A stretch of DNA of 64,000 bases from a virus. Within the stretch, counting starts at the first letter, position 1, and each line of letters starts with the position of its first letter. This document shows, one piece after another, positions 1 to 64,000 of this stretch. The translations under genes and the position numbers were made by a program. The stretch lies in IMG/VR virus record IMGVR_UViG_3300042503_000838, positions 1 to 64,000 of that record. One strand, 5' to 3'. Under the pieces are notes generated by a model that saw nothing but the letters and a program-made list of their open reading frames with translations, searched no databases and had not been told where the DNA came from.

Positions 1-131
1 TCCAGAGAACAAAGCTATTCGCTGTGATGTTTCAGCAGGTATATTTGCGGAAACAAACAACTTGCCAGTGCTGATATTTGTGCCTCCAATAAGCAGCGCA
101 CCGGCGCTAGTCAGCCTCATCCGCTCCGTCG
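1..131. repeat. Left-edge segment repeated at 41263-41393
   Basis: Window bases 1-131 match 41263-41393 with two differences seen. Both copies lie in fibre genes coding for the same part (NISTGKLFVSANIPAETSQR). Because the match starts at base 1, its full length lies outside the window. Confidence 0.9.
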
Positions 132-1755
132 TGGTGCTTGCTCCGTCGGCGGTAGTGGAGAACACTAATCTAGACGGAGTATCACCACTTCCGCTTGCTG
201 CATCTGCAACAGCAGTAATCGTGGCTCGTGCATCAGCTAAGCCATCGCCAAACCAGATGGTCCCCAAATCAGTGTCAACTGCCGTGGCATTGCTACCACG
301 CTTAATTTGAATAACGCCTACTCCTGTTGGAGTACCTGGAAAGCCTGCAACAGTTAACAATGAGTTGGCAGCGCTCGAAGACGTGCCAACTAAGAGCCTG
401 CCGGAGCTATCAATCCGCATAGCCTCCACGCCGCCTTCAGTAAACGCAAGCGTGTCAGCTGTGGGACTGTAGATGCCGGTGTTGGGGTCGCCAGTAAAGC
501 TGTAGGTCGGGGCTGCGGCACTGCCAAGGCTTACGGCCTCAATCTGGCCACTGGCATCGATACGCAGTCGCTCCGTCGTGTTAGTGGCAAAAGAAAGTTG
601 ATTTGCTGCGCTGAGGTAGAGCCCGTTCGCGGGAACCGTGCTGCTGGTAGGAATGAAGCTGGCGGCGGTGCTAGTGCCAGTGGACGTGACGTTCTGGCTA
701 CCGAAGTTTGGGCTGATTTTGGTGCCGGCAATGGCGGCCGATGCGTTTACGTCGCCGTTAACGATGGTGCCGTCAGCAATTTTATTGCTGGTGACAGCTC
801 CAGCATCAATAGTCCAAACCGTACCAGAACCGCTAACAGTAATATCACCGTAATCGGCGTCTCCAATACCAGCAGCTACAGACGTATCTACGTAAAGTTT
901 GGTAGCAGCATCAGTGTTTGCTGTAGGTGTACCAAGCCCAGTAATTTTATTGGAGCCCATGTCTAGGGCACCGCTCATCGTGTCGCCAGTAACGTTTATA
1001 TAGCGAGCATCGTAACGAGCGTCAGAAGCGCTAGTTGTAAAGAAACTGGTGTCATCAGGGGTGCTAATACTTTGCTGTGCGTTAGTGACAACAGTAGCTG
1101 CGTTTAACTTAGCGCTAGTAATTACACCGTCAGCAATCTTGGCTGTAGTAACAGCAGAGTCAACTAGCTTTGCAGTTGAAATACTGGCGTTAGTAACACC
1201 GACAGTAATTTGACCGCTACTGGGGCTGTTGTCGGTAACAGTAATTGAATCTCCAGCAACAACATCAGTTGTTAAAGCTGTATCAATTTTGGAGTCAACC
1301 CGAGCATCAATAGCTCCAGTAGTGGCTGCTTGAGAATTATTAGAAACCCAAGTTTCATTGCTACCAATAAAACCACCAAGAGCACTAAGATCACCAGTGC
1401 CGCTAGTAAGAGCACCATAAGTGTCAGAAAACTCTTGAAGACCGTAACGAATTTGATTATCAGCGTTGTTAAGGTCTTGGGCTGTCAGCGTAGAACCAGC
1501 TGTGTAAACCACAGTGGCATCACTAATATCAGTAACCCTAGAAATAATGATGCTTGCGTTTGTAACTGGAGTTGCAAGAACAATAGAAGTTCCAGCGGTG
1601 TTAAAGGTATATTGAGTGCTTTGAGTAAGGACAACACCGTTAACAGTTACTGAAATATCAGACTGACGAAGATACGGAATTGGATCTCCTTCGCTATTAG
1701 TAAGAGCAAAGGTAGTACCAGAAGCACTGGTGTAGGTAATCGATGCGTAAGCCAT
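1..1755 (-). CDS. Tail fibre protein, T7 gp17-like N-terminus (partial, runs off left edge)
   Basis: An open frame of 585 codons reads from an ATG at 1755 to the window edge with no stop. It begins MAYASITYTS and continues with a T7-type fibre N-terminus (SEGDPIPYLRQSDISVTVNG), the part that in gp17 binds the tail. A beta-rich shaft follows with repeats such as GDADYGDITVSGSGTVWTIDAG and ITSAKLNAATVVTNAQQS. The last 40 or so visible codons nearly match the fibre at 41.3 kb, which ends in a self-cleaving S74 chaperone, so this gene probably ends the same way beyond the edge. The ATG overlaps the stop of the upstream internal virion gene (TAATG). It is the last gene of the virion operon, as in T7. 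Confidence 0.85.
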   Translation of the reverse strand, partial: MAYASITYTSASGTTFALTNSEGDPIPYLRQSDISVTVNGVVLTQSTQYTFNTAGTSIVLATPVTNASIIISRVTDISDATVVYTAGSTLTAQDLNNADNQIRYGLQEFSDTYGALTSGTGDLSALGGFIGSNETWVSNNSQAATTGAIDARVDSKIDTALTTDVVAGDSITVTDNSPSSGQITVGVTNASISTAKLVDSAVTTAKIADGVITSAKLNAATVVTNAQQSISTPDDTSFFTTSASDARYDARYINVTGDTMSGALDMGSNKITGLGTPTANTDAATKLYVDTSVAAGIGDADYGDITVSGSGTVWTIDAGAVTSNKIADGTIVNGDVNASAAIAGTKISPNFGSQNVTSTGTSTAASFIPTSSTVPANGLYLSAANQLSFATNTTERLRIDASGQIEAVSLGSAAAPTYSFTGDPNTGIYSPTADTLAFTEGGVEAMRIDSSGRLLVGTSSSAANSLLTVAGFPGTPTGVGVIQIKRGSNATAVDTDLGTIWFGDGLADARATITAVADAASGSGDTPSRLVFSTTADGASTTTERMRLTSAGALLIGGTNISTGKLFVSANIPAETSQRIALFSG

Positions 1756-4700
1756 TACTGAGGACCTCCGGTCATGCGGTTGGTGAGAATCATTTGTTTC
1801 ATTTCAGGTGGCGCTTTGTAGCGTTGACCAGGAAGGTCACCCATTAAAAATTGCTCCTTAGCAATACCTATAAGTTTATCCACTTCGTTCTTAAGAATTA
1901 CACGACGCATATTATCTTCTCGATTCCAATTAGCATCTTGAACCAAACCAAACGGTCCCATTTTAAAAGGACTGTCTACACCTGGATACTGTGTGTACTC
2001 TTTACTAGTTACTAGACGCTTAAGATACCCATAAACACCTTTTTGTGTTTTTTGAGTGTTGGGATCAAAGAACGTGAACTCACTATTCAAAAAGTGATTG
2101 AAATCGTTTAGGACTACATCGTTAATACCAACTCCATCACTATGGAACAGGGTTTTACGTGGCGGTGAGATCAGGTTGTATACCATTTCCTTAGCCACAG
2201 GATCCTCAAGCTTGTCAGGGAACACCCAGTAACGACCTAGGACAGCCTGCAATGGGTACCAAACACCAGCGTGGTTAGCTTTAACCGTTTCACCTGAAGG
2301 ACCGTACCAGAGGGCTTTACGAGACCTTGTACGTATTTCGGGATCTTTCCGCAACACAGATATTAAAGCGTCTGCAATAACACCTACAGGGCTGTACTCA
2401 GTGGCAATACCAAAAGTACCAAAAGCAGTGTCAGCAACGCTGTTAATAAAGTCAGCAGGAGTTACACCTTTTTCACCAAGTTTTCCACGGCTATAAAACT
2501 TTGTCAGAGCAGACTGGCTTACAGGTGTAGCTGGTTTACGAGGATCAATGCCTTGGATAAGGACTTTGCGTAGGTTGAGATAAGGATCACCAGCTTTTGC
2601 TACTGAATCAGAAATCATTTTTTGCAACCTACTTACATCACCAGAAGTAGCTGTTTTAAGTGCAGCGATGAGTTTGTCAAAACCAGCAATTGAAGGAGTA
2701 TCAAGAATAGTGTTAGCTAGAGCAGCAGCAGCAATAGCTACAAGTCCAGAAGTATCACGCCCAGGAGCAAACTCTTGAAGGTCTCGAATAGTGGCGTGGA
2801 AAGCCAAAGTGTTACCAAGTACTGGCAAGTAGCGATAAGGCAAAGTCTTACCACCAATACGCCAGGTGTAAGTATCTACAGCTCCCTCCGCTTCACGGTA
2901 GGAGTTCTCAAGACCACCAGTGATATCTTGATTTCCATCACGAGTCAAGAAGAAAGCCAGAGAGTTGATGCCAATAGAAAGTGCAAGAGCACCTTGAGCA
3001 AGTGAACGTTGTTTGGGATCACTGCTTAGATACTTACTTTCAAAATCAATAACTTGTTGACGGGTTTCAGGAGGCAGAAGTTTTGTGACTTCTTCTGGGA
3101 GGTTTTTAACAATTGTTGAAGCAGTAGCTCGTACAACGTCAGAAGAGGCTTGCACCACTTCACCGCCATATGCAATCATCACAGCACGTTTAATGCCGTT
3201 AACCGGAGAGGTAATGATTGGGAAAATGTCCCTAGCAAAGAACGCAAGGGGAGTGTACTTACTTTGACGCCAAGAGTTAATAGATTCTGTAATGTCACTC
3301 AGCGGACCTGTAAGCTCTTCTGTAAGGTTTACAGCACGGGTAAGTTCAAGCATTTGGTTATCAAGAACTGAGTAACCAATAGTCTTTTGATCAAACCCTA
3401 CCTTTACTGGTTTGTACATATTAGAAGCTTCTTTGTTCAACTTGTCTGCAAGAACAGTTGCACGATCTTCAGCCTTGACAAGTCCTGCCGCAATCTGTTC
3501 ATCAACCTCACTAGTAATTCGAGCCCTCATACCAGCGTTAGCAAATAGCGCTGTAGAAAACTCGTCAGCAACTGCAGAGAGTTGGTTAAAAACAGTAAGG
3601 TTTACATCCTCACCGCTTGGGTAATAACTCTTCTTACCTAGGCCCATACCACGCAAAGCAGTAGTGGGTAAGCCAATTCTTTTACCAATAAGGCTTCGCT
3701 TACTCCAAGCTTCAGCAGGCATAAAGTAATCGTGGAAAACTTTAGTCATCACACGACTTTTGTTTAAGAGATCAAAGAGCTTTTCGTTCTCTGCGCTCTT
3801 TTCCATTACATAGTCAAAGAAAGGAGTTTTAAGTTTGGTTGCGCTCAAATCTTGAGCAATGGCCTCCTCCCTACGCAGACTAGATTTGCTTGAAATTTCG
3901 TAAGCAGAATCAGCTGCTGCCTTTGGATCAGTAATAGAACGACCATAAACAAAACGGTTATACGTGGCGTCTAGGGCCTCTCCAATGACGTTACGCAGCT
4001 GTAAAAGAGTTTCAGTAGCAGCTCGGGCCTCTCTAAGGCTTTCAGCAGCCAAAGGAGTTTTACCAAGAAATTTAGCTGTAGTACCAGTAATAGTTTGCCC
4101 AACAGCCATACCCATTAGTTGAGCTGCTGTTTCAGGAATTCCTTGAATAGGAATTGAAGCAATCATTGCTGGGTTAGACAGCGGAGAGCCGACTTGAAGA
4201 CGAGCTAGAACTGCATCACCAGTAACCTCAAGCTCTTTAAGCTTTTCAAAATCACCTTGGCTTTGATAAACCTTTTCAACCAAAGCTTCAAAACCCTCTA
4301 GTTCTTCATCGGTGAGATCTTCACCAGCTTTCACCTTTTTAAAGAACTGACCAATACCTTGATCAAGCTCTTCTTTGGCTGATTTAGCTGCATCAGAAAG
4401 GCTGTCAGCAAACTCGCTACTATCACCAAAAGATGCAAGCTGCTCGTTAAAAGCACTGAAAAGCTCTTCAGGGCTACGAGAGGAGAACCCAAGACGGTTA
4501 CGACGGTCAAAGAGCCTGAGAGCGTTACCAACGCCATAGAACAACTCATTAACAGCTTTTACGTTTGACATCAGAACTTGATAACTCTCAGCTGCGTTGA
4601 CAAGAGCTACGGTGCGATCAAGTCCTTCAACTTCTTCACCTTGAAGAACCCTCCTAAGGTCCCTAGCATCCCTAAGAGCTGCTACAGCACTGTCGTCCAA

Positions 4701-7433
4701 CATTGAAGTTGGGACCATAATTTTGTTTAGGTTTTGCTGAATGTTTTTGCCAAACTTTTCAGATTCAGCAAAAGCAGCAATTTTACGCATAGTGGTTTCA
4801 CCACCAAGAAGTGTTGCCATCTTTCTAATAGCAATGCCGTATTGCTGAGGAAGGATAGCTTTGCGATTATCAAGAGCATCTACAGCTGCTTTAACTGCTG
4901 CTGCGTTTTCAAGAGAGTTTGTGTATTTAACAGCGTTAGTGCTGTAGATCTTTGTGGCATCCTCGGCTAGGTCAGTACCGTTACGCAGATCTTCAGCTAC
5001 CAATTCACCTTGCTTGGTAATAATCTCGTTTACGTTTTTAACAAAATCACTGATTGTTTCTTTTGTCTCAGTTGGGTCTAAATTGCGACCAAGGTCACGG
5101 TTAACTTCTTTAACAACATCAGCAACAGACCCGTTAACCTCGTCTAGTTGAGGTGCCTGTTGAAACTCACGTTCAGCAAGAGCATCAGAATCAATGGCTA
5201 GCTCACCGTTGTCAGTCTTGGTGATCGGCACTGGATTAGTTACAGGTGCAGGATCCCTAGGAAGACCGAGCTGATCATCGATAGGCTCAGCAGCTTCAGT
5301 AGTCAGAGGTACCTCATCGCCAATATCAGTGCCACCAGGCATCTCAGGAGTAACAGGAGCTAGGCCGCCGTTATCGATAACTTTGTTATGAATCGCATCT
5401 GCTTGTTGAACAAACATCCGCATAAAATCATCATTCAAGTTACCGCTAGCTACAGCAGCCTCAGCAGCATTTAGGAGGTCTTTAAGTTCTCCGTAAGCTT
5501 CACCGTAAGCATCTTTAAAGCTGTAGTCGTAATCAATCTCATCTAGACGGTTCTCAGCAAACAATTGGCTGTTACGGCTTTCAAGCAACTGAACACGCTC
5601 TGCGTTTAGCTCATCCAAAGCGTTAACCAAAATACGAGCATCGTTAAGACTGTTACGGAACCCCACAGAGGCCGTCATCGTATCAACAGTCAAACGCTCT
5701 AGTTCGCTTTCCTTTGTAAGACGCTGCAGATTAGCGTTATCAAACTCAGACTTTTGAAGATACAGATCTTCTAGCAGCTTGATACGTTCTGCAGCTTCGT
5801 TTGCAAGACGCAGTTTGGAACTGTTCTTACTGGCCTTTTTACCAGTACCAGTGCTTTTAGCTAGCCAATCAGGGTCTTTTGCAATGGCCTCTTCATAAGC
5901 AGCCAAACGCTCCTGAATCATTGCGCTTTTGCTAGTCAACTCTTCAGGAGATTTAACTCCAAGAGTTTTCTGCATTACAGCAATATCAGCATCTACCTGT
6001 TGCAGTTGTGGTGTCAGGTCAGGAGCACCTTGAAGGTCTGCAATAAGGTTCTCAGTTTCAGGTACAAGCTGCTGTCGCTTAGTAATAAACGATTCAGCAC
6101 CAGCGCGACCAGCTTTAGCAATCTCAGCTGCGTTTTCTTCAATCTTTCTGTAAAGCTGAGTGTTGATGTTACCTAGACGCTGCTCACGAACCTCGTTTGC
6201 TTTAGTAAGGCCCTCGGCTTCAAGGTCTTGACGCAGCATAGGCTCTGCTTCCTGTGAAGCTTCTTGGAAGGCTTTACCAGCTGGAGTGCCTGACGTAGCT
6301 TTGCTTAGAGCCCTGTTAGCGGCCCAGTAAGCCCCTCGCAACACACCAAGGGCAGCAGCACCACCCACTACGTTTTTAAGCTGCTCAAAGGCGTAGTTAA
6401 ATTCAGTAGTGCTGGTAGCCCGAAGCACCTTGGCTTCAGCTATGCGCATTTCAGGTGTTTTAAGTTTTTGAATATCCTCAAACTTTTTCTGCATTGCTGC
6501 AGGAGCTTGAGGCATAAAGAACATTGCGTCCTGAATGGCGTTTGGAATTACATCTTTAACAAGAAACCGAGCCATTACTTCAGTACCTTGTTTAATGTCT
6601 TTAGCGTCCCAAATATCACTCAATTTGGCTGCTGTTTTAGCAGTCATTGAAGGAGCTTTAAGCAGCTTGCTTACGCCTTTATCGCCACCTACAGCAGCAA
6701 ACACACCAGCAGCTAGTTCACCACCCCAAGTTTTAGGTTTGATGTTTTGACGTACAAAGTCGCTATCTTCGCTGAACAGGGGGCCCAAGACGGGCACGTT
6801 AGGTCTGATACCGTAGCTAAACCCCTCAGGGTCCTTACCACTCTTTTGGATGGCCTCAATGGCTGCTGAGGCGTTCTTTTGGCGCTGCTCAAACAGCTTT
6901 GGATCTTCGATTTGAGTACCAACAGAACCAGCCCCCATAGGGCCACCAGCAAGGGCTCCACCAAGATCTATGCCTTGAGTCAGGGCTCCTAGTTGTTGGG
7001 CAGCAGCAATAGGGTCATTAACAAGCTTTCTAGCGCCTTGTTGTACAACACGACCAGCCTCTTCGCCAAACGTAGTTTTAGTGCCAGGAATTGGAGTTTT
7101 ACCAACGCCTTGAGCAGCTTTAAACATTTGAACTGCTGGAGCCAGAGGACCAGCAAGAACTGAAGTAGCAGCACCCTCTACAAAACGTTTACCAGCACCT
7201 ACAGCTTGATCTCGGATAAAAGCACCAAGATCAAATCCGCGTTGTTGAGGTTTGGGCTGAGCTTTAGCAGAAGGTTTAGCTGTTGGTTTTGCTTGAGGTT
7301 TAGCTGCAGCAACGGTTTCCGAAGGAGCAGAGCCTTGGCTAGCACCTCCCCACTCCTGTTGGTAACGTTGCTCAGCTTGTTCAGGGTTTGCTACAAAAAG
7401 AGATTGGCCGTTACGAAGAGGAATGTAAGGCAT
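1755..7433 (-). CDS. Very large internal virion protein, gp16-like
   Basis: This 1892-aa protein sits between the M23-containing internal protein and the tail fibre, the place of T7 gene 16, whose product leaves the capsid and forms the channel across the cell envelope. The N-terminal 60 residues are rich in Ala, Lys, Pro and Gln. Long helical stretches (about 380-800) are rich in Glu, Leu and Ala. The remainder mixes helical segments with hydrophobic patches. I see no transglycosylase motif like the one at the N-terminus of T7 gp16. T7 gp16 is about 1320 residues, so this is much longer. The call rests on position, size and composition, not on clear sequence similarity. Confidence 0.7.
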   Translation of the reverse strand: MPYIPLRNGQSLFVANPEQAEQRYQQEWGGASQGSAPSETVAAAKPQAKPTAKPSAKAQPKPQQRGFDLGAFIRDQAVGAGKRFVEGAATSVLAGPLAPAVQMFKAAQGVGKTPIPGTKTTFGEEAGRVVQQGARKLVNDPIAAAQQLGALTQGIDLGGALAGGPMGAGSVGTQIEDPKLFEQRQKNASAAIEAIQKSGKDPEGFSYGIRPNVPVLGPLFSEDSDFVRQNIKPKTWGGELAAGVFAAVGGDKGVSKLLKAPSMTAKTAAKLSDIWDAKDIKQGTEVMARFLVKDVIPNAIQDAMFFMPQAPAAMQKKFEDIQKLKTPEMRIAEAKVLRATSTTEFNYAFEQLKNVVGGAAALGVLRGAYWAANRALSKATSGTPAGKAFQEASQEAEPMLRQDLEAEGLTKANEVREQRLGNINTQLYRKIEENAAEIAKAGRAGAESFITKRQQLVPETENLIADLQGAPDLTPQLQQVDADIAVMQKTLGVKSPEELTSKSAMIQERLAAYEEAIAKDPDWLAKSTGTGKKASKNSSKLRLANEAAERIKLLEDLYLQKSEFDNANLQRLTKESELERLTVDTMTASVGFRNSLNDARILVNALDELNAERVQLLESRNSQLFAENRLDEIDYDYSFKDAYGEAYGELKDLLNAAEAAVASGNLNDDFMRMFVQQADAIHNKVIDNGGLAPVTPEMPGGTDIGDEVPLTTEAAEPIDDQLGLPRDPAPVTNPVPITKTDNGELAIDSDALAEREFQQAPQLDEVNGSVADVVKEVNRDLGRNLDPTETKETISDFVKNVNEIITKQGELVAEDLRNGTDLAEDATKIYSTNAVKYTNSLENAAAVKAAVDALDNRKAILPQQYGIAIRKMATLLGGETTMRKIAAFAESEKFGKNIQQNLNKIMVPTSMLDDSAVAALRDARDLRRVLQGEEVEGLDRTVALVNAAESYQVLMSNVKAVNELFYGVGNALRLFDRRNRLGFSSRSPEELFSAFNEQLASFGDSSEFADSLSDAAKSAKEELDQGIGQFFKKVKAGEDLTDEELEGFEALVEKVYQSQGDFEKLKELEVTGDAVLARLQVGSPLSNPAMIASIPIQGIPETAAQLMGMAVGQTITGTTAKFLGKTPLAAESLREARAATETLLQLRNVIGEALDATYNRFVYGRSITDPKAAADSAYEISSKSSLRREEAIAQDLSATKLKTPFFDYVMEKSAENEKLFDLLNKSRVMTKVFHDYFMPAEAWSKRSLIGKRIGLPTTALRGMGLGKKSYYPSGEDVNLTVFNQLSAVADEFSTALFANAGMRARITSEVDEQIAAGLVKAEDRATVLADKLNKEASNMYKPVKVGFDQKTIGYSVLDNQMLELTRAVNLTEELTGPLSDITESINSWRQSKYTPLAFFARDIFPIITSPVNGIKRAVMIAYGGEVVQASSDVVRATASTIVKNLPEEVTKLLPPETRQQVIDFESKYLSSDPKQRSLAQGALALSIGINSLAFFLTRDGNQDITGGLENSYREAEGAVDTYTWRIGGKTLPYRYLPVLGNTLAFHATIRDLQEFAPGRDTSGLVAIAAAALANTILDTPSIAGFDKLIAALKTATSGDVSRLQKMISDSVAKAGDPYLNLRKVLIQGIDPRKPATPVSQSALTKFYSRGKLGEKGVTPADFINSVADTAFGTFGIATEYSPVGVIADALISVLRKDPEIRTRSRKALWYGPSGETVKANHAGVWYPLQAVLGRYWVFPDKLEDPVAKEMVYNLISPPRKTLFHSDGVGINDVVLNDFNHFLNSEFTFFDPNTQKTQKGVYGYLKRLVTSKEYTQYPGVDSPFKMGPFGLVQDANWNREDNMRRVILKNEVDKLIGIAKEQFLMGDLPGQRYKAPPEMKQMILTNRMTGGPQ

Positions 7434-7489
7434 TTAGAAACAAGTTATCTGCGCTTCCTCCAAACTAACGGATATAACTAGAAAACACA

Positions 7490-10258
7490 CTAACGACGAT
7501 TGGGGTCGCTTACGTTACGGAACAGTGGGTAAACAGATTTACGGAAGAAATCGTTTTGAGTTTCCTGTCCGTATTGTGCAGCCTTACCAGGAAAACCCTG
7601 TCCAGGACGGAAAAGCTGACTATGAAGGTGACCAGGAGTACCTTTACCAGTACCAGACCTGCCTGGGTTGCTATTCATTGGGCTTTGATCACCAGCAATC
7701 AAAATAGTTTGACCACGATTGATGCGTTGACCAGGGTTAACAGTAAGACGAGCAGCGTGCCCCAACAGCAGCCTGTCCCCTTTACGGTAACCAGGACCGT
7801 TTGTTTCAGCTTCAAGAACAACAGTGTTACCGTAGCCTTCAACAAAACCAGCGTGAATTACACGACCACTGAACGGAGCAGGCATAGGGTTAGCTGTTTG
7901 AGCCCTGTTGCCACGTTCAATCTGGAAGTCAACAGCTCGATTATTTGAGTGAGCGTGTTGAAAATTATAGACATACAGGAGAGTATCTTTAGGTGCAGCT
8001 CCAGTGCCAGCTACAGGGGCTTTAACTGCTGCTTGAAGCTTTTGAGCGTTCTGGCGGAACACAGGTGGTACCTGACCATCAAAGTAACGATCAGCTTGCT
8101 TCTGAACAATCTCAGCCACAGTCAATTTGTTCCCAAAGCCACGTTGAACGTTTGCAATACTGCGTCGGGTATTGGCACTAAGTGCAGCTGTGTTTCCAGT
8201 AGCTAGAGCGTTGTTGATTTCACTAAGCTCTTTTTCATTAAAAACAAAGTTGTTGCTTAGGTATTGTCGAGCAGCTTGAGGGTTATTAGCAAACGTACGT
8301 TGAGCTAGAGCAGACCAAGTAGCACGATTGTCAGCGTCGTTGACCGTAATACGCCAGCGGCCCTGAGCGTCTTTAGAAGAAACTCCAAGAATAGGACCAC
8401 GAGTATTTTTAGCTCCCAGTCGTGCAGGGTCAGAAATGTTGTAATAGCTATCGACATCGCTGTACTCAGGACGCTGGTAAAAATATCGCTTGGCATCCTC
8501 AAGAATCCGTAGCTGTACAGCTGGGTCTTTGATATTCTCTCCCCGAGCTTTTGCTTCATAGATCTTGTTGTTGATGTAACGGTTTCCTTCAACGTTCAGT
8601 CGCTGCTTTGCTTCAATAACAGCTTGATTAAGAAACGTTTTCTTCTGTTCGCCTACCTTGCCTTCTACCGCAATACCCTTTAGCTGAGAGTCAGCAGCCA
8701 TAAAAGAGCCCTTAAGACCGTCTGTAAGCTGTTTAAGAATATTGTTACGAGTTTGGTTTGTCTCAGGGTTAGCAGCCTCCCTGCGAACGTTACCAAACTT
8801 ATTAACAGCAAAAGCCATTACAGATGTTCCTTCAATTCGTGCAGCTAGGTCTGCAGGAATATCAGTGACACCTTGAGCAGCAAGATCCTCTACCTCTTCC
8901 TTAAGGCGAGCCTCCTGTTCAGGGCTGATGTCCCTATTACGGAACGGAAACGCTTTATCAACAAGATCATCAGCATCAGCTACAGACATACCCTCAGGCA
9001 ATAGCCCTTGAGCAGCTAGTTGGCGGTTACGGGCTTTAAGAGCTTCCCGTTGACCTGTAATTTGATCATCTGTTGGGTTTGGATTTTGAGCGTAGAACTG
9101 GTTTGTATCGTCGTTAAAATTACGCTTCCACTGACGCTGAGCACGTTGAATACCACGCTCAACAGAACCTTCAAATACTTCTTGAGCTTTGACAGCTTGA
9201 ATTGCACCGTTTTCAAGTGCTTGACGGAACGTTTCTCCTTTTGCGTTACGTAGATCAAGGATTGCTTGACCATCGGCAGTTTTAATACCTTGCCAAGCTT
9301 TTACGTAGTTAAGGTAGCTAAAGGTTTCTCCAAGATCGTTGTAACCATCTTTATTGGCATCAACAAAAAGATTAGGTGCTTCACGAAACAGGATGTCGTG
9401 AAAAGCTTTTTCAGAGTACCCACGGGTTACAACGTAATAGTTATATGCCTCGTTGTATCCGTTTTGCAGACTACGCTCACCAAATACTGTGCCAGCTTCA
9501 GTACCGTAAGCACCACGTACAAACTGAGCACCAAGGCGAATGTTACCAAGAAATTTATCTGAAGTTACACGTTGATCAGTAAGCTCTGCTCGTTCGTAAG
9601 TTTTGTTTGTTATGTCCTTTTTAACGTCCAACAGAACGTTACTGACAATTGGATCAATCTTTGCAGCTTTAAAAGCAGCTGGGATATCTGAGTAAGGCTT
9701 AAGCAGATCATCTACCTTTGCTGCAATTACAGCTGCACGTTCGGCTGGGTTATCAATCTCTGAAATACGTTCAGCTTGTTGTTTACCCCAAGAGGCCAAG
9801 CCAATACCAACTTCTTTACCAGCGTTAGATGCTTTGGTGTCGTAGTAAAAAAAGTTAACCCAAGGGTTACTAAGGCGGTTTTGCTTAGCTAGGTTTTCGT
9901 TACCAGTTTTTGAAATAATCCTTGTTTCGTTTGCATTTTCAAGAGAGTCCCGAATAGCAGAGGCCTCTTGTTGCAGCAGTCTTGTGGCTTCTTGACGCTT
10001 TTGCTCTTTGTAATCTTCAAACAAATCAGCAGACGCCTTACCAAACGCCCCTTCTTTACTAAGGAACTGCTGAATGCTTTGAATGCTCTCAGCTGCAGCT
10101 CTGTTGGGCTGGTAACTAGCCCCATACATCAATTGACCGCCAAGCTGTTGAGGCCTGTTTGCAGGCTCAGCTGGGCGTGCTGGAGTAGCTTCCTGCCTAG
10201 GACCGGCTACCAGATCACGAATTTGACGTTGAGGGCTAATACCAAAGCTGCTTGTCAT
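7490..10258 (-). CDS. Internal virion protein with C-terminal M23 peptidase domain (gp15 position)
   Basis: The 922-aa protein occupies the T7 gene 15 slot. Most of it is Gln/Ala-rich and helical. The last 140 or so residues form a lysostaphin-type M23 metallopeptidase: a histidine and aspartate in HSNNRAVDF, the glycine-rich strand SGRVIHAGFVEGYGNTVVLE, and the final HLH in TPGHLHSQLF. These match the H-x(n)-D and HxH zinc ligands of the family, which cuts peptidoglycan cross-bridges. Because it is carried in the virion, the enzyme probably opens the wall during DNA entry, the job done by a transglycosylase in T7 gp16. The start overlaps the upstream stop by ATGA. Confidence 0.8.
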   Translation of the reverse strand: MTSSFGISPQRQIRDLVAGPRQEATPARPAEPANRPQQLGGQLMYGASYQPNRAAAESIQSIQQFLSKEGAFGKASADLFEDYKEQKRQEATRLLQQEASAIRDSLENANETRIISKTGNENLAKQNRLSNPWVNFFYYDTKASNAGKEVGIGLASWGKQQAERISEIDNPAERAAVIAAKVDDLLKPYSDIPAAFKAAKIDPIVSNVLLDVKKDITNKTYERAELTDQRVTSDKFLGNIRLGAQFVRGAYGTEAGTVFGERSLQNGYNEAYNYYVVTRGYSEKAFHDILFREAPNLFVDANKDGYNDLGETFSYLNYVKAWQGIKTADGQAILDLRNAKGETFRQALENGAIQAVKAQEVFEGSVERGIQRAQRQWKRNFNDDTNQFYAQNPNPTDDQITGQREALKARNRQLAAQGLLPEGMSVADADDLVDKAFPFRNRDISPEQEARLKEEVEDLAAQGVTDIPADLAARIEGTSVMAFAVNKFGNVRREAANPETNQTRNNILKQLTDGLKGSFMAADSQLKGIAVEGKVGEQKKTFLNQAVIEAKQRLNVEGNRYINNKIYEAKARGENIKDPAVQLRILEDAKRYFYQRPEYSDVDSYYNISDPARLGAKNTRGPILGVSSKDAQGRWRITVNDADNRATWSALAQRTFANNPQAARQYLSNNFVFNEKELSEINNALATGNTAALSANTRRSIANVQRGFGNKLTVAEIVQKQADRYFDGQVPPVFRQNAQKLQAAVKAPVAGTGAAPKDTLLYVYNFQHAHSNNRAVDFQIERGNRAQTANPMPAPFSGRVIHAGFVEGYGNTVVLEAETNGPGYRKGDRLLLGHAARLTVNPGQRINRGQTILIAGDQSPMNSNPGRSGTGKGTPGHLHSQLFRPGQGFPGKAAQYGQETQNDFFRKSVYPLFRNVSDPNRR

Positions 10259-11307
10259 TTGAATTGTTCGGAAATGGTCGGCTTAGGAGGTTGCATAGAC
10301 TTGTAGTTTTCGAAAGCTTCAAGTCCAATATTTGCTAAATCAATCGTAAGCGCAGTTGGGGAAGGACCAGATACAGGCGTAGGTGGTACCGCAGTAATAG
10401 GTAGAGGAGCTAGCGGTTTGACTGGATCAGAAATTGGCTGAGGTGTATAGAACTGAGCTTGGTTGGTCGTGTTTTGCCTTGCTACATCCAAAGCTTCACC
10501 TTGACGAACCTTATCCGCTATTCGGAAATTGCGAGTGATCTCACGATTACTGACGTTAGCCAGATACTGTTGGTGATATTGATTAGTCAAACGTTCAACA
10601 GATCTACCAACCTGACCACGAGCTTGAGCCTTACCAGCAGCTGCAATTGATTGAGCCCTAAGGTTTTCAATTTCTACAGTCTCTTTAGCTTCTTCTTCGT
10701 AGAACCTACCTTCAAGGTCTGCAATTTGACGCTCAAAGTTTTTAAAGGCTTGAGAAGCCGTCGCACCTACGAACTCAGATTGTTGCTTAGCTAGTTGATC
10801 TTCGTAATCTCTACGTTTTTGAACGTAATCAACATCCCTGTAATAGGTCTCAAGTTGATACTGGTAATCCCTATAATTTTGAGCTACTTGGTCTGCATAC
10901 CGAGCCCAATACTCCTGCTGAGCCGCTGCATTTTGAGCCACTGTATCGGCTGCTCGTGTTTTGTAAGCAGCTGCTGCAGCTGTAGCATCCATAATCCCCT
11001 TACCAATTGAGAGGATTGAAGGTAGCTCAAAAATGCCCTGTAGGGCTTGATTAAAGAAGTTGTTATCGTTTTTTTGAGTTTTAAATAGTCCTGAATAATC
11101 TGGAACATTAAGTTTTGGAATCCCAAAATCTGCTCCAAAGTCAAACCCCCCGGTAAACCCCAAAGACCCAATATCAAAAGAAGGCGAAAAAGCCTTACTT
11201 GAGTAATCGGGTACGTCAATTTTAGGGATATTTAAAGTTTTACCTAGATCCAGATTTAGGTCAAAATTTGAAGAGCCAGAAAATTTTGAAAAATCAGAAA
11301 AAGTCAT
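10255..11307 (-). CDS. Internal virion protein, gp14 position
   Basis: A 350-aa protein between tail tube B and the M23 internal protein, matching T7 gene 14, which encodes the internal core protein that lodges in the outer membrane on ejection. The first 100 residues are low complexity, with repeats of Phe, Gly, Asp and Ser (for example SLGFTGGFDFGADFGIPKLN). The middle, about 120-270, is a Gln/Ala/Arg/Tyr-rich coiled coil. The C-terminus is proline-rich. Start and stop overlap both neighbours (TAATG with tail tube B, ATGA with the next gene). Assigned by position and composition. Confidence 0.65.
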   Translation of the reverse strand: MTFSDFSKFSGSSNFDLNLDLGKTLNIPKIDVPDYSSKAFSPSFDIGSLGFTGGFDFGADFGIPKLNVPDYSGLFKTQKNDNNFFNQALQGIFELPSILSIGKGIMDATAAAAAYKTRAADTVAQNAAAQQEYWARYADQVAQNYRDYQYQLETYYRDVDYVQKRRDYEDQLAKQQSEFVGATASQAFKNFERQIADLEGRFYEEEAKETVEIENLRAQSIAAAGKAQARGQVGRSVERLTNQYHQQYLANVSNREITRNFRIADKVRQGEALDVARQNTTNQAQFYTPQPISDPVKPLAPLPITAVPPTPVSGPSPTALTIDLANIGLEAFENYKSMQPPKPTISEQFK

Positions 11308-14300
11308 TAGCCGTACTTCCTAGCGACATCAAAATACAGGCCAGTCCATTCAAGAGCAATGAACTTAGCTTGGTCGATGCTGTCGTTCACTAGCTCCACT
11401 GTAACTTGGTCATTCTTGCTCTGGATATAAGCACGGTATTTTGCCTCTTCAAACGGCTCTTCTTCACTAATAACAATGTTTCCATTTAGAGGGTCTCTAC
11501 GATCAAATTCATAGATAATCTCATCACGAAACTTAGGCGTCACTTGAACGGTGAAATACCGAGAATCGCTGTAGTAAATATCCATATATCGCAGCTGCAA
11601 ACGACCAGTACGATTACCAATAAAAGTGTTGTCGGTCGCTGTTCTGCTGTAAGGCATAATCTGAGGCGGCTCATAAGTAAACGTGTACTTTTCACCAAAG
11701 ACCCAAGAGCTGTTTGAAAAATCCCCAAGGCTATCGCAAACAAAACTAGTAACCCCAACCGGAACATTAGCAGCCACGATCCAACGTTTCTCAGATTCAG
11801 CGCTGTCATTTTTGTTCTGTTTGATGATTACAAGCTGACTGGGGTTAACAGTCCTATACGGCAGGGTAACAGTGGTTTTGTTCGTACCAGCGTTGTAGCT
11901 AAATGAAGCTGTACCAATATCAGTAGTAATAGAGTTTGAGATCTGACGGTCTAGCAGGAACAACTCAGAGCTATCCTGAGGCGGTCTAGAAGCGTTAATA
12001 CCCTCAAGGTAAAACTCGTTGCTACCGCTGTTTACATATTTCACAAGGCTATACAGGGTGCCCTCAACAAAGTCGCACCAGTAAAGGTTTTTGTTAGGGA
12101 AGTTCCATTTATGCCAAGCGTTCTGACGATTAGTTAAAGAGCCACCAGAAGCTTCCCAAAAGAACTGGTACACGTAAAGGGAAGAAGGTTCATCTTGACT
12201 TAGCAACATCAAAAATTGATCAGTACGGCTTACAGCCAAAGAATCAATATTTTTGGGAATGTATTTAGGAATAGTTTCTGTGATTACTGCAGTTTGACCA
12301 AGGTTAATGCCAACCGTTCTGTCAGTCGTAATGAAAGTGTGTACACCAGTAAAGTCCCCCTCTTTAACAGGGAAAATTACCTGAGGTCCAACTTGTTGAG
12401 GACGCACATTAGGTTCCATACTGATGGAACTAATACGACCCACAGAGGCTGTCTCAGGGCTAAACGTTACGTTGTCACCAGAATACAAACGAAACTGGTT
12501 TTCACTGGAGAACAGGATAAGCTCGTCCTGCTGTTGAAGGGCGTAGTTTAAAACAGCAACGTCACTACTAACAGCTGTAAGGTCAATAGGATCGCTGTCT
12601 ATAACTTGTACAGCTGACTGCTGCCAGAAGTTGTAATAGTCACCAGACTCACTAAGGATTACGTTCTCACCACTTACAAAACCCAAACGGTTTTTAAAGA
12701 ACACAACATCGTTAATTGTGTGATCTACAAACGAGGGTCCAGGTATTTCTTCTACATCCCCTGCAAGACGAGACACCCAACCTGGGATTGGGAACGAAAC
12801 AGTGCTGTCAGTGTAGGTAGTACCGCTAAAGGGTTGGAAAGTGAACCTAGTAAGGCCGTTAGCGTTCCTGTAATAGATAAACGCATGAGGCATCGTGTTG
12901 TCGTCTAAAAGCCCCCTAGTGCCCCACCCAGGAGCTTCTTCCCAAACACCACGACCAAACGCACCAGCAGTAGTAGTGTTCTCAGCGTTAAACGTTAGGT
13001 AGTAAGAACTTTCTTGTGACGATCCGCTAGGAGCCACGAGGACTGTATAACCTTCCCAAGAAGTAGGAGGTAGTTCTGTAATACTTGTAATTTGATTGGA
13101 AAATCCAGACATCAAAGTGTTGCCACGAGCATCAGATGCAACAACACTTTTGATATAACGAGAAGAGCTAGTGAGGCCAATAAGAATTTGAGAACCTTGA
13201 ACTTCAAACGTTAATTGGTTAGTGCTGTCTTTTTGATCAAGACCGTGACCAAGGGTATAAGTATGCGAACCACCGTCAGTAGCTGCAGCACTCATCACAA
13301 TAGAGGTTGCACCTTTACTAACCACCGTGGTTCCAGCAGGTACGTGGGTTCCTGTAATAGTGTCACCTATATAAATTTTTGACATATCAGCAGTGTTAAT
13401 GCTGGTCATTGTTGCACTGCCGTTAGATACATGACCAACAGCAGTTTCTGAAAATGAAACTAAATTTGAAGCAATAAGTTCAGAGCTAACAACAATAGGA
13501 TTTCCTGCGCTGTCAGTAAGAGAAGGCGTAAGGTACTTACCAGTAATAGTTACGTTGTTATCTAATACAACATCAATGCGATATTCAGTGTCATAGTCAA
13601 CCAGCTTTACCCAAATTTGAGCTTTGGTTGGTTGGTAAACTGAGCTAATGCTCCCAATGTTATACCTAGTTAGAACTTCAGAGGCGTCGTACGCTACTTC
13701 CTTTTGAACGTTAGTGACAAATACATAATCTTGGAACGAGGTAGCCCTAAAGCGGTCCCTCGCTCTACCAGAACCTCGAAGGTACCCAAGATTAGTTGAA
13801 GTGATATTTGTAAATGATTGCTCAATAGGCACCACAGTAGGAAGAATCCCACTCAAAGGTTCTACGTTGGATACACCAGTTACAAAGGTATAACTGGATT
13901 GAACTGTAAGAGTTACTCCTGTAGTAGTTGCTGTAGCGTTTTTGCTGAGAGTGGCCCTAGAAGAAGCAATATCAATATCAACAATTACTGTTCCACTAGG
14001 AATACCAGATCCAGTTACACCAGCACCAACAAACAGATCTGTCATAGAGCTGACAGAAGTTACAACAGCAGAACCGTTGGTAATGTTTCCAGTGCGAGAA
14101 ACAGTCCTACTATCATCAGCAATAATCAAAATGAAACGTTCGGTGCTGCTTCGGTTATAAACGTAAACCCAAGCCTCTTCCCATTTGATTGGGTTGACAA
14201 GGGTAAGACCACCAGCGTTCTTAGTAAGAGTATCAATACGCTTTAGGGGTACAGAACCTAAACGCTTTTTAAGGCCCTCTACAAGATCGCAGTTACCGTT

Positions 14301-14402
14301 TTCAAGAACTTTTGCAAAGCCAGGTAGCACAAAGCTATCTGCTTGTTGGTTTACTCCTTTATTGAGAGGAGCAATGATTTGACTAAAAAGTTCTCGTGAC
14401 AT
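11307..14402 (-). CDS. Tail tubular protein B (gp12-like nozzle)
   Basis: The 1031-aa protein starts with SQIIAPLNKGVNQQADSFVLPG, close to the opening of T7-like nozzle proteins, and contains conserved blocks such as INDVVFFKNRLGFVSGENVI and the C-terminal DIYYSDSRYFTVQVTPKFRD. It forms the tail end to which fibres attach. T7 gp12 is 794 residues. Part of the extra length is two related beta segments of about 64 residues at 105-168 and 323-386, both with an NGSA..TS core and a later PxGT. It overlaps the start of the gp14-like gene by one base (TAATG). Confidence 0.9.
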   Translation of the reverse strand: MSRELFSQIIAPLNKGVNQQADSFVLPGFAKVLENGNCDLVEGLKKRLGSVPLKRIDTLTKNAGGLTLVNPIKWEEAWVYVYNRSSTERFILIIADDSRTVSRTGNITNGSAVVTSVSSMTDLFVGAGVTGSGIPSGTVIVDIDIASSRATLSKNATATTTGVTLTVQSSYTFVTGVSNVEPLSGILPTVVPIEQSFTNITSTNLGYLRGSGRARDRFRATSFQDYVFVTNVQKEVAYDASEVLTRYNIGSISSVYQPTKAQIWVKLVDYDTEYRIDVVLDNNVTITGKYLTPSLTDSAGNPIVVSSELIASNLVSFSETAVGHVSNGSATMTSINTADMSKIYIGDTITGTHVPAGTTVVSKGATSIVMSAAATDGGSHTYTLGHGLDQKDSTNQLTFEVQGSQILIGLTSSSRYIKSVVASDARGNTLMSGFSNQITSITELPPTSWEGYTVLVAPSGSSQESSYYLTFNAENTTTAGAFGRGVWEEAPGWGTRGLLDDNTMPHAFIYYRNANGLTRFTFQPFSGTTYTDSTVSFPIPGWVSRLAGDVEEIPGPSFVDHTINDVVFFKNRLGFVSGENVILSESGDYYNFWQQSAVQVIDSDPIDLTAVSSDVAVLNYALQQQDELILFSSENQFRLYSGDNVTFSPETASVGRISSISMEPNVRPQQVGPQVIFPVKEGDFTGVHTFITTDRTVGINLGQTAVITETIPKYIPKNIDSLAVSRTDQFLMLLSQDEPSSLYVYQFFWEASGGSLTNRQNAWHKWNFPNKNLYWCDFVEGTLYSLVKYVNSGSNEFYLEGINASRPPQDSSELFLLDRQISNSITTDIGTASFSYNAGTNKTTVTLPYRTVNPSQLVIIKQNKNDSAESEKRWIVAANVPVGVTSFVCDSLGDFSNSSWVFGEKYTFTYEPPQIMPYSRTATDNTFIGNRTGRLQLRYMDIYYSDSRYFTVQVTPKFRDEIIYEFDRRDPLNGNIVISEEEPFEEAKYRAYIQSKNDQVTVELVNDSIDQAKFIALEWTGLYFDVARKYG

Positions 14403-15037
14403 TAGCGATCAAGAATATCAGGACCAAAAGTAGTCAGCACTCGACCGCCATACAAATCATCAGGACCACTAATGAAGTTGTAGTTTTGTCCGAGGTCTTC
14501 AGTACGCTTTAGGGTTTGAAGAGCGTTCTTTTCATCATCGCTTGTATAAGCTTCGATTGATGCAGAAGTAACAGCTCTGTTTGCAAACATCCTTGCAGCA
14601 CGAATCATAATGTAGCGGCGTGCTGTTTCCGGAATGCTGTCCCAATCAAGTTCTTCAATAACTTCAGCAACAATATTGCTAGTAGTTGCTGTGGCAATAA
14701 TCCCGCTGTCCCTTAGGTCGTATGAATTTTTAATGCGATCAAAAAGCTTAATACCCCTAAGCACCAACCTTTGTGTTGGGTAAGAAACTGGGTTAAACCG
14801 TACTGCAAGCGTGTTTGATGGCAAGTTGGAATGACCAGTATTAGCGACCAAAGGAATGCTGTCATAAACGGCTGTGTTCCAACACCAACCTGCACCTTGT
14901 ACCTCTCGACTAACTTCATCCAGCGTACGCTCTGCAAGGCTTACATCGCCTGTTAGAGGGGCGTTAAGACTATTCACTGGTGCTTCGCCAATAATGGCAA
15001 GCAACGTATTAACTGCACTGAGTTTTGTAGTCGCCAT
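14402..15037 (-). CDS. Tail tubular protein A (gp11-like adaptor)
   Basis: This gene encodes the dodecameric adaptor joining portal to nozzle. The opening TTKLSAVNTLLAIIGEAPVN matches the T7 gp11 start (AELSAVNDILASIGEPPV). I place the start at the ATG at 15037, giving 211 aa. An in-frame ATG 13 codons upstream falls inside the terminator hairpin and would add an unrelated leader. The protein is mostly helical with VSREVQGAGWCWNT, typical of the family. It follows the major capsid gene and the terminator, as T7 gene 11 follows gene 10 and T-phi. Confidence 0.9.
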   Translation of the reverse strand: MATTKLSAVNTLLAIIGEAPVNSLNAPLTGDVSLAERTLDEVSREVQGAGWCWNTAVYDSIPLVANTGHSNLPSNTLAVRFNPVSYPTQRLVLRGIKLFDRIKNSYDLRDSGIIATATTSNIVAEVIEELDWDSIPETARRYIMIRAARMFANRAVTSASIEAYTSDDEKNALQTLKRTEDLGQNYNFISGPDDLYGGRVLTTFGPDILDR

Positions 15038-15046
15038 TATTGCAAC

Positions 15047-15073
15047 AAAAAAGGGGAAGCATTTGCCTCCCCT
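15047..15073 (-). terminator. Rho-independent terminator after the capsid gene (T-phi-like)
   Basis: On the minus strand a 9-bp stem with a 4-nt loop (15052-15073, stem beginning AGGGGA, one G-T pair) is followed by six T residues. It lies between the capsid gene and tail tube A, exactly where T7 has its main late terminator T-phi. It probably ends a share of transcripts, so that capsid mRNA exceeds tail mRNA. Confidence 0.85.
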
Positions 15074-15106
15074 CATTGTATTGGTAATTAACTAGAAGCT
15101 AGTTAA

Positions 15107-16519
15107 TCAATAGGGGTTGCCGTCAGACAGCAGGCTCACGCAGCACTCAGGACGCAGCACACCGTGACCCACGGCATAGCTAGCAACCATCATGGTGCTT
15201 TGAGTCATAGCCTTGTACTCAGCACCGGTCATCTGCATCGAGACATCCTTGAGGGACACCGTACCCACAGCTTCCTTGGTGAAGCATAGGCCGAAGCAGT
15301 TAGCGATGGAGCTGGTGTTACCCTGCTCATCCTGGAAGTAATCAACAGTACCAGAGGCAGCCTGACCGTCAGAGCCATCACGGCCGTTGACGTAGTTAGG
15401 ACGCTCACCACGGGTCACAGCGGACTGGTTGCTCAGACCCACGTAGGACTGACCGTTGGTGTAGCTGTTGATGCCCAGATGGTTGGAGGTAACCAGACGG
15501 AAACCAGCAACGTTCAGAACCTTGTTACCAGCAATGGTACCGTTACGACCGTCAGCACCGTTCCAATCAGTGTTGATGGCACGGTCAGAGCTGAGAACGT
15601 CGTAGTAAGCACCAGGGCTCAGAACGGTCACGCGACCATCCTTAGGAGCATCCTTTTCGTCCAGCACTTGGCAGGCCTTGAAGAGGTTCTCAACGATCAG
15701 GTTGCCACGAGCAGCACGGCTAGCAGCACCGTTCAGGTCGATACCACTGAAGGAAGTACCACCAGGCAGAGCGTTCAGAACGAACAGACGCTCACCAACA
15801 GTGAACTGAGCGTTAGTACCGGTACCGATAGAACCGATTGGGTTGATAACGAAGGTGGCTGCACCGTTGGTAGGAGCAGTGGTGATCACACCGTAAGCAC
15901 CGGAGGTCTCACCGTACACAACTTCGCCAACTGCCCAGAAACCAAGTTCAGCGGTTTGGAAGTTAGCACTCAGGGTAATCGTGTTGGTGCTCACAGAAGC
16001 GTAAGTACCACCGTTCAGTTGGAATCGCTTGGAATCCCAATCCTTCACACGACCATCAGACTCAGAAGCAGCCAGAAGGGTACGAGCAAGGCGCTGGTCA
16101 TAGGCACGAGCCAGAGCCCGCCCCAATTCGGTTGAGTAGATCGACCGAACATCCCAATGAAGTTTGGCTTCATCAAGATCGTAGATGGAAGCATCAGCAA
16201 TCAGCAGGTCATCAATGGTGATGATCTTTTCGCCGATCATGCCCTTGTTACCTTGACCGGTAATAAAGTCACCGGGGCGGTGGTAGCGGCTAGAGAAGCG
16301 CCCAGTAATGGGGAAGCTTGCAGATTTGCCCGAAGAGATCGAGCGCTTCATCGTGAGATCTTTAAAAATCGTCTCGCGATTGAAGGTAGTCAGAACTTCT
16401 CCCGAAAAGATTTTCAGGAAATTAGCGTTTTCACGCTCATAGTTACCGGAGGCGGAACCAGCGTTGTATTGAACGCCGTTAAGACCACCCAACCGGCCGA
16501 TAGATGCAAAATCAGGCAT
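15107..16519 (-). CDS. Major capsid protein, T7 gp10-like (HK97 fold) with insertion
   Basis: The 470-aa protein has capsid landmarks of T7-like phages: LKIFSGEVLTTFNRETIFKD near residue 35, the E-loop segment MKRSISSGKSASFPITGRF at 58-75, MIGEKIITIDDLLIADASIYDL (about 94-115) and DEKDAPKDGRVTVLSP in the second half. Marine T7-like relatives are near 375 aa. The excess here is largely a beta-rich stretch at about 178-262 (GETSGAYGVITTAPTNGAAT) between ordinary capsid blocks. The gene is preceded by the scaffold gene and followed by a strong terminator. Confidence 0.93.
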   Translation of the reverse strand: MPDFASIGRLGGLNGVQYNAGSASGNYERENANFLKIFSGEVLTTFNRETIFKDLTMKRSISSGKSASFPITGRFSSRYHRPGDFITGQGNKGMIGEKIITIDDLLIADASIYDLDEAKLHWDVRSIYSTELGRALARAYDQRLARTLLAASESDGRVKDWDSKRFQLNGGTYASVSTNTITLSANFQTAELGFWAVGEVVYGETSGAYGVITTAPTNGAATFVINPIGSIGTGTNAQFTVGERLFVLNALPGGTSFSGIDLNGAASRAARGNLIVENLFKACQVLDEKDAPKDGRVTVLSPGAYYDVLSSDRAINTDWNGADGRNGTIAGNKVLNVAGFRLVTSNHLGINSYTNGQSYVGLSNQSAVTRGERPNYVNGRDGSDGQAASGTVDYFQDEQGNTSSIANCFGLCFTKEAVGTVSLKDVSMQMTGAEYKAMTQSTMMVASYAVGHGVLRPECCVSLLSDGNPY

Positions 16520-16610
16520 CGTTAGGTTGGAGATAGAAGTTTACGTGCGCTCGCATCTCAAAGTTGTTATCGCCTCAGCGGCAACAATGTCTACGTTCGC
16601 TAATGAAATA

Positions 16611-17237
16611 CTAACCCCTAGGGCCCAATACTTCACTGCGAATCAACTTATCCTGCACATCTTGTGTGTAAGCAGGGTCTTGAAGATAACGAGAATCGTT
16701 CATAGCAGCCATTACTTCTTGGCTAGAGCGGAACACATCGCTACTGTTTCCAGAAAGCTTTCCACCCATTAGTTGTGGCTCATAACCTTCAGTATCCTGA
16801 TAAGCAAAGTAAAGACTTTGCAAAGCGTTACGAGCACGGTAGTAATCACCGCTATTCACTTCACGGTTGTAAGCCTCAAGCTCTTCAGCGTTAAGGTTTC
16901 CCCGTGCCCATTCTTGAACAGCTTGGAAATTTTCTTGACCTCCAATGCTGTCCATGATCACTGTCTCCTCTTCTTCAGAAAGAGAAGCAGCCTCTACTTG
17001 ATCTTCAGTAGTTTCTTCAGTTTCTTCTGGTTCCGTAGCTTCATAACCACGGTTGCCAAGTTTCTTCTCAAGTTCTTGATAAGCCTTCAAAAGCTCATCA
17101 GGTGTTTTAAACTTGCCAGCAATCAGTTCCTCTTGCTGTTCCTGCTTTTCAGATTCTTGAAGGATTTCAAGATCTTGCTCGCTATAGGGCCCAGTCTCCT
17201 GAGCCAGAAAACCATCAGCGATAATTTCCATGATCAA
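16611..17237 (-). CDS. Capsid assembly scaffold protein (gp9-like)
   Basis: A 208-aa, strongly acidic protein (runs of Glu and Gln, such as EATEPEETEETTEDQVEA) directly between portal and capsid genes. It has the helical, charged make-up and the FKTPDELLKAYQELEKKLG segment seen in scaffold proteins of T7-like phages. It would guide procapsid assembly and then leave. The start is either of two Met codons (17237 or 17231). 91 bases without a gene separate it from the capsid gene. Confidence 0.85.
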   Translation of the reverse strand: MIMEIIADGFLAQETGPYSEQDLEILQESEKQEQQEELIAGKFKTPDELLKAYQELEKKLGNRGYEATEPEETEETTEDQVEAASLSEEEETVIMDSIGGQENFQAVQEWARGNLNAEELEAYNREVNSGDYYRARNALQSLYFAYQDTEGYEPQLMGGKLSGNSSDVFRSSQEVMAAMNDSRYLQDPAYTQDVQDKLIRSEVLGPRG

Positions 17238-17446
17238 CCAATACGGATGGTCAGATCAGGATAGATCCAAACAGGACGCTTGTTTTTAGCAGCCTGAGCA
17301 TATTGTTCGTATGTTTCAGGCTTCTTCTCTTTGAGTTCTTCAATGAGAAGTTCCATCTTGGACTTAGGTTCTGCCTTCTTAGAAGGGAGCTGCTGCTCCT
17401 CCACCACCGGCTCCGGCGATTTCTTGGCTTGTCCGGATTGAGTCAT
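17234..17446 (-). CDS. Small protein between portal and scaffold
   Basis: A 70-aa frame whose first 68 bases overlap the end of the portal gene and whose stop overlaps the scaffold start. The second half, MELLIEELKEKKPETYEQYA, is helical and charged and ends in PVWIYPDLTIRIG. An internal ATG at 17356, after the portal stop, would give a 40-aa protein without the overlap. Neither start has a clear ribosome binding site. The function is unknown. Its place in a tight virion operon suggests a minor assembly role. Confidence 0.5.
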   Translation of the reverse strand: MTQSGQAKKSPEPVVEEQQLPSKKAEPKSKMELLIEELKEKKPETYEQYAQAAKNKRPVWIYPDLTIRIG

Positions 17447-18986
17447 TTTCAGCTTTGACGAGAGCGGCCTGTTTAGCAGGATCGTTATTAGGATCTTGCG
17501 TGGCCATTTGTTGCTGCATCATCATAGCTTGCTGTTGTTCTTCGGCCATGAGATCCTCGTCACTCTTAATGAGTTTGTAGGTATCCAACCCGTCAGAAGC
17601 TGCAAGACGAGTAATAAGCTCACGACTGTTAACGTACTTAGCCAAAGTCTCAGGCCCAAGAGTTCCAGCAATCGTCTGTAAGAACTCAATAAGTTTTGCT
17701 TTGTCATTACCTCGTCCAAGGGCATCCAAGCCAGTTGTGATTTGAGGTTTGACAACGTTTTTAGGCAGCTTAGGAAGACGCCCCTGACGTTCCATAAGGG
17801 CCATCTTGCGGTTTACCAGAGGAACTTGAAGTTCAACACTCAGGATGCTGTAAATGCCCCCCAATCCTGCTTCCAGCTCCTGTGCAACCATTCTGATTTC
17901 TTCGGCTGTCACTCGGTCCCGACCAGAAGCACCAGCTTGAATTGCGCTGTTAAGAAGGAAGGAAAAGCTCAGTCGTTGTTCAATACGAGCAATCGTGTTC
18001 AGAGCAACCGTAAGATCAGCTTGCTTCTGCATTTGCAGAGGAGCCACATCATTTGGATTGCCGCTAACAATTGATCCATTGGCAGCCCTAGCAAGAGCGT
18101 CAGGACGAGTCGTACCGTTTGGATTGCAGAGGAAGATGATCTTGGCTGCTGCTGCTGAACCCTCAACAATTGCTTTAGAAAGATACTCAAGGCTTTTCAG
18201 ATCACCAAGCAGTTCTTCACAATATCCACGACCGTAGGCTTCATGAGCCACACGGAACATACGCAGCGGAATCCAGGGGCTTTTATCAATTGCTACAGAA
18301 CCGGTCTTATTAACTTGTTTTCCGTAAGCCTCTTGATACCAGTTGCACTTATCTTTTTGGTAATCCCAAGTGATATGGGTGTACAAGAAAACACTACGGT
18401 CTACAAATTTACCGTCGCCGCTTTTAGGTGCAACACCTTTAGGAAGTACATCAGGACTTACCTCTTCCCTAACTACAACTTCAAGAATGTTTCCTTCTGG
18501 GTCTCTATTAAGCACAAACGATTTAAGTGGATAAACCCTGGTACCTGTGTCAGCTACATAGATAAGAGCGTTACCGCCAATGATGAGGTGTTTAAGGGCC
18601 TCAAACAAAGCAGTGCGATCTCCAGACTCTTCAATGTCACGCATCACTGAGCGTTCCATCAAAGCAAGCTGCTGGTCAAATTCAGACTGCAGTTCTTTGT
18701 AATTATCTAGTTCCCGCTTTAGCTTCATATCGTCTACTGAAAGACGGAAAAAGCTTTGATTAGGAGGAAGCAAAGCAATAAGAAGTTTGCTTGCCAGATT
18801 ATTTACGCCACGAGCACCTAGACCTTGGTAGGTAGTAGCGATCTTGGTGTAAAGGTTTTTGCCTGTGCTTCTGTCGTTATCGGTAATCAAAGTGGGCAAG
18901 GTGTACTTGCTGCACTCAATAGCCCGATCAAGGTAAATAGTCTTTTCGGGCTCTAGTGCCGAATAACGAGCCTGAGCATTAGACAT
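17379..18986 (-). CDS. Portal (head-tail connector) protein, gp8-like
   Basis: The 535-aa protein carries typical features of T7-type portals: an N-terminal YTLPTLITDNDRSTGKNLYT, YQGLGARGVNNLASKLLIAL, GNALIYVADTGTRVYPLKSF and the helical YGRGYCEELLGDLKSLEYLS. It forms the dodecameric ring through which DNA is packaged by TerL and ejected. The C-terminus is Gln/Met-rich and then Gly/Ala-rich. The first codons overlap the stop of the preceding coiled-coil gene by 8 bases. Confidence 0.95.
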   Translation of the reverse strand: MSNAQARYSALEPEKTIYLDRAIECSKYTLPTLITDNDRSTGKNLYTKIATTYQGLGARGVNNLASKLLIALLPPNQSFFRLSVDDMKLKRELDNYKELQSEFDQQLALMERSVMRDIEESGDRTALFEALKHLIIGGNALIYVADTGTRVYPLKSFVLNRDPEGNILEVVVREEVSPDVLPKGVAPKSGDGKFVDRSVFLYTHITWDYQKDKCNWYQEAYGKQVNKTGSVAIDKSPWIPLRMFRVAHEAYGRGYCEELLGDLKSLEYLSKAIVEGSAAAAKIIFLCNPNGTTRPDALARAANGSIVSGNPNDVAPLQMQKQADLTVALNTIARIEQRLSFSFLLNSAIQAGASGRDRVTAEEIRMVAQELEAGLGGIYSILSVELQVPLVNRKMALMERQGRLPKLPKNVVKPQITTGLDALGRGNDKAKLIEFLQTIAGTLGPETLAKYVNSRELITRLAASDGLDTYKLIKSDEDLMAEEQQQAMMMQQQMATQDPNNDPAKQAALVKAENDSIRTSQEIAGAGGGGAAAPF

Positions 18987-19752
18987 TCAAACCACCCGTA
19001 GAGTTTGGTGTACCCATACCGACGCCGCCGGAAATGGGAGATTGTATTTCCAAACTAGTACGTAGTCCAGCTGGTGTGCCAGTTCTTTGGCGAACACGAG
19101 AAGAAATAGGAGAACCAGCAGACTGTTGCTGTTGAATTGCTGCGTTAAGTTTTTGTTGTTGCAACATCGAAGCAGAAGCTAGGCGTTGCTGTGACATTTG
19201 CTGTTCAGCAGACTGTCGAGCCAACGTAGCTTGCTCTTGCATCGATTTTGTTTGAGCTTGATATTGATTCAACTGCTCACGAGCAAGCCCAAGTTGTTGT
19301 TGCTGGGCTTCACGTTGCTGTGCCGTTTGACCTTGCAGTAGTTTGCTTTGTTCCGCTGCTTGCGCTTGAAGAATTTTGCTTTGTTCTGCTGTTTGACTTT
19401 GCAACAGATTTCTTTGCTCTAAAGATGAAGCGCGTAAAGCATTTAATTGTTGCTCTGCTATCGCTTTATTTGAACTAAGTTGTTCACGACTTCTAGCGCT
19501 TTGTTCTTGGTACGCTTTCTGAGCTAGTTCAAATTCTTGTTGACGTTGAGCTAGCCCTTCACGAAGCGCAGTAAGTTGCCCCTCAACAGCCAAACGTTGC
19601 TGTTCCTGAGACCTACGTGCAATGTCTGCTTGCTGCTGAGCAGCTTGACGGGAAGTCTCAGCTTGTTTGCTAGCGGCTTGTCCAGTTTTATAAGCGGAGT
19701 AAGCACCAGCAGCGGCACCAACAATGCTAAGAATCCCTTTAAGAAGAGACAT
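18979..19752 (-). CDS. Gln/Ala-rich coiled-coil protein upstream of portal
   Basis: The first 25 of 257 residues contain a short hydrophobic, glycine-rich segment (LSIVGAAAGAYSAYKTG). Residues 30-200 are a long Gln/Ala/Leu/Arg coiled coil with repeats such as QTAEQSKILQAQAAEQSK. The tail is Gly/Ser-rich and ends TGGLNV, similar to the neighbouring coiled-coil protein ending PTGLNI. A good ribosome binding site (GAGGAA) precedes the ATG. It is co-transcribed with virion genes, so a structural or assembly role is likely but not shown. Confidence 0.65.
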   Translation of the reverse strand: MSLLKGILSIVGAAAGAYSAYKTGQAASKQAETSRQAAQQQADIARRSQEQQRLAVEGQLTALREGLAQRQQEFELAQKAYQEQSARSREQLSSNKAIAEQQLNALRASSLEQRNLLQSQTAEQSKILQAQAAEQSKLLQGQTAQQREAQQQQLGLAREQLNQYQAQTKSMQEQATLARQSAEQQMSQQRLASASMLQQQKLNAAIQQQQSAGSPISSRVRQRTGTPAGLRTSLEIQSPISGGVGMGTPNSTGGLNV

Positions 19753-19918
19753 ACTTCGTTTCCTCTTGCAGCTTTAGTTGCTCTTTAAGATGCCTAACAA
19801 CTGAAACTTGTCCAGCTGCAAACCAAATTAGTTTCTCTTCCATACTAAGGTCGGGAGACTTATCTGGATAAAGCTGCTCTAAATAAGCAATAATGTCAGA
19901 CTCAATGTAAGGAATCAT
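19739..19918 (-). CDS. 59-aa protein between two coiled-coil genes
   Basis: A short frame beginning MIPYIESDIIAYLEQLYPDK and ending in TKYVSS. Its ATG overlaps the stop of the upstream gene (ATGA at 19915-19918) and its last codons overlap the next ATG by 14 bases, filling the space between two well supported genes. The sequence looks helical with an acidic first half and a basic second half. It is not recognised. The coupled overlaps on both sides are the main evidence that it is real. Confidence 0.7.
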   Translation of the reverse strand: MIPYIESDIIAYLEQLYPDKSPDLSMEEKLIWFAAGQVSVVRHLKEQLKLQEETKYVSS

Positions 19919-20733
19919 ATGTTCAAACCAGTTGGGTTAACGCGACCAGCTGCTGTGCCACCATAGCCTCCAATGCTGGGTCGTGCTGAAATTCGAGTAG
20001 AAGAAACACCAGGCTGACCAATTGTTGTCTTTTTACGTTGAGGTTCTGGTGCTCGCACTGTTGCTGCTGCTTGATCCTGTCTGAATTTTGCAGTAGATGC
20101 CTGCTTACCAATGTTTAAAGCAGTAGCAGTTTCTCGTTTAGTAATTAATTGTTGACGAGCTGTTTCTTCTTTTTGCTTACCAATAAGAGCTTCTGTTTTA
20201 ACTCGTTCAGCTTCAAATTGACCCTTTAAAGTAGCTTGTTCAGTTTCTGCTTGTTTACGTTCTGTTTCTAATTGAGTCTGTAGAGCAACTGATTCTGCTT
20301 TTTGTGCCGCAGTAATTCGTTCACGTTCTGCTACTAATTCAGCTTCAATAGCTGCTGCTTCTGCTTTTTGTGCTGCAGCAATTTGTTCCTGTTCAACACG
20401 AAGTTGTTCTTGAAGTCGAGCTTGTTCAGCTGCTAAAGCTGCTGCATCTGCCCTAGCTTTTGCTTCAATTTCTTGAATTCTTTGCTGTTCTTGTTGTGCT
20501 TGCTGAATTCCAATTTGCTGAGTGTTGAAATATTCCCACGCTTGGTTAAATCCAAACCTTGTATCATTCCTAGCTGAGTTGCGAAGACTTGCTTCTACAG
20601 ATGCAATTTCACCAGCGTTGGGGTTTCTGTATCCCTTTCCAGTGAAAATTTTTGATGATCTGTACTGTTGAAGACTTTGATATTGCTGGCTAGTGGGCCA
20701 CCACTGGTCAAAATACTGATCTTGATTAAGCAT
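19915..20733 (-). CDS. Coiled-coil protein at the start of the virion operon
   Basis: A 272-aa protein with a short globular N-terminus (MLNQDQYFDQWWPTSQQYQS), then a long Ala/Glu/Gln/Arg coiled coil at about 75-200 with a repeated unit (AAQKAEAAAIEAELVAERER). The C-terminal 60 residues are basic and Gly/Ser-rich, ending NPTGLNI. Composition and ending resemble the other coiled-coil protein two genes later, so the two may share a structural role. It lies just downstream of the RNR beta gene with a 26-base gap. Confidence 0.6.
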   Translation of the reverse strand: MLNQDQYFDQWWPTSQQYQSLQQYRSSKIFTGKGYRNPNAGEIASVEASLRNSARNDTRFGFNQAWEYFNTQQIGIQQAQQEQQRIQEIEAKARADAAALAAEQARLQEQLRVEQEQIAAAQKAEAAAIEAELVAERERITAAQKAESVALQTQLETERKQAETEQATLKGQFEAERVKTEALIGKQKEETARQQLITKRETATALNIGKQASTAKFRQDQAAATVRAPEPQRKKTTIGQPGVSSTRISARPSIGGYGGTAAGRVNPTGLNI

Positions 20734-20759
20734 TGTGGCCCTCTAGCGGTTCAGCTACT

Positions 20760-21473
20760 TCAAGCGTAACTTGGGAGATCAGAGTTGCTGGTCTCAAAAA
20801 ACGCTGGCATACGCGCACGTTGGGTTTCAATCAGTCCCTCAGCTTTTCCGCTATACATCAAGCTGTCGCTTTGGTCCAGCCAAAACTGTTTGTCCAGGTA
20901 CTTGTTGTCAGACTTACCCAGGGGTTGCATCACCCAAGCAGCTGTAGCTTTCCTGAGACGATCCAAGGAAGGACTGACAGTAAGACCAAGCTCACGACAT
21001 ACCAAACTGTTGGCCGCAACGTGGACTTGTTCGTCCCTTGAGATGTCGGCGCTTACGGTTCGTAAACCAGCATCACCGTTAAAACGAAAGAACGGGAGGA
21101 GTACAAAGAAAATTGCACGTTCGGCAACCATCGCTTTGAGAATCGGATGATCTGGATGTTCAACCCACGCCTGCCGTAGTCGGAAGGCTTCCTCTTCGGC
21201 TTTCTCGTCAACTCCCAAAGCGTTGGTAATGTATCCCAGCGCAAGATCATGCCGTTCTTCGTCTTTAACGTTGCTTTCAAGAAGCGCACGGGAGGCTTCA
21301 GGAATTTCTTTAGCGCAAGCTTCACTGATGAACTCTCCAACTGGAAGTTCCATGTGGCGGAGGGCGAGAGCCCGGAAGATTGCCTCTTCCGAACCCTCTT
21401 TAAGTTTGCCAGCTGTTGACTGAATTGGAGTCCAGGTGCGCTTACGGGACAGGAGCTTTTGATAAGGAGTCAT
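20760..21473 (-). CDS. Ribonucleotide reductase beta subunit (ferritin-like)
   Basis: The 237-aa protein is helical with paired metal-site motifs: DEERHDLALG in the middle (ExxH type) and SRDEQVHVAANSL later (ExxH type), plus MVAERAIFFVLLPFFRF. These fit a short ferritin-like R2 subunit. It lies directly after an RNR alpha gene, with an ATGA overlap that fixes the start at 21473 rather than at an upstream ATG. Cyanopodovirus RNRs once called class II were later reassigned to class I after such a neighbouring beta subunit was noticed. It would generate the radical for alpha. The radical-site residue cannot be assigned by eye. Confidence 0.75.
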   Translation of the reverse strand: MTPYQKLLSRKRTWTPIQSTAGKLKEGSEEAIFRALALRHMELPVGEFISEACAKEIPEASRALLESNVKDEERHDLALGYITNALGVDEKAEEEAFRLRQAWVEHPDHPILKAMVAERAIFFVLLPFFRFNGDAGLRTVSADISRDEQVHVAANSLVCRELGLTVSPSLDRLRKATAAWVMQPLGKSDNKYLDKQFWLDQSDSLMYSGKAEGLIETQRARMPAFFETSNSDLPSYA

Positions 21474-22915
21474 TCGGCGCAATCGCATTGAGGTTCAGAA
21501 TCTCCCGACAGCAAATTGGCAAGATAATCCTCAACGTTCACATCGCTCAAAGCGGCATAAGCATTGGATTTATCTTGTACGTCAGACATTACTTGAAGAG
21601 AGTAATACAAACTCTTCAAGGGGGAGTTCAACCATCGTGCCATAAATTGACGATCCATGAACGTCATATCGGACCACCAATTCATAGAAATAGCGTGAGC
21701 CATTCCAGTGGAATCCATTAGACGTTGCCACTCACAGTTGAGTTCAAAGAACGTATCCCAACCAACCTCTTCAGCTGTTTCACATTTGGGATTGAACTTA
21801 TAACTTTGAACCCCAAGAGTGGCACTATCACGATCTACATCGCGACTGATGGGCGGAGCAATTTCAGGTGCTGTGGTGAACCCTTCACGATCCATGTAGC
21901 GGTACGCACAAGAGGCTGTAGGAGCCACTGTGAACGCTCGTGACATCTTGTAGTCAGCAGCCACCTTAGAGGCCTCCATAAAGCCCAAAAACAGGGCTTG
22001 AGCGATCTGACCGGCTTTGGTGTCAGCCATACCAACACCGAGGTTCCTGTCACGCATAGCGGCAACAAGTTCCGAATACTTGACGCCTTCAATGGCAAGA
22101 AGGTTGGCAAGCCCAAGGACACCAAGACCAACTTGGTTATCTTTGCGGGTGTAGATATCAGAGTCGTCCACACCAGTCTGTTGGTAAAGCTCACAAAGGA
22201 ACTTCATCCCATCAACAAAAGCTTTAGGAATCTCATCAATCTGAGTGAGACCCAAATTGATGTGAGACAGCAGACAGGTGTCGCGAGACTTGAGCAGAAT
22301 CTCTTGGCAAACGTTGGAGTAAATACGTTCACCGTTCTTATCAAACTGCTTCTTAACAATCCAGACATCACCCTTTCGGGCAGCGGTCATGATTGCGCCT
22401 AGTTTGTTTGGCTCGTTGATAACTTCAGGATCGACATTGACACAACGCTTGATCCAAGGAATACGAGCGCGGTCATAATTAACAAACTCCAAAATGTCAG
22501 GATGGTTTGCGTCAAGATGAGCAACCACCGCACCGTTGCGGTATGTGCCGCCCCTACGGAGGATTTCATTGAACTTGGAGTAGATCTCCATGAACCCACA
22601 AGGACCTGAAGCAACCATTCCGTGGCTGTTTTTGGTGCCTCGGCTACGAAGCTTAGAAAGGTGAATAGCCACCCCTGCACCGTATCGGAGAGCTTTACTA
22701 GCAAACTGCCAAGAGCCTTCCAACCCATCAGGATCCTCATCCATGGTGTCTTCCACCACGAAAACAGTACAACTAACGGGATAACGGCGGGTGGGATTCT
22801 CAATCCAGCTTTCCACCCTCCCGGTCATTGCGATCGCTGGGTTCAGATTCTCCTTCAGTTTCATTGTCGTCAAGGTCGATGTTTTGAATTGCGTTTTGAA
22901 GCGCAGTTTGTACAA
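21470..22915 (-). CDS. Ribonucleotide reductase alpha subunit (short viral class I type)
   Basis: This enzyme reduces ribonucleotides to deoxyribonucleotides for phage DNA. Visible features are VSCTVFVVEDTMDED (first active-site Cys), GAGVAIHLSKLRSRGT, GPCGFMEIYSKFNEILRRGG, the finger-loop triad in NVCQEILL (Asn, Cys, Glu) and a C-terminal CDCAE for thiol exchange. At about 480 aa it is much shorter than bacterial NrdA (about 760) and lacks an ATP cone. The start is uncertain: ATGs at 22915, 22864 and 22828 are possible. The last sits just before TGRVESWIENPTRRYPVSC and overlaps the upstream gene least. Confidence 0.9.
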   Translation of the reverse strand: MYKLRFKTQFKTSTLTTMKLKENLNPAIAMTGRVESWIENPTRRYPVSCTVFVVEDTMDEDPDGLEGSWQFASKALRYGAGVAIHLSKLRSRGTKNSHGMVASGPCGFMEIYSKFNEILRRGGTYRNGAVVAHLDANHPDILEFVNYDRARIPWIKRCVNVDPEVINEPNKLGAIMTAARKGDVWIVKKQFDKNGERIYSNVCQEILLKSRDTCLLSHINLGLTQIDEIPKAFVDGMKFLCELYQQTGVDDSDIYTRKDNQVGLGVLGLANLLAIEGVKYSELVAAMRDRNLGVGMADTKAGQIAQALFLGFMEASKVAADYKMSRAFTVAPTASCAYRYMDREGFTTAPEIAPPISRDVDRDSATLGVQSYKFNPKCETAEEVGWDTFFELNCEWQRLMDSTGMAHAISMNWWSDMTFMDRQFMARWLNSPLKSLYYSLQVMSDVQDKSNAYAALSDVNVEDYLANLLSGDSEPQCDCAE

Positions 22916-23105
22916 AGTCGTTCCACTGCTCTTCAGAAAGTTGAGTCAGTGGTTTCAGCTCTGGGTGCGCTTCATCATCCCATTGAAAGTTGATAAGAGC
23001 TTCACCGGTTTCATCATCCTCATCAACTTCAGCAGATACAAACTGCCAAGCTTCTTGAGGAATCTGAGAAATTAAATCTTCGTAATCAGGAATGTTCGAG
23101 GTCAT
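22800..23105 (-). CDS. Acidic 101-aa hypothetical protein
   Basis: A highly acidic protein (AEVDEDDETGEALINFQWDD) located between the MazG-like gene and RNR alpha. The ATG overlaps the MazG stop (ATGA) and its end overlaps the RNR alpha start region. No family is recognised. Its place suggests a link to nucleotide metabolism, but that is only context. An octamer GCGATCGC, the cyanobacterial HIP1 sequence, lies at 22830-22837 inside it. Confidence 0.65.
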   Translation of the reverse strand: MTSNIPDYEDLISQIPQEAWQFVSAEVDEDDETGEALINFQWDDEAHPELKPLTQLSEEQWNDFVQTALQNAIQNIDLDDNETEGESEPSDRNDREGGKLD

Positions 23106-23455
23106 AGATCATCAAGTTCGGCTGGTTTGTAGTTAGGTCCTTTTTGGACCTTTCCGTTGACTTTGGAAAATGGAAACTTGGAGCAGTTTGAGGTGTAGAT
23201 CCTATCGAAAGCAGTATCAGGATCCACACCCAAGGTATGAAGCAAACCATAAGTGACCCATAGTAGGTCGCAGGCTTCTTTAAGAACGGCTGAACGAGTC
23301 TCATTACGAAACGCGTACATGAGTTCGTAGAACTCTTCCTCGACGTACGTGAGTTGCTTTTCCTGCGCTTCGAGCCACTCATCGTTATCAAGATTGGTTA
23401 GCTGGCCCGCTTTGGACATCCAACTCTTTACCAGTTCCGCATTCGAAGTCAGCAT
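23102..23455 (-). CDS. MazG-like nucleotide pyrophosphohydrolase
   Basis: An all-alpha NTP pyrophosphatase of about 117 aa. The metal site is visible as EEEFYELMYAF (ExxE) followed by KEACDLLWVTYGLL (ExxD), and the C-terminus GKVQKGPNYKPAELDDL is typical of phage members. It hydrolyses nucleoside triphosphates to monophosphates and may tune dNTP or ppGpp pools. I take the ATG at 23455 before LTSNAELVKSW. A longer frame up to 23536 would extend further into the DUF3310 gene with an unrelated leader. Confidence 0.75.
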   Translation of the reverse strand: MLTSNAELVKSWMSKAGQLTNLDNDEWLEAQEKQLTYVEEEFYELMYAFRNETRSAVLKEACDLLWVTYGLLHTLGVDPDTAFDRIYTSNCSKFPFSKVNGKVQKGPNYKPAELDDL

Positions 23456-23717
23456 CGGTTGATTCAAGGATTGAGTTGTACAAGTTCTTGGTGTATTTCT
23501 TGTCCCATTGCTCACTACGTTGAATGAGACGGTCAAGATACCACCGAGCCTTTTTCAAATCTTCAGTACCATTTTTGTGTTGGTACCTAGTTACGTATTT
23601 GATGACGTTGCCTTCAAGAAAATCAAAGGCGTGGCTTTCTATGTAATCAATACATTCAATTACCCCGTCGTCGTAGGCGTAGTGGCTGGGTCTGATTGGA
23701 TCAAAAGTGGTGTCCAT
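23388..23717 (-). CDS. DUF3310 protein
   Basis: The 109-aa protein shows the DUF3310 pattern: RPSHYAYDDGVIECIDYIES, then FLEGNVIKYVTRYQHKNG and EDLKKARWYLDRLIQ. The family is common in phages and its function is unknown. Both ends overlap neighbours (exonuclease upstream, MazG-like downstream), as in a compact early operon. A second member lies at 49.4-49.9 kb. Confidence 0.85.
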   Translation of the reverse strand: MDTTFDPIRPSHYAYDDGVIECIDYIESHAFDFLEGNVIKYVTRYQHKNGTEDLKKARWYLDRLIQRSEQWDKKYTKNLYNSILESTDADFECGTGKELDVQSGPANQS

Positions 23718-24439
23718 AATTGAATTTCATCAAAGAGGTACTCAGTGTCTCTAAGGATGCGGGCTAAGCGAGCTTGTTTAAGAGCCTCTGAAGCACTGAG
23801 GCCCTTCTTTTTGTACTGTTCGACTACAACTCTCCATGCGGTGGTTTCGTCGAAGTCGTCGCTTGAGATGAGCTTTTCTGCTGTTTTTGGTCCAATGCCA
23901 GGACAGCCAGGATAGCCATCAGTGGAATCACCGGTAAGAATCTGACGATAGAAAAAGGCATCAGCTTCGACTTGAAAGATTTGAACAATGTCTCCATCGT
24001 TACTGAGATGAAGTCCGGGGATTTGTTTAAGGTCTTTATCCCCAGACCAGATGACACAGCTGTTTTGATAACGAGTACCAAGGATTCCAAGGATGTCGTC
24101 AGCTTCAAGCCTGTGCCAGCACTCTGAAGGAAACTGTTGCTCAGCCCATCGTCTGATGGCTTTGTACCCTACAGGTTTTCTCCTGTGGTTTCCAGCTCTG
24201 TTGCCTTTGTAGCTGGGTTCAATTTCCTTTCGGAAGTTTTGATCAGCTGTCCAGCAAAGCGTAAACCGATCACACTGTGACTGATTACGTTTGATGTCCA
24301 AAAGCTGGTTAAACATCAACTGAGCTTCCTTGACTGGAAGATGAGTTGTGATGATGTCTGGACACCACTCAATCTCAACCTCACAAGCGGCCACTGTTTG
24401 ATACAGCAGCATATCTGCGTCAAGCAGTAGCCAAGTCAT
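23660..24439 (-). CDS. 5'-3' exonuclease, T7 gp6-like (FEN/PIN family)
   Basis: The 259-aa protein begins TWLLLDADMLLYQTVAA with the first metal-binding Asp. It continues with FRKEIEPSYKGNRAG, the acidic RLEADDILGILGTRY, WSGDKDLKQIPGL and a helix-hairpin-helix GDSTDGYPGCPGIGPKTAEKL. These are hallmarks of flap/5'-3' exonucleases. In T7, gp6 removes RNA primers and degrades host DNA for nucleotides. It lies downstream of DNA polymerase and endonuclease VII in the replication operon. Confidence 0.9.
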   Translation of the reverse strand: MTWLLLDADMLLYQTVAACEVEIEWCPDIITTHLPVKEAQLMFNQLLDIKRNQSQCDRFTLCWTADQNFRKEIEPSYKGNRAGNHRRKPVGYKAIRRWAEQQFPSECWHRLEADDILGILGTRYQNSCVIWSGDKDLKQIPGLHLSNDGDIVQIFQVEADAFFYRQILTGDSTDGYPGCPGIGPKTAEKLISSDDFDETTAWRVVVEQYKKKGLSASEALKQARLARILRDTEYLFDEIQLWTPLLIQSDPATTPTTTG

Positions 24440-24878
24440 CTGCGCCTCCTGTGTCGCAACCTGTTGCTCCTGTGTGGGTTCCTAGCTTATTGACCCTGCC
24501 TAGGTAATCCAGGGCTTTTAGGACACCCTCGATATTGTCCCCAAGCTTGCCGATGCCTGTGTTGCAGTTGTTACATAACCAACCACGGTGCTCCTCGCTG
24601 TTGTGGCAGTGATCCCAATGAAGCTTTTCACTGGTCTTACCGCAGCACTCACAGGGCGTTCCAAGCTCAGGAGTCTTTTGCTGCTTCCGTAAGTGGTAAT
24701 GCTTTCGCATTATCTGGGCGTTACAGGACAAGCACTCAGGACGCCTCCAGGTACCGTTACGACCAAAGAGTTCTACGTCTTTGGTTTGACCGCAAACCTT
24801 ACAGGTCTTAGTGACACTCGGCCCAGTTGGTTCCAATTTTGAATTCCGAATCGATTCCAATACGGAGTCCAAGTTCAT
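24420..24878 (-). CDS. Recombination endonuclease VII-type nuclease
   Basis: Two zinc-ribbon cysteine pairs (KTCKVCGQTK and PECLSCNAQ) precede the endonuclease VII core CECCGKTSEKLHWDHCHNS with EHRGWLCNNCNTGIGKLGDN. The family cuts branched DNA such as Holliday junctions before packaging. The frame is open upstream to 25001, deep inside the polymerase gene. I use the ATG at 24878, which still overlaps the polymerase end by about 70 bases. A TTG nearer the polymerase stop is another option, so the start is weak while the family is clear. Confidence 0.8.
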   Translation of the reverse strand: MNLDSVLESIRNSKLEPTGPSVTKTCKVCGQTKDVELFGRNGTWRRPECLSCNAQIMRKHYHLRKQQKTPELGTPCECCGKTSEKLHWDHCHNSEEHRGWLCNNCNTGIGKLGDNIEGVLKALDYLGRVNKLGTHTGATGCDTGGADDLATA

Positions 24879-26622
24879 CTCCTGCCAAGCCTGAAGACCT
24901 GACCGCAATAGCTCCGAGCTGTTCGGCGAACTCTGGAAGGACTGAGAATTGGATTTCATCGTGAACGTGGGCAAGGAAGGACCAATGTGTGCCGTAGACA
25001 AGACCAGCTTTAGTCAGCTCGTCGTAGCAAGTGTTGTACCAAAGCTTGCTTATGATCGCACCAGCGCTCTGCAAAAGGAAGTTCAGTGCGCTATGTGAGG
25101 ACCGGATTTGTATCTGTCTACCGTCTAAAGCTTTCACAAAGCCTTCATCTTCTGCCTTGGCTACTACACGTTTGGTGAGAGCAGCTAAAGCTGGCATATT
25201 GCGGAAATACTTCTTCTTAAGCTTTGCGCCGTCTTGATTTGTGATAGTACCTAGCTTTTCTGCTCCAGCTCCATACATCAAGGCGTAAAAGAAAGTTTTG
25301 GCTTGATCTCTTGTGGCAAGTCCAGCAGCCTTTTGATTAGCTGTGTGAATGTCACCGTTTAAAACCTCGTTGGCAAACTTGCCGTCATCAAAGGGCCAGA
25401 GGTAGTGCGCTAAACATCGAGCCTCGATCCCACTGAGGTCCACGCCAACCTGTTTGGTAGTTTTCCCTCCCCCAAGGGTTACAGGTCCAAACAAAGCTCG
25501 ACACTCCGGTCCCAGAACTGACCTGACAGCGGGACACTGGGCCATATTGGGGTTGACGTGGCTGCAGCGAGCTGTGGCGCACCCAACAGTAATCACACTG
25601 CCGTGAATCCTGTTGTCGCGTTCCACGAGCTTTAACCAAGCATTGTTACCAGTGCTCAGTTGTCCTAAACGTTTTTGAAGTGTGAGGTGTGAAACAAAAT
25701 CCTCAGCTCCAGGAATCTTCGACAGAACCGTTTCATCGATCTTGGGTTTACCAGTATCGGTAAACTCATCTGGCTTCCACTCCAGATGATTTTGCAGTAT
25801 CCAAGCGATGTGATCACGAGAGTTTGAGTTGAGATCTACGAGGCGACACATTGCTGCGTTGGCTACGTACCCCCTGGTCGCGTTATCTCGCTTGGGTGTA
25901 AAGATCCCTCCGTCAACGAACGGGAACCGTTGTCTCAGTCGTCCGTCAAGAGTATTCAGTTGTTGGTTGATCTCAGCTTCCAACTCCAACGCCCCTTGAA
26001 CGTTGAAGGCAAAACCAGATCGTTCCTGCAGGGAAATGAGCTGCGCAAAACGCATCTCTAGGTCAACGGCACAAGGGATGTCGTCAGCCTTAGGTTGCAA
26101 CCTGTGCCAAAGCTTAACATTTAGTTCAACATCACAAACGCATCGCTCAGCCAACTCTTCAGTCAGTACACTGAAATCCTCAAGACCTGCGTGGCGCTTG
26201 CTATAGCCAAGACGAAAGCCATATGCCTCAAGACTGTGACGACCGTACAGCTGTATCGGCATCCCCTCCCATTTCTTGTTGAAGTCCATATCCAAGATGT
26301 TCGGATACAGCATCCGACAAAGGATAAGAGTGTCAACTAGCTTGCCCTTTGGTTTAAACGTTGGGTATACGTTCTGTACCGCTGGTACGTCGTACTGAAT
26401 AATGTTGTGCCCAATCAGTACGTCCGCATTCTCAAGAAGCGGAATCCACTCTTCAGGGTCTTTGTAGAGGATCGTTTCTTGACCGTTGTGTATTGCACAA
26501 CAGTGGATCTTAGTAACCTCTCTAGTCTTGAGAGCATTGGTCTCCACATCGAACGTTATCGTCGATAAAGACTTTGAGGTTTCTGCTGTAGCAGAAGTCG
26601 AGGAAGTCCTCAACTTGCTCAT
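24808..26622 (-). CDS. Family A DNA polymerase, T7 gp5-like
   Basis: A 3'-5' exonuclease domain starts with ITFDVETNALKT (metal-binding D and E), followed by VLIGHNIIQYDVPAV. The polymerase domain has motif A in VDLSGIEARCLAHYL, motif B in RDQAKTFFYALMYGAG and motif C in HVHDEIQFSV. Tyr occupies the site equivalent to E. coli F762, as in T7, which affects ddNTP discrimination and speed. The frame extends to 26697 with a low-complexity Ser/Thr leader overlapping a small gene. I chose the ATG at 26622. The true start remains uncertain, since T7 gp5 begins almost at the exonuclease motif. Confidence 0.93.
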   Translation of the reverse strand: MSKLRTSSTSATAETSKSLSTITFDVETNALKTREVTKIHCCAIHNGQETILYKDPEEWIPLLENADVLIGHNIIQYDVPAVQNVYPTFKPKGKLVDTLILCRMLYPNILDMDFNKKWEGMPIQLYGRHSLEAYGFRLGYSKRHAGLEDFSVLTEELAERCVCDVELNVKLWHRLQPKADDIPCAVDLEMRFAQLISLQERSGFAFNVQGALELEAEINQQLNTLDGRLRQRFPFVDGGIFTPKRDNATRGYVANAAMCRLVDLNSNSRDHIAWILQNHLEWKPDEFTDTGKPKIDETVLSKIPGAEDFVSHLTLQKRLGQLSTGNNAWLKLVERDNRIHGSVITVGCATARCSHVNPNMAQCPAVRSVLGPECRALFGPVTLGGGKTTKQVGVDLSGIEARCLAHYLWPFDDGKFANEVLNGDIHTANQKAAGLATRDQAKTFFYALMYGAGAEKLGTITNQDGAKLKKKYFRNMPALAALTKRVVAKAEDEGFVKALDGRQIQIRSSHSALNFLLQSAGAIISKLWYNTCYDELTKAGLVYGTHWSFLAHVHDEIQFSVLPEFAEQLGAIAVRSSGLAGDELGLRIGIDSEFKIGTNWAECH

Positions 26623-26764
26623 AGGTGAGATGGTGGATGGAGTCATTGGACTTGAAAAAGGACTGAAGGATTCGCTTTGCAGTTTCGGTTGCAGCAAGGG
26701 CCGTAACCTTTAGCGGATTCATCTCAGACAGATGAACGTCAAAAGTCGGTTTCAAAAGAATCAT
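26522..26764 (-). CDS. Small protein between primase-helicase and DNA polymerase
   Basis: A frame of about 80 aa from an ATG at 26764, inside the end of the primase gene, to a stop inside the polymerase gene. It contains PLKVTALAATETAKRILQSF, HHLTYEQVEDFLDFCYS and a C-terminus CGDQCSQD. The ordinary composition is more protein-like than the Ser/Thr-rich polymerase leader read in the other frame, which suggests that this is the real product of the overlap. Function unknown. The next ATG at 26722 is an alternative start after the primase stop. Confidence 0.55.
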   Translation of the reverse strand: MILLKPTFDVHLSEMNPLKVTALAATETAKRILQSFFKSNDSIHHLTYEQVEDFLDFCYSRNLKVFIDDNVRCGDQCSQD

Positions 26765-28379
26765 CGAATTGTGCGGACTTGATCTTTCCGCTGTTTTTAA
26801 ACTCCAACATTCTGCCTGTTGCTTTGTCATATTTCACGGTCCCGGATACGCCACACCATCCCGTGAATCGATTCTTGAGTACGCGGACAACTGTGCCTTC
26901 ATCGTCATTTTCAGACTGCTGATTTCGCTCAAGGCCGATGCAAATATCGCTAAGTTGACCAATTGCAGCACTGCCACGCAGTTGAGAAAGAGCCGTTTGT
27001 GCTCCATTTTCGTGACCCTTGTCTCCTGTAGGACGGCGTAAGTGTGACACAAGAAGCATTCCGCAGCCAGTCTCTTCAACAAAACTGCGGAGTTTAGTCA
27101 TTGTTTGGTCGATTGCCCTGCGCTCGTCCCCCTGGTCAAGACCGCTAACAAGAATCGATAGGTGGTCAAACACGATCCAACTACACCCGCAGCCAGAAAC
27201 CAAATGACGTATACGGTTAAGCAGAACGGTAGGGTCGAGAGAGCCAAAATGGTCGTACAGAAATAGCCGCCCCGTTCCAAGAGTTCTGTCAAAGGCTTGT
27301 TCGATTTGGTCATCGGTGAAGTGGCCGCGATCAATGTGGACAGGGTAATTAAGCTCCATACCAACGAACCGCCTAGCAGTGCGTCGGATGTTCTCTTCCA
27401 GGGCGACATAACCAACTGTTTCGCCTTGGCGTACCAAAAGGTCATAAGCAATCTCACTGACGAACGTGCTTTTCCCGATTCCAGAACCAGCCGTGATAGT
27501 TATTAGCTCGCCTTTACGCAAGCCGTGTAGCTTCTCGTTAAGGAACTCATAGGGATACTCAGCACTGCTGACCTTCGGATCCTCGAGGACCATCTGAAGC
27601 AGCTTGCTACCGCTCACAATGCCGTCTGGCTCGTACTCAGCAGCAGTCCACACCATCTGCATGATGGCTTTGCTGTTGCCCGCCGTGAGGGCCTCTGAGG
27701 CGTCTTTAAAGCCCTCTACCTTACCGATCTTCCCTCGGCGGGGTGGAAGCAGCTGGATGGCCTTTTTGACGGCTTTCTGGCCGTGCTCATCGTTATCAAA
27801 ACACAGAATGACTTCTTCAAACTTCAGAAGCCAATCGAGATTGTTCCTGATCGACTTTTCCGCAGAGTCAGCACCATTAGGTAGCGACACACAGGGCCAA
27901 CTGCGGCGGGTCTCTGCGTAGGCCAAGCAGTCGTACTCACCTTCAAAGATAACCAGCAGCTTGCCACCACTTCCCCACTTCTCTTGCCCGAGAAACGTAT
28001 TGTCAGGATTGGAGCCGTGTTGGACAAACTGTTTGTTTGGTTTACGAATTTTGTAACCAGTGAGACGACGCTCCTTGTCGTAGATGGGCCAGTAGTAAGC
28101 CTCACTGTCGCCGTAGACCCCCTTAAAATACCCGAATTGCTTGCACGTGGTTTCTGAAATGCCACGGCTAGCAATTCCTTTGTACGTTCCAAGGATTGGC
28201 TCGATTTCATAGCTAACTGATTGGTTCTGTTGCTTAACAGAAGAGGACATAGGGAAAGAACCGGAAAGGTGGTAATTACAACTAGGGGTGTAGCAGTGTT
28301 GCCCACCGTCGTCGTAAAGGGCTACGTTGTCGCGTGATCCACATTTCGGACAGCTGAGTCTGCCGACAACGCGAGACAT
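26739..28379 (-). CDS. Primase-helicase, T7 gp4-like
   Basis: A 546-aa bifunctional enzyme that primes and unwinds at the fork. The N-terminal zinc finger has CPKCGSRDN, then HCYTPSC. The Toprim primase core shows VIFEGEYDCLAY and CFDNDEHGQKA. The RecA-like helicase has Walker A GSGIGKSTF and Walker B-like WIVFDHLSILVSG, then LLVSHLRRP. The ATG at 28379 is chosen because a perfect GGAGGT site lies 6 bases upstream. A further in-frame Met at 28430 has none. That ribosome binding site falls in a hairpin listed separately. Confidence 0.95.
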   Translation of the reverse strand: MSRVVGRLSCPKCGSRDNVALYDDGGQHCYTPSCNYHLSGSFPMSSSVKQQNQSVSYEIEPILGTYKGIASRGISETTCKQFGYFKGVYGDSEAYYWPIYDKERRLTGYKIRKPNKQFVQHGSNPDNTFLGQEKWGSGGKLLVIFEGEYDCLAYAETRRSWPCVSLPNGADSAEKSIRNNLDWLLKFEEVILCFDNDEHGQKAVKKAIQLLPPRRGKIGKVEGFKDASEALTAGNSKAIMQMVWTAAEYEPDGIVSGSKLLQMVLEDPKVSSAEYPYEFLNEKLHGLRKGELITITAGSGIGKSTFVSEIAYDLLVRQGETVGYVALEENIRRTARRFVGMELNYPVHIDRGHFTDDQIEQAFDRTLGTGRLFLYDHFGSLDPTVLLNRIRHLVSGCGCSWIVFDHLSILVSGLDQGDERRAIDQTMTKLRSFVEETGCGMLLVSHLRRPTGDKGHENGAQTALSQLRGSAAIGQLSDICIGLERNQQSENDDEGTVVRVLKNRFTGWCGVSGTVKYDKATGRMLEFKNSGKIKSAQFDDSFETDF

Positions 28380-28384
28380 TAAAA

Positions 28385-28416
28385 GACCTCCAAAGGTTAG
28401 TTGCCCCCTGGAGGTC
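28385..28416 (-). promoter_or_regulatory. Hairpin enclosing the primase ribosome binding site
   Basis: A perfect 8-bp inverted repeat (GACCTCCA and TGGAGGTC, 28385-28392 with 28409-28416, 16-nt loop) lies just before the primase-helicase start. The Shine-Dalgarno GGAGGT is in the 3' arm, and four T residues follow in the minus-strand RNA sense. It could hide the site, lower translation, or act as a weak terminator. Confidence 0.5.
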
Positions 28417-28445
28417 CGGTGTCCTTTCATCCTTGTCCGAACTGA

Positions 28446-28835
28446 CTATAGCAGCCAACCGGTCGGGACTGTAGGACCCTCACACCAAGGGACGTTGTGC
28501 TTGTCACACCAAGTGGCATAAGTCATCTTGCCGGTCTTGGTGAGCTTCTGATGCGGCTTCTGTAGGACCATTCGGAGGTCTACATCAGGGTGCTGCTCTC
28601 GGAACAGCTTGATGAGCCTCCTGTCCTCCGCATCGAAGTAGCCCTTTACCTCCAGCACGACTCCGTTTTCGAGGAAGAAGTCAGGCGTGTAACTCCGGGG
28701 AATTAGGAGGTCAAAGCTTCGGCCCTCATAACTCCAATTGATTTCCCCGGTCAGGTAACTGGCTACTCGACCCTCAAAGCCCGAACGAAATCCGTCTGCT
28801 TGGCGCTTGCCGTACTTATGGAATCGTCGGGCCAT
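28446..28835 (-). CDS. Endonuclease I, Holliday junction resolvase (T7 gp3-like)
   Basis: The 129-aa protein shows FRSGFEGRVASYL with the catalytic Glu, then PRSYTPDFFLENGVVLEVKG with the PD...(E)xK nuclease core. Size and motifs match T7 endonuclease I (149 aa), which cuts branched DNA and helps degrade the host chromosome. It lies between SSB and primase-helicase, close to the T7 order (2.5, 3, 3.5, 4). Confidence 0.92.
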   Translation of the reverse strand: MARRFHKYGKRQADGFRSGFEGRVASYLTGEINWSYEGRSFDLLIPRSYTPDFFLENGVVLEVKGYFDAEDRRLIKLFREQHPDVDLRMVLQKPHQKLTKTGKMTYATWCDKHNVPWCEGPTVPTGWLL

Positions 28836-28840
28836 TGAAC

Positions 28841-29419
28841 TCAGAAGTCAGCGTCGCCGCTAACAGTAGCAAGTTCTTTGAGGTTTGGTTTGCTTTGCTT
28901 GAACCCAGCTTGCTTTTTGAAAGCTTTGGTTACGTCAAAGTCACCACGGTCGCTACCCGTGATAGTTACCGCCTCAAGCACTTGAATGCCCTTAGGGCAA
29001 AGCCGAAGGCCTCCCTTGGGGCTCTTGCGGGGAATGTAGGTGGGTTTCACAGCAACCAACACTTCAGAGCCCTCACACAGCTTCAGATCACGAGCAATGG
29101 GTTGTAGCTCAGTGTCGATCACAGGCAGAGGGAACTCCTCATAGGCCAGCTTGGCGGTCAGTTTGACCAGCAGTGAGCCATCCTCATTGGCCTCAAACGG
29201 GGCATCGAAGAAAGCTTTACGACCCGTGGCATCACGCCACCAAGCACAAGCTTTGTCGTACTCCTCACCAAGCTCCTCAAGCAGCTCCTCAGCAGTAGCA
29301 CCACAGCTACCACCATCGGTTACCAAGATCTTTAGACGGAAGTCACAGGGCTCACCGTTGTAGGTCGGAGTCTTGTAGAAGTCGGGGATCCAACCGGTCA
29401 GCTTTCCTTGGACCTGCAT
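28841..29419 (-). CDS. Single-stranded DNA-binding protein, T7 gp2.5-like
   Basis: A 192-aa OB-fold protein whose gene order (just before endonuclease I) and ending suggest gp2.5. The C-terminus is LATVSGDADF with a terminal Phe after acidic residues. In gp2.5 the last Phe and acidic tail contact polymerase and primase-helicase. The middle has an acidic stretch (EELLEELGEEYDKA) and a strand VLVAVKPTYIPRKSPKGG. It is the first gene of the minus-strand replication operon, facing a divergent operon across 229 bases. Confidence 0.8.
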   Translation of the reverse strand: MQVQGKLTGWIPDFYKTPTYNGEPCDFRLKILVTDGGSCGATAEELLEELGEEYDKACAWWRDATGRKAFFDAPFEANEDGSLLVKLTAKLAYEEFPLPVIDTELQPIARDLKLCEGSEVLVAVKPTYIPRKSPKGGLRLCPKGIQVLEAVTITGSDRGDFDVTKAFKKQAGFKQSKPNLKELATVSGDADF

Positions 29420-29648
29420 TTGCGCTTTAACGCGAAAGGACCCACAGAAGGTACCCCCAGAACTTACGCCTTGGAGAGGGCTCTTGGGACAGCTCTCAAA
29501 GTGGCCTTAAAGGGGTGGCAGGAGAGGTCCTCTCTAATTACCTTTAGATAGCTCTTTTAAAGAGGGTTTTAAAGAGGCTCTTCTGCTGTACCTCTTTAAG
29601 ACCTCTTTCTTAGAGATACTTTAGTACCACTTAAAGAGGTCCTTACTA
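29420..29648. promoter_or_regulatory. Divergent intergenic region with CTCTTTAAA-type repeats
   Basis: 229 bases between the divergent SSB gene and the plus-strand cassette. It is full of short related words (CTCTTTAA, TTTAAAGAG, GAGGTCC), some forming small palindromes, and holds the 24-bp element at 29589-29612 that recurs near 34.5 kb. Promoters for both operons must lie here. No clear T7-type or sigma-70 promoter could be picked out by eye. Confidence 0.55.
29589..29612 (+). repeat. 24-bp element upstream of the plus-strand cassette (copy 1)
   Basis: A 24-base sequence starting TACCTCTTTAAGACC is identical, on the opposite strand, to 34525-34548. Each copy lies upstream of an operon in the same orientation relative to it: here about 40 bases before the first ATG of the plus-strand cassette, at 34.5 kb about 100 bases before ThyX. 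That suggests a shared promoter or regulator site rather than chance. Confidence 0.6.
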
Positions 29649-29783
29649 ATGACATCCAACACTTCCAGTCACAAGCGTATGACTGATGAAGAACTTGATA
29701 AGTTCTTGGAAACCTTCTGGGAAGACATTGATAACACCCATGAAGATTCCGACAGTGTTGTGATTGAAGAGGAAGTTAAGTGA
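29649..29783 (+). CDS. 44-aa acidic protein, first gene of the plus-strand cassette
   Basis: Begins MTSNTSSHKRMTDEELDKFL and is strongly acidic toward the end (VVIEEEVK). Its stop overlaps a GTG start (GTGA). It is the first reading frame after the 24-bp element, and its AT-rich codon use resembles the phage core rather than the GC-rich genes further on. Function unknown. Confidence 0.6.
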   Translation: MTSNTSSHKRMTDEELDKFLETFWEDIDNTHEDSDSVVIEEEVK

Positions 29784-29935
29784 ACAACGCTTCCCTGTCT
29801 GTTGAAGAGATTATTGAAGAGTATCAACACGCTCGTGATGAGTACAAACGAGCTGTTGGTGATCGAGATCGTGATTATTGGGATGGCTATCTAGCCGGTA
29901 TTGAAGCTGTTCTTCCTGAGGTATCTCACCGATGA
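29780..29935 (+). CDS. 51-aa protein, second gene of the plus-strand cassette
   Basis: A GTG start in a GTGA overlap opens a frame with SLSVEEIIEEYQHARDEYKR and RDYWDGYLAGIEAVLPEV, a helical, charged pattern. The stop overlaps the next ATG (ATGA at 29932). Overlaps at both ends support it. A helix-turn-helix of two long helices seems likely. Function unknown. Confidence 0.65.
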   Translation: MNNASLSVEEIIEEYQHARDEYKRAVGDRDRDYWDGYLAGIEAVLPEVSHR

Positions 29936-30279
29936 ACCACCCCATCACCCCACCGCCGGAGCTGGTGGAGCAGTGGATTGAGGAAACAAGGTCTCACGAC
30001 TGCATCGGCGCATACCCTGCGGATTTGGAACAATGTGTCGCCACCCGCGCTGCCCAGTGGGGTAGCGACCAGGAGCTGGAGGCGTGCTGTGAGTATCTGG
30101 TGCGCTGCGCCCAATGGGAGCCAGAGGATGTCGCAGAACTCCGCGCCGCCCGCCGTCCACAACCCCAGACGCTGAACAGCATTGCGATGCAGATGCTGGG
30201 AACGATTGAGCGCGATGGCCACTACATCCCTGAGATCACTGACACCATCCGCCGCGCACTGGAGCAACTCAATGACTGA
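29932..30279 (+). CDS. Hypothetical protein of the ITPPPELV type
   Basis: A 115-aa protein opening NHPITPPPELVEQWIEE, with AAQWGSDQELEACCEYLVR, ELRAARRPQPQTLNSIAMQ and a C-terminal IRRALEQLND. Proteins of this make-up recur in phages and genomes of marine and freshwater Synechococcus. No function is known. GC content and codon use rise sharply from here to 31.17 kb compared with the AT-rich phage core, so the segment probably came from a GC-rich cyanobacterial gene pool. Confidence 0.75.
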   Translation: MNHPITPPPELVEQWIEETRSHDCIGAYPADLEQCVATRAAQWGSDQELEACCEYLVRCAQWEPEDVAELRAARRPQPQTLNSIAMQMLGTIERDGHYIPEITDTIRRALEQLND

Positions 30280-30559
30280 CTACCGCGCCCTGTGCGCCCG
30301 CATGGCTGACGAGCTAGATCGTTACCGCCAGCTCCTGATGGATGATCGCCGTGAAACTCATGCGTTGGCGGCTGAAGCCCGCGCCGCCCTGGCCCAGCCC
30401 GAGCCGCAGGGGCCGACGGATGAAGAGCTGCACGACCTGTGGGATCAGGAAGGCCCTGAGGCTGACTTCCAAGAGTGCCGCCGCTTTGCCCGCGCCGTCC
30501 TTGCCAAATGGGGCCGCCCCGCCATCGAGCCGGTGCCGCAGCAGGAGGCTGAGCAATGA
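30272..30559 (+). CDS. Hypothetical protein with PTDEEL and FARAVLAKWGRP motifs
   Basis: The ATG at 30272 overlaps the previous stop by 8 bases and gives 95 aa: TDYRALCARMADELDRYRQ, a variable helical part, then QPEPQGPTDEELHDLWDQEG and RFARAVLAKWGRPAIEPVPQ. An upstream in-frame ATG at 30182 lies inside the previous gene and adds an unrelated leader. It belongs to the same cyanobacterial/cyanophage pool of small GC-rich genes. Function unknown. Confidence 0.7.
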   Translation: MTDYRALCARMADELDRYRQLLMDDRRETHALAAEARAALAQPEPQGPTDEELHDLWDQEGPEADFQECRRFARAVLAKWGRPAIEPVPQQEAEQ

Positions 30560-30729
30560 CTGACCCCTCCCCCGCCGCTCAGGCGATTCTGGATGCCGTG
30601 CGCGAAATCTGCCCTGCGCCTGCCGATGAGATTGCCTCTGCCGCCCTGCGAGCTGCTGCTGTGTACTGCACACGCGAACGACGCATCTTGATGACCATCG
30701 CCGCCGAGCTGGAGGGTGGCAATGTGTAA
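30556..30729 (+). CDS. 57-aa protein, related to the next cassette gene
   Basis: Starts MTDPSPAAQAILDAVREICP in an ATGA overlap, with AALRAAAVYCTR and a C-terminal LMTIAAELEGGNV. The pattern SPAAQAI...AALRAAA...IAAELE returns in the following gene, so the two look like diverged copies. Short, helical and Ala-rich. Function unknown. Confidence 0.7.
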   Translation: MTDPSPAAQAILDAVREICPAPADEIASAALRAAAVYCTRERRILMTIAAELEGGNV

Positions 30730-30985
30730 CAAATCGCAGGGTTTTTACGGTTTGAACAGTACGCTTTCCCCCGCCGCGCAGGCGATCGAAGACGCATACT
30801 TCAACGCCGATGGCTTTGGCTACCAAGCCGGTCTCGCTGCCGCTCTCCGCGCTGCTGCCGATCAGGTATTAGCTGCTCAGTGGGAAGGACGAATAGAACC
30901 CGATACAGCGCACAGTCTCGGCATCAATTGGACCCGCGATGCGCTCCTCGCCATCGCTGAAGAGCTGGAGGCCCTCAATGACTGA
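30722..30985 (+). CDS. 87-aa protein, SPAAQAI family
   Basis: The ATG at 30722 overlaps the previous stop region. The protein contains LSPAAQAIEDAYFN, AGLAAALRAAADQVLAAQW and a C-terminal RDALLAIAEELEALND. It is a longer relative of the preceding gene. Similar small proteins (AALRAAADQV...ILAIAxELE) occur in Synechococcus phages. Function unknown. The last bases overlap the next ATG. Confidence 0.7.
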   Translation: MCNKSQGFYGLNSTLSPAAQAIEDAYFNADGFGYQAGLAAALRAAADQVLAAQWEGRIEPDTAHSLGINWTRDALLAIAEELEALND

Positions 30986-31175
30986 CCTCAACTGCCCCGT
31001 GGCAGCTTGTGTTGAAGCGTACTGGGACAACGAGCGCTTTTCCAACTCTCTAATTGACGCCCCAGAGCGGATGCAAGCGGCCTTTGACGTACTCGCTGAG
31101 TGGTGTGACCTGCTGTGCTATTCAGACACCGCCAAGAGGCTTAGAGAGGCCTCTGAGGAGGTTCTGGTAACCTAG
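30978..31175 (+). CDS. 65-aa protein, last gene of the plus-strand cassette
   Basis: Starts MTDLNCPVAACVEAYWDNER in an overlap with the previous stop and continues MQAAFDVLAEWCDLLCYS. It shares the MTD opening and helical, Ala-rich style of its neighbours and ends at a small hairpin. The next gene is convergent. Function unknown. Confidence 0.65.
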   Translation: MTDLNCPVAACVEAYWDNERFSNSLIDAPERMQAAFDVLAEWCDLLCYSDTAKRLREASEEVLVT

Positions 31176-31184
31176 GTAGTTACC
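31166..31184. terminator. Small hairpin between convergent genes
   Basis: GGTAAC and GTTACC arms with a 7-base loop lie across the end of the plus-strand cassette, at the stop of the convergent gene. There is no T run, so it is at most a weak bidirectional terminator. Confidence 0.3.
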
Positions 31185-31570
31185 TAAGGGTCAAGGCCAC
31201 CGTCGTTTCCTTCTTCGTACAGAGACTCGAAATCTCCTTCTTCATTCAAGAAGTAACACTCGCTGTTCTTGATCCTTTGGTAGTCACCCTCCAACAGGTC
31301 AGCAAATGAACCGACTAACGATTGGCACAACGCTGCTTCTAACACTGATTTATGAAGCGTCGTTTGTGCCAGTACAACTTGCTCTAAAGTCTCAGACTCC
31401 TCTTCTTCCTCCTCACCCGCTTCGCTATTCATTTCCAGATACTCCAAACACTGATTGGCGCGTGATTGAAGCACCTGCATACGTGCCATCAAAAGGGGTA
31501 TATACTGCTTTGCCACTTGCTTAAGCGGCGCGTAGAACTTCTCCCTTCCAGACATAGTGGGTTGTGTCAC
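31184..31570 (-). CDS. Acidic 128-aa hypothetical protein
   Basis: The frame opens with GTG at 31570, overlapping the stop of a 28-aa frame (GTGA). A second possible start is the ATG at 31555. The middle has an acidic run (SEAGEEEEEESETLEQ) and the C-terminus is also acidic (YEEGNDGGLDP). The N-terminal half is helical (YIPLLMARMQVLQSRANQCL). No family recognised. It lies downstream of a Fur-box-like palindrome. Confidence 0.6.
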   Translation of the reverse strand: MTQPTMSGREKFYAPLKQVAKQYIPLLMARMQVLQSRANQCLEYLEMNSEAGEEEEEESETLEQVVLAQTTLHKSVLEAALCQSLVGSFADLLEGDYQRIKNSECYFLNEEGDFESLYEEGNDGGLDP

Positions 31571-31653
31571 GGGCTGTTAAAGAGGTCTTCCAACAATTTA
31601 GCCCCTGCCCCGTGGCGTGACCCGTGGCCGTGATAGTAGTTAGACCCGAACAT
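31567..31653 (-). CDS. 28-aa histidine-rich peptide
   Basis: ATG TTC GGG opens a tiny frame whose first half reads MFGSNYYHGHGSRHG and which ends LLEDLFNSP. Purine-rich AGGAGAGGGGAGAG upstream is a strong ribosome binding region, and the stop overlaps the next GTG start (GTGA). HxH and a third His could bind metal. Support is only the ribosome binding site and the coupled overlap, so it could be a leader peptide. Confidence 0.5.
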   Translation of the reverse strand: MFGSNYYHGHGSRHGAGAKLLEDLFNSP

Positions 31654-31683
31654 CTGTACTACTCTCCCCTCTCCTCTTGATAC

Positions 31684-31698
31684 TGAGAATCATTCTCA
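31684..31698. promoter_or_regulatory. Fur-box-like palindrome
   Basis: TGAGAATCATTCTCA is a perfect 7-1-7 inverted repeat. It matches the Fur consensus TGATAATNATTATCA at 12 of 14 defined positions. It lies 31 bases upstream of the His-rich peptide start. A further half-site ATTCTCA lies near 31724. This could place the downstream genes under host iron control, or be the site of another repressor. Confidence 0.45.
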
Positions 31699-31757
31699 AG
31701 TAGTCCTATTGCTGTTGCGACTCATTCTCAATAAACCTGATCTCTCACAATATCGGC

Positions 31758-31777
31758 ATATAACGATAACGTTATAT
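31758..31777. promoter_or_regulatory. 8-4-8 palindrome ATATAACG/CGTTATAT
   Basis: Perfect 8-bp arms with a 4-base spacer in the middle of the 31654-31914 non-coding stretch, between the 128-aa gene operon and the end of the upstream minus-strand gene. It is a plausible operator for a dimeric regulator. No other role is visible. Confidence 0.4.
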
Positions 31778-31792
31778 CGTAAGTAAAGTTAA

Positions 31793-31814
31793 AGGGGCCC
31801 TAGATAAGGCCCCT
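31793..31814 (-). terminator. Hairpin AGGGGCC/GGCCCCT, possible terminator
   Basis: A 7-bp GC-rich stem with an 8-base loop, about 100 bases downstream of the stop of the minus-strand gene ending at 31915. A TTTAA stretch follows in the minus-strand sense. It probably ends transcripts coming from that gene. Confidence 0.45.
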
Positions 31815-31914
31815 ATATAACTCTTAATTAGCTCTTAAATAGCCTAAAACAGTGATGATAATAGGGAGACAGAAGAGTAAACAATACCCGAGAAACTTAG
31901 GGAGCTGATACATC

Positions 31915-32514
31915 TCAACCTCTGCGCTCCTCCACTGTTTGCCAGAGAGTTATCCCCAGGTAGGTCATACCAGCGTTGACGAGAGCAGTAGCAAAGTCGT
32001 CAGGATCTTCTATTGTTTGACCTTCCACTAGTTGAAGACGTGAGGTGTAGCCATAAGCTGAGCAAGCCTCATCAACCCAGTGAAGGACACAATCAGTATT
32101 GCATTCGTAGAAGTTAAGAAGATCTTTGATATAGCACATATCAATATTTACGAAATCAGAACGATCGTAATTAGAAAGAGCTTCAGGAGCGTCGTTGTAG
32201 CGATCAATGAACCACTCGACACAGCTATCGTTTACCCAATCAAACGCATCATCAACAATGAACTTGAGAGTGTCGTACTCACACTGCTCATCTTCAGTGA
32301 TGCAGAGGTTTCGGTAGATTTCTTTGGCGTTGTCACTAAGGGAGTTCCATCCAGTGAACAAAGCACCAGGATCAAACCTCATTGCGGATATCTTGGAAAG
32401 CCTTTCGTAGCCCCTGCTAAATTGTCCGTCGTGATGCTCACTCCAGAACAAATGGTGAGCAGACACGATGTCAAAACGATCAAAGGTTGCAGGGCTCATC
32501 ATTGTCGTCGTCAT
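31915..32514 (-). CDS. Hypothetical protein, about 199 aa
   Basis: From the ATG at 32514 the protein reads MTTTMMSPATFDRFDIVSAH, then aromatic- and Asp-rich sequence (YDTLKFIVDDAFDWVND, LHWVDEACSAYGYTSRLQLV) ending LWQTVEERRG. The frame is open to 32586, but that part overlaps the 47-aa gene and looks like a shadow of it. No family recognised. It is the last gene of a small operon starting near 32.94 kb. Confidence 0.65.
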   Translation of the reverse strand: MTTTMMSPATFDRFDIVSAHHLFWSEHHDGQFSRGYERLSKISAMRFDPGALFTGWNSLSDNAKEIYRNLCITEDEQCEYDTLKFIVDDAFDWVNDSCVEWFIDRYNDAPEALSNYDRSDFVNIDMCYIKDLLNFYECNTDCVLHWVDEACSAYGYTSRLQLVEGQTIEDPDDFATALVNAGMTYLGITLWQTVEERRG

Positions 32515-32623
32515 CATCGGATTCAGTGAAAGGAAAGAGGGAGTCGGAATCGTATTCAAGCTCCCAGCGTGATAGTTGGTCTTCACACCAGGAGTTGAAC
32601 AAATAGAACGCTGGGTTGTTCAC
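32480..32623 (-). CDS. 47-aa acidic protein
   Basis: GTG at 32623 overlaps the stop of the 39-aa gene (GTGA). The protein contains FYLFNSWCEDQLSRWELEYD and a run of five Asp near the end. Composition is protein-like and it fills the space before the next gene, overlapping its start by about 35 bases. Function unknown. Confidence 0.5.
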   Translation of the reverse strand: MNNPAFYLFNSWCEDQLSRWELEYDSDSLFPFTESDDDDDNDEPCNL

Positions 32624-32739
32624 CTAATTAGAACAACACGTTGAGTACCACTGTGAGTTACTGAGCTATCGCTTGCCTCATCGATTGCCATAAAGACCAG
32701 AGCACAAACAGCGAGGGTAGACAGGATAAATTCTTTCAT
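32620..32739 (-). CDS. 39-aa membrane or secreted peptide
   Basis: MKEFILSTLAVCALVFMAID is a short charged start plus a hydrophobic segment of about 15 residues, like a signal peptide or single membrane helix, followed by a polar tail. The ATG overlaps the upstream stop (TGATG) and its stop overlaps the next GTG. Function unknown. A role in the host envelope is possible. Confidence 0.55.
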   Translation of the reverse strand: MKEFILSTLAVCALVFMAIDEASDSSVTHSGTQRVVLIR

Positions 32740-32936
32740 CAGTACAACTGGCTAACGGTGATCTCGTTGCCCTCTGTATCAACACAAAGGAAACCTAAAG
32801 CTGCAATGGTGCCTAGAGCGCTAGGAATCAATGTTTTAGTGCCTGTCAAGCGAAGCAGGAGGATGGCTTCCTGACTTACTGGATAGGCTCTCGTAAGGCC
32901 GTAGTGGCTCTCAAGTTTAAAAGTAATTGGTTTCAA
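32739..32936 (-). CDS. 65-aa hypothetical protein (TTG start)
   Basis: Starts at TTG (read M), KPITFKLESHYGLTRAYPVS, with a hydrophobic middle (LIPSALGTIAALGFLCVD) and end EGNEITVSQLY. No ATG is available in this frame and no ribosome binding site is clear, so the true start is unsure. It is followed by overlapping small genes. Function unknown. Confidence 0.5.
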   Translation of the reverse strand: MKPITFKLESHYGLTRAYPVSQEAILLLRLTGTKTLIPSALGTIAALGFLCVDTEGNEITVSQLY

Positions 32937-33120
32937 GGTTTGAAAGGAAAAGGGAAAGCAGCAAGCCCTCTCGGCTCGCTTGACGGAACTATAGACCCTG
33001 ATCAGTGCCAGGTAGGGCTAGAGGCTACTGATCCTGTTGTAATCCGTAACAGTCAGTTCAGAGGCCTCTGGAAGGTCCTGCAGCAGGCCTGCAGAAGCTT
33101 TAAGTGGGGATGGTAGTGAA

Positions 33121-33186
33121 GGCTGTCTGAAGGCTGTCTGAAGGCTGTCTGAAGGCTGTCTGAAGGCTCTCAGAGGGCTCTCAGAG
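33121..33186. repeat. Six 11-bp tandem repeats
   Basis: Four exact GGCTGTCTGAA units are followed directly by two GGCTCTCAGAG units, all in phase. The second type differs at four positions and repeats itself exactly, so duplication went on after divergence. The 11-bp period is close to one helix turn, as in protein-binding iterons. Confidence 0.85.
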
Positions 33187-33415
33187 GGCACCTAGATGTG
33201 GCCAAGCGCGCGCGTGTACATGTGATTAGCCAAACTTATCAATCCCCTTAAAACCCTCTAATTGCCTTATCAATTGCCATCGTTATGCCCCCCTATAACG
33301 GCATCGGCATGTGTTTATAGGCCCTTTAAAGGCCCCCAAGGGGGGTTTGGGGCCGGGGCGATACGCTAACTAGGGCTCAAAAATCTGAAGCAAAACCCTT
33401 TCACCCCATCAAAAA

Positions 33416-33441
33416 TAAAAAAGGAGCCCTTTAGGACCCCC
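33416..33441 (-). terminator. Rho-independent terminator downstream of the HNH gene
   Basis: In the minus-strand sense a stem of about 7 bp around a TAAA loop (GGGGTCC...GGGCTCC, with wobble pairs) is followed by six T residues. It lies about 130 bases beyond the stop of the small HNH gene, so it would end ThyX-HNH transcripts. A related GAGCCCTTTAGGAG hairpin occurs at 33540-33557. Confidence 0.6.
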
Positions 33442-33526
33442 TTAAACCTTTTATCTACCTTCAACTTAAAATCGGGGAGACGTTATCGGACGCCTCCTGA
33501 ACCGAACCCTAAGGCCAACACAACTA

Positions 33527-33542
33527 TAAACCCTTCTGAGAG
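33527..33542. repeat. 16-bp direct repeat (copy 1 of 2)
   Basis: TAAACCCTTCTGAGAG recurs exactly at 34699-34714 in the same orientation. The pair brackets the HNH and ThyX genes at a distance of 1172 bases, as if the cassette had been gained by recombination or the repeat were part of a shared terminator or signal. Confidence 0.6.
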
Positions 33543-33572
33543 CCCTTTAGGAGCCCCTAAAAAGCCCTCTAA

Positions 33573-33791
33573 TTACTTCTTCGACCTGTTGTAGCTCTTA
33601 CTGACCACTTGAAGGTTTTTAGAGCTGTTATTACGGGGGTTACCGTCTTTGTGATCTACGTCTTTACCGTTAACGTTGTAACCAGCTTTTACAGCTTTAC
33701 GTCGAGCTTTGTTACGGCTTGATCTGTTTTCTCTTTGTTCTGGTTTGGAGTGGTAATTGTCGTATTCCTTACGGTAGTTACGCTTTGTCAT
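33573..33791 (-). CDS. Small HNH endonuclease-like protein
   Basis: The 72-aa basic protein has an HNH-type motif in DVDHKDGNPRNNSSKNLQVV (DH, N, N) and a Lys/Arg-rich end. Short HNH proteins of this type are free-standing homing or packaging-linked nucleases in phages. Its start overlaps the ThyX stop (ATGA). It lacks an obvious zinc-binding Cys set. Confidence 0.75.
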   Translation of the reverse strand: MTKRNYRKEYDNYHSKPEQRENRSSRNKARRKAVKAGYNVNGKDVDHKDGNPRNNSSKNLQVVSKSYNRSKK

Positions 33792-34426
33792 AACCAGTCA
33801 AGAGCTTTACCAATAGTAGGCAACTCTTTACAAAAGATTTGTTTAGCTTCGTTAGCTAGTTGCAAGTGTTCTAGTTGAGTCCCATTTTGAGACCGTAGAT
33901 CAATGTAGTGGATCCAGCTTCTGATTGAACCAGCCATATACATCCTGGTTGGAGTAGCTAGGGGAAGAACTTCACGAGCACACTCTTTAGCTACACCACT
34001 GGATACCATCTCTCGGTACAGATCTTGAGCCTCTTCAAACAGCTGACCAATACGCCTGTAATAGATCTGAGTTTTAGCTGTATCTAGATCATCAATACTG
34101 TTCTGCCTGTTTGTCAGGTCTTGTCTTCTGAGGTGAGGAGCTTTGGCATAACCAATAGCTTCTGTATCTGCGTATCGCTGACTAAATTCTTGAAAGCTGA
34201 AAGACCTATGTCGAAGTATTTGAGCAGAGATAGATCTAGTGGTGTTTATCTCCAGGACCATATGAACCATTTCAAAGGGTGACCAATGCTTATGGTTGAT
34301 CAAGTATTTAATAAGTTTTTCTGATCCTTGGTTATTACTTTGATTACTGGGGTTACTGACCCTAGCCATATAGACCACTAGGTCTTCTGCATCAGGTGTG
34401 ACTGTGATCAGCTTTACCCTGTCCAT
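33788..34426 (-). CDS. thyX: Flavin-dependent thymidylate synthase
   Basis: The ThyX signature is clear in LRHRSFSFQEFSQRY (RHRxxS...SxR). Flanking blocks HWSPFEMVHMVLEI and SIRSWIHYIDLRSQNGTQLE also fit. The 212-aa enzyme makes dTMP from dUMP with FAD, NADPH and methylenetetrahydrofolate, and complements RNR and, further on, dCTP deaminase. It is the first gene after the non-coding region at the likely late/early boundary, in a two-gene unit with the HNH protein. Confidence 0.95.
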   Translation of the reverse strand: MDRVKLITVTPDAEDLVVYMARVSNPSNQSNNQGSEKLIKYLINHKHWSPFEMVHMVLEINTTRSISAQILRHRSFSFQEFSQRYADTEAIGYAKAPHLRRQDLTNRQNSIDDLDTAKTQIYYRRIGQLFEEAQDLYREMVSSGVAKECAREVLPLATPTRMYMAGSIRSWIHYIDLRSQNGTQLEHLQLANEAKQIFCKELPTIGKALDWL

Positions 34427-34524
34427 CGTTAAAGCCCTTGTAACTGGCTTAAGCAGCTTAGGGCTTTAAGCAGCTGTTTAAAGGCTGTCTAACTGGTCTT
34501 AAATGGGTCTTTTTAAAAGGTCTT

Positions 34525-34548
34525 TAAGAAAGAGGTCTTAAAGAGGTA
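34525..34548 (-). repeat. 24-bp element upstream of ThyX (copy 2)
   Basis: Identical to 29589-29612 on the opposite strand. On the minus strand it runs TACCTCTTTAAGACC toward ThyX. Two further TTTAAGACC-like words follow downstream of it, suggesting a repeated binding motif. Confidence 0.6.
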
Positions 34549-34698
34549 ACAGCTAAAGACCTCTTTTAAAGAAGACTCTTTAAGTACCTCTTTAAATACC
34601 TTTAAAAGGAGTCTAACTACGCTGTCAAGTACCCCTCTCCAAGAGCGTATCTCTTAAAGGGGGGTCTCTTTGCGTATCACCTAGAGGGGCTTTTACCG

Positions 34699-34714
34699 TA
34701 AACCCTTCTGAGAG
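34699..34714. repeat. 16-bp direct repeat (copy 2 of 2)
   Basis: Exact copy of 33527-33542 in the same orientation, about 85 bases downstream of the TerL stop in the minus-strand sense. Confidence 0.6.
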
Positions 34715-34799
34715 GCCCCCAGAAGACTCTCTAAGGCCCCTTTAAGCCGTTTTAGGTGTCAGGGTAGCCAAAGGGCCTTTTAAAGCCTCCTAGAGTCTT

Positions 34800-36557
34800 C
34801 TAGAGGTCCTCTAGCCAATTAGAGGCTCCTGAGGTGGCGTAGAGGGCTTTTTGAAGGTCTTCAAGGGATCTGGCGTATCCAAGAGCATCAATAGAGAGAC
34901 CACCGTCACCTTGGACAAACTTTCGTTCCAGTTCCCACTGTTCTGCTTCCCTAGCAGCGATAGCTTTTTGTTCTGTAACAGCCATCGACTCAGTAAAATA
35001 CTGAACAGCCATTGCTAAGGCGTCTAAGCGGTCGTCATGCCTGATGCTGTTTTTCTCTTTGGTAATCCTTGTCAGCTGGAAAAACAGTTGATATTGGCTT
35101 CTGACTTCGCCTGGGTAGCACTCTGTGGAGGCAATGTCGTTAGTGATTACGTCAGTGTCAACCATGAGCCGGTGTTGGTTAAGGACAGGCTCAAGGGTGT
35201 CGATAATGCGGAGTTCCTTTTGCTTTGTGTGTCGAACCTCTTCAACAGTGCAGGGGTAAATCGTTCCGAGGTATCGCTTAAGAAGCTCGGAGAACATACC
35301 GAGGCCGAGGTTACTTTCAACAAGTATTTGCTTGACCTTGAACTCTTTAGCGATGAGGGCCAGCTTTTTGAGGTTCGGTTCGCTGTAACCACCCCTAAGG
35401 CCACCACTGGAGAGGAGGAACAAATTACCGTTCAAGTAAGCCACTACTGCGTAGCCAAGCTCGTCACTGCCGCGTCCAGAAGGGTCAACGGCCATGACCA
35501 CCCCGGTGTATTCAAGAAATTCATCCCCTATTTGGGCCGGTTTGTAAAACAGATCACCATGAAGACCGACTGAGGGTAGGTCAAGGGCTTTATCGCCGTT
35601 AGCAAGCCACACGACTTTATTAGGGCCGTTTTCACGGTTTAAACGGAACACACAAAGGTCTCTGAGCTTGAGAGGAAACCGCTCCTCATCACTCAGGCTG
35701 ATGTCCAACAGGAACTGCAGGTTGAACGTTGAACGACCGATAGAGAGCTGACGAGCTTCCAGTTCAGCCCAGTCAAAACGTTCAGGGTCTACAGGGTGTC
35801 CAGCGAGGCCTTTATCAGCTTCTAGATCGGCTTGGATCTTGGGTGCTAGACGGTCACCGTAATAGCTTTTAAGCTTTTTACCGGTTGGATACAGAGCAGG
35901 CCAGATCCTTACGTTGTAACCAGAGACCTCAAGCTTTGCGTAAACACTGTCTTGGGTGTGAGGCGTACCAAGAAACACGATCTCACCACCAGGCTTGATC
36001 ACAGAGTCAAACTCTTTAATGGACTCCCGGAGCTTGTCTCGAATCAGTTGAGTTTCACAGGACTGGGGTGTCTCAACGTCGTCAGCAACGATGAGGTCAG
36101 CACGGGAGCCAGTAATTTGACCAAAGATACCGCTGGAACGTACCGAAGGAGACTGGTCTGGTTTTGCGCCGTAAACGTCAAAAGCAACCTTACTAAACCG
36201 TTGCGTGTCGCTAGGGAAAAGGTCTTTGACCATAAACCAGTTGCGTAACAAGTCATGGCAAAACACGGAGAACGCATCAGCACGGTCTTGAGCTGCAGAG
36301 ATCACCAAGACCTTACAGTTTGGATCCCTACGGAGTCTCCAAAGTACGTAACCAGCTGTCAAAAACGACTTACCACAGCCTCGGTAAGCCATGATGATGC
36401 GACGGCTAGGACCGCTTTGTAGAAAGTCAGCTACTTGGTATTGGACCGGTGTTGGGCTAGGAAGCCGTAGGTAATGCCAAAGGTGAGTAGCAAAGATTGG
36501 AAAACTTTCTACCGCTTCCTGAATAATCTGTTCAGTCTGTTTGCTTTGCCGTGCCAT
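34800..36557 (-). CDS. Terminase large subunit, T7 gp19-like
   Basis: The ATPase-nuclease that pumps DNA into the capsid. Walker A is RGCGKSFLTAGYVLW near residue 60 and Walker B ADLIVADDVETPQ. The RNase H-like nuclease domain includes VVMAVDPSGRGSDELGYAVV and the C-terminal SIRHDDRLDALAMAVQYF. At 585 aa it matches T7 gp19 (586 aa). It follows a small NblA-like gene with a 26-base overlap and ends at a long non-coding region. Confidence 0.95.
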   Translation of the reverse strand: MARQSKQTEQIIQEAVESFPIFATHLWHYLRLPSPTPVQYQVADFLQSGPSRRIIMAYRGCGKSFLTAGYVLWRLRRDPNCKVLVISAAQDRADAFSVFCHDLLRNWFMVKDLFPSDTQRFSKVAFDVYGAKPDQSPSVRSSGIFGQITGSRADLIVADDVETPQSCETQLIRDKLRESIKEFDSVIKPGGEIVFLGTPHTQDSVYAKLEVSGYNVRIWPALYPTGKKLKSYYGDRLAPKIQADLEADKGLAGHPVDPERFDWAELEARQLSIGRSTFNLQFLLDISLSDEERFPLKLRDLCVFRLNRENGPNKVVWLANGDKALDLPSVGLHGDLFYKPAQIGDEFLEYTGVVMAVDPSGRGSDELGYAVVAYLNGNLFLLSSGGLRGGYSEPNLKKLALIAKEFKVKQILVESNLGLGMFSELLKRYLGTIYPCTVEEVRHTKQKELRIIDTLEPVLNQHRLMVDTDVITNDIASTECYPGEVRSQYQLFFQLTRITKEKNSIRHDDRLDALAMAVQYFTESMAVTEQKAIAAREAEQWELERKFVQGDGGLSIDALGYARSLEDLQKALYATSGASNWLEDL

Positions 36558-36786
36558 TGCTATGAGCCCACTTAAAAACTTGGCTCAAGTTATTCTGCAG
36601 CAACAGGTTCATCTTTACGTAAGCAATCAAAAGGTCTTGAAGGGTTTCTTTGCTTACGGTAGGTAGGTCACGCTCAATAGCAGCCACACGAAACTGCTGT
36701 TCAAGCGTCAGTTCTACCTTTGGCCAAGGCGGTAGATCTACACCGCTATTGGGTAAGGATTGGTAAATCTCGTCGAATTGATCCAT
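36532..36786 (-). CDS. 84-aa helical protein between HNH and TerL, NblA-like
   Basis: Its core VELTLEQQFRVAAIERDLPT, then SKETLQDLLIAYVKMNLLLQ, resembles the two-helix plan of NblA and related cyanobacterial proteins (xELSLEQQF..., then a Q/L-rich second helix). NblA targets phycobilisomes for Clp degradation. Its position next to TerL would also suit a small terminase, but a better candidate lies at 37159. Similarity was judged by eye from a short motif. Start region overlaps the HNH gene, end overlaps TerL. Confidence 0.5.
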   Translation of the reverse strand: MDQFDEIYQSLPNSGVDLPPWPKVELTLEQQFRVAAIERDLPTVSKETLQDLLIAYVKMNLLLQNNLSQVFKWAHSNGTAKQTD

Positions 36787-37118
36787 TGGAGGATGGTCTG
36801 CTTACGCTCCTCACAGTAGTAAGGTTTGCGCTGATACCACATCATCCAGTGCTCTGAGCCTTTGTTGTGGTTACAACGCTGACAAGCAGGAACTACGTTT
36901 GTTGATACGTCTTGACCTCCACGGGTCTTGGGTTGAACGTGATCAAGAGTGAGTTCTTCGTGATGCTCACCGCAGTAAGCACACCGGTTGCTAAACGCTT
37001 CTTTGATTGACTGTCTCCATTGACGAACGGCTTCTTTACGCTGCAACGCTTGAAGGTTAGCCATAACATCGTCAGGGCTTAAATAGACAAAACCCCCAGC
37101 AGGCGATCTAGTCACCAT
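36738..37118 (-). CDS. HNH endonuclease in the packaging block
   Basis: A 126-aa HNH nuclease with zinc Cys pairs: RCAYCGEHHEELTLDHVQPK, then GGQDVSTNVVPACQRCNHNK. The D-H and N-x-x-P residues fit the family. HNH genes near terminase genes are common in phages, some aiding packaging, others mobile. It separates TerS from the NblA-like gene and TerL, and may be an insertion into the packaging block. Confidence 0.88.
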   Translation of the reverse strand: MVTRSPAGGFVYLSPDDVMANLQALQRKEAVRQWRQSIKEAFSNRCAYCGEHHEELTLDHVQPKTRGGQDVSTNVVPACQRCNHNKGSEHWMMWYQRKPYYCEERKQTILQWINSTRFTNPYPIAV

Positions 37119-37158
37119 ACCGGGGGCTCTGCTTGGTACATATAGGAAGTTTTAGTTC

Positions 37159-37431
37159 CTAAGCACCAATATAACTGCGAACCTTCTTGATATCGACATC
37201 TGGAAGCGCAGAAATCATTTCAGAAATAGCAGAGACATCACCACCGTTAAGAGCAGTAATACCTTGGTCCTTCAGGAACTTAATAGCGTTAGCAAGGTCA
37301 GAAGCTTTTACGTCGTCACGATTCAGCTGATCGATCAGTTTAGTAGCCACCAAGCGGTGAAGACTAAACAGATCATCATCCGAAGCTAGACCTTCAGTCT
37401 TATTTAGAGACTTTTTTGGCGAGGCTGCCAT
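37159..37431 (-). CDS. Probable small terminase subunit (TerS, gp18-like)
   Basis: About 90 aa from the ATG at 37431 (MAASPKKSLNKTEG). The middle LFSLHRLVATKLIDQLNRDD and ASDLANAIKFLKDQGITAL resemble T7-type small terminases (helix, then AIKFLKDxxI). Size fits T7 gp18 (89 aa). It is transcribed toward TerL with the HNH and NblA-like genes between them. Recognised by pattern and context, not by a catalytic motif. Confidence 0.6.
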   Translation of the reverse strand: MAASPKKSLNKTEGLASDDDLFSLHRLVATKLIDQLNRDDVKASDLANAIKFLKDQGITALNGGDVSAISEMISALPDVDIKKVRSYIGA

Positions 37432-37564
37432 AAGCAACACGAAATAGTTTCAACCCCAATTGTACGAGGCTGTTTTGCTTCAACTTAGACACACCAATGA
37501 TTTCAGAAGCTGCAAACGCAGCAAGCCACAAAGCAGCTTGAACTTGAGGATCAGAAAAGTCCAT
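37400..37564 (-). CDS. 54-aa protein with one hydrophobic segment
   Basis: MDFSDPQVQAALWLAAFAAS starts a short protein with one hydrophobic helix (about residues 8-24) and a basic tail ending SLAKKVSK. It fills the space between the endolysin and TerS, overlapping TerS by about 30 bases. A single membrane helix with a basic tail next to an endolysin suits a holin or pinholin, but that is context only. Confidence 0.6.
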   Translation of the reverse strand: MDFSDPQVQAALWLAAFAASEIIGVSKLKQNSLVQLGLKLFRVAYGSLAKKVSK

Positions 37565-37569
37565 AACAT

Positions 37570-38673
37570 TTACCCAGGTTTCTTAATCAAAATAGCCCAG
37601 CCAGATCCTGGGCCTTCTACTAACCACCTTTTGTTCCAGTTCTTTTTGGAATACGCAACACCTTTTCCTCCTGTGTGGTTGATGTAACCACCGTTGACCA
37701 TATTTGCTTCACCGTTTGGATCGTTCTGAATCCAAGCACCTTCTGTGTACCCAATTACTACAGAATAGTGCCCAGAGCCACCAGGATCGCCTACAGGGCC
37801 CTTGTGGAGCCATCCAGCTACTACGGGCCTACCAGCGTCTAACTCGCCTTGTAGAAGCTCCTGGGTGCCTCTCTGAGTGAAGCTCGCATCAAGCCCTAAA
37901 TGCTTAAGAGTTTTGATTTGTGCTTGAGCGTCTGTTGAATCGCCATACCGCTTCCTAATGGCGTTATATTCATCGTCTGTTTTTACCTTGCCGTAAAACT
38001 CAGCCACCATTGCACAGCTACTAGAGAAACACTCTCGATACCCAGTGCCACTTTTGTTGTCGTTTTGGTACTCGTAAGGTACCTTTAGTATTACTTGTTT
38101 TGCTAATACTTTTGATTTATTAGGATTACGACTAACAAGATTAATAAGTTTGTCAGTATAAGCAGGATCTGTTGCGTATCCCTGTTTAGCTAGTTGTTTA
38201 GCTGCTTCTGTTGCACTGGAGGCGTTGTTGACACCTTTATAACTTTTGTAATCTTTGTACCACCGCTCAACGAGGTATGTAACGCACTCTTTAAGAGAAG
38301 AGAAATTAAGAAACCCGTCCCTAACAGAAATAGGTACTCCATTTACATACTCCGTTGTTTCTACGGACTTACCAGAGCCTTTAAGTCCAAAGTAATTATG
38401 AGTCCCCGATGTGTGTTTACCCCAGTTACTTTCCAAGGCCCACTGAGCTGCTACTAGCTCTGGATACTTAGCCCCCGCTTCCCGCGCTAGCTGCTCTACA
38501 CCGTCCCAAGACCCAGTGCTAGGAATGCTGTTCTTAGGACCAGACCGCCACAAATCAGAAAACTTTGCAATGGTCCCTGGAGGAATCTGATCCTGCAGGA
38601 AGTCCAAAGCAAAGTTTTGATGTTCTTGGTTGTTGTAATACTTAACTACGTCACGAAGAGATACGTCTGTCAT
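37570..38673 (-). CDS. Two-domain endolysin: glucosaminidase plus C39-like peptidase
   Basis: In this 367-aa protein residues 50-170 form a GH73-type glucosaminidase (AAQWALESNWGKHTSGTHNY with the catalytic Glu, then FGLKGSGKSVETTEYV). Residues 195-367 look like a C39/papain-like peptidase: YRECFSSSCAMVAEFYG (Cys), GHYSVVIGYTEGAWI (His) and QNDPNGE (Asp/Asn). Together they could cut both glycan and peptide parts of the wall. Adjacent small membrane proteins on both sides suggest a lysis cassette. Confidence 0.85.
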   Translation of the reverse strand: MTDVSLRDVVKYYNNQEHQNFALDFLQDQIPPGTIAKFSDLWRSGPKNSIPSTGSWDGVEQLAREAGAKYPELVAAQWALESNWGKHTSGTHNYFGLKGSGKSVETTEYVNGVPISVRDGFLNFSSLKECVTYLVERWYKDYKSYKGVNNASSATEAAKQLAKQGYATDPAYTDKLINLVSRNPNKSKVLAKQVILKVPYEYQNDNKSGTGYRECFSSSCAMVAEFYGKVKTDDEYNAIRKRYGDSTDAQAQIKTLKHLGLDASFTQRGTQELLQGELDAGRPVVAGWLHKGPVGDPGGSGHYSVVIGYTEGAWIQNDPNGEANMVNGGYINHTGGKGVAYSKKNWNKRWLVEGPGSGWAILIKKPG

Positions 38674-38899
38674 TTAGTAGGATCCGATCTAGTTTTTCGT
38701 CGATGTGTTGGATCCGTTGGTCAATACGGTCCATCATCGGCATTAGCTCGTCCTTTCTAACAAACTCTTTGTGAATCGTCATCTCCACTTGATCAATACG
38801 ACGGTCCAACTCTGAATGCCGTTTGTGAGACCAAGCAAAAGTACCGCCAGCAAGGCTAGCAAGACCAAGAAAAGTGGACAGGATGAAGGAAGGTTCCAT
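38651..38899 (-). CDS. Small membrane protein with coiled-coil tail
   Basis: From the ATG at 38899 (AAGGGG ribosome binding site upstream) an 82-aa protein with an N-terminal membrane helix (FILSTFLGLASLAGGTFAW) and a long charged helix (SELDRRIDQVEMTIHKEFV, DRIDQRIQHIDEKLDRILL). This plan fits a spanin- or holin-like lysis protein. Its 3' end overlaps the endolysin start by 23 bases. Function assigned from topology and neighbours. Confidence 0.65.
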   Translation of the reverse strand: MEPSFILSTFLGLASLAGGTFAWSHKRHSELDRRIDQVEMTIHKEFVRKDELMPMMDRIDQRIQHIDEKLDRILLNDRRISS

Positions 38900-38901
38900 A
38901 A

Positions 38902-39120
38902 TCAAACGCCCCTTAACGTGGCTCTAAGTTTCCTGGCATTTTTAATAATCTCTTGACCACGAGGCGTAGTTTTCAAGGCGTTGTTAAGCTTTTTAAGATC
39001 AGCTGCCCTTTCCTCAGGTGACAGATTTGGTTCGTCGTCAACGGGACCAATCAAAAAGCTAGGACCACCAGCAACTTTGGTGTCCCGTTTCTTCATCCCG
39101 TAACCAGATTTACTTTTCAT
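38902..39120 (-). CDS. 72-aa basic hypothetical protein
   Basis: Lys/Arg-rich protein with LSPEERAADLKKLNNALKTT and IIKNARKLRATLRGV. It belongs to a row of small basic proteins (38.9-40.7 kb) with ATGA-type overlaps. Family not recognised. Small basic phage proteins of this kind are often virion- or DNA-associated, which is speculative here. Confidence 0.6.
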   Translation of the reverse strand: MKSKSGYGMKKRDTKVAGGPSFLIGPVDDEPNLSPEERAADLKKLNNALKTTPRGQEIIKNARKLRATLRGV

Positions 39121-39209
39121 TTTTTAGGTACGCAATTGGGAACTGTTTTAGTACCCTTCTTTTTGGTACCAACCATTTCGTAACCTTTCCAGCAGGGTCC
39201 TTTAGCCAT
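39117..39209 (-). CDS. 30-aa basic protein (MAKGPCWKGY type)
   Basis: MAKGPCWKGYEMVGTKKKGT followed by KTVPNCVPKK. Small proteins of this very pattern are widespread in marine and freshwater phages. The ATG overlaps the upstream stop (TAATG) and the stop overlaps the next ATG (ATGA). Two Cys may pair or bind metal. Function unknown. Confidence 0.75.
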   Translation of the reverse strand: MAKGPCWKGYEMVGTKKKGTKTVPNCVPKK

Positions 39210-39499
39210 TAGGTAACTCCACGAAGTTTGTAACTTTTTGGTTTTCTATTATCAGCTCCAGGCATTTTATCTTTTGTACCTGGGCCAAAACCACGACGAT
39301 TTTCTGGCGTATTCCAGTGGCGACCTCCGTGCCAATTATGTTGAGCGGGAGAAACGTCACGAGGAAGTTCGTTTAATTTGGCGTCTAAAAAAGTACGGTT
39401 TTTACGCGGTACATCGGAATACAGTCGATCTTCTCTAGCAGGTGAAGAGAAAATTTCAAGCAAGCTTTTACGTTTTTGTTTAGGCATAGTCGTGCTCAC
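39209..39499 (-). CDS. 96-aa basic hypothetical protein
   Basis: Either a GTG at 39499 (overlapping the upstream stop as GTGA) or the ATG at 39487 (MPKQKRKSLLEIFSS) starts it. Contains HNWHGGRHWNTPENRRGFGP, rich in His, Trp and Arg. No family recognised. Part of the small basic protein row. Confidence 0.6.
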   Translation of the reverse strand: MSTTMPKQKRKSLLEIFSSPAREDRLYSDVPRKNRTFLDAKLNELPRDVSPAQHNWHGGRHWNTPENRRGFGPGTKDKMPGADNRKPKSYKLRGVT

Positions 39500-39969
39500 T
39501 TCATTTTGGTGTTGTACTTACGACCACGCCAACTAAATTCTTCACGACCAGTTTTACGGGCCATAGAGAACGCATCATCAAAAGAACCTTTGTCAGCTTT
39601 CATTTGCTGATCACGAAGTTCCAATTGACGACGACCTTTGTTCTCTTCATAAAACCGCTTCTTCATTTCTGGAGTCAGTTCAGCCTTAGCCGTAGGGCGA
39701 GGTTTCATAACTTCAGCAGCGATAGCCAAAGGAACAGACAAACGCGACATAGCTCCCCCACCACCGCCACGACCAACACTAGAGGTCCTAGCAGCTCCTG
39801 AAGGGGTCACAGTGCCAGGCATAGAGGCCCTAGGCAGTCGAGCCGTTTGCATAGGCCTTTCACGACCACTAGGGGTTTTTAGACCTCGACCTCGTTGAGT
39901 AGCTCCTTTACCTTCAGGAGCAAAGCGACCAGCGTTACTGCGAGTCTTACCGCCGCGTTTGATTGGCAT
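39496..39969 (-). CDS. 157-aa basic, low-complexity protein
   Basis: The first 80 residues are Gly/Arg/Ser/Pro-rich and positively charged (MPIKRGGKTRSNAGRFAPEG). A hydrophobic-helical part (SRLSVPLAIAAEVMKP) and charged helix follow. Disordered, basic sequence could bind nucleic acid. No family recognised. Confidence 0.6.
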   Translation of the reverse strand: MPIKRGGKTRSNAGRFAPEGKGATQRGRGLKTPSGRERPMQTARLPRASMPGTVTPSGAARTSSVGRGGGGGAMSRLSVPLAIAAEVMKPRPTAKAELTPEMKKRFYEENKGRRQLELRDQQMKADKGSFDDAFSMARKTGREEFSWRGRKYNTKMK

Positions 39970-39973
39970 AGTC

Positions 39974-40120
39974 TTACTTGGTTTTGTAACCTTTTTTCAT
40001 TTTGCCACCCTTTTGGATTTGCGGTTTACCAGCAGCTTTAGCCTCCTTAGACCACCGCTTAGCAATTACAGGCTCTTGAGAGTACATATAACGCATCTGC
40101 TTTTCAGATTTAAACGGCAT
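39974..40120 (-). CDS. 48-aa protein, MPFKSEKQ type
   Basis: Starts MPFKSEKQMRYMYSQEPVIA, then KRWSKEAKAAGKPQ, a pattern (KSEKQ.R.....P.IAKRW) common in small phage proteins. The ATG at 40120 is preferred. A longer frame up to 40168 reads through the terminator hairpin. Function unknown. Confidence 0.7.
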   Translation of the reverse strand: MPFKSEKQMRYMYSQEPVIAKRWSKEAKAAGKPQIQKGGKMKKGYKTK

Positions 40121-40155
40121 AGCTAAAGTAAATAACTCTTTAAAAACATAACAAC

Positions 40156-40186
40156 AAAAACAGCCCAAAGATTACTCCAAGGGCTG
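40156..40186 (-). terminator. Rho-independent terminator
   Basis: CAGCCC and GGGCTG arms (40161-40166, 40181-40186) with a 14-base loop, followed by five T residues in the minus-strand sense. It lies downstream of the broken fibre-like gene and before the small basic protein genes. Confidence 0.7.
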
Positions 40187-40218
40187 CAAATAGAATTTAA
40201 AGTTTTTTACGTTTTTAC

Positions 40219-40613
40219 TCAGCTAGAGCAGTCAGAACGAGAAAACACAAATTCAACAGATGGGGTACCGCCAGTAATAGTTACCAAACGACCTCGAACA
40301 GCTCGAAAAGGTACGTTTTGGATGCTAAACGCAGTTGAACCATTGGCAGTAATTGTAGTGTCACCACCAGCAGGCCCAGGCTTTCGCCGGTCGTGGGGTT
40401 GTGATCGAAGCGGGGCTCGTTCGTCGTCGCCGTCTTGATCAGCCCGTCGCTGCCCACGAACGTACCGCTGCTGGCGCGGGTGAAGGTGATGCGAGGATCA
40501 AGAGTTTTTGTACGGGCAAATTGAAGGTCTAAAGAAGAGGTATTAAAAATACCGCCATTTCTGACGGTAGGAAACACGCTCTCCATTAGACGCTTGGGAG
40601 CAATAATTTTCAT
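40219..40613 (-). pseudogene. Hybrid fibre-like gene with frame break
   Basis: One frame runs 40613-40281 (110 aa) and begins MKIIAPKRLMESVFPTVRNG. It then has LDPRITFTRASSGTFVGSDG and EPRFDHNPTTGESLGLLV, a block common in cyanophage fibre proteins, but ends in an unrelated tail. From about 40375 down to a stop at 40219 another frame encodes a natural-looking end (ITANGSTAFSIQNVPFRAVR ... VEFVFSRSDCSS). The middle, about 40381-40490, is GC-rich unlike both sides. It looks like a recombination that put the 3' part out of frame. A sequencing error or frameshift are other options. Confidence 0.6.
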
Positions 40614-40741
40614 TTACCTTGACCGCGATAAACCTTTTTACCCATCTTAAACTTACTGTTTTTACTTTTACCTTGACTGGTTTGCTTAGGTTTTGGTGGC
40701 AGTTTTACTGGTTTGCCGTTAAGAGTTTTACGGTTAGACAT
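40610..40741 (-). CDS. 43-aa basic protein ending YRGQGK
   Basis: MSNRKTLNGKPVKLPPKPKQ, then TSQGKSKNSKFKMGKKVYRG and QGK. It shares the KxRQG/TSQG...NS...RGQGK plan with a 41-aa gene at 50.93 kb. Short basic proteins with this ending occur in cyanophages. Stop overlaps the ATG of the next gene (ATGA). Function unknown. Confidence 0.65.
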   Translation of the reverse strand: MSNRKTLNGKPVKLPPKPKQTSQGKSKNSKFKMGKKVYRGQGK

Positions 40742-40759
40742 AATCAATTGCTTAAATAG

Positions 40760-40792
40760 AAAAAGGCAACCAGTTTGAAATGACCGGTTGCC
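40760..40792 (-). terminator. Terminator after the S74 tail fibre gene
   Basis: A 7-bp stem GGCAACC/GGTTGCC with a 14-base loop, followed by five T residues in the minus-strand sense, 18 bases after the fibre stop. Confidence 0.7.
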
Positions 40793-40809
40793 CGCCTTAG
40801 CAAGCAGGA

Positions 40810-41904
40810 CTACACGCCCTCAAGGGCTGCAACTTTGGCTTCGATGGTTTCGATCTTGGCGATGGCTTCTTGGAGCGCTTTCACCAACCGTGCCTCTGTT
40901 TTGCTCCAACCAGTAACGGTAAGCATGTCGTCGGTACCCTGGGCAACAGCGTCTGGATATACCTGCTCCATCTCCTGCGCAATAAAACCAATTTGATGAC
41001 CACTACCATCTTTGTAATCAAATTCAACTGGCCTTAAGCTGCAGATATTTTGTAGTTGTGAAGGGATGTCGACGATATTTTCTTTCAACCTGGCATCTGA
41101 AAAACTTCCAAATGCGGCGGCGCCACTACCATTCGCGTTAATTTGCCCGCTGCCACCAGTGCCGTTGTTGATGTAGAAACGCTGGAAGATCTGCGCAGTT
41201 GTGGAGTTGTTGTCAAACTTAGATATAGCAATTCCTTCAAGAATGGCATCGCCGGCTCCGCTTCCAGAGAACAAAGCTATTCGCTGTGATGTTTCAGCAG
41301 GTATATTTGCGGAAACAAACAACTTGCCAGTGCTGATATTTGTGCCTCCAATAAGCAGCGCACCGGTGCTAGTCAACCTCATCCGCTCCGTCGGACTAGC
41401 CGCGCCGTCTGCAGTAGTGGAGAACACTAGGCGGCCTGGCATGTCACCAGATGCGCCAGGGGTGCCGTCTACAAAAGCAACAATGCTTGCTGCTTGATCA
41501 AAGCTCGTGCCATTGGCGCCACTAAAAGAAATAGCTCCAAGTGCATCTCCGCTGGCAACAATTGTGTTCGTTCCTTTCGTTGCAGACTTGGACCGGCCTA
41601 GGACGATGCCAGCCGGGTCGCCAGCGACAGAGGAGTATCTTGTAGCAGTGATATAAGAATCCGCTGAAGTGCCAACAATCTGCAACGCACCGTCTAGGAG
41701 GTTGTTAACGCTAGTAGACGTGCCAACTAAGAGCCTGCCACTGGCATCCGTCCGCCATCTCTCTGTACCACCCGTACTAGCGATAATGACATCACTCCCA
41801 AAGCTGATGCCGGTGTTGGTATCTGTACCCTGCAGAGCTGGTGTAGCAGCTGAACCGTCTACACCGGAGATGCCAGATGTACCGTTGATGTAAAGAGGTG
41901 CCAT
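40810..41904 (-). CDS. Tail fibre with C-terminal S74 intramolecular chaperone
   Basis: From the ATG at 41904 (MAPLYINGTSGISGVDGSAA) a 364-aa beta-rich fibre with the shaft unit ERMRLTSTGALLIGGTNIST. The C-terminal 100 residues are a peptidase S74 domain: FSDARLKENIVDIPSQL (Ser and Lys of the self-cleavage site), HQIGFIAQEMEQVYPDAVA and a last helix. S74 domains help trimerise fibres, then cut themselves off. Part of the gene is almost identical to the left-edge fibre. Upstream Met at 41946 would overlap the previous gene. Confidence 0.88.
   Translation of the reverse strand: MAPLYINGTSGISGVDGSAATPALQGTDTNTGISFGSDVIIASTGGTERWRTDASGRLLVGTSTSVNNLLDGALQIVGTSADSYITATRYSSVAGDPAGIVLGRSKSATKGTNTIVASGDALGAISFSGANGTSFDQAASIVAFVDGTPGASGDMPGRLVFSTTADGAASPTERMRLTSTGALLIGGTNISTGKLFVSANIPAETSQRIALFSGSGAGDAILEGIAISKFDNNSTTAQIFQRFYINNGTGGSGQINANGSGAAAFGSFSDARLKENIVDIPSQLQNICSLRPVEFDYKDGSGHQIGFIAQEMEQVYPDAVAQGTDDMLTVTGWSKTEARLVKALQEAIAKIETIEAKVAALEGV
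41263..41393. repeat. Near-identical copy of window bases 1-131
   Basis: 131 bases match positions 1-131 with two differences seen. The match reaches the first base of the window, so its true length is unknown. Upstream of it, in the transcription sense, the two fibre genes are still related but more diverged (for example GACGTGCCAACTAAGAGCCT in both). Confidence 0.9.
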
Positions 41905-41905
41905 G

Positions 41906-42571
41906 TCAAACAATGCTCCAAGTTGAGCCAGCGGGAACTGTGACAACAGCGCCTGCTTGAATAGTGAGGGGGCCCGCTGAAATAACGTTCTTCCCGGTGC
42001 TGATGGTATAACTCTGAGTAATGGTATTGTCGTGCTCTACTGCCCAACGGTCTGAGCCACCACCCGTAGCACCACCGCCTAGTTGACTCCAAGTACCTTG
42101 ACCGTAACCTTCGTATTGAAGATTAGTGGTGTTGTAACGAATATAACCAGTTGCAACAGGAGAAGGTCGTTGGGCAGTAGTGCCAACAGGAACTTTTAAG
42201 AAACCAGAGCCATTGACGTTAACGCTATCAGGAAAGGTGAAGACACCACTGGTAGCGATAGAAGCAGGGATGATGGTGCCATCACTGGGGCGCCCAATAG
42301 CTTGCATGTCGCCAAAGACGACACAGAAGAAGGTAGTACCAGTAATTGGCGGGGTGGTGAATGTAATCCCAGAGCCAGAGATTGTAAAATCAACCTCTGG
42401 TTCTTGGATAACACCACCCAAGGACAGCATTAAGTTGCGTGCCGTACCAGGTAAAACACCTTGTCCACCTGCTGCCAGGGTAAAGCCACTGGCTGTTCCG
42501 TTAAAACCACCAGAGATTTGGTCGATTTTAATATAACGACCAACTACAGGTTGTTGACCAATGTAGCTCAA
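41906..42571 (-). CDS. Tail fibre-like protein
   Basis: A 221-aa beta-rich protein: SYIGQQPVVGRYIKIDQISG at the start, a jelly-roll-like middle with LMLSLGGVIQEPEVDFTISG, then YIRYNTTNLQYEGYGQGTWS and the ending PAGSTWSIV that recurs in cyanophage fibre proteins. Ends one base before the S74 fibre start. Likely a connecting or short fibre protein. Confidence 0.7.
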   Translation of the reverse strand: MSYIGQQPVVGRYIKIDQISGGFNGTASGFTLAAGGQGVLPGTARNLMLSLGGVIQEPEVDFTISGSGITFTTPPITGTTFFCVVFGDMQAIGRPSDGTIIPASIATSGVFTFPDSVNVNGSGFLKVPVGTTAQRPSPVATGYIRYNTTNLQYEGYGQGTWSQLGGGATGGGSDRWAVEHDNTITQSYTISTGKNVISAGPLTIQAGAVVTVPAGSTWSIV

Positions 42572-42602
42572 CTTTACCCTACGCGCTTGTTTCTATTTTA
42601 GA

Positions 42603-42782
42603 TCATTCAGACTTAGCCTCGGCTTCCTCTTCTTGCAGTTGCTTCAAAGCATTGAGTGCACCTTGAAGAGAAAGGGCTTTCTCCTTGGCTGCATTCTGGA
42701 CCTGAAGTGCTTGGTTGTGTTGTTCCACAACTTCTTCCAGTTCCTTGTAGAGGGTATCAATCTTTTCTTGAATCGAGGCCAT
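42603..42782 (-). CDS. Small coiled-coil protein
   Basis: 59 aa from ATG at 42782 (MASIQEKIDTLYKELEEVVE). Almost entirely a heptad-type helix rich in Glu, Gln, Ala and Leu. Could be a fibre chaperone or linker, given its place inside the fibre block. Not recognised. Confidence 0.6.
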   Translation of the reverse strand: MASIQEKIDTLYKELEEVVEQHNQALQVQNAAKEKALSLQGALNALKQLQEEEAEAKSE

Positions 42783-42835
42783 GGTCAATAAATAAGCTGA
42801 TCAAATTATAGATTAATTATCAGCTCAAGGGGGGT

Positions 42836-43069
42836 TTAAGCAAGCCCAAACAATTCTTTAAGTTCTGCCACAGTCAGCCCAGCAGCTTCAAGTTTCTGCT
42901 CGGTGGTTAGCACGGGAGCCGGTGCAGGCTCAGGGGCAGGCTCGGGCATATTACCAGCCTCGACCCACTCCAGATAGGCCTGGTAGTCGGTGTTGGCAGG
43001 GTCGGGTGGGATGAAGGCGTTGTCGGTGAGGCGGAGGATGCAGTCGGAAGTGGTGAGTTGGTAGGTCAT
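42836..43069 (-). CDS. 77-aa protein of fibre block (MTYQLTTSD type)
   Basis: MTYQLTTSDCILRLTDNAFI followed by PPDPANTDYQAYLEWVEAGN and a Pro/Glu/Ala-rich stretch. The form xFIPxDPANxDxQxYxxW is seen next to tail fibre genes in many cyanophages. GC-rich compared with neighbours. Perhaps a tail fibre assembly helper. Confidence 0.65.
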   Translation of the reverse strand: MTYQLTTSDCILRLTDNAFIPPDPANTDYQAYLEWVEAGNMPEPAPEPAPAPVLTTEQKLEAAGLTVAELKELFGLA

Positions 43070-43072
43070 GGG

Positions 43073-44137
43073 TTACAGCTCGGCGGAGGCGGCAAAAAAG
43101 AAAGCATTGGTATTCGTGAAACTGGCGTAAAACCCAAACGAACCACTTTGTAAATCCGTAAATGTTCCAAGTGTTAGCGTTAGCGAAACTGTTGCCGACG
43201 CACGTTTTGTGACCTTAAACGGTACATGGGCGTAGCTACCGCCGTTAGCAACAGTTTGATTCACGCCGGAATTAGTTTCGTAATATCTCTGACACAACGC
43301 CAGCTCCTGCCCGTAGCTCCTGCGCTCAAAAGGAGTGGCTACTGTGCCCGCTTCGAGTTGCACGCCGGTGATGTAGAAGGTGGCGCCGTTGGTTGCCAAC
43401 AGTGAAGTAACACCACTGAAAGCACCTCGTCCACCTCCACTAGCACCCCATGCATTAGTGGACTGATGCCAGTCAGAGCCAGATCCAATGTTAAATGTCA
43501 GGCGGAGTCCAGTAGTGTTGTCAGTCGCCCATGTCCCAGTGATATCTCCTGGGATAACAATCGTCTTGTACTCCCACGTGTTTGCGGCAGCAATAGAGTA
43601 AGGGGCCGCATAAGACCTTGAGGCAGCATTATTAGCAAGGCCAACGCCAAAAGATCCAGTCAGGGAACTCCTAACCCAGAATGACAACGTAACTGTCTGC
43701 GCAGAAGCCGTGCCCCAACCAAAATCGGCTACATTAAATCCTTCAATGTATTGACTAAAAAACTTGGAGTCTGCTGCTGAAGGGGCGGAGCTTGTTGTAG
43801 TGGTAATAAGCGTTGAATTTGTAAATAGAGCGGGGGATAGCGCTGATCTCTGTGCTGTGAATGCTGATGAACCACCTATGTTCTGAGCAAAAAACCTATC
43901 AAGAAAGTAGAGACTACCATTCCCTACACCTACGGTTACACTCGCCCCAGCGTTCCTTTGATCAATCCGCATATCACCGTTGATAATGCGATTACGGGCA
44001 CCAGCAAGCGGCCCGCCGTTGATGCTGCTAACTGTCGGAGCAATTGGCGACGCTAACTTTTCTGTTGTTACTGCACCATTATTGATGTTGTTGGTATTGA
44101 CATCAAAAGAGCTAGTTGTATTACCAATGTATGGCAT
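43073..44137 (-). CDS. Tail fibre/receptor-binding-like protein
   Basis: A 354-aa protein with NRIINGDMRIDQRNAGASVT and LYFLDRFFAQN, a start common to phage and bacterial carbohydrate-binding-like proteins, followed by a beta-sandwich region (AQTVTLSFWVRSSLTGSFGV) and YITGVQLEAGTVATPFERRS with QELALCQRYYETN. The N-terminus VTTEKLASPIAPTV resembles fibre shaft repeats. Probably recognises a surface sugar. Confidence 0.75.
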   Translation of the reverse strand: MPYIGNTTSSFDVNTNNINNGAVTTEKLASPIAPTVSSINGGPLAGARNRIINGDMRIDQRNAGASVTVGVGNGSLYFLDRFFAQNIGGSSAFTAQRSALSPALFTNSTLITTTTSSAPSAADSKFFSQYIEGFNVADFGWGTASAQTVTLSFWVRSSLTGSFGVGLANNAASRSYAAPYSIAAANTWEYKTIVIPGDITGTWATDNTTGLRLTFNIGSGSDWHQSTNAWGASGGGRGAFSGVTSLLATNGATFYITGVQLEAGTVATPFERRSYGQELALCQRYYETNSGVNQTVANGGSYAHVPFKVTKRASATVSLTLTLGTFTDLQSGSFGFYASFTNTNAFFFAASAEL

Positions 44138-44139
44138 GA

Positions 44140-44511
44140 TCAGATCGTATTATCTTGAGGGTTCAACATGTACGAAACAGTAACGTCAATGGCGCTACCA
44201 GTGCCAGCATAAGCTCGGATCACGTCTTCTGATTGAATGATAACCTTATTACCGGTCATGAATTCAAGAGAAGACTGGTTTGGTACAGTGCCAGAGGTAA
44301 CGAGCGATCCCGTGGGGGTACCGCCTGACTTAATTAACTGTACAGTAACGTTCTGAGAGTTGGCCGTAGTGTTGGAAGCCAAGATGCTCAAGATAACGCC
44401 ATAGGTGCCAGCGGGTACACCACTTGCGTTTGACGTGCCAGAAATAATTACAGTTGGAGACGCAACTCCACTAGCAATATTGGATCTAACAACAGAAATA
44501 AAACGAGCCAT
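44140..44511 (-). CDS. Beta-rich 123-aa protein of fibre block
   Basis: MARFISVVRSNIASGVASPT and GTYGVILSILASNTTANSQN alternate hydrophobic and polar residues as in beta-sandwich proteins. Ends YMLNPQDNTI. Likely a small virion or fibre-tip protein. No named family. Confidence 0.6.
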   Translation of the reverse strand: MARFISVVRSNIASGVASPTVIISGTSNASGVPAGTYGVILSILASNTTANSQNVTVQLIKSGGTPTGSLVTSGTVPNQSSLEFMTGNKVIIQSEDVIRAYAGTGSAIDVTVSYMLNPQDNTI

Positions 44512-44553
44512 TTATTTGCAGTTATCAGTACAGTTTTCTTAATTATAAGGTCT

Positions 44554-46005
44554 TCAACCTAGGGCAATGGCAAACACAATCGCAGCATTGTCTGCATATG
44601 GTTGCGTTGCAACTGTTTGACCACTAAAAGTAAGGCCAGAAGTAAACGCTCCGCTCACACCAGTTAAAGTCTGAAATAAACCAGTGGCTCCAGTAATTGT
44701 GGTGAAGTTGCCGGTAGTAGAGGTAAAGGTGTTACCCGTCAGCGAAATAAATGTACCAATAGTTGCCGCAACTGTATTGCCGCTAACCGTTAAGCCACTA
44801 ACAAGCGTGGTACCAACAACGGTTACACCCGTTAAAGAGGTAAATGCCCCACTGGCGCCTGTGATTGTCGTGCCTGAAACTTGTGCAGTGAATACACCAG
44901 AGACACCGGTAATATTCGTAAACGCTGCATTGGTACCCGTAACGGTTGTACCCGATATGCGGCTGGTAAATACACCGGAAACACCTGTGACACTGGTAGC
45001 TAATACAGTGTCACCAGTTACGGTAGTCCCTGACAAGTTGGTGTAAACACCGGATACGCCAGTAATTACTGCAAAACGACCCGCGTCTCCAGTAATTACA
45101 GCACCTGATAAAACCTGTGAAAATACACCGGAAATACCACTAACAGAACCAAAAGAACCTACGTTACCTGTAACGGTTGCACCCGATACTCGAGTTGTAA
45201 AAGTCCCAGAAACACCAGTAATTGATGTGGCGTTAACAGTTGATCCAGTAATGGATGCACCTGATAACGTACTTGTAAAAACACCCGTTACACCAGTAAC
45301 AGTTGTAAATTGTGCCGTGGTCCCAGTAACAGTTGTTCCTGATAATGTTCCGGTGACTTGTACGCCAGATGCAAATTGAGCAAGACCGGTAACGGTCAAG
45401 CCACTTGCAACGGACAGGTTACCGTTTACGTTCAGGACGGGAGTTACAAGCGTTCCGAAAATACCACTGATACCTTCGACCAAACCACCTGTAATCGTGG
45501 CGCCGCTTAAAAAACTAAACTGTCCAGATGTTGCCTGTAACGTATTACCAGTAATCGTTGCACCCGAAAGACTGGTGCTGAAGTTACCGCTTACAAAATT
45601 TGAAGTGGCACCGGTAACCGTGGTGAATGTACCTGTTACCGAATTGATTGTTGTGGATTGAATTGCCTGACCAGTAATTGTTTGCCCGCTGATCGTGCCA
45701 CTTGTGGTTAAATTGTTTTGAACAATAACGCCACTAAAGGTCGCAAGGCCACCACCTGCAATTGTATTAACAACGGTAGCGCCTGTTACAGTTAAATTCC
45801 CTAGTATCGAGACATTCCCTGTAACAGTGCCACCAGTGGTTGTTATATATTTGGTTGTAAGGTAATCCCTAAAACCAGAAATTGTAATTTTCTTGTTTTT
45901 AAGTGCGGGGTCCACCTCCGCAATGTGGACCATCGTCAGCAGATCCTGCTCAGCTACATCAGCTCCAGCTAAAGCTGGAAGTTCTGTAATACGACGATTT
46001 GCCAC
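44554..46005 (-). CDS. Repeat-rich beta-helical tail fibre
   Basis: The 483-aa protein starts ANRRITELPALAGADVAEQD, a form often seen in phage fibre N-termini. Most of the rest is about 20 imperfect repeats of SGxTxTGxxGxFxxxTGVSG (for example SGVFTSRISGTTVTGTNAAF), fitting a triple beta-helix shaft. No S74 domain is seen at its end, which stops at AIVFAIALG. The repetitive DNA is prone to recombination. Confidence 0.75.
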   Translation of the reverse strand: MANRRITELPALAGADVAEQDLLTMVHIAEVDPALKNKKITISGFRDYLTTKYITTTGGTVTGNVSILGNLTVTGATVVNTIAGGGLATFSGVIVQNNLTTSGTISGQTITGQAIQSTTINSVTGTFTTVTGATSNFVSGNFSTSLSGATITGNTLQATSGQFSFLSGATITGGLVEGISGIFGTLVTPVLNVNGNLSVASGLTVTGLAQFASGVQVTGTLSGTTVTGTTAQFTTVTGVTGVFTSTLSGASITGSTVNATSITGVSGTFTTRVSGATVTGNVGSFGSVSGISGVFSQVLSGAVITGDAGRFAVITGVSGVYTNLSGTTVTGDTVLATSVTGVSGVFTSRISGTTVTGTNAAFTNITGVSGVFTAQVSGTTITGASGAFTSLTGVTVVGTTLVSGLTVSGNTVAATIGTFISLTGNTFTSTTGNFTTITGATGLFQTLTGVSGAFTSGLTFSGQTVATQPYADNAAIVFAIALG

Positions 46006-46058
46006 TGTATACGCACAGGTACTCCTAAATCAATTATAGTTTCTCTGAGCCTAGTAAA

Positions 46059-46346
46059 TTACTTAACCTTGATCTCAAGGCGTGGTAAGAAAGTTGAGGC
46101 AAAGTTCCATGTGGCCTGGACTCCGGTAACAATACCGCACGAGATGAGGAATACCAACAGCAGCTCTGCCACCGTCAAGTTGCGTCGCACATAAACAACC
46201 TGCGGCCTTTGCTGGGGAATAGCAGCTTGTTGTGCCAGGGTTTGCTGGATCGCCAAGTCACGAGCCCTTGTCTTCATCTCTGCCAATTGCTCGGCAGTAA
46301 CCTGACTGGGAATCGGTTGCTGACTGGGAGTTACCTGCTCTTCCAT
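46059..46346 (-). CDS. Small membrane protein
   Basis: 95 aa from ATG at 46346. A Gln/Pro-rich N-terminal half (VTPSQQPIPSQVTAEQLAEM) and one membrane helix LTVAELLLVFLISCGIVTGV near the C-terminus. It lies 52 bases upstream of, and divergent from, the plus-strand operon. Function unknown. Possible lysis or envelope protein. Confidence 0.6.
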   Translation of the reverse strand: MEEQVTPSQQPIPSQVTAEQLAEMKTRARDLAIQQTLAQQAAIPQQRPQVVYVRRNLTVAELLLVFLISCGIVTGVQATWNFASTFLPRLEIKVK

Positions 46347-46397
46347 GATGCAAATGCTTTCCCCACACACTAGCATCTACTTAAAGATTATTGACGT

Positions 46398-46814
46398 ATG
46401 ACCCACGGTATTAGAAAAGGCCTTGAAGACATTGCGTGGGAACTGAAAGGGATTCGAAATATCCTTGCGTCCCTATGGCACAGTCGCTATTCCACTGGAG
46501 AAACAGACATGTTGAATCCAGAGGCATACGCTGATGAATACATTTCTACAGAGGAGTGTGCAAGGCGCCTAAACGTATCTGATCAAACGATTAGGAACTG
46601 GATTACCGTTGGCAAGAAAAATGTGGATAAAGGGTGGGAAGAGGGCATTCATTATATAAACATCGCTCCTGGCGACATGAAAAAACCGGTAATCCGGATT
46701 CCTTGGAACCATCTGATCCAGGCGTTTGCAAAGAATAAAAAAATCGACATTTTGGATCTACGCAAAGACGCACGCTTGTACCAGATCCCTGAACGCTTTA
46801 AGGAGTTTCAGTGA
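46398..46814 (+). CDS. Helix-turn-helix protein, first gene of plus-strand operon
   Basis: The 138-aa protein has a MerR/excisionase-like helix-turn-helix in YISTEECARRLNVSDQTIRN at about residues 50-70. It is followed by a basic, aromatic C-terminal half (PVIRIPWNHLIQAFAKNKK). Likely DNA-binding. As first gene of the operon and divergent from a minus-strand gene, it may regulate this switch region. Its end overlaps the next ATG. Confidence 0.65.
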   Translation: MTHGIRKGLEDIAWELKGIRNILASLWHSRYSTGETDMLNPEAYADEYISTEECARRLNVSDQTIRNWITVGKKNVDKGWEEGIHYINIAPGDMKKPVIRIPWNHLIQAFAKNKKIDILDLRKDARLYQIPERFKEFQ

Positions 46815-47272
46815 TGGCCCACCGCTTTGCCAATGTTGACATCAAGAAAGTTACGGTTGCAAACCATGTAGAGGTTTTGCCCGAATCTTTGGTTAATCAG
46901 GTTGCAATCTTCTTGCCTCCCGAGGGCTCATTCGATGACAAGTGTCTAAGAAGGTACCTGGAGATCTTAAAAAACTATGAAGAAGAAGATGAGAATTCAA
47001 ACATGACCCTTGCCAATCGCTTGCGCATGGCATTTAGGGACATGGCTCCAGATACAATTTGCGGTAAATTTCCACTGGCTGAACTGCCTTTGAAACGCAG
47101 GCTTCGTTGTGTGGCTGAATACCTTATCCGTTCAGGAGAATTTGACAAATTACGTGACGAACGGGGTAAGCTGGTAAAAAAACGTGGCATCCTTGGAAAG
47201 CTTGTCGTAATTTACAAGCCTTTGCCCAAGCTTATTGATGCACTTTCTCGCCAAGGATTGATTAAACCATGA
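46814..47272 (+). CDS. Hypothetical protein, 152 aa
   Basis: From ATG at 46814 (MAHRFANVDIKKVTVANHVE). Contains charged helical segments (RRYLEILKNYEEEDENSN, ELPLKRRLRCVAEYLIRSGE) and a basic C-terminus. Not recognised. Overlaps both neighbours by 1-4 bases in the operon. Confidence 0.65.
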   Translation: MAHRFANVDIKKVTVANHVEVLPESLVNQVAIFLPPEGSFDDKCLRRYLEILKNYEEEDENSNMTLANRLRMAFRDMAPDTICGKFPLAELPLKRRLRCVAEYLIRSGEFDKLRDERGKLVKKRGILGKLVVIYKPLPKLIDALSRQGLIKP

Positions 47273-47655
47273 ATCGCCGTGAAAAATTAATTGCTTCAGT
47301 CATTGGCCTGGAAGCTGACAATACAAAGGCCAAGATGCTTGATGCCACCATCAAGTTAATTCTTGGTGACTTAGGACAACAGTATTGCAAATTTTGGGAT
47401 ACCGAGGGTCCTGGCGTAATGGTGTTCCAGCCCCAGGACAAATCCCGTTCTATGTTCTTTTTGACCCTCAAGGAAATTCACTCTGCCCAAGAGGAGTGCG
47501 AACGTGAACATGATGGCGACATGGCCGAAAGCTTTAGACGCATTCTCGCAGCTGCACAAAAAATTAACCCATTAGAAAAAGCTGGTTACATCATTAACGA
47601 CAAGGACGGCATGCGTTACTTTGAAGTTGATTACCAGAAAACTGCAGAGAGCTGA
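47269..47655 (+). CDS. Hypothetical protein, 128 aa
   Basis: Starts MNRREKLIASVIGLEADNTK in an ATGA overlap. Contains GPGVMVFQPQDKSRSMFFLT and a helical part (EECEREHDGDMAESFRRILA). Not recognised. The stop overlaps the next ATG (48-kb methylase-like gene). Confidence 0.65.
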   Translation: MNRREKLIASVIGLEADNTKAKMLDATIKLILGDLGQQYCKFWDTEGPGVMVFQPQDKSRSMFFLTLKEIHSAQEECEREHDGDMAESFRRILAAAQKINPLEKAGYIINDKDGMRYFEVDYQKTAES

Positions 47656-48242
47656 TGGGGAAAACATTCCGCCCTGGCTACACAGAAAACAATGAGCTGA
47701 TCACAAGCCCAGACCTGGTGGCATCAGCACATGCCCTGATGGGTGGCATTGATCTTGATGTAGCAAGCTCCAAGATCGCAAATGAGCATGTACAGGCGAC
47801 ACAATTTTTCACCCCTAGCGACGACGGACTAAATGCCCAGCAATGGCATGGGAATGCATATCTATTCCCTCCCAACGGCACGTATTACTGGGACAAACCA
47901 AATGAACGCTGGAAGTTTACGCGAGGGTCTTCTCCTACTCTTAGGTCTTCACATGCTGTTTGGTTCAAACGCATGTACAACGCCTGGCTCAGTAAAGAAA
48001 TCAAGCAGGGCCTGTATTTTACCAACTGCCCTGACATGATTCGTTACGACCCACGAATCTTTAGTTTTCCTATATGTATCTTGCGGACTGCTCCAAAGCT
48101 GCTAAAGGTCGTTGGTGACGAAGTTAAACAACAATCCACGTGCACTTCACTTGTTGTGTACTTGCCTCCAGTGGACAGCTCTGGTGCTGCCGTAGAAAAG
48201 TTTATTGACTTATACGCCGAAAAAGGTCATATCCTTTCCTAG
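47655..48242 (+). CDS. Protein like phage N6-adenine methylases (possibly inactive)
   Basis: The 195-aa protein follows the plan of phage Dam-like methylases: NELITSPDLVASAHALMGG, IDLDVASSKIANEHVQATQF and FTPSDDGLNAQQWHGNAYLF. In active relatives the next motif is N/DPPY. Here it reads FPPNG, so the catalytic Asn/Asp-Pro-Pro-Tyr may be lost or rearranged. A later region GLYFTNCPDMIRYDPRIFSF fits the fold. It could be a non-catalytic or altered enzyme. ATG overlaps the upstream stop. Confidence 0.55.
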   Translation: MGKTFRPGYTENNELITSPDLVASAHALMGGIDLDVASSKIANEHVQATQFFTPSDDGLNAQQWHGNAYLFPPNGTYYWDKPNERWKFTRGSSPTLRSSHAVWFKRMYNAWLSKEIKQGLYFTNCPDMIRYDPRIFSFPICILRTAPKLLKVVGDEVKQQSTCTSLVVYLPPVDSSGAAVEKFIDLYAEKGHILS

Positions 48243-48275
48243 GTTCCGTATACTGAAGAACGATTGCTGACCATC

Positions 48276-48863
48276 ATGAGCGTCCTTGCTGACTGGGAAA
48301 TCAAACAACTTGCTGAAGAGCATGAAATGATTTCACCTTTTGTTGATCGCCTAATCAGCAAGGAAGATGGCCGTAAGCTTTTGAGCTATGGCCTCAGCTC
48401 TTACGGTTACGACATCCGGCTTTCACCTAAGCAATGCTTAATTTTCGGTAAGATCCAAGCCGGTGACTGTGATCCCAAGGATTTTGATGAAAGCATCTTG
48501 AAGCCCGCCGAGCTACTAGAAGATGAGAAGGGAGAGTATTTCCTTCTCCCTCCTTACGGCTATTGCTTGGGCGTGGCAATGGAGCACATTAAGCTGCCTC
48601 GCGACGTGACCGTAGTAGCCGTTGGCAAATCTACGTATGCACGATCGGGTATCTTGGTAAATATTACGCCTGCAGAAGCTGCTTGGCAGGGTCACCTGAC
48701 ACTTGAGATCAGCAACTGCACCGGTTTGTTCAACCGCATCTACGCCAACGAAGGCATTACGCAGCTTTTGTTTTATCGTGGCGAGCCCTGCGAGACAAGT
48801 TATCAAGATCGCAAGGGTAAGTACCAGAACCAGCCCTATGAGGTTGTGTACAGCCAGGTCTAA
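48276..48863 (+). CDS. dcd: dCTP deaminase
   Basis: A 195-aa dUTPase-superfamily enzyme: GLSSYGYDIRLSPKQCLIFG, then AVGKSTYARSGILVNITPAE and AWQGHLTLEISNCTGL with the catalytic Glu. It turns dCTP into dUTP, feeding dUMP to thymidylate synthase (ThyX at 34 kb). The ATG at 48276 is chosen over an in-frame TTG four codons upstream. It is last in the plus-strand operon and its end overlaps a convergent gene by 4 bases. Confidence 0.93.
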   Translation: MSVLADWEIKQLAEEHEMISPFVDRLISKEDGRKLLSYGLSSYGYDIRLSPKQCLIFGKIQAGDCDPKDFDESILKPAELLEDEKGEYFLLPPYGYCLGVAMEHIKLPRDVTVVAVGKSTYARSGILVNITPAEAAWQGHLTLEISNCTGLFNRIYANEGITQLLFYRGEPCETSYQDRKGKYQNQPYEVVYSQV

Positions 48864-49234
48864 ACAAACGGTTTGCCGAACTGTGGCTTAGGCTTACGGG
48901 CGTATCCGGTACTTCCGGAGCGCCCACCCGAATCTCCTAGGCTCGGCAGCACTGTCCCGTTGATAGACGCTTCCGACCGTGGCGTTTTACCTCGGATGCT
49001 CGGCTCATCAATACCAGCACTTTGCCGAAACTTGCCTGCGCTTTTGGCAGCACGCATGTACTTGGCAACACGATTTTGATTGTCGTTTAAGGATTCTGCT
49101 GAACCCCTTTCACTTTCGTCTACACGCCTGAGGTCAGTGTCATAAGCTTGCTCAGGACGCAAGTCTGATACCTCAGCCCCAGAAGTTCCTGATAGCTGGC
49201 GAGGGTCGTAATTAGAGTTAAATAAATCTGCCAT
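48860..49234 (-). CDS. Polar 124-aa hypothetical protein
   Basis: From ATG at 49234 (MADLFNSNYDPRQLSGTSGA). Polar, Ser/Gly/Arg-rich, low hydrophobicity (AAKSAGKFRQSAGIDEPSIR), probably disordered. Convergent with dcd. Similar in style to small virion-associated proteins. Not recognised. Confidence 0.6.
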   Translation of the reverse strand: MADLFNSNYDPRQLSGTSGAEVSDLRPEQAYDTDLRRVDESERGSAESLNDNQNRVAKYMRAAKSAGKFRQSAGIDEPSIRGKTPRSEASINGTVLPSLGDSGGRSGSTGYARKPKPQFGKPFV

Positions 49235-49275
49235 AGTATGATTGTAGTAGGAATAAATCAAGCCCAGATACTACC

Positions 49276-49617
49276 ATGCATGGAGCCGCTGGTTTTTTAG
49301 ATAGCTTTGTTCAAGACGAACTGCAGTGTCGTTGTCTTGATGAAGATGATTTTGGCGCACCTCTCGCCAACGAAGAAAATGATGTACCCTTAATGGATAT
49401 GTACAACAGAGGGTTAACCTTATGTCAGGACGGAAGGGAACGGACAAACTTGGCACTCGAGGGGGGACGGCCTGGAGCAACGGGCTATATTCCAACAATG
49501 GAACAGGGTCTGGAGATGGGAGCATCACCGAAACCCAAAGCATTAGTGCTGGATCTGGGGAAGCCGAACGAGGAGCTGATGGAACAGTCTCGTCTTCGCC
49601 GTGGTTTGCGCCGATAA
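49276..49617 (+). CDS. 113-aa protein overlapping the DUF3310 gene
   Basis: MHGAAGFLDSFVQDELQCRC and LMDMYNRGLTLCQDGRERTN open a frame that shares 196 bases with the next gene in another frame. Its first 48 codons lie before that overlap and look protein-like. The end is basic (QSRLRRGLRR). It may be a real overlapping gene, or the real gene may end early. No family recognised. Confidence 0.4.
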   Translation: MHGAAGFLDSFVQDELQCRCLDEDDFGAPLANEENDVPLMDMYNRGLTLCQDGRERTNLALEGGRPGATGYIPTMEQGLEMGASPKPKALVLDLGKPNEELMEQSRLRRGLRR

Positions 49618-49916
49618 TTAGCGACTTGACTGAGTGTAAGGATGGTGTTTGCCCAGTTCCCTGGGCAACAAAAGAAACTGCTCCTGTGGTCCAGGAGGAT
49701 CTGGTGAATCATCCTTCACACTACACTGATGGTGGAATTGAATGCATCGATGCCATTGAAGCAGCTTTGACTGCCGAAGAATTTCGTGGTTACTGCAAAG
49801 GCAACAATTTAAAGTACACCTGGCGCGAACGCCACAAAGGCGGTACAGAATCACTGAAGAAAGCCCAGTGGTACCTGGACCGCCTTATTCAACTTGACGA
49901 AACTCAGAAAGGCTGA
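49422..49916 (+). CDS. DUF3310 protein (second copy) with long leader
   Basis: The C-terminal 75 of 164 residues are a clear DUF3310: VNHPSHYTDGGIECIDAIEA, FRGYCKGNNLKYTWRERHKG and ESLKKAQWYLDRLIQLDET. The N-terminal 70 are Gly/Ser-rich, low-complexity, and overlap the preceding frame, so the start may be later. It is a distant relative of the protein at 23.4-23.7 kb. Function of the family is unknown. Confidence 0.8.
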   Translation: MSGRKGTDKLGTRGGTAWSNGLYSNNGTGSGDGSITETQSISAGSGEAERGADGTVSSSPWFAPIISDLTECKDGVCPVPWATKETAPVVQEDLVNHPSHYTDGGIECIDAIEAALTAEEFRGYCKGNNLKYTWRERHKGGTESLKKAQWYLDRLIQLDETQKG

Positions 49917-50218
49917 AGATCGTCTTCTTCCTCGTCCTCGTCGTCGTATATACATGCGGCGGCGAGTTCTGCTAGCTCCAGGTCTGTTGGGATATCAAAA
50001 TCAATCTCAATATTTTCAGACGCCATGATCTCTTTGACCGCATACCACTCCATCAGGCGTTGATGGTAGAGGTTCAACAGGGCTGCGTACAGATCATCCC
50101 ATGTCATTTCTTGAGCAGCAAGCTCAGCTTTGCGCATGGAGAACTGAAGCTCTAAGGGAAGTTCAAATTCCCGTGGTTCAACTGAACGCTCCATTCGGCT
50201 GTTCATGCTTTCTTTCAT
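49904..50218 (-). CDS. NblA-like protein (phycobilisome degradation adaptor type)
   Basis: A 104-aa protein. Residues 15-65 (EPREFELPLELQFSMRKAEL, then MTWDDLYAALLNLYHQRLME) align by eye along NblA: xELSLEQQFSxR, a Q/M-x-S turn, then LLxxLYxQ. The tail is acidic (DDEDEEEDDLQPF), unlike standard NblA (about 60 aa). NblA brings Clp protease to phycobilisomes. Phage copies are known in freshwater and marine cyanophages. If correct, it would free amino acids or alter light harvest during infection. Judged by pattern only. Confidence 0.5.
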   Translation of the reverse strand: MKESMNSRMERSVEPREFELPLELQFSMRKAELAAQEMTWDDLYAALLNLYHQRLMEWYAVKEIMASENIEIDFDIPTDLELAELAAACIYDDEDEEEDDLQPF

Positions 50219-50229
50219 TTATTCTAAGC

Positions 50230-50889
50230 CTAGCTGCTAAAGACAGAATCGTAGTCCTTTGCAGGATTGTCTAACCATTGGTTGCTGCCACTGCAAAACT
50301 CATTAGCAAATTCAGAAAGGATATAAGGACTGATCCGTTCTTCCAGCTTCCGAATCGCGTTGATTTCATGCTGAGAAGCTGAATAATTCCTAAAAGCGCC
50401 AAGGAGGATTTCACTAGAGGGCCAAGGGTGTTCATCCAGGTCTTCCAGGAACAAATTGATTTCTTCCCTGCGTCGGTCCAGGAGGTTGCCAACGACGTGA
50501 TGGTCGGCATCAAAAATCCATTGGCCCATCTCTTCTGTTGCCGCACAGAAGTCTTCGTTTTCAACGCAGTCAATTACGTGACTGTAAAGGAAAGGCTCCC
50601 AGCCAATCGAATGAATGAACGAAATCAATGCCTGACGCATCACGCTGTCAAGGCCAAGGTTTAATTTATCTAACTGCGTTTCAATAATACTGACTTCATT
50701 GAATAGATATTCCAGTGCTTTTTCCATGGTACAGAACTGCCCACGTCTAACGGCAGATCCATCTGGGTAGAATTGAGTTCCGTATCCAATTGTGTAAGGT
50801 TCTGCGCCCGTAATCGGATCTGGGTAGGCTTTTTCGTTAAAGCCCTCGTACTTGCGGATTAAGTTAATCGCACGAGAAAGATCTGACAT
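50230..50889 (-). CDS. Phage lysozyme, GH24 (T4-type)
   Basis: From ATG at 50889, LIRKYEGFNEKAYPDPITGA carries the catalytic Glu and YTIGYGTQFYPDGSAV the Asp/Thr region of GH24 muramidases (E, D and T pattern as in T4 lysozyme). ALISFIHSIGWEPFLYSHVI follows. 219 aa, longer than T4 lysozyme, with a C-terminal extension of unknown role. It has no signal peptide. Endolysin or virion lysozyme. It is next to the NblA-like gene. Confidence 0.85.
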   Translation of the reverse strand: MSDLSRAINLIRKYEGFNEKAYPDPITGAEPYTIGYGTQFYPDGSAVRRGQFCTMEKALEYLFNEVSIIETQLDKLNLGLDSVMRQALISFIHSIGWEPFLYSHVIDCVENEDFCAATEEMGQWIFDADHHVVGNLLDRRREEINLFLEDLDEHPWPSSEILLGAFRNYSASQHEINAIRKLEERISPYILSEFANEFCSGSNQWLDNPAKDYDSVFSS

Positions 50890-50924
50890 GGGAGCAACTA
50901 TTGTTACTCCCAATCATACACAAT

Positions 50925-51050
50925 TTACTTACCTTGCCCGCGCATCTTTTTGCGTCCATGGCTAGGCAGTGAGTTCTGCCCCTGACCTTGGCGAGTTTTC
51001 TTGGGTTTGGACTCAGGCTTGAGAGCTAGGCTGGACTTGGGTTTTGCCAC
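50925..51050 (-). CDS. 41-aa basic protein ending MRGQGK (GTG start)
   Basis: Starts GTG, reads VAKPKSSLALKPESKPKKTR then QGQGQNSLPSHGRKKMRGQG K. It parallels the 43-aa protein at 40.61 kb. Such basic RGQGK-ending proteins are seen in cyanophages. No ribosome binding site was clear. Function unknown. Confidence 0.6.
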   Translation of the reverse strand: MAKPKSSLALKPESKPKKTRQGQGQNSLPSHGRKKMRGQGK

Positions 51051-51086
51051 TTGGATTTGAGTGAGGCATTGAAAGCTTAGCGCGTA

Positions 51087-51359
51087 TCACCAGGCTTTGC
51101 ACGACCAGTAACCAGCTGTCAACTTGCTCTTGGGCTCGTCACAGTTGTGTCTTGCGCGAAAATTTTTACGTCGCTCTGGATTGTCTCGTTTAATTTCCAT
51201 ATTGGCATCGCCAAAACGTACAATTTTTTCTTGCCCATTTTCGCACGCCTTTACAACAGATTTTTTACCGCCTTGAATATCGCGACGAGGCTTATTGCAG
51301 GCCATTGAATCTTTATGTAACTTAGAGGCGGAGGCTGCCTTTTTACGCTTGTCTGACAT
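51087..51359 (-). CDS. 90-aa basic protein ending GYWSCKAW
   Basis: Lys/Arg-rich with three cysteines: GKKSVVKACENGQEKIVRFG, FRARHNCDEPKSKLTAGYWS and CKAW at the end. Proteins with the RARHNCDEPKxKLTxGYWSCKxW ending are found in cyanophages. Cys may bind zinc. Its start codon overlaps the stop of the 888-aa gene. Function unknown. Confidence 0.75.
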   Translation of the reverse strand: MSDKRKKAASASKLHKDSMACNKPRRDIQGGKKSVVKACENGQEKIVRFGDANMEIKRDNPERRKNFRARHNCDEPKSKLTAGYWSCKAW

Positions 51360-54025
51360 TAGAGACCCTTAAACATGGATGTGAACTCACCGAGAATCTG
51401 ACTACCTGTTTTGGACTTGTAGTCTTCATCTTCGTCGTCATCTAATCCCAGTTTAAAATAACTATCCATATCGGTATCTCGCGTTGTCTTGGTTCCTTCT
51501 TCAGATGAGGAATCTTCACCAAAGAAGCTTTCAATAGTTCCAAGGGAGGCGAAGGGATCGCTCATGTCTAATCCTTGTATCTTGAGTGCTGAATCAGAGC
51601 CTGCTTTTGTTAGTAACGTTTGCTCAGAGCGGTCTAGATCAGGGAAAAACTTTTCGTAAAATTCATCCTCTGTGCCCTGGTAACCAGCAGACTGAAATGT
51701 TTTATACAGCTCGGTAGATGGTTTTGCCTGCTGATCTTTATAGTCTTCAGGGCGCTCAATGTAAGTCAAGCCAAGTATTTCTTGTGTCGGTTTCTTGCGC
51801 TTTTCATTTAAGTACTTTAGTTCTTCCCTAATTTTTTGTGCGGATCCAGTGCGCAGTGTCTCCGTTACGTACTCTTTAAGCTCATCAATTGTGCCCTTGA
51901 AGTCGGTAATACCGTATCGTTGAAGAACCTCATCCCAAGACTCTTTGTCTGCTGGATCCAGGCCCTTCAGTAATTCGTCGGTAAACTCTTCTGGGGTCAC
52001 AAACTGACCAAAAACAGTGCCTTGTTTCAAAGCTTCTTCTTTAAGAGCCGGAAGAATTTTTGAGTAGATCTCATCTTGTACCTTGCCAGCGTTGAGAATG
52101 TCTTCTGCCCCGTCGTAACCACGTCCCTGGCCCTTGACTTGGAAATGCATACGTGCAAAGGCGTCCTTGTTGTTAAGGTCCACGCCAAAACGATATGCCT
52201 GCTGCGCCCAGTACGCATCGCCCTTCTTGGCAGACTCCCAGTCAGAGGCTACGGTTGCCGCTTGTTCTGTGTAGTTGGAAGTCCTTGCCTTGTCTCCCGT
52301 TGGATTGAAGTAAAAGTCTGAGTTGAAGTAACGATCAGAAGATGCCTTTAACTGGTCCAAGTACATCTGCGCTCTTAAGTTTGCAACTTGATTTGTTGCG
52401 TTTAAGATGTCCTGCGTCTGGAATGGGTTTTGCTCTTCTTGACGCACGTCCAAGTATTCAACAAACTCGTCCATTGAACGCGAGGTGTTGAACCGCGGCG
52501 TCAAGTATTTATCAATAAAATTACGAGCAAAATCTGCTTGTATCTTTACGTTTTCCTTGGCTTCTCCTGCTGTGTAACCAAGCTCCACATCTTGTTCATA
52601 TTTTTTCTTAAGTGTTTCGTCGAACCATTGTTGCCAGTTGTACGTAACGTTGTTCTTTACGCCTGTGATATTTTGCAGGCTTTTCTCCAGGGACTCCTCG
52701 GCTTTGCCTCCTGACATAAAAGAAAGCATGCCACCAACCCCAGAGTCGCCCATGATGCTGTTAGTAAGCTCCTTGTTGATGTCCATGACCTCACTAAAGC
52801 CACCAAATCCTCCCAAAAGACTGAGCATTTGCTCTTTGCCTTTTGCTTTCTTCATTTCCTCAATGGTTGTTTTTAATGCGTCTTGCGTCAACGCCCCAAA
52901 CCGCTTGACATCAACTGTTGCTTTTTCGCCAACAGCTTGATTGATTGCGTCCTCTAATTCCGTTACGCCATAACCAGCATTTACGTTGTATTGCAAACTT
53001 ACTTGCTTGTCTTCTGGACGCTCAGACAACCTAAATAACGCTGTAAATTCATCGGGCTTATCTGGGTTTAGATATTTTTCTTTTGCCTGTTGCGCCCAAT
53101 ATGGATCTCCGTTTTTAGCCTTCTCCCACTCAGTTGCAATTGCTGGAATATTAAGCAGGCGTTGAGTTTGTGAAGTTGTGTCCACGCCCAATTGAAGATT
53201 TCTTACCTGCTGTAAATCCGCATCCGTAGGTTTCTTTTCTGTATACGCAAGAGCAGCAGATGTTTGCTCTGGAGCATTACCCCTTAATCCCGATGCTTTG
53301 CCTTGAGAAGTGTAGTGCTGCAGGTAATAACCATTCTCGCCATATCGTTGCGTGATATCAATATCGTCATTTGCTACTGCAGCTTGCCAGGCAGCTGCAA
53401 CTGCTGGGTTTTGTTGCTTGTAGTACTTAGGGTCAAATTCACCATATTGGGGCTTGGCTCCAAGTGCTGGATTCCATTGTTGTAGTTTTTCTATTTGATA
53501 AAAAGCTTTGTAGTAATTCTCCAGGTTATTTTTTGTTGTTGCATCTAAATCTAACTTGCGAATTTGATCACGCATTTGAACGTAGTCACCGCCTCTTGTT
53601 GTGCTAGCCAAGGAGACAACAGAGTTGTACGCATTATTTTTTTTCTGAGCGGCTGCGTTAAATTCAGCACCTTGTTGATTTAAAGATTGGTTGTATTGGT
53701 TGGTTTGACGAGCTCCCTCCTGCGCTTGTTTTAATGCATTCTCCGCCTCCCAAGGCTGCGGATTAGGTATGCCTGCTGCATTAAGAGCATTGATTACATC
53801 CCAATATCCGCCATCTACATTAACTGTTGCCGTTTTTTTTACCTGGACAGGCACCATGGCGTAGTAAGTCTGTCCTTTGATTGTGTATGGTGTTTGACTT
53901 CTCTCATATGTCCAAACATCTCTTGTAATGGAAACAGTATTTGTCATGGGCCGATTAGTTTGATAATCGGCTTTTTCAGGTACTAAATCCCACTTTTTTC
54001 TGGAGGGGTCATACGAGAGTCCCAT
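51359..54025 (-). CDS. 888-aa repeat protein, probable virion protein
   Basis: Contains FDPKYYKQQNPAVAAAWQAA with RYGENGYYLQHYTSQGKASG, a form repeated in cyanobacterial and cyanophage proteins (FDxxYYxxxNPDVAxAW...HYxxxG). Two further units, WEKAKNGDPYWAQQAKEKYL and WESAKKGDAYWAQQAYRFGV, repeat one module. The middle is helical and charged, the C-terminus acidic (SEEGTKTTRD...DDDEDEDYK). No enzyme motif. The large size and place near lysozyme and HNH genes suggest a structural or ejected protein. Confidence 0.6.
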   Translation of the reverse strand: MGLSYDPSRKKWDLVPEKADYQTNRPMTNTVSITRDVWTYERSQTPYTIKGQTYYAMVPVQVKKTATVNVDGGYWDVINALNAAGIPNPQPWEAENALKQAQEGARQTNQYNQSLNQQGAEFNAAAQKKNNAYNSVVSLASTTRGGDYVQMRDQIRKLDLDATTKNNLENYYKAFYQIEKLQQWNPALGAKPQYGEFDPKYYKQQNPAVAAAWQAAVANDDIDITQRYGENGYYLQHYTSQGKASGLRGNAPEQTSAALAYTEKKPTDADLQQVRNLQLGVDTTSQTQRLLNIPAIATEWEKAKNGDPYWAQQAKEKYLNPDKPDEFTALFRLSERPEDKQVSLQYNVNAGYGVTELEDAINQAVGEKATVDVKRFGALTQDALKTTIEEMKKAKGKEQMLSLLGGFGGFSEVMDINKELTNSIMGDSGVGGMLSFMSGGKAEESLEKSLQNITGVKNNVTYNWQQWFDETLKKKYEQDVELGYTAGEAKENVKIQADFARNFIDKYLTPRFNTSRSMDEFVEYLDVRQEEQNPFQTQDILNATNQVANLRAQMYLDQLKASSDRYFNSDFYFNPTGDKARTSNYTEQAATVASDWESAKKGDAYWAQQAYRFGVDLNNKDAFARMHFQVKGQGRGYDGAEDILNAGKVQDEIYSKILPALKEEALKQGTVFGQFVTPEEFTDELLKGLDPADKESWDEVLQRYGITDFKGTIDELKEYVTETLRTGSAQKIREELKYLNEKRKKPTQEILGLTYIERPEDYKDQQAKPSTELYKTFQSAGYQGTEDEFYEKFFPDLDRSEQTLLTKAGSDSALKIQGLDMSDPFASLGTIESFFGEDSSSEEGTKTTRDTDMDSYFKLGLDDDEDEDYKSKTGSQILGEFTSMFKGL

Positions 54026-54026
54026 G

Positions 54027-54389
54027 TCAAACAGCTGCCGATAACGTGTCTACCTGATAAACAAAAACATCAATAGGTTCTTGTTTCATCCAGGAGTTGA
54101 TTCTATCCATCTTAGCTTGTGTAAAAAATTCTTGTTTTTCAAACCACTCATTCACCTTGGTACTAGCCTTGGAAGTATTGCACCTGCGACATGCAGGCAC
54201 AAGATTATTTCTATTGCTAGACCCAGACTTAAACCTTGGGATTATGTGGTCCAGGGAAGTGGCAACTTCTTCGCAATAAGCACATCTTGAATCCCAGGCA
54301 TCGTATATAGATTGGCGGTAACGTTTTTTTGCTAGCTTCGGAGTTAATTCAATGAGCAGGGCGAGGGGTTCCTGTTCGCAATTGAACAT
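54027..54389 (-). CDS. HNH endonuclease
   Basis: A 120-aa HNH nuclease: RCAYCEEVATSLDHIIPRFK, then SSNRNNLVPACRRCNTSKAS. Zinc Cys pairs and DH...N residues are intact. It is similar in plan to the one at 36.7-37.1 kb but not close in sequence. Possibly a homing-type nuclease at the boundary between blocks. Confidence 0.88.
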   Translation of the reverse strand: MFNCEQEPLALLIELTPKLAKKRYRQSIYDAWDSRCAYCEEVATSLDHIIPRFKSGSSNRNNLVPACRRCNTSKASTKVNEWFEKQEFFTQAKMDRINSWMKQEPIDVFVYQVDTLSAAV

Positions 54390-54524
54390 GCTCTTGTGTA
54401 CTGTTAACCTATTTTAATTTCACCTCACTTTTCGAAGAGAAAATAAAGAGATAAAAACTTTATTAAACCTGTTGACGCCCTCTTGACGGCTGATAAGCTT
54501 GTGACGTAGACAGCTTCTCAAGCC
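54390..54524 (+). promoter_or_regulatory. Upstream region of the HTH gene with TGACG repeats
   Basis: 135 AT-rich bases (AAATAAAGAGATAAAAACTT) with TTGACG at 54472 and 54483 and TGACG at 54502. A -35 TTGACG at 54483 and TAGACA 18 bases on could be a sigma-70-type promoter. The repeats might instead be operator sites for the HTH protein. Confidence 0.35.
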
Positions 54525-54743
54525 ATGGCTAAGCACCCTGGATGGGTCTCCGCGCAACGTGTGGAAGAACTCCTCGGTATTGACCGCAAGACCCTCTTCC
54601 AGTACCGCGACGACGGCACTCTGAAGCTTGGTACACACTACGCTGCTTTTCCTGAGACACGCTCTAGGGATAGCTATCGCTGGAACGTTACCGCTGTTCG
54701 CAAGCAGTTAACAAAAACAAAAGCCCTTGTCATTGCAAGCTAA
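54525..54743 (+). CDS. Small helix-turn-helix protein
   Basis: 72 aa, WVSAQRVEELLGIDRKTLFQ, YRDDGTLKLGTHYAAFPETR and RWNVTAVRKQLTKTK fit an excisionase/MerR-type winged HTH. A likely DNA-binding regulator. It is a single gene on the plus strand, ends at a strong terminator shared with the convergent gene, and so forms its own transcription unit, unlike its neighbours. Confidence 0.75.
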   Translation: MAKHPGWVSAQRVEELLGIDRKTLFQYRDDGTLKLGTHYAAFPETRSRDSYRWNVTAVRKQLTKTKALVIAS

Positions 54744-54759
54744 GCAAACCAATGATAAC

Positions 54760-54777
54760 AAGCCCCCGAGGGGGCTT
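54760..54777. terminator. Strong bidirectional terminator
   Basis: AAGCCCCC/GGGGGCTT hairpin with TTTTA after it on the plus strand, and a matching A-rich side on the other. It serves the HTH gene and the convergent gene ending at 54778. Confidence 0.85.
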
Positions 54778-55011
54778 TTATTGTGGCAACAAATCTTGTG
54801 AGTATGCCTCCCAGGCGAGTCCTACGGCTTCCATTGAAGACAGTTCGGTTATTTGGTAAGGCAAATAAACAACATCACCTGTCTTGTAAACGGTAGGGGA
54901 CCCTTCGTAAGACACTTCACTAAATCCATACTGGCGACGATCTAGCTCAGCTTGCGAAGCTGGTTTAGTTGAGTCAACAACGTCGCCAAAGTTAATGTTT
55001 GTATCAGTCAT
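54778..55011 (-). CDS. 77-aa hypothetical protein
   Basis: MTDTNINFGDVVDSTKPASQ, then QYGFSEVSYEGSPTVYKTGD, ending SQDLLPQ. Start overlaps the GT-methyltransferase stop by 8 bases. Not recognised. Its stop overlaps the terminator hairpin. Confidence 0.6.
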   Translation of the reverse strand: MTDTNINFGDVVDSTKPASQAELDRRQYGFSEVSYEGSPTVYKTGDVVYLPYQITELSSMEAVGLAWEAYSQDLLPQ

Positions 55012-56617
55012 CTTTTTTGTATATCAAAAGATTTTGAGTGAACCAACCCATGTGATACCCGTTCTTAATGTATTCTAAAAGAGTGTTTTCTATGTTGAAC
55101 TCCCTCGTCAAGCCTGTGCTGCTAAAAAGATTATCCCAATAGTTTTTTGTTTGGCAATTAATGTGACCGACGCCTCCCTGTCCCGGTGAAGCCGCTGTCC
55201 ATATCAATATGCCGCCAGGTTCCAAAAAGCTTGTCATTGCTTCTACAATTTGCTGATTGCTACTACTGTCAATATGCTCTGCTACCTCCATGCAAAGAAC
55301 AACATCACCAGTATCTTTTACATCAAACAAACTTTGACAAATAAGATTTGGACTTCCATTAACACGAGTGTCCGAGTCATAACCTATTGCATTGACCCCA
55401 AGATCCTGGAAGCAATTGACGTAAGTACCTGGACCGCAGCCAATATCCAAAAGTTTTGTTGGGCGTAGATTATCGGCAATCCATTTTGTTAAACGCTTGG
55501 CAAAAGGAAGTTCTTCATAGTGTAAATGCGTGTAGTTAATCACATCTGTTTCACGTAACTGGTACCAACCTTTCTTGTTAAGGTTGTTGATGTCTTTGAA
55601 TATTTTGTCGTACTTTTTGCCACATGTCTCTAAGCTGTAGCGCATCCTTGCAGTGTTAGCGACTGTAACTCTATTAAGATTTCCTGCATTATGGATAGCA
55701 TCAATCCAGTCTTGTAATGTGTGACAACGAAAACCAGTGACGCCATCGACAATGGTTTCAGTAAATGCTCCATAATCAACAGCAATTAGCGGAGTTCCAC
55801 ACATCATTGCCTCTACTCCGCTACCTGCAAATGGCTCGGTAAAGTTTGTCGGCATCAATGCAGCTCTTGCGTTGCGTAAAAAATCAGAACGTGCTTTGCC
55901 AGTAATAGGTCCACGATATTCAATATTAGGGTGCTCCCAGGGAGTTGGATCACCTTGCCCATGAAGGACAATAGGCCAAGGACTGTAGTTTGCAATTTCT
56001 TTAATTGTATCCATCCCCTTGGCTGAACAAATACGTCCCAAGAAAGCAAGGTATTTTCCTGGTTTGTAGGATGGTTGCCACTCATCTAGGTCAAAGTAGT
56101 TAGGAATAACCCATTCGTAGTTCTTGCCTTGACGTTTTTCTTGACCTTGATGGTAGTGCATCCAAGCGTAGCTTTCAAAGATTCGAAAACTATTTGGCAT
56201 CAATGTAGGATAACCAATGCCTGTTTCTACGTGTTGATGCAAAGGAAACTTGTCCATCAATACTTGATGGGCATGTCCAAACGGATGGCAAATTATGTCT
56301 TCTTTTTGTAAACGTTTACGCAGCTCGACGATAAGACGTTCTTCAAATAGTTGGTGTCCCTTGCTTCCTACTGTGGCGTCATCACCATGAAAGTCAGTAT
56401 CCTTACGGCTTCCATAAAGCTCGCTAAATTCATCCAAGGTCAGGATGGGTACGTGCTCTGTGGCGCCTGCTTCACTTCCTTCATTGCTGTATTCAATTAC
56501 TTCATAACCTTGCGCCTGCATCATACGAGGAAAACGTAAAGCCTTACCTGTAAAAGCACAATGAGAAAATGCAGCTGTTGCTTGGGTATGGAAAATACCA
56601 ACCAAGTGAAGACGCAT
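55004..56617 (-). CDS. Glycosyltransferase (GT4-type) fused to a SAM methyltransferase
   Basis: In this 537-aa protein the N-terminal two thirds are a GT-B-type glycosyltransferase: IGYPTLMPNSFRIFES and FLGRICSAKGMDTIKEIANY (donor loop), then TEPFAGSGVEAMMCGTPLIA with the EX7E motif and FTETIVDGVTGF. From about residue 385 a class I methyltransferase starts, LLDIGCGPGTYVNCF (SAM-binding) and DVVLCMEVAEHID. It may build or cap a methylated sugar on a host surface, DNA or virion part. Phage-borne fusions of this kind are unusual. Acceptor unknown. Confidence 0.85.
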   Translation of the reverse strand: MRLHLVGIFHTQATAAFSHCAFTGKALRFPRMMQAQGYEVIEYSNEGSEAGATEHVPILTLDEFSELYGSRKDTDFHGDDATVGSKGHQLFEERLIVELRKRLQKEDIICHPFGHAHQVLMDKFPLHQHVETGIGYPTLMPNSFRIFESYAWMHYHQGQEKRQGKNYEWVIPNYFDLDEWQPSYKPGKYLAFLGRICSAKGMDTIKEIANYSPWPIVLHGQGDPTPWEHPNIEYRGPITGKARSDFLRNARAALMPTNFTEPFAGSGVEAMMCGTPLIAVDYGAFTETIVDGVTGFRCHTLQDWIDAIHNAGNLNRVTVANTARMRYSLETCGKKYDKIFKDINNLNKKGWYQLRETDVINYTHLHYEELPFAKRLTKWIADNLRPTKLLDIGCGPGTYVNCFQDLGVNAIGYDSDTRVNGSPNLICQSLFDVKDTGDVVLCMEVAEHIDSSSNQQIVEAMTSFLEPGGILIWTAASPGQGGVGHINCQTKNYWDNLFSSTGLTREFNIENTLLEYIKNGYHMGWFTQNLLIYKKDD

Positions 56618-56681
56618 AGGTTGCTAATCGGTCAACCAAGTATAGCGTTAGACCTTAAAGCTGCATTTGGTTGTTTTGTGC

Positions 56682-56957
56682 TTAGCTATCCACCGCGGCA
56701 GCGTATTCGGGCTGCGCCTTGAGCCAGACGTAGGCGATGGCTAGGGGATTGGTGCCGGGCTGCAGTTCAGCGGTGGGCGCCGTGAAGGTGCGGTCATAGA
56801 CCGGCTGAGCATTGGCGTGCCGTGCCTCAGCGCTGGCGTAATGCGACACCTGCATGAGCATATGCTCCTTGTCACACCGCAGCAGGGTGATGCAGGCGTA
56901 GGTATCGGGCAGCGGGATGCCGATGTTGGTTTCGTTGAGCGAAATAGACAGGGCCAT
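56682..56957 (-). CDS. 91-aa hypothetical protein in GC-rich fibre block
   Basis: MALSISLNETNIGIPLPDTY and ACITLLRCDKEHMLMQVSHY, ending IAYVWLKAQPEYAAAVDS. GC-rich codon use, as in the next two genes. Ends with helical segments. Possibly a fibre chaperone. Its stop-side gap (56618-56681) holds no gene. Confidence 0.6.
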   Translation of the reverse strand: MALSISLNETNIGIPLPDTYACITLLRCDKEHMLMQVSHYASAEARHANAQPVYDRTFTAPTAELQPGTNPLAIAYVWLKAQPEYAAAVDS

Positions 56958-58048
56958 TAGAAGGTCATCTCAGTGGTGTCGATGCGGCAGACCCACCTGA
57001 TCGTGGTGGCCGCTGCACCAGTGACGGTGATGGTGATGCAGCCGATGGCGGTATTTGCTGTGACGGCGACAACCCACGTAGCAGCGCCAGCATCGAAATG
57101 CGTCATGGTGACCGTAGGCGTGCCGACCATCACTGTGGATGCGGCGTTAGCACCACGCTTGATGGCGCCGTTGATGGTCCAGCGGGCTGTGTTGCCGCCG
57201 CCGGTCACGCCAGCAATCACTTCACCAGAGAAGCTGTAGGCGCTGTTATTGGGCAGGGTGACTTGGTTGCTGAAGTTGGCTGCGCTGCTGTTGCTGGCGA
57301 GGACTGTGGCGGTGGCGTCGGTAGTTTGACGGCCAAGGATTAGCAAGGCAGTTTGACTGGCGCCTGAAATCGATGCGACTGGCGAATTGCACGCGGGCAA
57401 TACGTGATTGCCAATGATACTTCGTGTGGTACCGCGGCGTCCACCGGCAATAAAGGAATAAGCTGAGTTTGCTGTATTGGACTCTCCGCCAGCAACAGTA
57501 GCACTTGAGTCACTGGCGGTGTTGCTAACACCTCCTCCAACGACCGAATAGCCGCCACTTGCAATGTTGTTTTGCCCCCCACACACCGTTGCGTGGCCGG
57601 CGGTGGCGCCGTTGGTTTGGCCGCCACCTACGAAGCCGTGACCGCTATTGGCAAAATTGTCTCTGCCTGTAGCAACTCCAGAGTAATCGCCAGAAGCGAC
57701 ATTTAAAAAACCTCCTCCAACGGTGCCCCAGCTGCCACTAGCGCGGTTTCGCTCACCGCCGCCAATGGTTGACGATGGTGCGCTTGCTACGTGGTCGGAA
57801 CTGTTGCGTGACTTCTGCCAATCCGTGGCCCCAGCGCCCCGCTTATTGCCACCCGCCACCGTCCCATCCGGCACCTGCGCCAGCGTTGCGCCTGTGCCCT
57901 TGGCGACCAAGGCGATGTCCGCGTTGGTTGCGCTGATCGTGCCACCGTTGATCTCGGTGACTGGTGTGGTGCTGTTGACGCCATCACTGTCTAGCCGCGC
58001 CAGTAGACGCAGCACCGCAGATGGCCAGCCGATAGGATTCAGGTTCAT
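56957..58048 (-). CDS. Trimeric beta-roll tail fibre (YadA-like repeats)
   Basis: The 363-aa protein has a repeat region at about residues 95-210 of GGGxxNxAxGxxSxVxGG units (GYSVVGGGVSNTASDSSATV), like the left-handed roll of YadA/Hep_Hag head repeats. The N-terminus NLNPIGWPSAVLRLLARLDS and beta-sandwich C-terminus (VTVTGAAATTIRWVCRIDTT) complete the fibre. GC content is far above neighbouring genes. It is probably acquired and involved in adsorption. Confidence 0.75.
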   Translation of the reverse strand: MNLNPIGWPSAVLRLLARLDSDGVNSTTPVTEINGGTISATNADIALVAKGTGATLAQVPDGTVAGGNKRGAGATDWQKSRNSSDHVASAPSSTIGGGERNRASGSWGTVGGGFLNVASGDYSGVATGRDNFANSGHGFVGGGQTNGATAGHATVCGGQNNIASGGYSVVGGGVSNTASDSSATVAGGESNTANSAYSFIAGGRRGTTRSIIGNHVLPACNSPVASISGASQTALLILGRQTTDATATVLASNSSAANFSNQVTLPNNSAYSFSGEVIAGVTGGGNTARWTINGAIKRGANAASTVMVGTPTVTMTHFDAGAATWVVAVTANTAIGCITITVTGAAATTIRWVCRIDTTEMTF

Positions 58049-58440
58049 GTCAGGTCACCCCCGAACGCTGCAACCCGCACCGTGCCGGTCGTCGGTGCAA
58101 CCGTGATCGTGGCGCCCAGCTTCCATGTCGCGCTTGGTAGCACCAGATCGGTGTAGGCCGTCACCAGGCGGTAGCCCTTGGTGGTGTTGCTACCCGTCAA
58201 AGCGCTAATGGTTACTTGATCGAACAGGTCCCACTGCGTCCCATCGAACAAAAACAGGTTGACCAGTGCCGCCACCGTGGTCGCGGTGCCTTGGACGTTC
58301 ACGCTAAGGATCCGAGTGCCGGCAGATGCGCCAACAAGCAGGTCGCTGATCGTGCCGGTGCCATCGGTGGCGGTGTTCGCTGTGCTCAGCGACAGGCGCC
58401 CGATGCGCGGTGTTGAGATAAAGGCGGGTGATGCAGCCAT
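58045..58440 (-). CDS. Beta-rich virion protein
   Basis: 131 aa, MAASPAFISTPRIGRLSLST, then GTRILSVNVQGTATTVAALV and VTISALTGSNTTKGYRLVTA, all beta-rich. Overlaps the next fibre gene by 4 bases (ATGA), high GC. Likely a fibre or baseplate component. Not recognised. Confidence 0.6.
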   Translation of the reverse strand: MAASPAFISTPRIGRLSLSTANTATDGTGTISDLLVGASAGTRILSVNVQGTATTVAALVNLFLFDGTQWDLFDQVTISALTGSNTTKGYRLVTAYTDLVLPSATWKLGATITVAPTTGTVRVAAFGGDLT

Positions 58441-58443
58441 AAT

Positions 58444-59376
58444 TTAAATACAAGTAATGTTAAGGAACAGGTTGGCACCAGCTGAACTACCGCCGCCACC
58501 TGCTGGACCTGTGGCGCCAATAGGCCCTGTTGCACCAGTAACACCAACACCAGTAGCACCAGTAGCCCCTGTAATGCCTATTCCCGTAGCACCTGTCGCG
58601 CCGGTAACACCTACACCTGTGGCACCAATAGGTCCAGTAGCCCCCGTAATACCTACTCCTGTTGCGCCAGTAGGACCATCAATACCTGTTGCACCTGTAA
58701 TACCTACACCTGTGGCACCTTGTGAACCCGTGACACCAGTAGCGCCGGTAACACCTACTCCTGTAGCGCCCTGTAGACCTGTGGCGCCAGTAATACCTAT
58801 TCCCGTTGCACCAGTAATGCCTACACCTGTGGCACCTTGTGGACCTGTTGCACCTGTAATGCCTATTCCCGTTGCACCAGTAATGCCTACACCTGTGGCA
58901 CCTGTCGCACCAGTAATACCGACGCCCGTAGCACCAGCGGGACCTGTGACCCCGGTTGGCCCACCAGGATCCCCTTGCGGACCAGTGGCGCCAATCATTG
59001 TATAAACTTTTGCTAGACCACCTATGTCATATACAACCCAATCAGCATTTTCATTGAAAACTAAAGATTCCCCCTGTGCCAGGGAACCTTTCCATAGGGT
59101 AGTAAAACGCGTTCCATCCGTATGGTTAATTGTTAACGTGTTACTTCCTGTAGTTACATCGTTTTTAATAAAAACAGTTCTTACATTTCTTTGTGTTGTG
59201 TTTGCGGAAGGAGGAGGGACAATAGTTGTAGTGGTTGCTAAAGCAATAACGGAATCAAGGCGGCCAGCGGTAACAACCCCGTTATTGTTATCTGCATAAG
59301 ACGCATGCACTTCAATGTTACCAGCTGCACTGGTAATCACCTGCAAAGCATCAAATGTAGAAGTCAGCAGTAACAC
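58444..59376 (-). CDS. Collagen-like fibre protein
   Basis: The N-terminal 135 residues form a beta domain ending [20 protein letters not shown]. About 160 residues of collagen-type G-x-y repeats follow, mostly [12 protein letters not shown] and GPIGATG, then a short [18 protein letters not shown] end. Such repeats form triple helices in phage fibres. The near-exact DNA repeats allow length change by slippage. Flanked by other fibre and virion genes. Confidence 0.88.
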
Positions 59377-59415
59377 AGATGCGTGGATGCAATACTTTTA
59401 TTTTAATTCAATGTA

Positions 59416-61050
59416 TCAAATTGCGGGCATCTGCCCCAAAGATGGAATGTAGATTGAACCGTTTTTGTCAAACATTTTAAAGCCTTCCATCAGCACAAAA
59501 GTAGACGGAACATTAAACAATTTCTGCATCATTGGCATCATCATGGGTGCTTGGCAGTTATATGGTGGAACATCCATCAGTGACAAAGCATTTCTCGCTA
59601 GTTCTACACTAACTTTTTCTTGGTTTTTTTTATTCTTGTCAACCAACTCTTGCTCCCATTCAACAATGCCTCCGTTCCCAAAAGGAACATCAGAAGGCTC
59701 TGGAGGAAACACGCCCTCTTTAAAGCGCATTGCATATATATGTTTGCAATAACGAAACTCGTCCAAAACAGGTGTCCATGTATCTGTGAGCGATGTCAGC
59801 TCATTGCCTACTGTAGAGTAATCAGCATATGTAACAGGGCCATCAGAGACCGCCCCAGGGAGGGCTGGATCATTTCCACGTAAGTAAACAGAACCAAAAT
59901 CTGTAAAAACACCAGGACTATCTCTTGTTGTACCCAACACTGTTTTTGAATTTGGAGTCACAGTAGGGGGGATGTTGTATTCAGCAGACGGTGAAACAAT
60001 CTCCATCATTCTGTTAACATTTCCTGGCGTCATTGCATTGTTATTGACTAGACCGTCGAGCATTATGATTTCTTTGCGGCCTGGCTTGACTGTGCCGATA
60101 CTATTTCTTGGGAAACAACGTTGATTTGAATTTTTTAAATTCATCATAAACGCATAGCTTCTACGCGTGAAATCTTGACATGAACAGCAATATCTAGTAC
60201 CTGTCATGAAGAACCTACCGATAGCAGGTGGCCTGGTTGCTGGCGTCACAAGTGTGCGATCAGGTGTTGCCTCTACAGAACCACGCTTGCGTAAAGTCAG
60301 GATCCCGTTGAACGGATCAGTTGCAACAAGAACTGCTTGAACGTATCCATAGCGTGTTTGTGTTACTGGATTAATAGTATCTCGCGTAACAGGTATACCG
60401 TTTTGCTCAACAATGCGATCTTCTAAAATTTCGCCATTGATTGCTTTTAAGCCGCCAGGCACCCCTGGAATAGGAACATATAGAGGAGGAGGAAGTGGGT
60501 TTGCCGTGCTCCAGTCTCCTTCTAGCTGGACATACCAATACTCGTCATCTTCTGTTACAGACTTGATAGACGCAACTTTATTTGTAATGAAGAAGTAAGG
60601 ATCAAACCACTGACCAATGTTTTCATAGTTATTGAACTGCATCCCGCTCCAATAGAACGGGTTACTGACTCTTGTGTTTCTTATGTTGTCAAATCTAAGG
60701 CTTCCGGCAACGCGAATACCGGCCCAATGCATTCCAAATTCTTTGTTTACAGTTGGGAAACCTTTAAAAATACCTGGAAGGATAGGAGAGTTTCCTCCTG
60801 TTTGTTGTACGCCTTGTGGCAGTGGAACCTGATAAAGAAAAGGGTATTCGTATGATGTATCCGTTACCGAAGCAGTGGCAAGCTCATATCCACGGCGCCA
60901 ACGCACCCATGAAGATTCCCTGTCCATTGTAGTAATGGAATCAGGGATGCCACCCTCAGAAAACTCAGTAGTAATCGGTTTAATTCTAAAAGGATCTTTA
61001 TCAGCACTAGCCGAAAAAGATCCAAAGTTATCACCTGCTCTGGGAGACAT
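59416..61050 (-). CDS. Large virion-like protein with a Cys cluster
   Basis: In this 544-aa protein, GRFFMTGTRYCCSCQDFTRR has a CCxC-D cluster similar to zinc-binding or disulfide sites. Tyr, Pro and Asn are frequent (PPLYVPIPGVPGGLKAING, NPFYWSGMQFNNYENIGQWF), as in virion proteins. The C-terminus MMMPMMQKLFNVPSTFVLM is Met-rich. No enzyme motif is clear. It leads a set of probable structural genes at the right end. Confidence 0.6.
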   Translation of the reverse strand: MSPRAGDNFGSFSASADKDPFRIKPITTEFSEGGIPDSITTMDRESSWVRWRRGYELATASVTDTSYEYPFLYQVPLPQGVQQTGGNSPILPGIFKGFPTVNKEFGMHWAGIRVAGSLRFDNIRNTRVSNPFYWSGMQFNNYENIGQWFDPYFFITNKVASIKSVTEDDEYWYVQLEGDWSTANPLPPPLYVPIPGVPGGLKAINGEILEDRIVEQNGIPVTRDTINPVTQTRYGYVQAVLVATDPFNGILTLRKRGSVEATPDRTLVTPATRPPAIGRFFMTGTRYCCSCQDFTRRSYAFMMNLKNSNQRCFPRNSIGTVKPGRKEIIMLDGLVNNNAMTPGNVNRMMEIVSPSAEYNIPPTVTPNSKTVLGTTRDSPGVFTDFGSVYLRGNDPALPGAVSDGPVTYADYSTVGNELTSLTDTWTPVLDEFRYCKHIYAMRFKEGVFPPEPSDVPFGNGGIVEWEQELVDKNKKNQEKVSVELARNALSLMDVPPYNCQAPMMMPMMQKLFNVPSTFVLMEGFKMFDKNGSIYIPSLGQMPAI

Positions 61051-61053
61051 GCG

Positions 61054-61839
61054 CTAGAAGAAGCCACCCTGTGCAATAACATGCACACCGGGAATATAGC
61101 CAGAGCTATTGGGGCCATCCGGGAATACACCAACGTACAGACGGTCGCCCCGCTCCAGGTAGATGCCCTTGTTGCGCAGAGGAGCTGTAGTGCCTAAGCC
61201 ATTGGTGTTACCAGCGCTTACATTCGGTACTGCAAGCTGAGGCATCACATCAGAACAATCAATCGTGCCGCTGCCTGCCGGAAGAGTCTTTGCAAAAATA
61301 ATCCTGTAATCACCAGAGCCCGGGATTGGAGTCGTGGTTCCACGCGTCTGGTAAAACACAAAGGTTGCAGCTTGCTGATAACCGTAAGCAACACCGTTGT
61401 AAGCGAAGCCCGATGCAGTGCCACCGGAATAGTTAAGTGCAGTGTTGATTCCAGTGAGAGTGGCTGCTCCTGTGTAGGTGTAATACCCATAGCCACTGAA
61501 GGGTGCGCCACCACCGGTCAAGGAGCCAGTTGCTGTAATTAAAACAAGCTGTCCACTGACAAGTGAGATGGGAGTGCCAGAGGTAGTTGCGTTTACTGTG
61601 TAATCAGGAGAACGGTAGAAATCGTTACGTGTAATGGTGATTGAATCAACGACACCGCCACTGTTATTATCTTCGCTTAATTCGGCGTCCATGTCTACGA
61701 GGATAGACGGTGCCTGACCACCTTGCACAAACAAAGTATTGGTTGCAGCACTACCTACCGTTTGAGTCGTGACTCGCACGGTATCAAATAAAGGGCGATC
61801 AACAAGCAAGGGCTGCTTGTTCGTGGAAGTCGAGCTCAA
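61054..61839 (-). CDS. Probable virion protein, 261 aa
   Basis: Beta-rich, Ser/Thr/Gly/Tyr-rich: SGYGYYTYTGAATLTGINTA, ending LYVGVFPDGPNSSGYIPGVH. Begins SSTSTNKQPLLVDRPLFDTV. It ends 4 bases before the 544-aa gene. Might be a capsid decoration or tail protein. No family recognised. Confidence 0.6.
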   Translation of the reverse strand: MSSTSTNKQPLLVDRPLFDTVRVTTQTVGSAATNTLFVQGGQAPSILVDMDAELSEDNNSGGVVDSITITRNDFYRSPDYTVNATTSGTPISLVSGQLVLITATGSLTGGGAPFSGYGYYTYTGAATLTGINTALNYSGGTASGFAYNGVAYGYQQAATFVFYQTRGTTTPIPGSGDYRIIFAKTLPAGSGTIDCSDVMPQLAVPNVSAGNTNGLGTTAPLRNKGIYLERGDRLYVGVFPDGPNSSGYIPGVHVIAQGGFF

Positions 61840-61910
61840 TTACCTACTCCTTCAGCCTTGAAAATCCTTGTTAACAGAATTCTAGCTCAAGCAACTTTTA
61901 AGTGCTACAG

Positions 61911-62237
61911 TCAAGAACTTGCCGATGCAGCCAAGTTGTAAGCCTGGTTGAAACCTGTCGGCAAGCGCATTTTGCTTTCAACTAAAGATGTGGGATTATT
62001 TTGCAACGCAAGGAAACGCTGGAACATGCTCCCAGGATCTTTCTGTTCCGACTTGAATTTACTCAAGCGATCAAAGCCAACACTTGTGTATGTTGGCTGA
62101 TCCTTGCCGCTCAGGTCACCGAAAGAATAGGGGAGATCGCCAAAGGATGTGTAGCGTTCTCCCTTAAGCAGCTCAGATACTTCCCCAGGGGTGTAATCTG
62201 AACCTAGATAAGTTTGTCGGTTTTTGAGACTTGTCAT
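61911..62237 (-). CDS. 108-aa hypothetical protein
   Basis: MTSLKNRQTYLGSDYTPGEV, then TSFGDLPYSFGDLSGKDQPT and a helical C-terminus (FQRFLALQNNPTSLVESKMR). Overlaps the lysozyme stop by one base. Its polar, low-hydrophobic composition fits a small virion part. Not recognised. Confidence 0.6.
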   Translation of the reverse strand: MTSLKNRQTYLGSDYTPGEVSELLKGERYTSFGDLPYSFGDLSGKDQPTYTSVGFDRLSKFKSEQKDPGSMFQRFLALQNNPTSLVESKMRLPTGFNQAYNLAASASS

Positions 62238-62932
62238 TATTCAAACATCCTCATGGCATCAAGTGGAGTCAAATTATATGGATTTGACGCCTTTAGGAGA
62301 TCTTCCGGAGACATCGTTGCATTCGTGACGCCTGCACTGAGACTGTTCTTGAGAACATACCCAAGCAACGCATCGGCAAGTGAATTGCCTTTCTCTACTG
62401 CTTTTGCAGTTTCCGGTGATGGAGTTGAAGCAGGTGCGGTTGGTTGTACATCCTGACCATAAACTTTCTGTAGTTCAGAAAGCTTTTTGACAGGCTGCCC
62501 GTAATAGCTTCTACCCGTTTCCGTTGGAAGAGATGCCCACTCTGGAGCCAGGGCTGCTGATACACGAGGACTAAACCCTTCTTTTTCAAGGGTAGCCAAG
62601 CCACCAATTGGCATCAGGCGATTACGCATCGCACGTGTTGCCGCGATGTCTTGGTTAGCAGCACTGAAGTCTTGAAGCCCTAAAGCACTGGCATGTGACT
62701 GCCAGCTTGGTGTCAAGAACTGATAAGCACCAGCAGCAGAGCTTGCGTACCCACCGGTGTTAATTACCCTGTCGGGATGACGCTTTAGGTCTGGTGCCAA
62801 GCCACCGCCAAACATGACCCGATAAGAATCGGGACCACCCCTTTCGGTGCCTTCTGCAAAGCGAAGAACTCGCAGTGCATTCTGCACGCTTGGACTTTTG
62901 ACTTTTTGTTCCAGTAGCTGGCGTTCGTTCAT
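62237..62932 (-). CDS. Lysozyme, GH104 (lambda R-type) with C-terminal tail
   Basis: The first 140 of 231 residues match the lambda endolysin plan: LRFAEGTERGGPDSYRVMFG (catalytic Glu in AEGT), KRHPDRVINTGGYASSAAGA and YQFLTPSWQSHASALGLQDF with DIAATRAMRNRL. The rest is Pro/Ala-rich and helical (ALLGYVLKNSLSAGVTNA). The enzyme cuts glycan. Surrounded by structural-looking genes, so it may be a virion-borne lysozyme for entry rather than the endolysin. Start ATG at 62932, with a purine-rich region upstream. Confidence 0.8.
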   Translation of the reverse strand: MNERQLLEQKVKSPSVQNALRVLRFAEGTERGGPDSYRVMFGGGLAPDLKRHPDRVINTGGYASSAAGAYQFLTPSWQSHASALGLQDFSAANQDIAATRAMRNRLMPIGGLATLEKEGFSPRVSAALAPEWASLPTETGRSYYGQPVKKLSELQKVYGQDVQPTAPASTPSPETAKAVEKGNSLADALLGYVLKNSLSAGVTNATMSPEDLLKASNPYNLTPLDAMRMFE

Positions 62933-62942
62933 AATGATGCTC

Positions 62943-63059
62943 TTATTCTCCTACCCAGTTTGAACTTGCTTTGAGACCAGGAATGAATACGGTTTGCAGC
63001 GAAAGGGCCGTAGCCAAATAGGTCAAAGTACGTTTAACAAACTTAGGGCAGAGAATCAT
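62943..63059 (-). CDS. 38-aa peptide with hydrophobic segment
   Basis: MILCPKFVKRTLTYLATALS, then LQTVFIPGLKASSNWVGE. One hydrophobic stretch after a basic start, like a small membrane peptide. Ends 10 bases before the lysozyme start, so could be a holin-like neighbour. No ribosome binding site clear. 63060-63144 holds no gene. Confidence 0.35.
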   Translation of the reverse strand: MILCPKFVKRTLTYLATALSLQTVFIPGLKASSNWVGE

Positions 63060-63144
63060 GGTTTTAAAGCAACAACACTGGCCCCCGTAGATCAAAGATC
63101 TATGTCCAGTTGGCTGGGCTTACATGCCTTGCAATGCCAGAGAA

Positions 63145-63969
63145 TTACTTTTGAGTAGAAAAGATCGAGTCTTTAAACATTTCAAGAAGCTTTTGGGCTT
63201 CTGCACCCTTGGGATCAAACTTCGGAAGCTCAGACCCTACAGGCTGTAGGCCCGTTGCACCAGCATAAGAAGCACTTGGCATATCAGTGGGCATGCCGAG
63301 GGGAGCACTCTGTAAAGTTTGGCCTTGATTAAACCCTGCATAAGGTGCTGCAGAAGCACCTGCAAAAGAATTTGCAGGTAAAGGTGAGAGACCTAAACCT
63401 TGGGCAACCTTTGCAACACCATACGATTCTGGGGAAACGGGAGGTGTCGTACCAAGGGGGGAGCTGTTATCAAATGGGAAGTTCATGGGAGAGCCCATTT
63501 GACCCACCCCAAGAGTGCGTTGGATTGCATCGTAACCGGCTTGGCCAGGCTTAACTTTTGCTGCAAGTTTGGGATTGGCTTTTGCCCACATCTGCATCCC
63601 CATATCTTCTGCAGATTGCTCAGCGGCAGAACCAGGGCCAGCAGCAACTGCTTCTTTGCGAGCCTTTTCGTAACGCTGAAGTTCTGGGTCTTGTGCGGTC
63701 AGCTGGGCAACGCGAGATGCTTCTTGCTGATACGCACGCTCTGCAGCAGGATTAATGCCTGCACTAGGAATTGGCTTCTGGGCACTGCCGGGAACGTAGC
63801 GACCATACATGCCAGTTTTCTGCGCTTGCTGAGAAGGCTCCGTATAAGGAAGGCGCCCTTTTAACAGCTGACCACCTGCGTAACGCATTTCATTCCCCAA
63901 GCCTGCAAGCAATGGGTTTGTCAAAGGTGCAGGAAAAAACCGATTAAGTAGATCAGACATTAACGCCAA
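63145..63969 (-). CDS. Pro/Gly/Ala-rich probable virion protein
   Basis: 274 aa, starts SDLLNRFFPAPLTNPLLAGL. Middle helical (ASRVAQLTAQDPELQRYEKA), second half Pro/Gly/Ala/Ser-rich (PSASYAGATGLQPVGSELPK), ends KDSIFSTQK. No enzyme motif. Structural or ejection protein by context. It is the right-most complete gene of the window. Confidence 0.55.
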   Translation of the reverse strand: MALMSDLLNRFFPAPLTNPLLAGLGNEMRYAGGQLLKGRLPYTEPSQQAQKTGMYGRYVPGSAQKPIPSAGINPAAERAYQQEASRVAQLTAQDPELQRYEKARKEAVAAGPGSAAEQSAEDMGMQMWAKANPKLAAKVKPGQAGYDAIQRTLGVGQMGSPMNFPFDNSSPLGTTPPVSPESYGVAKVAQGLGLSPLPANSFAGASAAPYAGFNQGQTLQSAPLGMPTDMPSASYAGATGLQPVGSELPKFDPKGAEAQKLLEMFKDSIFSTQK

Positions 63970-64000
63970 ACCTCATGTAAATAAATACGGGTGCCTACGG

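Follow-up and report, generated by a model that had tools for sequence, protein, structure and literature searches.

Why do seven small genes run against all of their neighbors in a phage genome, and what are they doing there? The genes lie in a window of 64,000 nt, positions 1 to 64,000 of IMG/VR record IMGVR_UViG_3300042503_000838, where seven overlapping frames on the plus strand (g1 to g7) span 29649-31175 and both flanks are on the minus strand. The initial annotation, made from the letters alone, read them as a distinct GC-rich unit of possible host-takeover or anti-defense genes. The analysis described here supports the distinct opposite-strand unit, and places it within a wider family of viruses.

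The complete record (125,842 bp, labeled G000) consists of two phages. The cassette belongs to a T7-like phage of ~41.3 kb that occupies bases 1 to about 41,262. Bases 1-167 recur at 41263-41429 with 93% identity, and when 41262 is linked to 1, a tail fiber gene of 735 aa stays open. The two phages meet within this tail fiber gene (window 1-167, 41263-41429, and 40815-40944; G000 125713-125842). The second phage, beyond about 41.3 kb of the window, has its own terminase, DNA polymerase and primase, and includes a further GC-rich stretch (window 57001-59000, 58-60%) with internal repeats at 58.5-58.95 kb. No RNA families or tRNAs were found in the window. Of the 3455 phage records that have a related helicase, Prochlorococcus phage P-RSP2 (HQ332139) is the closest to the cassette's phage; its helicase is 66% identical, and its major genes are collinear and in the same order. 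P-RSP2 is a known outlier among the cyanopodoviruses (PMC4646655, PMC9860041). On gene content and order, the cassette's phage can be assigned to a P-RSP2-like clade of T7-like cyanopodoviruses, and its relatives point to marine cyanobacteria as hosts.

The seven frames are g1 (29649-29783, 44 aa), g2 (29780-29935, 51 aa, GTG start), g3 (29932-30279, 115 aa), g4 (30272-30559, 95 aa), g5 (30556-30729, 57 aa), g6 (30722-30985, 87 aa), and g7 (30978-31175, 65 aa). Successive frames overlap by 4 nt (GTGA/ATGA) or 8 nt (ATGACTGA, ATGTGTAA), and each is preceded by a Shine-Dalgarno-like site (GAGG/GGAG/GGAGG-like). As first described, g4, g5, and g7 begin MTD, and g5 and g6 are diverged copies within one family (SPAAQ...ALRAAA...IAAELE), with 52% amino acid identity over 31 aligned codons. 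The GC richness ascribed to the whole cassette applies to g3-g7 (56-67%) but not to g1 (41%) and g2 (46%), which have the GC content of the phage itself. The rise begins at g3, with 62.9% GC across 29932-30985 vs. 46.5% for the rest of the phage, where the richest 1054-bp window elsewhere reaches 54.8%. Homologs of the frames were found in relatives, the conservation on which the initial annotation had made its reading depend, with dN/dS values mostly of 0.1-0.4. These are 0.11-0.22 for g7 (window comparisons), 0.27 for g1 (against contig L003), and, against the record's second phage, 0.37-0.38 for g3 and 0.26-0.44 for g5/g6. For g2 the values are 0.63-0.74 in window comparisons and 0.20-0.26 among close relatives. 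Those for g4 are 0.67-0.85, so the test lends little support to constraint on this gene. Taken with the ribosome-binding sites, the homologs and the dN/dS values indicate that the seven frames are real genes and not chance openings.

Where do these genes occur in other phages? To the left of the cassette, the minus strand encodes a divergent gp2.5-like single-stranded DNA-binding protein (SSB, 28841-29419; phrog_112, 1.6e-4), endonuclease I (PF05367, 9.8e-29), helicase and DNA polymerase. To the right are the convergent m8 (31184-31570, minus strand; 45% identical in P-RSP2), thyX and terminase. Both SSB and m8 are conserved in relatives. Among 80 loci gathered by helicase, a count that takes in overlapping contigs and so does not represent independent events, the opposite strand of the SSB-m8 interval holds a g2 homolog in 40, a g7-family member in 35, and a g1 homolog in 20, and the genes between them vary. 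Direct searches of IMG/VR found g7 at 51 loci and g2 at 54, all between a divergent SSB and a convergent m8, with overlapping contigs counted here too. No g2 or g7 homolog was found outside this arrangement in the virus collection searched, and the layouts that deviate do so by overlapping the convergent m8 slightly or by lying farther from SSB. The island is therefore a fixed locus of the P-RSP2-like clade, with g1 and g2 as left core genes and g7 as the right one, and runs opposite to the genes for replication, structure and packaging.

Between these ends the content is exchanged. The gap from g2 to g7 ranges from -7 to 1046 nt across loci, the window having the largest, and the middle of the cassette is therefore an exchange slot (29936-30948, plus strand). 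In some strains it contains little or nothing; in the window it holds four genes (g3-g6). Contig L002 matches the window at 98.5% identity for 8.45 kb, as far as the g2 stop, and diverges after 29935, where another small gene and another version of g3 follow. Contig L231 is 94.9% identical rightwards from 30948, and before that point carries another g3-type and another g5-type gene. The strains thus switch at g2/g3 and at g6/g7, with breakpoints in L002 and L231 that lie 335-390 nt from contig ends. Since content differs between such close strains, exchange is recent. Conserved flanks around content that varies between strains mark the island out as a hotspot by sequence comparison, and the strains in which the slot is almost empty suggest that its content may be dispensable for growth.

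An accessory-gene hotspot is an already known kind of phage locus. Phage accessory-gene (moron) hotspots combine fixed flanks, variable small genes and deviant base composition, as the island does. It differs from the general case in that exchange takes place within a single operon whose ends are small core genes specific to the clade, and in drawing on a gene pool with a recurrent ATGACTGA gene joint. This pool is large and viral. Relatives of g3 occur in at least 547 viral stretches, those of g4 in 227, and those of g5/g6 in at least 54. Of 84,980 genomes of bacteria and archaea, one contains the g3 family, and host genomes are therefore not supported as its source. The single match (L227, 6001-6303) lies in a Microbacteriaceae metagenome bin, on a contig that also has g4- and g5-type genes and is probably a mis-binned phage contig. 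At 135 loci, members of the g3, g4, and g5/g6 families often adjoin, most commonly a g3-type followed by a g5-type gene, and neighbors frequently overlap (-4 or -8). In 77% of 116 loci, the families exceed the phage that carries them in GC content. The ATGACTGA joint is present at 81 of 185 distinct g3-family stops vs. 37 of the 1378 other long frames used as background.

The pool extends to other kinds of phage. A run of 415 nt that starts within g3 and ends shortly ahead of the g4 stop (30135-30549, plus strand) is identical to contig L328, which shares the C-terminal half of g3 at the nucleotide level and the first 94 aa of g4. The contig from which L328 comes measures 33.95 kb and encodes an SSB and a sigma factor along with related small genes. 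The g3-g4 part also recurs as a copy (78%) in the record's second phage, where a second g3-g4-g5 type module is situated at G000 94107-95442 (L086 10107-11442). An AP2-like gene follows that module (PF00847, 9.8e-5, below the cut-off). In S-CBS2 (gp065-gp068 region) and its relatives (phrog_32006), a g3 homolog likewise belongs to a row of small overlapping genes, located after SSB and an endonuclease. That row has the same direction as its neighbors, however, whereas the cassette is on the opposite strand, and S-CBS2 is of another phage type, has a sigma factor and lacks g1, g2, and g7. The g3, g4, and g5/g6 families thus belong to a large pool of small, GC-rich viral genes, common to the cassette's phage and to others including sigma-factor-carrying phages.

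What do the proteins themselves reveal? The initial annotation likened them to small proteins of Synechococcus phages. This is correct for g3, which resembles hypothetical proteins of S-CBS2, S-H1, and S-RIP1 and matches phrog_32006 over its full length (5e-22, residues 2-115), and holds weakly for g6 (cyanophage KBS-S-2A protein, 3e-4). It fails for g2, g4, and g7, which have no match among 50,697 phage records, so that the core genes g2 and g7 are known only from uncultivated relatives. None of g1-g7 matched Pfam, a functional PHROG or PADLOC, whose models describe defense and not anti-defense systems. An alignment-based model of g3, which took the place of a single-sequence fold (pLDDT 62), is predicted to be all helical (pLDDT 85, pTM 0.55). 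A fold search of g3 returned nothing significant in the PDB and only its own family in a viral library, and searches of solved structures with g3 and g7 profiles gave matches at chance level only. Longer relatives of g4 extend into a C-terminal region missing from g4. The domain DUF551 (PF04448) was considered for g4 and rejected, as it is unmatched by g4, by these longer relatives and by the record.

How might the island be transcribed? The divergent intergenic region between SSB and g1 (29420-29648) is the presumed regulatory region of both, and would contain the promoter of g1-g7, although a consensus scan found no sigma-70-like promoter. Nine TTAAAGAGG sites occur in the cassette's phage vs. 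0.36 expected from shuffles, four of them within 29420-29648. Intergenic clusters of these sites, in both orientations, are found at window 29557-29640 and 34538-34595, and could possibly be regulator sites or a replication origin. A conserved non-coding block upstream of SSB (window 29420-29500) includes TACCTTCTGTGGGTCCTTT, on the SSB strand, and CCACTTTAAAAGCTGTCC in 37 aligned relatives. A dyad upstream of SSB (GGCCA/GGACA..TGTCC) is counted as a conserved element only and not as a hairpin, because its pairing is broken in many alignment rows. T7-type RNA polymerase (PF00940) is absent from G000, P-RSP2, and five relative contigs in a search that detected the positive control S-RIP1 at 1.6e-70. 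With no such polymerase in the clade, host RNA polymerase presumably transcribes the island, which says nothing on timing.

These observations are probably best explained by an accessory-gene island at a fixed place between SSB and m8, with g1-g2 and g7 as core ends around a slot filled from the shared pool of small genes. Host RNA polymerase would start between SSB and g1 and read g1-g7 as a single mRNA, and the 4- and 8-nt overlaps would couple their translation. New modules may enter by recombination at shared gene ends, namely the conserved C-terminal halves and the ATGACTGA joint, in which case frames and coupling would stay intact. With less assurance, the products may be accessory proteins, small and helical, by which the phage adapts to particular hosts.

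A narrower form of this last idea, which makes the host-takeover or anti-defense reading of the initial annotation specific, is that the small proteins bind and block host defense or transcription factors early in infection. It is a reasonable contender, though somewhat less likely to be right than wrong. Turnover of content between strains within constant flanks is the pattern of arms-race genes, though an indirect sign, and the small size of the genes and their opposite-strand location fit as well. Against it, no known anti-defense or takeover family was matched (the PADLOC models being for defense), g3 has no relative of solved fold, and the slot can hold genes of quite another kind. In six distant relatives (L068, L071-L073, L075, and L076) the same opposite-strand slot is occupied by a beta-barrel gene (Phage_OMP PF24653, 1.5e-38 in one member) and a high-light-inducible (hli) gene (phrog_178, 5e-24 and 1e-17 in two members).

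Could the modules instead be passengers, selfish or neutral genes spread by phage recombination with no function for the phage? Their families occupy differing places in many unrelated phages and g4 is weakly constrained, as might be expected of such genes. This is nevertheless unlikely given the dN/dS values of g3 and g5/g6 in comparisons with the second phage, the retention of modules in small genomes, and their constant bounding by the constrained g2 and g7.

Less probable again is that the island is the clade's site for auxiliary metabolic genes, with small genes that act on host physiology and tune metabolism or photosynthesis. The hli and outer-membrane-protein genes of the distant relatives argue for this, as does P-RSP2. 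Like the cassette's phage, P-RSP2 has opposite-strand overlapping small genes flanked by SSB and an m8 homolog; in its case the slot has no g1-g7 homolog, and contains an hli gene followed by two small genes with overlapping starts. This hli gene is unannotated and encodes 35 aa (HQ332139 153-260 and 41895-42002; phrog_178, 3.8e-18). The ends of the P-RSP2 record carry a 513-bp repeat (99.6%) at the slot position, which could place the physical ends of that genome in the slot but may be an untrimmed assembly overlap. However, g1-g7 have no similarity to metabolic genes, and the hli-bearing relatives lack g2 and g7 homologs. That a foreign GC-rich piece was joined into the contig during assembly is highly improbable, for although the record is a chimera at another point, the tail fiber, and shares the 415 identical nt of g3-g4 with another phage, a separate record (L001) is 100% identical to the window across 11.8 kb through the island, g3/g2 and g7/g6 overlap in frame at both edges, and L003 keeps the order g1-g2-g3-g4-g7 at diverged identity.

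The accessory-gene island with its exchange slot thus stands ahead, and its features suggest a place for fast-changing host-interaction proteins. A more speculative extension, for which the odds are long, is that different kinds of cyanophage have in common a kit of small host-interaction genes with standardized ends (the ATGACTGA stop/start joint and conserved C-terminal halves). Such genes could recombine in frame into ready operons, with the g2|g7 slot as a dedicated opposite-strand receiver in P-RSP2-like podoviruses, in an integrase-free exchange driven by host defense.

For this clade, the island is a sharply bounded site where small cyanophage proteins swap between strains and between phage types. 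It brings hundreds of scattered hypothetical proteins of the g3, g4, and g5/g6 families together as one testable set, and provides a single locus at which host-linked variation can be read from metagenomes. The island is also evidence that genes have recently passed, in one direction or the other, between P-RSP2-like podoviruses and phages with a sigma factor.

Follow-up and report, generated by a model that had tools for sequence, protein, structure and literature searches.

A 126-kb cyanophage record that is very probably an assembly chimera of two genomes joined at a common tail-fibre tip

The window analysed here, the first 64,000 nucleotides of IMG/VR record IMGVR_UViG_3300042503_000838, is part of a 125,842-bp sequence classed as linear. 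How does a T7-like gene set come to lie in so long a molecule? A preliminary description put typical relatives near 40-47 kb, and the marine cyanopodovirus genomes in the accessible text of PMC4646655 do span 42.3-47.7 kb. That description saw a second phage block and no RNA polymerase gene, and offered two answers: a new enlarged lineage relying on host transcription, or two genomes joined in assembly. We therefore have to ask whether the record is one genome or two. The remaining 62 kb beyond the window was also analysed, as stretches.

We conclude that the record is very probably a chimera made in assembly from two cyanophage genomes, A and B, of one metagenome, each complete or nearly so. 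Phage A is most likely a P-RSP2-like, T7-like cyanopodovirus of about 41.3 kb and phage B an S-EIV1-like phage of about 84.9 kb, the two being unrelated. Chimeras are a documented fault, usually making up less than 5% of contigs of at least 10 kb in the simulated viromes covered by the available part of PMC5610896. The chimeric contigs described there likewise join two genomes; as far as that part goes, the present contig differs in having two nearly complete partners and in starting and ending within the common segment.

Two sets of relatives on one contig

In an ORF-by-ORF comparison, contig 1-40.2 kb tracks P-RSP2 (HQ332139, 42,257 bp) from 14.4 to 41.7 kb and then from 0.8 to 7.1 kb. Domain matches bear out the T7-like gene set described for 1-41 kb, running from a tail-fibre N-domain through an M23 internal protein, nozzle, tail tube, Gp10A-like capsid, head-tail connector, ribonucleotide reductase, helicase-primase and DNA polymerase A to a T7-type terminase. 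The structural, replication and packaging genes stand in P-RSP2 order, which would place phage A in the P-RSP2 clade. Its features are as follows (R is the 549-bp segment at the joint):

1-41262, minus strand: phage A, one full turn, from collinearity with HQ332139; putative circle of 41,262 bp
1-1755, minus strand: N-terminal part of the tail fibre, truncated by the contig start within R (PF03906; 57% to the P-RSP2 fibre, aa 1-229)
11307-14402: nozzle (tail tubular B) protein (best match P-RSP2, 75.8%)
15107-16519, minus strand: major capsid protein (PF21703; 85% to P-RSP2)
17379-18986, minus strand: head-tail connector, or portal (PF12236; 86% to P-RSP2)
23388-23717, minus strand: DUF3310, phage A copy (domain match; 65% to P-RSP2 over aa 1-48)
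24808-26697, minus strand: DNA polymerase A (PF00476)
33788-34426: ThyX (matches S-EIV1 only)
34800-36557, minus strand: terminase large subunit, T7 type (PF22530; 85% to P-RSP2)
36738-37118, minus strand: HNH endonuclease, phage A copy (domain match; 59% to P-RSP2)
37400-37564: small ORF (matches S-EIV1 only)
37570-38673: endolysin, glucosaminidase plus C39 peptidase (matches S-EIV1 only; two antisense ORFs inside)

Best ORF matches across 1-40.2 kb are to P-RSP2, the exceptions being ThyX, the endolysin with its two antisense ORFs, and the small ORF. For the nozzle protein, the other 2434 matching records all fall below 60%. Amino-acid identity to P-RSP2 is 85% for the capsid, 86% for the portal, 85% for the terminase and 65% for the DNA polymerase. 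The two phages also differ: the GC content of phage A averages about 47% over the first 20 windows counted, against the 34% given for P-RSP2 in the accessible text of PMC4646655, its fibre module is shorter, and its ThyX and endolysin genes have matches in S-EIV1 only. We assign these two genes and the small ORF to phage A because two contigs of sample 3300044695 (G026 and G022) carry 14,297-41,366 at 100% identity without the rest.

Beyond the joint the relatives change. From 44.5 to 124 kb the contig tracks S-EIV1 (KJ410740, 79,178 bp, circular) around its map, and every matched ORF has S-EIV1 as its best match; 72028-72474, the fibre-like 104761-106023 and 109926-110558 match it out of place. 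S-EIV1 gene order round a circular map of about 80 kb places phage B in that lineage, and the closure of B would follow from a 127-bp overlap described below.

41367-64000 and on to contig 125,842, minus strand, with 46398-48863 and a few other genes on the plus strand: phage B; putative circle of 84,898 bp
49422-49916, plus strand: DUF3310, phage B copy (domain match; matches S-EIV1 74234-74638)
50230-50913, minus strand: phage lysozyme (PF00959; 54% to the S-EIV1 gene annotated lysozyme)
51359-54025, minus strand: 888-aa protein (62.5% to S-EIV1)
54027-54389, minus strand: HNH endonuclease, phage B copy (domain match; 63% to the S-EIV1 gene annotated HNH nuclease)
115,371-117,992 of the contig: primase (best match S-EIV1, 57.3%)

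At E values up to 1e-5 the 888-aa protein matches just one of 50,697 phage records, S-EIV1, at 62.5%; identity is 87% for the capsid-like protein and 71% for the DNA polymerase. Compared with S-EIV1, phage B is larger (an estimated 84.9 kb or so against 79,178 bp), has an extra cassette at 55.0-59.4 kb, and lacks the intein of the S-EIV1 terminase.

The second block is thus foreign and holds second gene copies, as had been proposed, but it is not some 18 kb long: it spans about 41.4 kb to 125,842. The paired copies reported for HNH (36738-37118 and 54027-54389), DUF3310 (23388-23717 and 49422-49916) and the RGQGK motif (about 40627 and 50942) are all there, one copy per phage; the motif is present in S-EIV1 and absent from P-RSP2. 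The second lysozyme needs correcting. Phage_lysozyme does match 50230-50913, but the lytic gene found in the first block, among the ORFs tested, is of a different kind, with glucosaminidase and C39 domains. Each phage also has its own capsid and terminase.

A comparison of k-mer use, suggested in the same description, separates A from B. Tetranucleotide correlation is 0.69 within A blocks, 0.60 within B blocks and 0.49 between them. One of 2000 label permutations reached this gap (8 A against 15 B blocks of 3-5 kb, setting aside 40-46 kb, everything past 120 kb and some remainders), a figure to be read with the fact that neighbouring blocks are not independent.

Two further observations concern the contig as a whole. 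The regions 30.0-30.6 kb and 94.2-95.0 kb have a segment in common; a large structured RNA there was considered and rejected, neither place having an Rfam match, and over its full length the record has a single Rfam match at gathering score, a tRNA at contig 92,621-92,694. A concatemer of one 42-kb genome (125,842 is about 3 x 42 kb) was likewise set aside when self-comparison gave short matches only.

The joint in the tail-fibre gene

Where does one set of relatives give way to the other? The junction had been placed near 46 kb. We find instead a single switch along the contig, inside a fibre gene at 40.8-41.4 kb, in sequence common to both partners:

40818-41366, minus strand: segment R, 549 bp, the joint; C-terminal tail-fibre tip (Peptidase_S74; tail-fibre PHROGs; overlaps with the contig ends)
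40810-41946, minus strand: fibre ORF across the joint, its C-terminal half being R (S74 at aa 283-334; tail-fibre PHROGs)

The Peptidase_S74 in R is an intramolecular chaperone domain. Matches of the fibre genes at 40.8-42.8 kb to P-RSP2 and S-EIV1 are weak and mixed.

Self-comparison and base-level comparison lead both contig ends back to R. Bases 1-104 are identical to 41,263-41,366, and divergence starts at base 105. The last 127 bases, 125,716-125,842, are identical to 40,818-40,944; upstream of this overlap the next base differs, two further bases agree, and similarity is then lost (88 mismatches in 130). Within the contig R is doubled at its ends only, by these 104 and 127 bp. The whole of R in phage A is seen in G022, and its middle is presumably present in phage B as well. 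Opened out at R, the contig yields one circle of 41,262 bp and another of 84,898 bp; both are of normal size beside the 42,257 bp of P-RSP2 and the 79,178 bp of S-EIV1.

An exact 127-bp terminal repeat is the trace of de Bruijn assembly with k = 127 on a circular genome, and 127 is, we presume, the largest k-mer of the assembler used here. Since R, at 549 bp, is longer than these overlaps, k-mers of that size could not resolve it. Common to A and B, R would become a single node of the assembly graph, entered by two paths and left by two; an assembler taking the wrong exit would produce the order found here: the end of R, A, R, B, the start of R.

Two points at the joint speak against a chimera. 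At the contig start the overlap with R is 104 bp rather than 127, so the 127-bp overlap is found at one end only. Furthermore, a contig called G023 matches the record exactly for 611 bp that begin on the A side (40784) and end on the B side (41394), so that a third phage has the junction letters in this order too.

Relatives at the joint and rival readings

If A and B are separate phages, each should be met without the other. Phage A is: besides the two contigs of sample 3300044695, a contig of sample 3300034102 carries A 14,113-19,481 at 100% identity. G022 stops precisely at the branch point, base 41,366, after which the continuations differ. Because it ends inside R, it does not itself show the exit taken by A, and we found no contig running from the A fibre through R back into A.

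Close relatives of each phage cross the joint without the partner genome. In G018 and G016, two A relatives of 39.4 and 34.1 kb respectively, no more than about 4 kb separates A 1.1-1.2 kb from A 40.0-40.1 kb, and matches to B of at least 150 bp are limited to an endolysin (191 bp) and a small gene (261 bp). In the B relative G011 (81.3 kb), B 123.8 kb and B 44.9 kb lie at most about 5 kb apart, and the sole A match of that length is a ThyX gene. G029, the nearest B relative tested (83,981 bp, capsid 99%), runs from B 45 kb through a fibre module of about 3 kb to B 123.8 kb, with 63,155 bp aligned round the whole map, and its sole A match of at least 150 bp is 153 bp long. Gene order in G029 is fibre, S-EIV1-type lysozyme, B endolysin. 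It ends in an exact 127-bp direct repeat, the same overlap length as at the end of the present contig; a terminal repeat of 20-399 bp is absent from G011, G016 and G018.

Both capsid proteins occur together in one of 22 records tested, the present one (the others being, of 160 loci found, the longest relatives of B, 15 in number, and of A, 6 in number). As many records are fragments, this is support rather than proof. The longest public contig among 80 of the 185 relatives of the A capsid is 39,396 bp, and among 80 of the at least 598 relatives of the B capsid 85,905 bp. Patterns laid over the edges of R, in counts from which the present record may be excluded, occur in two contigs for the right edge (G023, G024), in no other contig for the B-side left edge, a further point against the chimera, and in six for the A-side left edge (G022, G023, G024, G029, G030, G031). 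The last five of these have no match to the A capsid, in a run without a positive record whose query had matched in the earlier 22-record test, so that this result counts for little by itself; among the same five, the B capsid is found in G029 only.

The lack of an RNA polymerase had been reported, and it holds over the whole record: neither the Pfam RNA_pol profile PF00940 nor tblastn with P-SSP7 gp1 found one, the latter giving nothing better than E 7.9. The profile had no match in nine records (the present one, P-RSP2, S-EIV1, two A relatives and four B relatives); it matched P-SSP7, the positive control, at 227.7 bits, and 14 further control genomes gave no match. The absence looks real, yet the two nearest isolates, P-RSP2 and S-EIV1, lack the gene equally. 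In the accessible text we found no published statement to that effect for P-RSP2; the claim comes from the profile search. Autographiviridae are defined by a single-subunit RNA polymerase of their own. Phage A has no detectable one, and GenBank nonetheless places P-RSP2 in that family. Phage A is putatively transcribed by the host polymerase.

What, then, of a single molecule? A stable lineage of T7-like phages, enlarged by an S-EIV1-like genome and transcribed by the host, would fit the missing polymerase, but that gene is equally absent from P-RSP2 and S-EIV1, and we consider such a lineage scarcely credible: none of the 21 other records tested joins A and B or has both capsids, and the capsid and terminase genes are each present in two versions, one for each phage. 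The other possibility is a real cointegrate. Were A and B to have recombined at R in a co-infected cell into one 126-kb molecule, the contig would read just as it does, A-R-B with its ends in R, and 549 bp of identity is sufficient for homologous recombination. Locally this account gives the same reading as a chimera. Against it stand only its lower plausibility, the finding of A on its own at 100% identity in samples 3300044695 and 3300034102, and the relatives of A and of B that cross the joint without the other. At 126 kb the molecule would also be about 3 and 1.5 times the genomes of its nearest relatives, and packaging limits phage genome size. We give it very little credence. The wider idea that fibre tips serve as recombination sites in co-infected cells, yielding real A-B cointegrates with the tip as a mobile host-range cassette, is likewise highly improbable.

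It is also possible that the join is artificial but that part of 41.4-44.5 kb comes from the fibre module of A and not from B. Between its A 40.1 kb and A 1.2 kb positions, the A relative G016 carries a homologue of 42836-43096, and 41906-42571 matches the P-RSP2 fibre region weakly (25%). A homologue of the small gene lies in the B part too, however, at 123,999-124,249, so that such modules occur in both, and the exact 104-bp overlap closes A without the 41.4-44.5 kb stretch. We regard this as unlikely. The other proposal of the preliminary description, two genomes joined in assembly, agrees with the common segment, the end overlaps, the relatives crossing the joint and the genome sizes; that the assembler rather than nature made the join is the most likely reading.

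Taken as one genome, the record misleads: it would inflate the size range of T7-like cyanophages and suggest a hybrid lineage. Cut at the joint, it gives one relative of P-RSP2 and one of S-EIV1. P-RSP2 is a lone outlier in the accessible parts of two published comparisons (PMC4646655, PMC9860041).

An identical fibre tip in unrelated phages

The joint also holds a real biological feature. R is present in G023 without a mismatch in 549 bases and in G024 with 8. The genes of G023 include a tape-measure protein and a major tail protein, marking it as a long-tailed phage. Because R has several different neighbours on each side, several phage types must carry it even if some of the pairings are wrong. 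No record of the phage collection matches R (blastn, E 1e-5). Sorted by backbone, 71 fibre loci gave 60 without a label, 8 B-like and 3 A-like; the labels are unreliable, since locus L172 is B-like via one cassette though its record has the tail genes of a long-tailed phage, and we draw nothing from them.

The fibre tip is identical base for base in unrelated cyanophages, which is a known kind of exchange. Host-recognition modules common to unrelated phages have been described, as the available text of PMC10579305 reports for Alteromonas phages, where a tail-fibre module is likewise common to distantly related tailed phages; here, compared with that text, it is the fibre tip that is common, at 549 of 549 bases, in contigs of different phage types. 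An identical tip in unrelated cyanophages points to recent exchange of the part that recognizes the host.

Terminase and tRNA gene of phage B

The large terminase subunit of Synechococcus phage S-EIV1 (KJ410740; 14080-16620 of locus L007) carries an intein splicing domain at residues 202-526. In the S-EIV1-like phage B, the terminase (contig 72,474-74,000) is uninterrupted at this place. Phage B has one tRNA gene (contig 92,621-92,694); judged from the loop in the alignment, its anticodon reads like UAA.

Segments shared with a long-tailed phage

Two regions are considered here:
Window 29940-30596 (phage A) and contig 94,206-95,117 (phage B): segment common to both phages
Window 55004-59376: phage B cassette lacking S-EIV1 matches in an ORF-by-ORF comparison

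The phage A and phage B copies of the common segment are 78-85% identical in DNA. The segment is also found in G023, a metagenome contig from a long-tailed phage, at 88.6% identity to the phage A copy and 77-91% to that of phage B. Two of its ORFs had no Pfam match and two others no match in PHROGs.

The cassette opens with a glycosyltransferase-methyltransferase fusion, followed by ORFs of 363 and 131 amino acids that matched nothing in Pfam or PHROG. Within it, 56680-58501 is 90.5-92.6% identical to G023 across two stretches. The 310-residue ORF at 58444-59376, which is without a Pfam match, contains internal repeats (58498-58956) that are 66-75% alike.

Fibre accessory genes and the fibre tip

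One small gene is present twice in the phage B part:
Window 42836-43096: first copy
Contig 123,999-124,249: second copy

The copies share 79% DNA identity, and beside each lies a copy of a fibre-like gene, both matching phrog_4492. The small gene also occurs, in single copy, in G016, a relative of phage A. This arrangement suggests that the fibre accessory genes move as one module.

The fibre tip with its S74 chaperone (window 40818-41366) is carried by phages A and B and by metagenome contigs G023 and G024 (fibre loci L172 and L174). Compared base by base, the tip is identical in long-tailed G023 at 549 of 549 positions and in G024 at 541 of 549. Such sequence identity points to recent exchange of this host-recognition tip among unrelated cyanophages.
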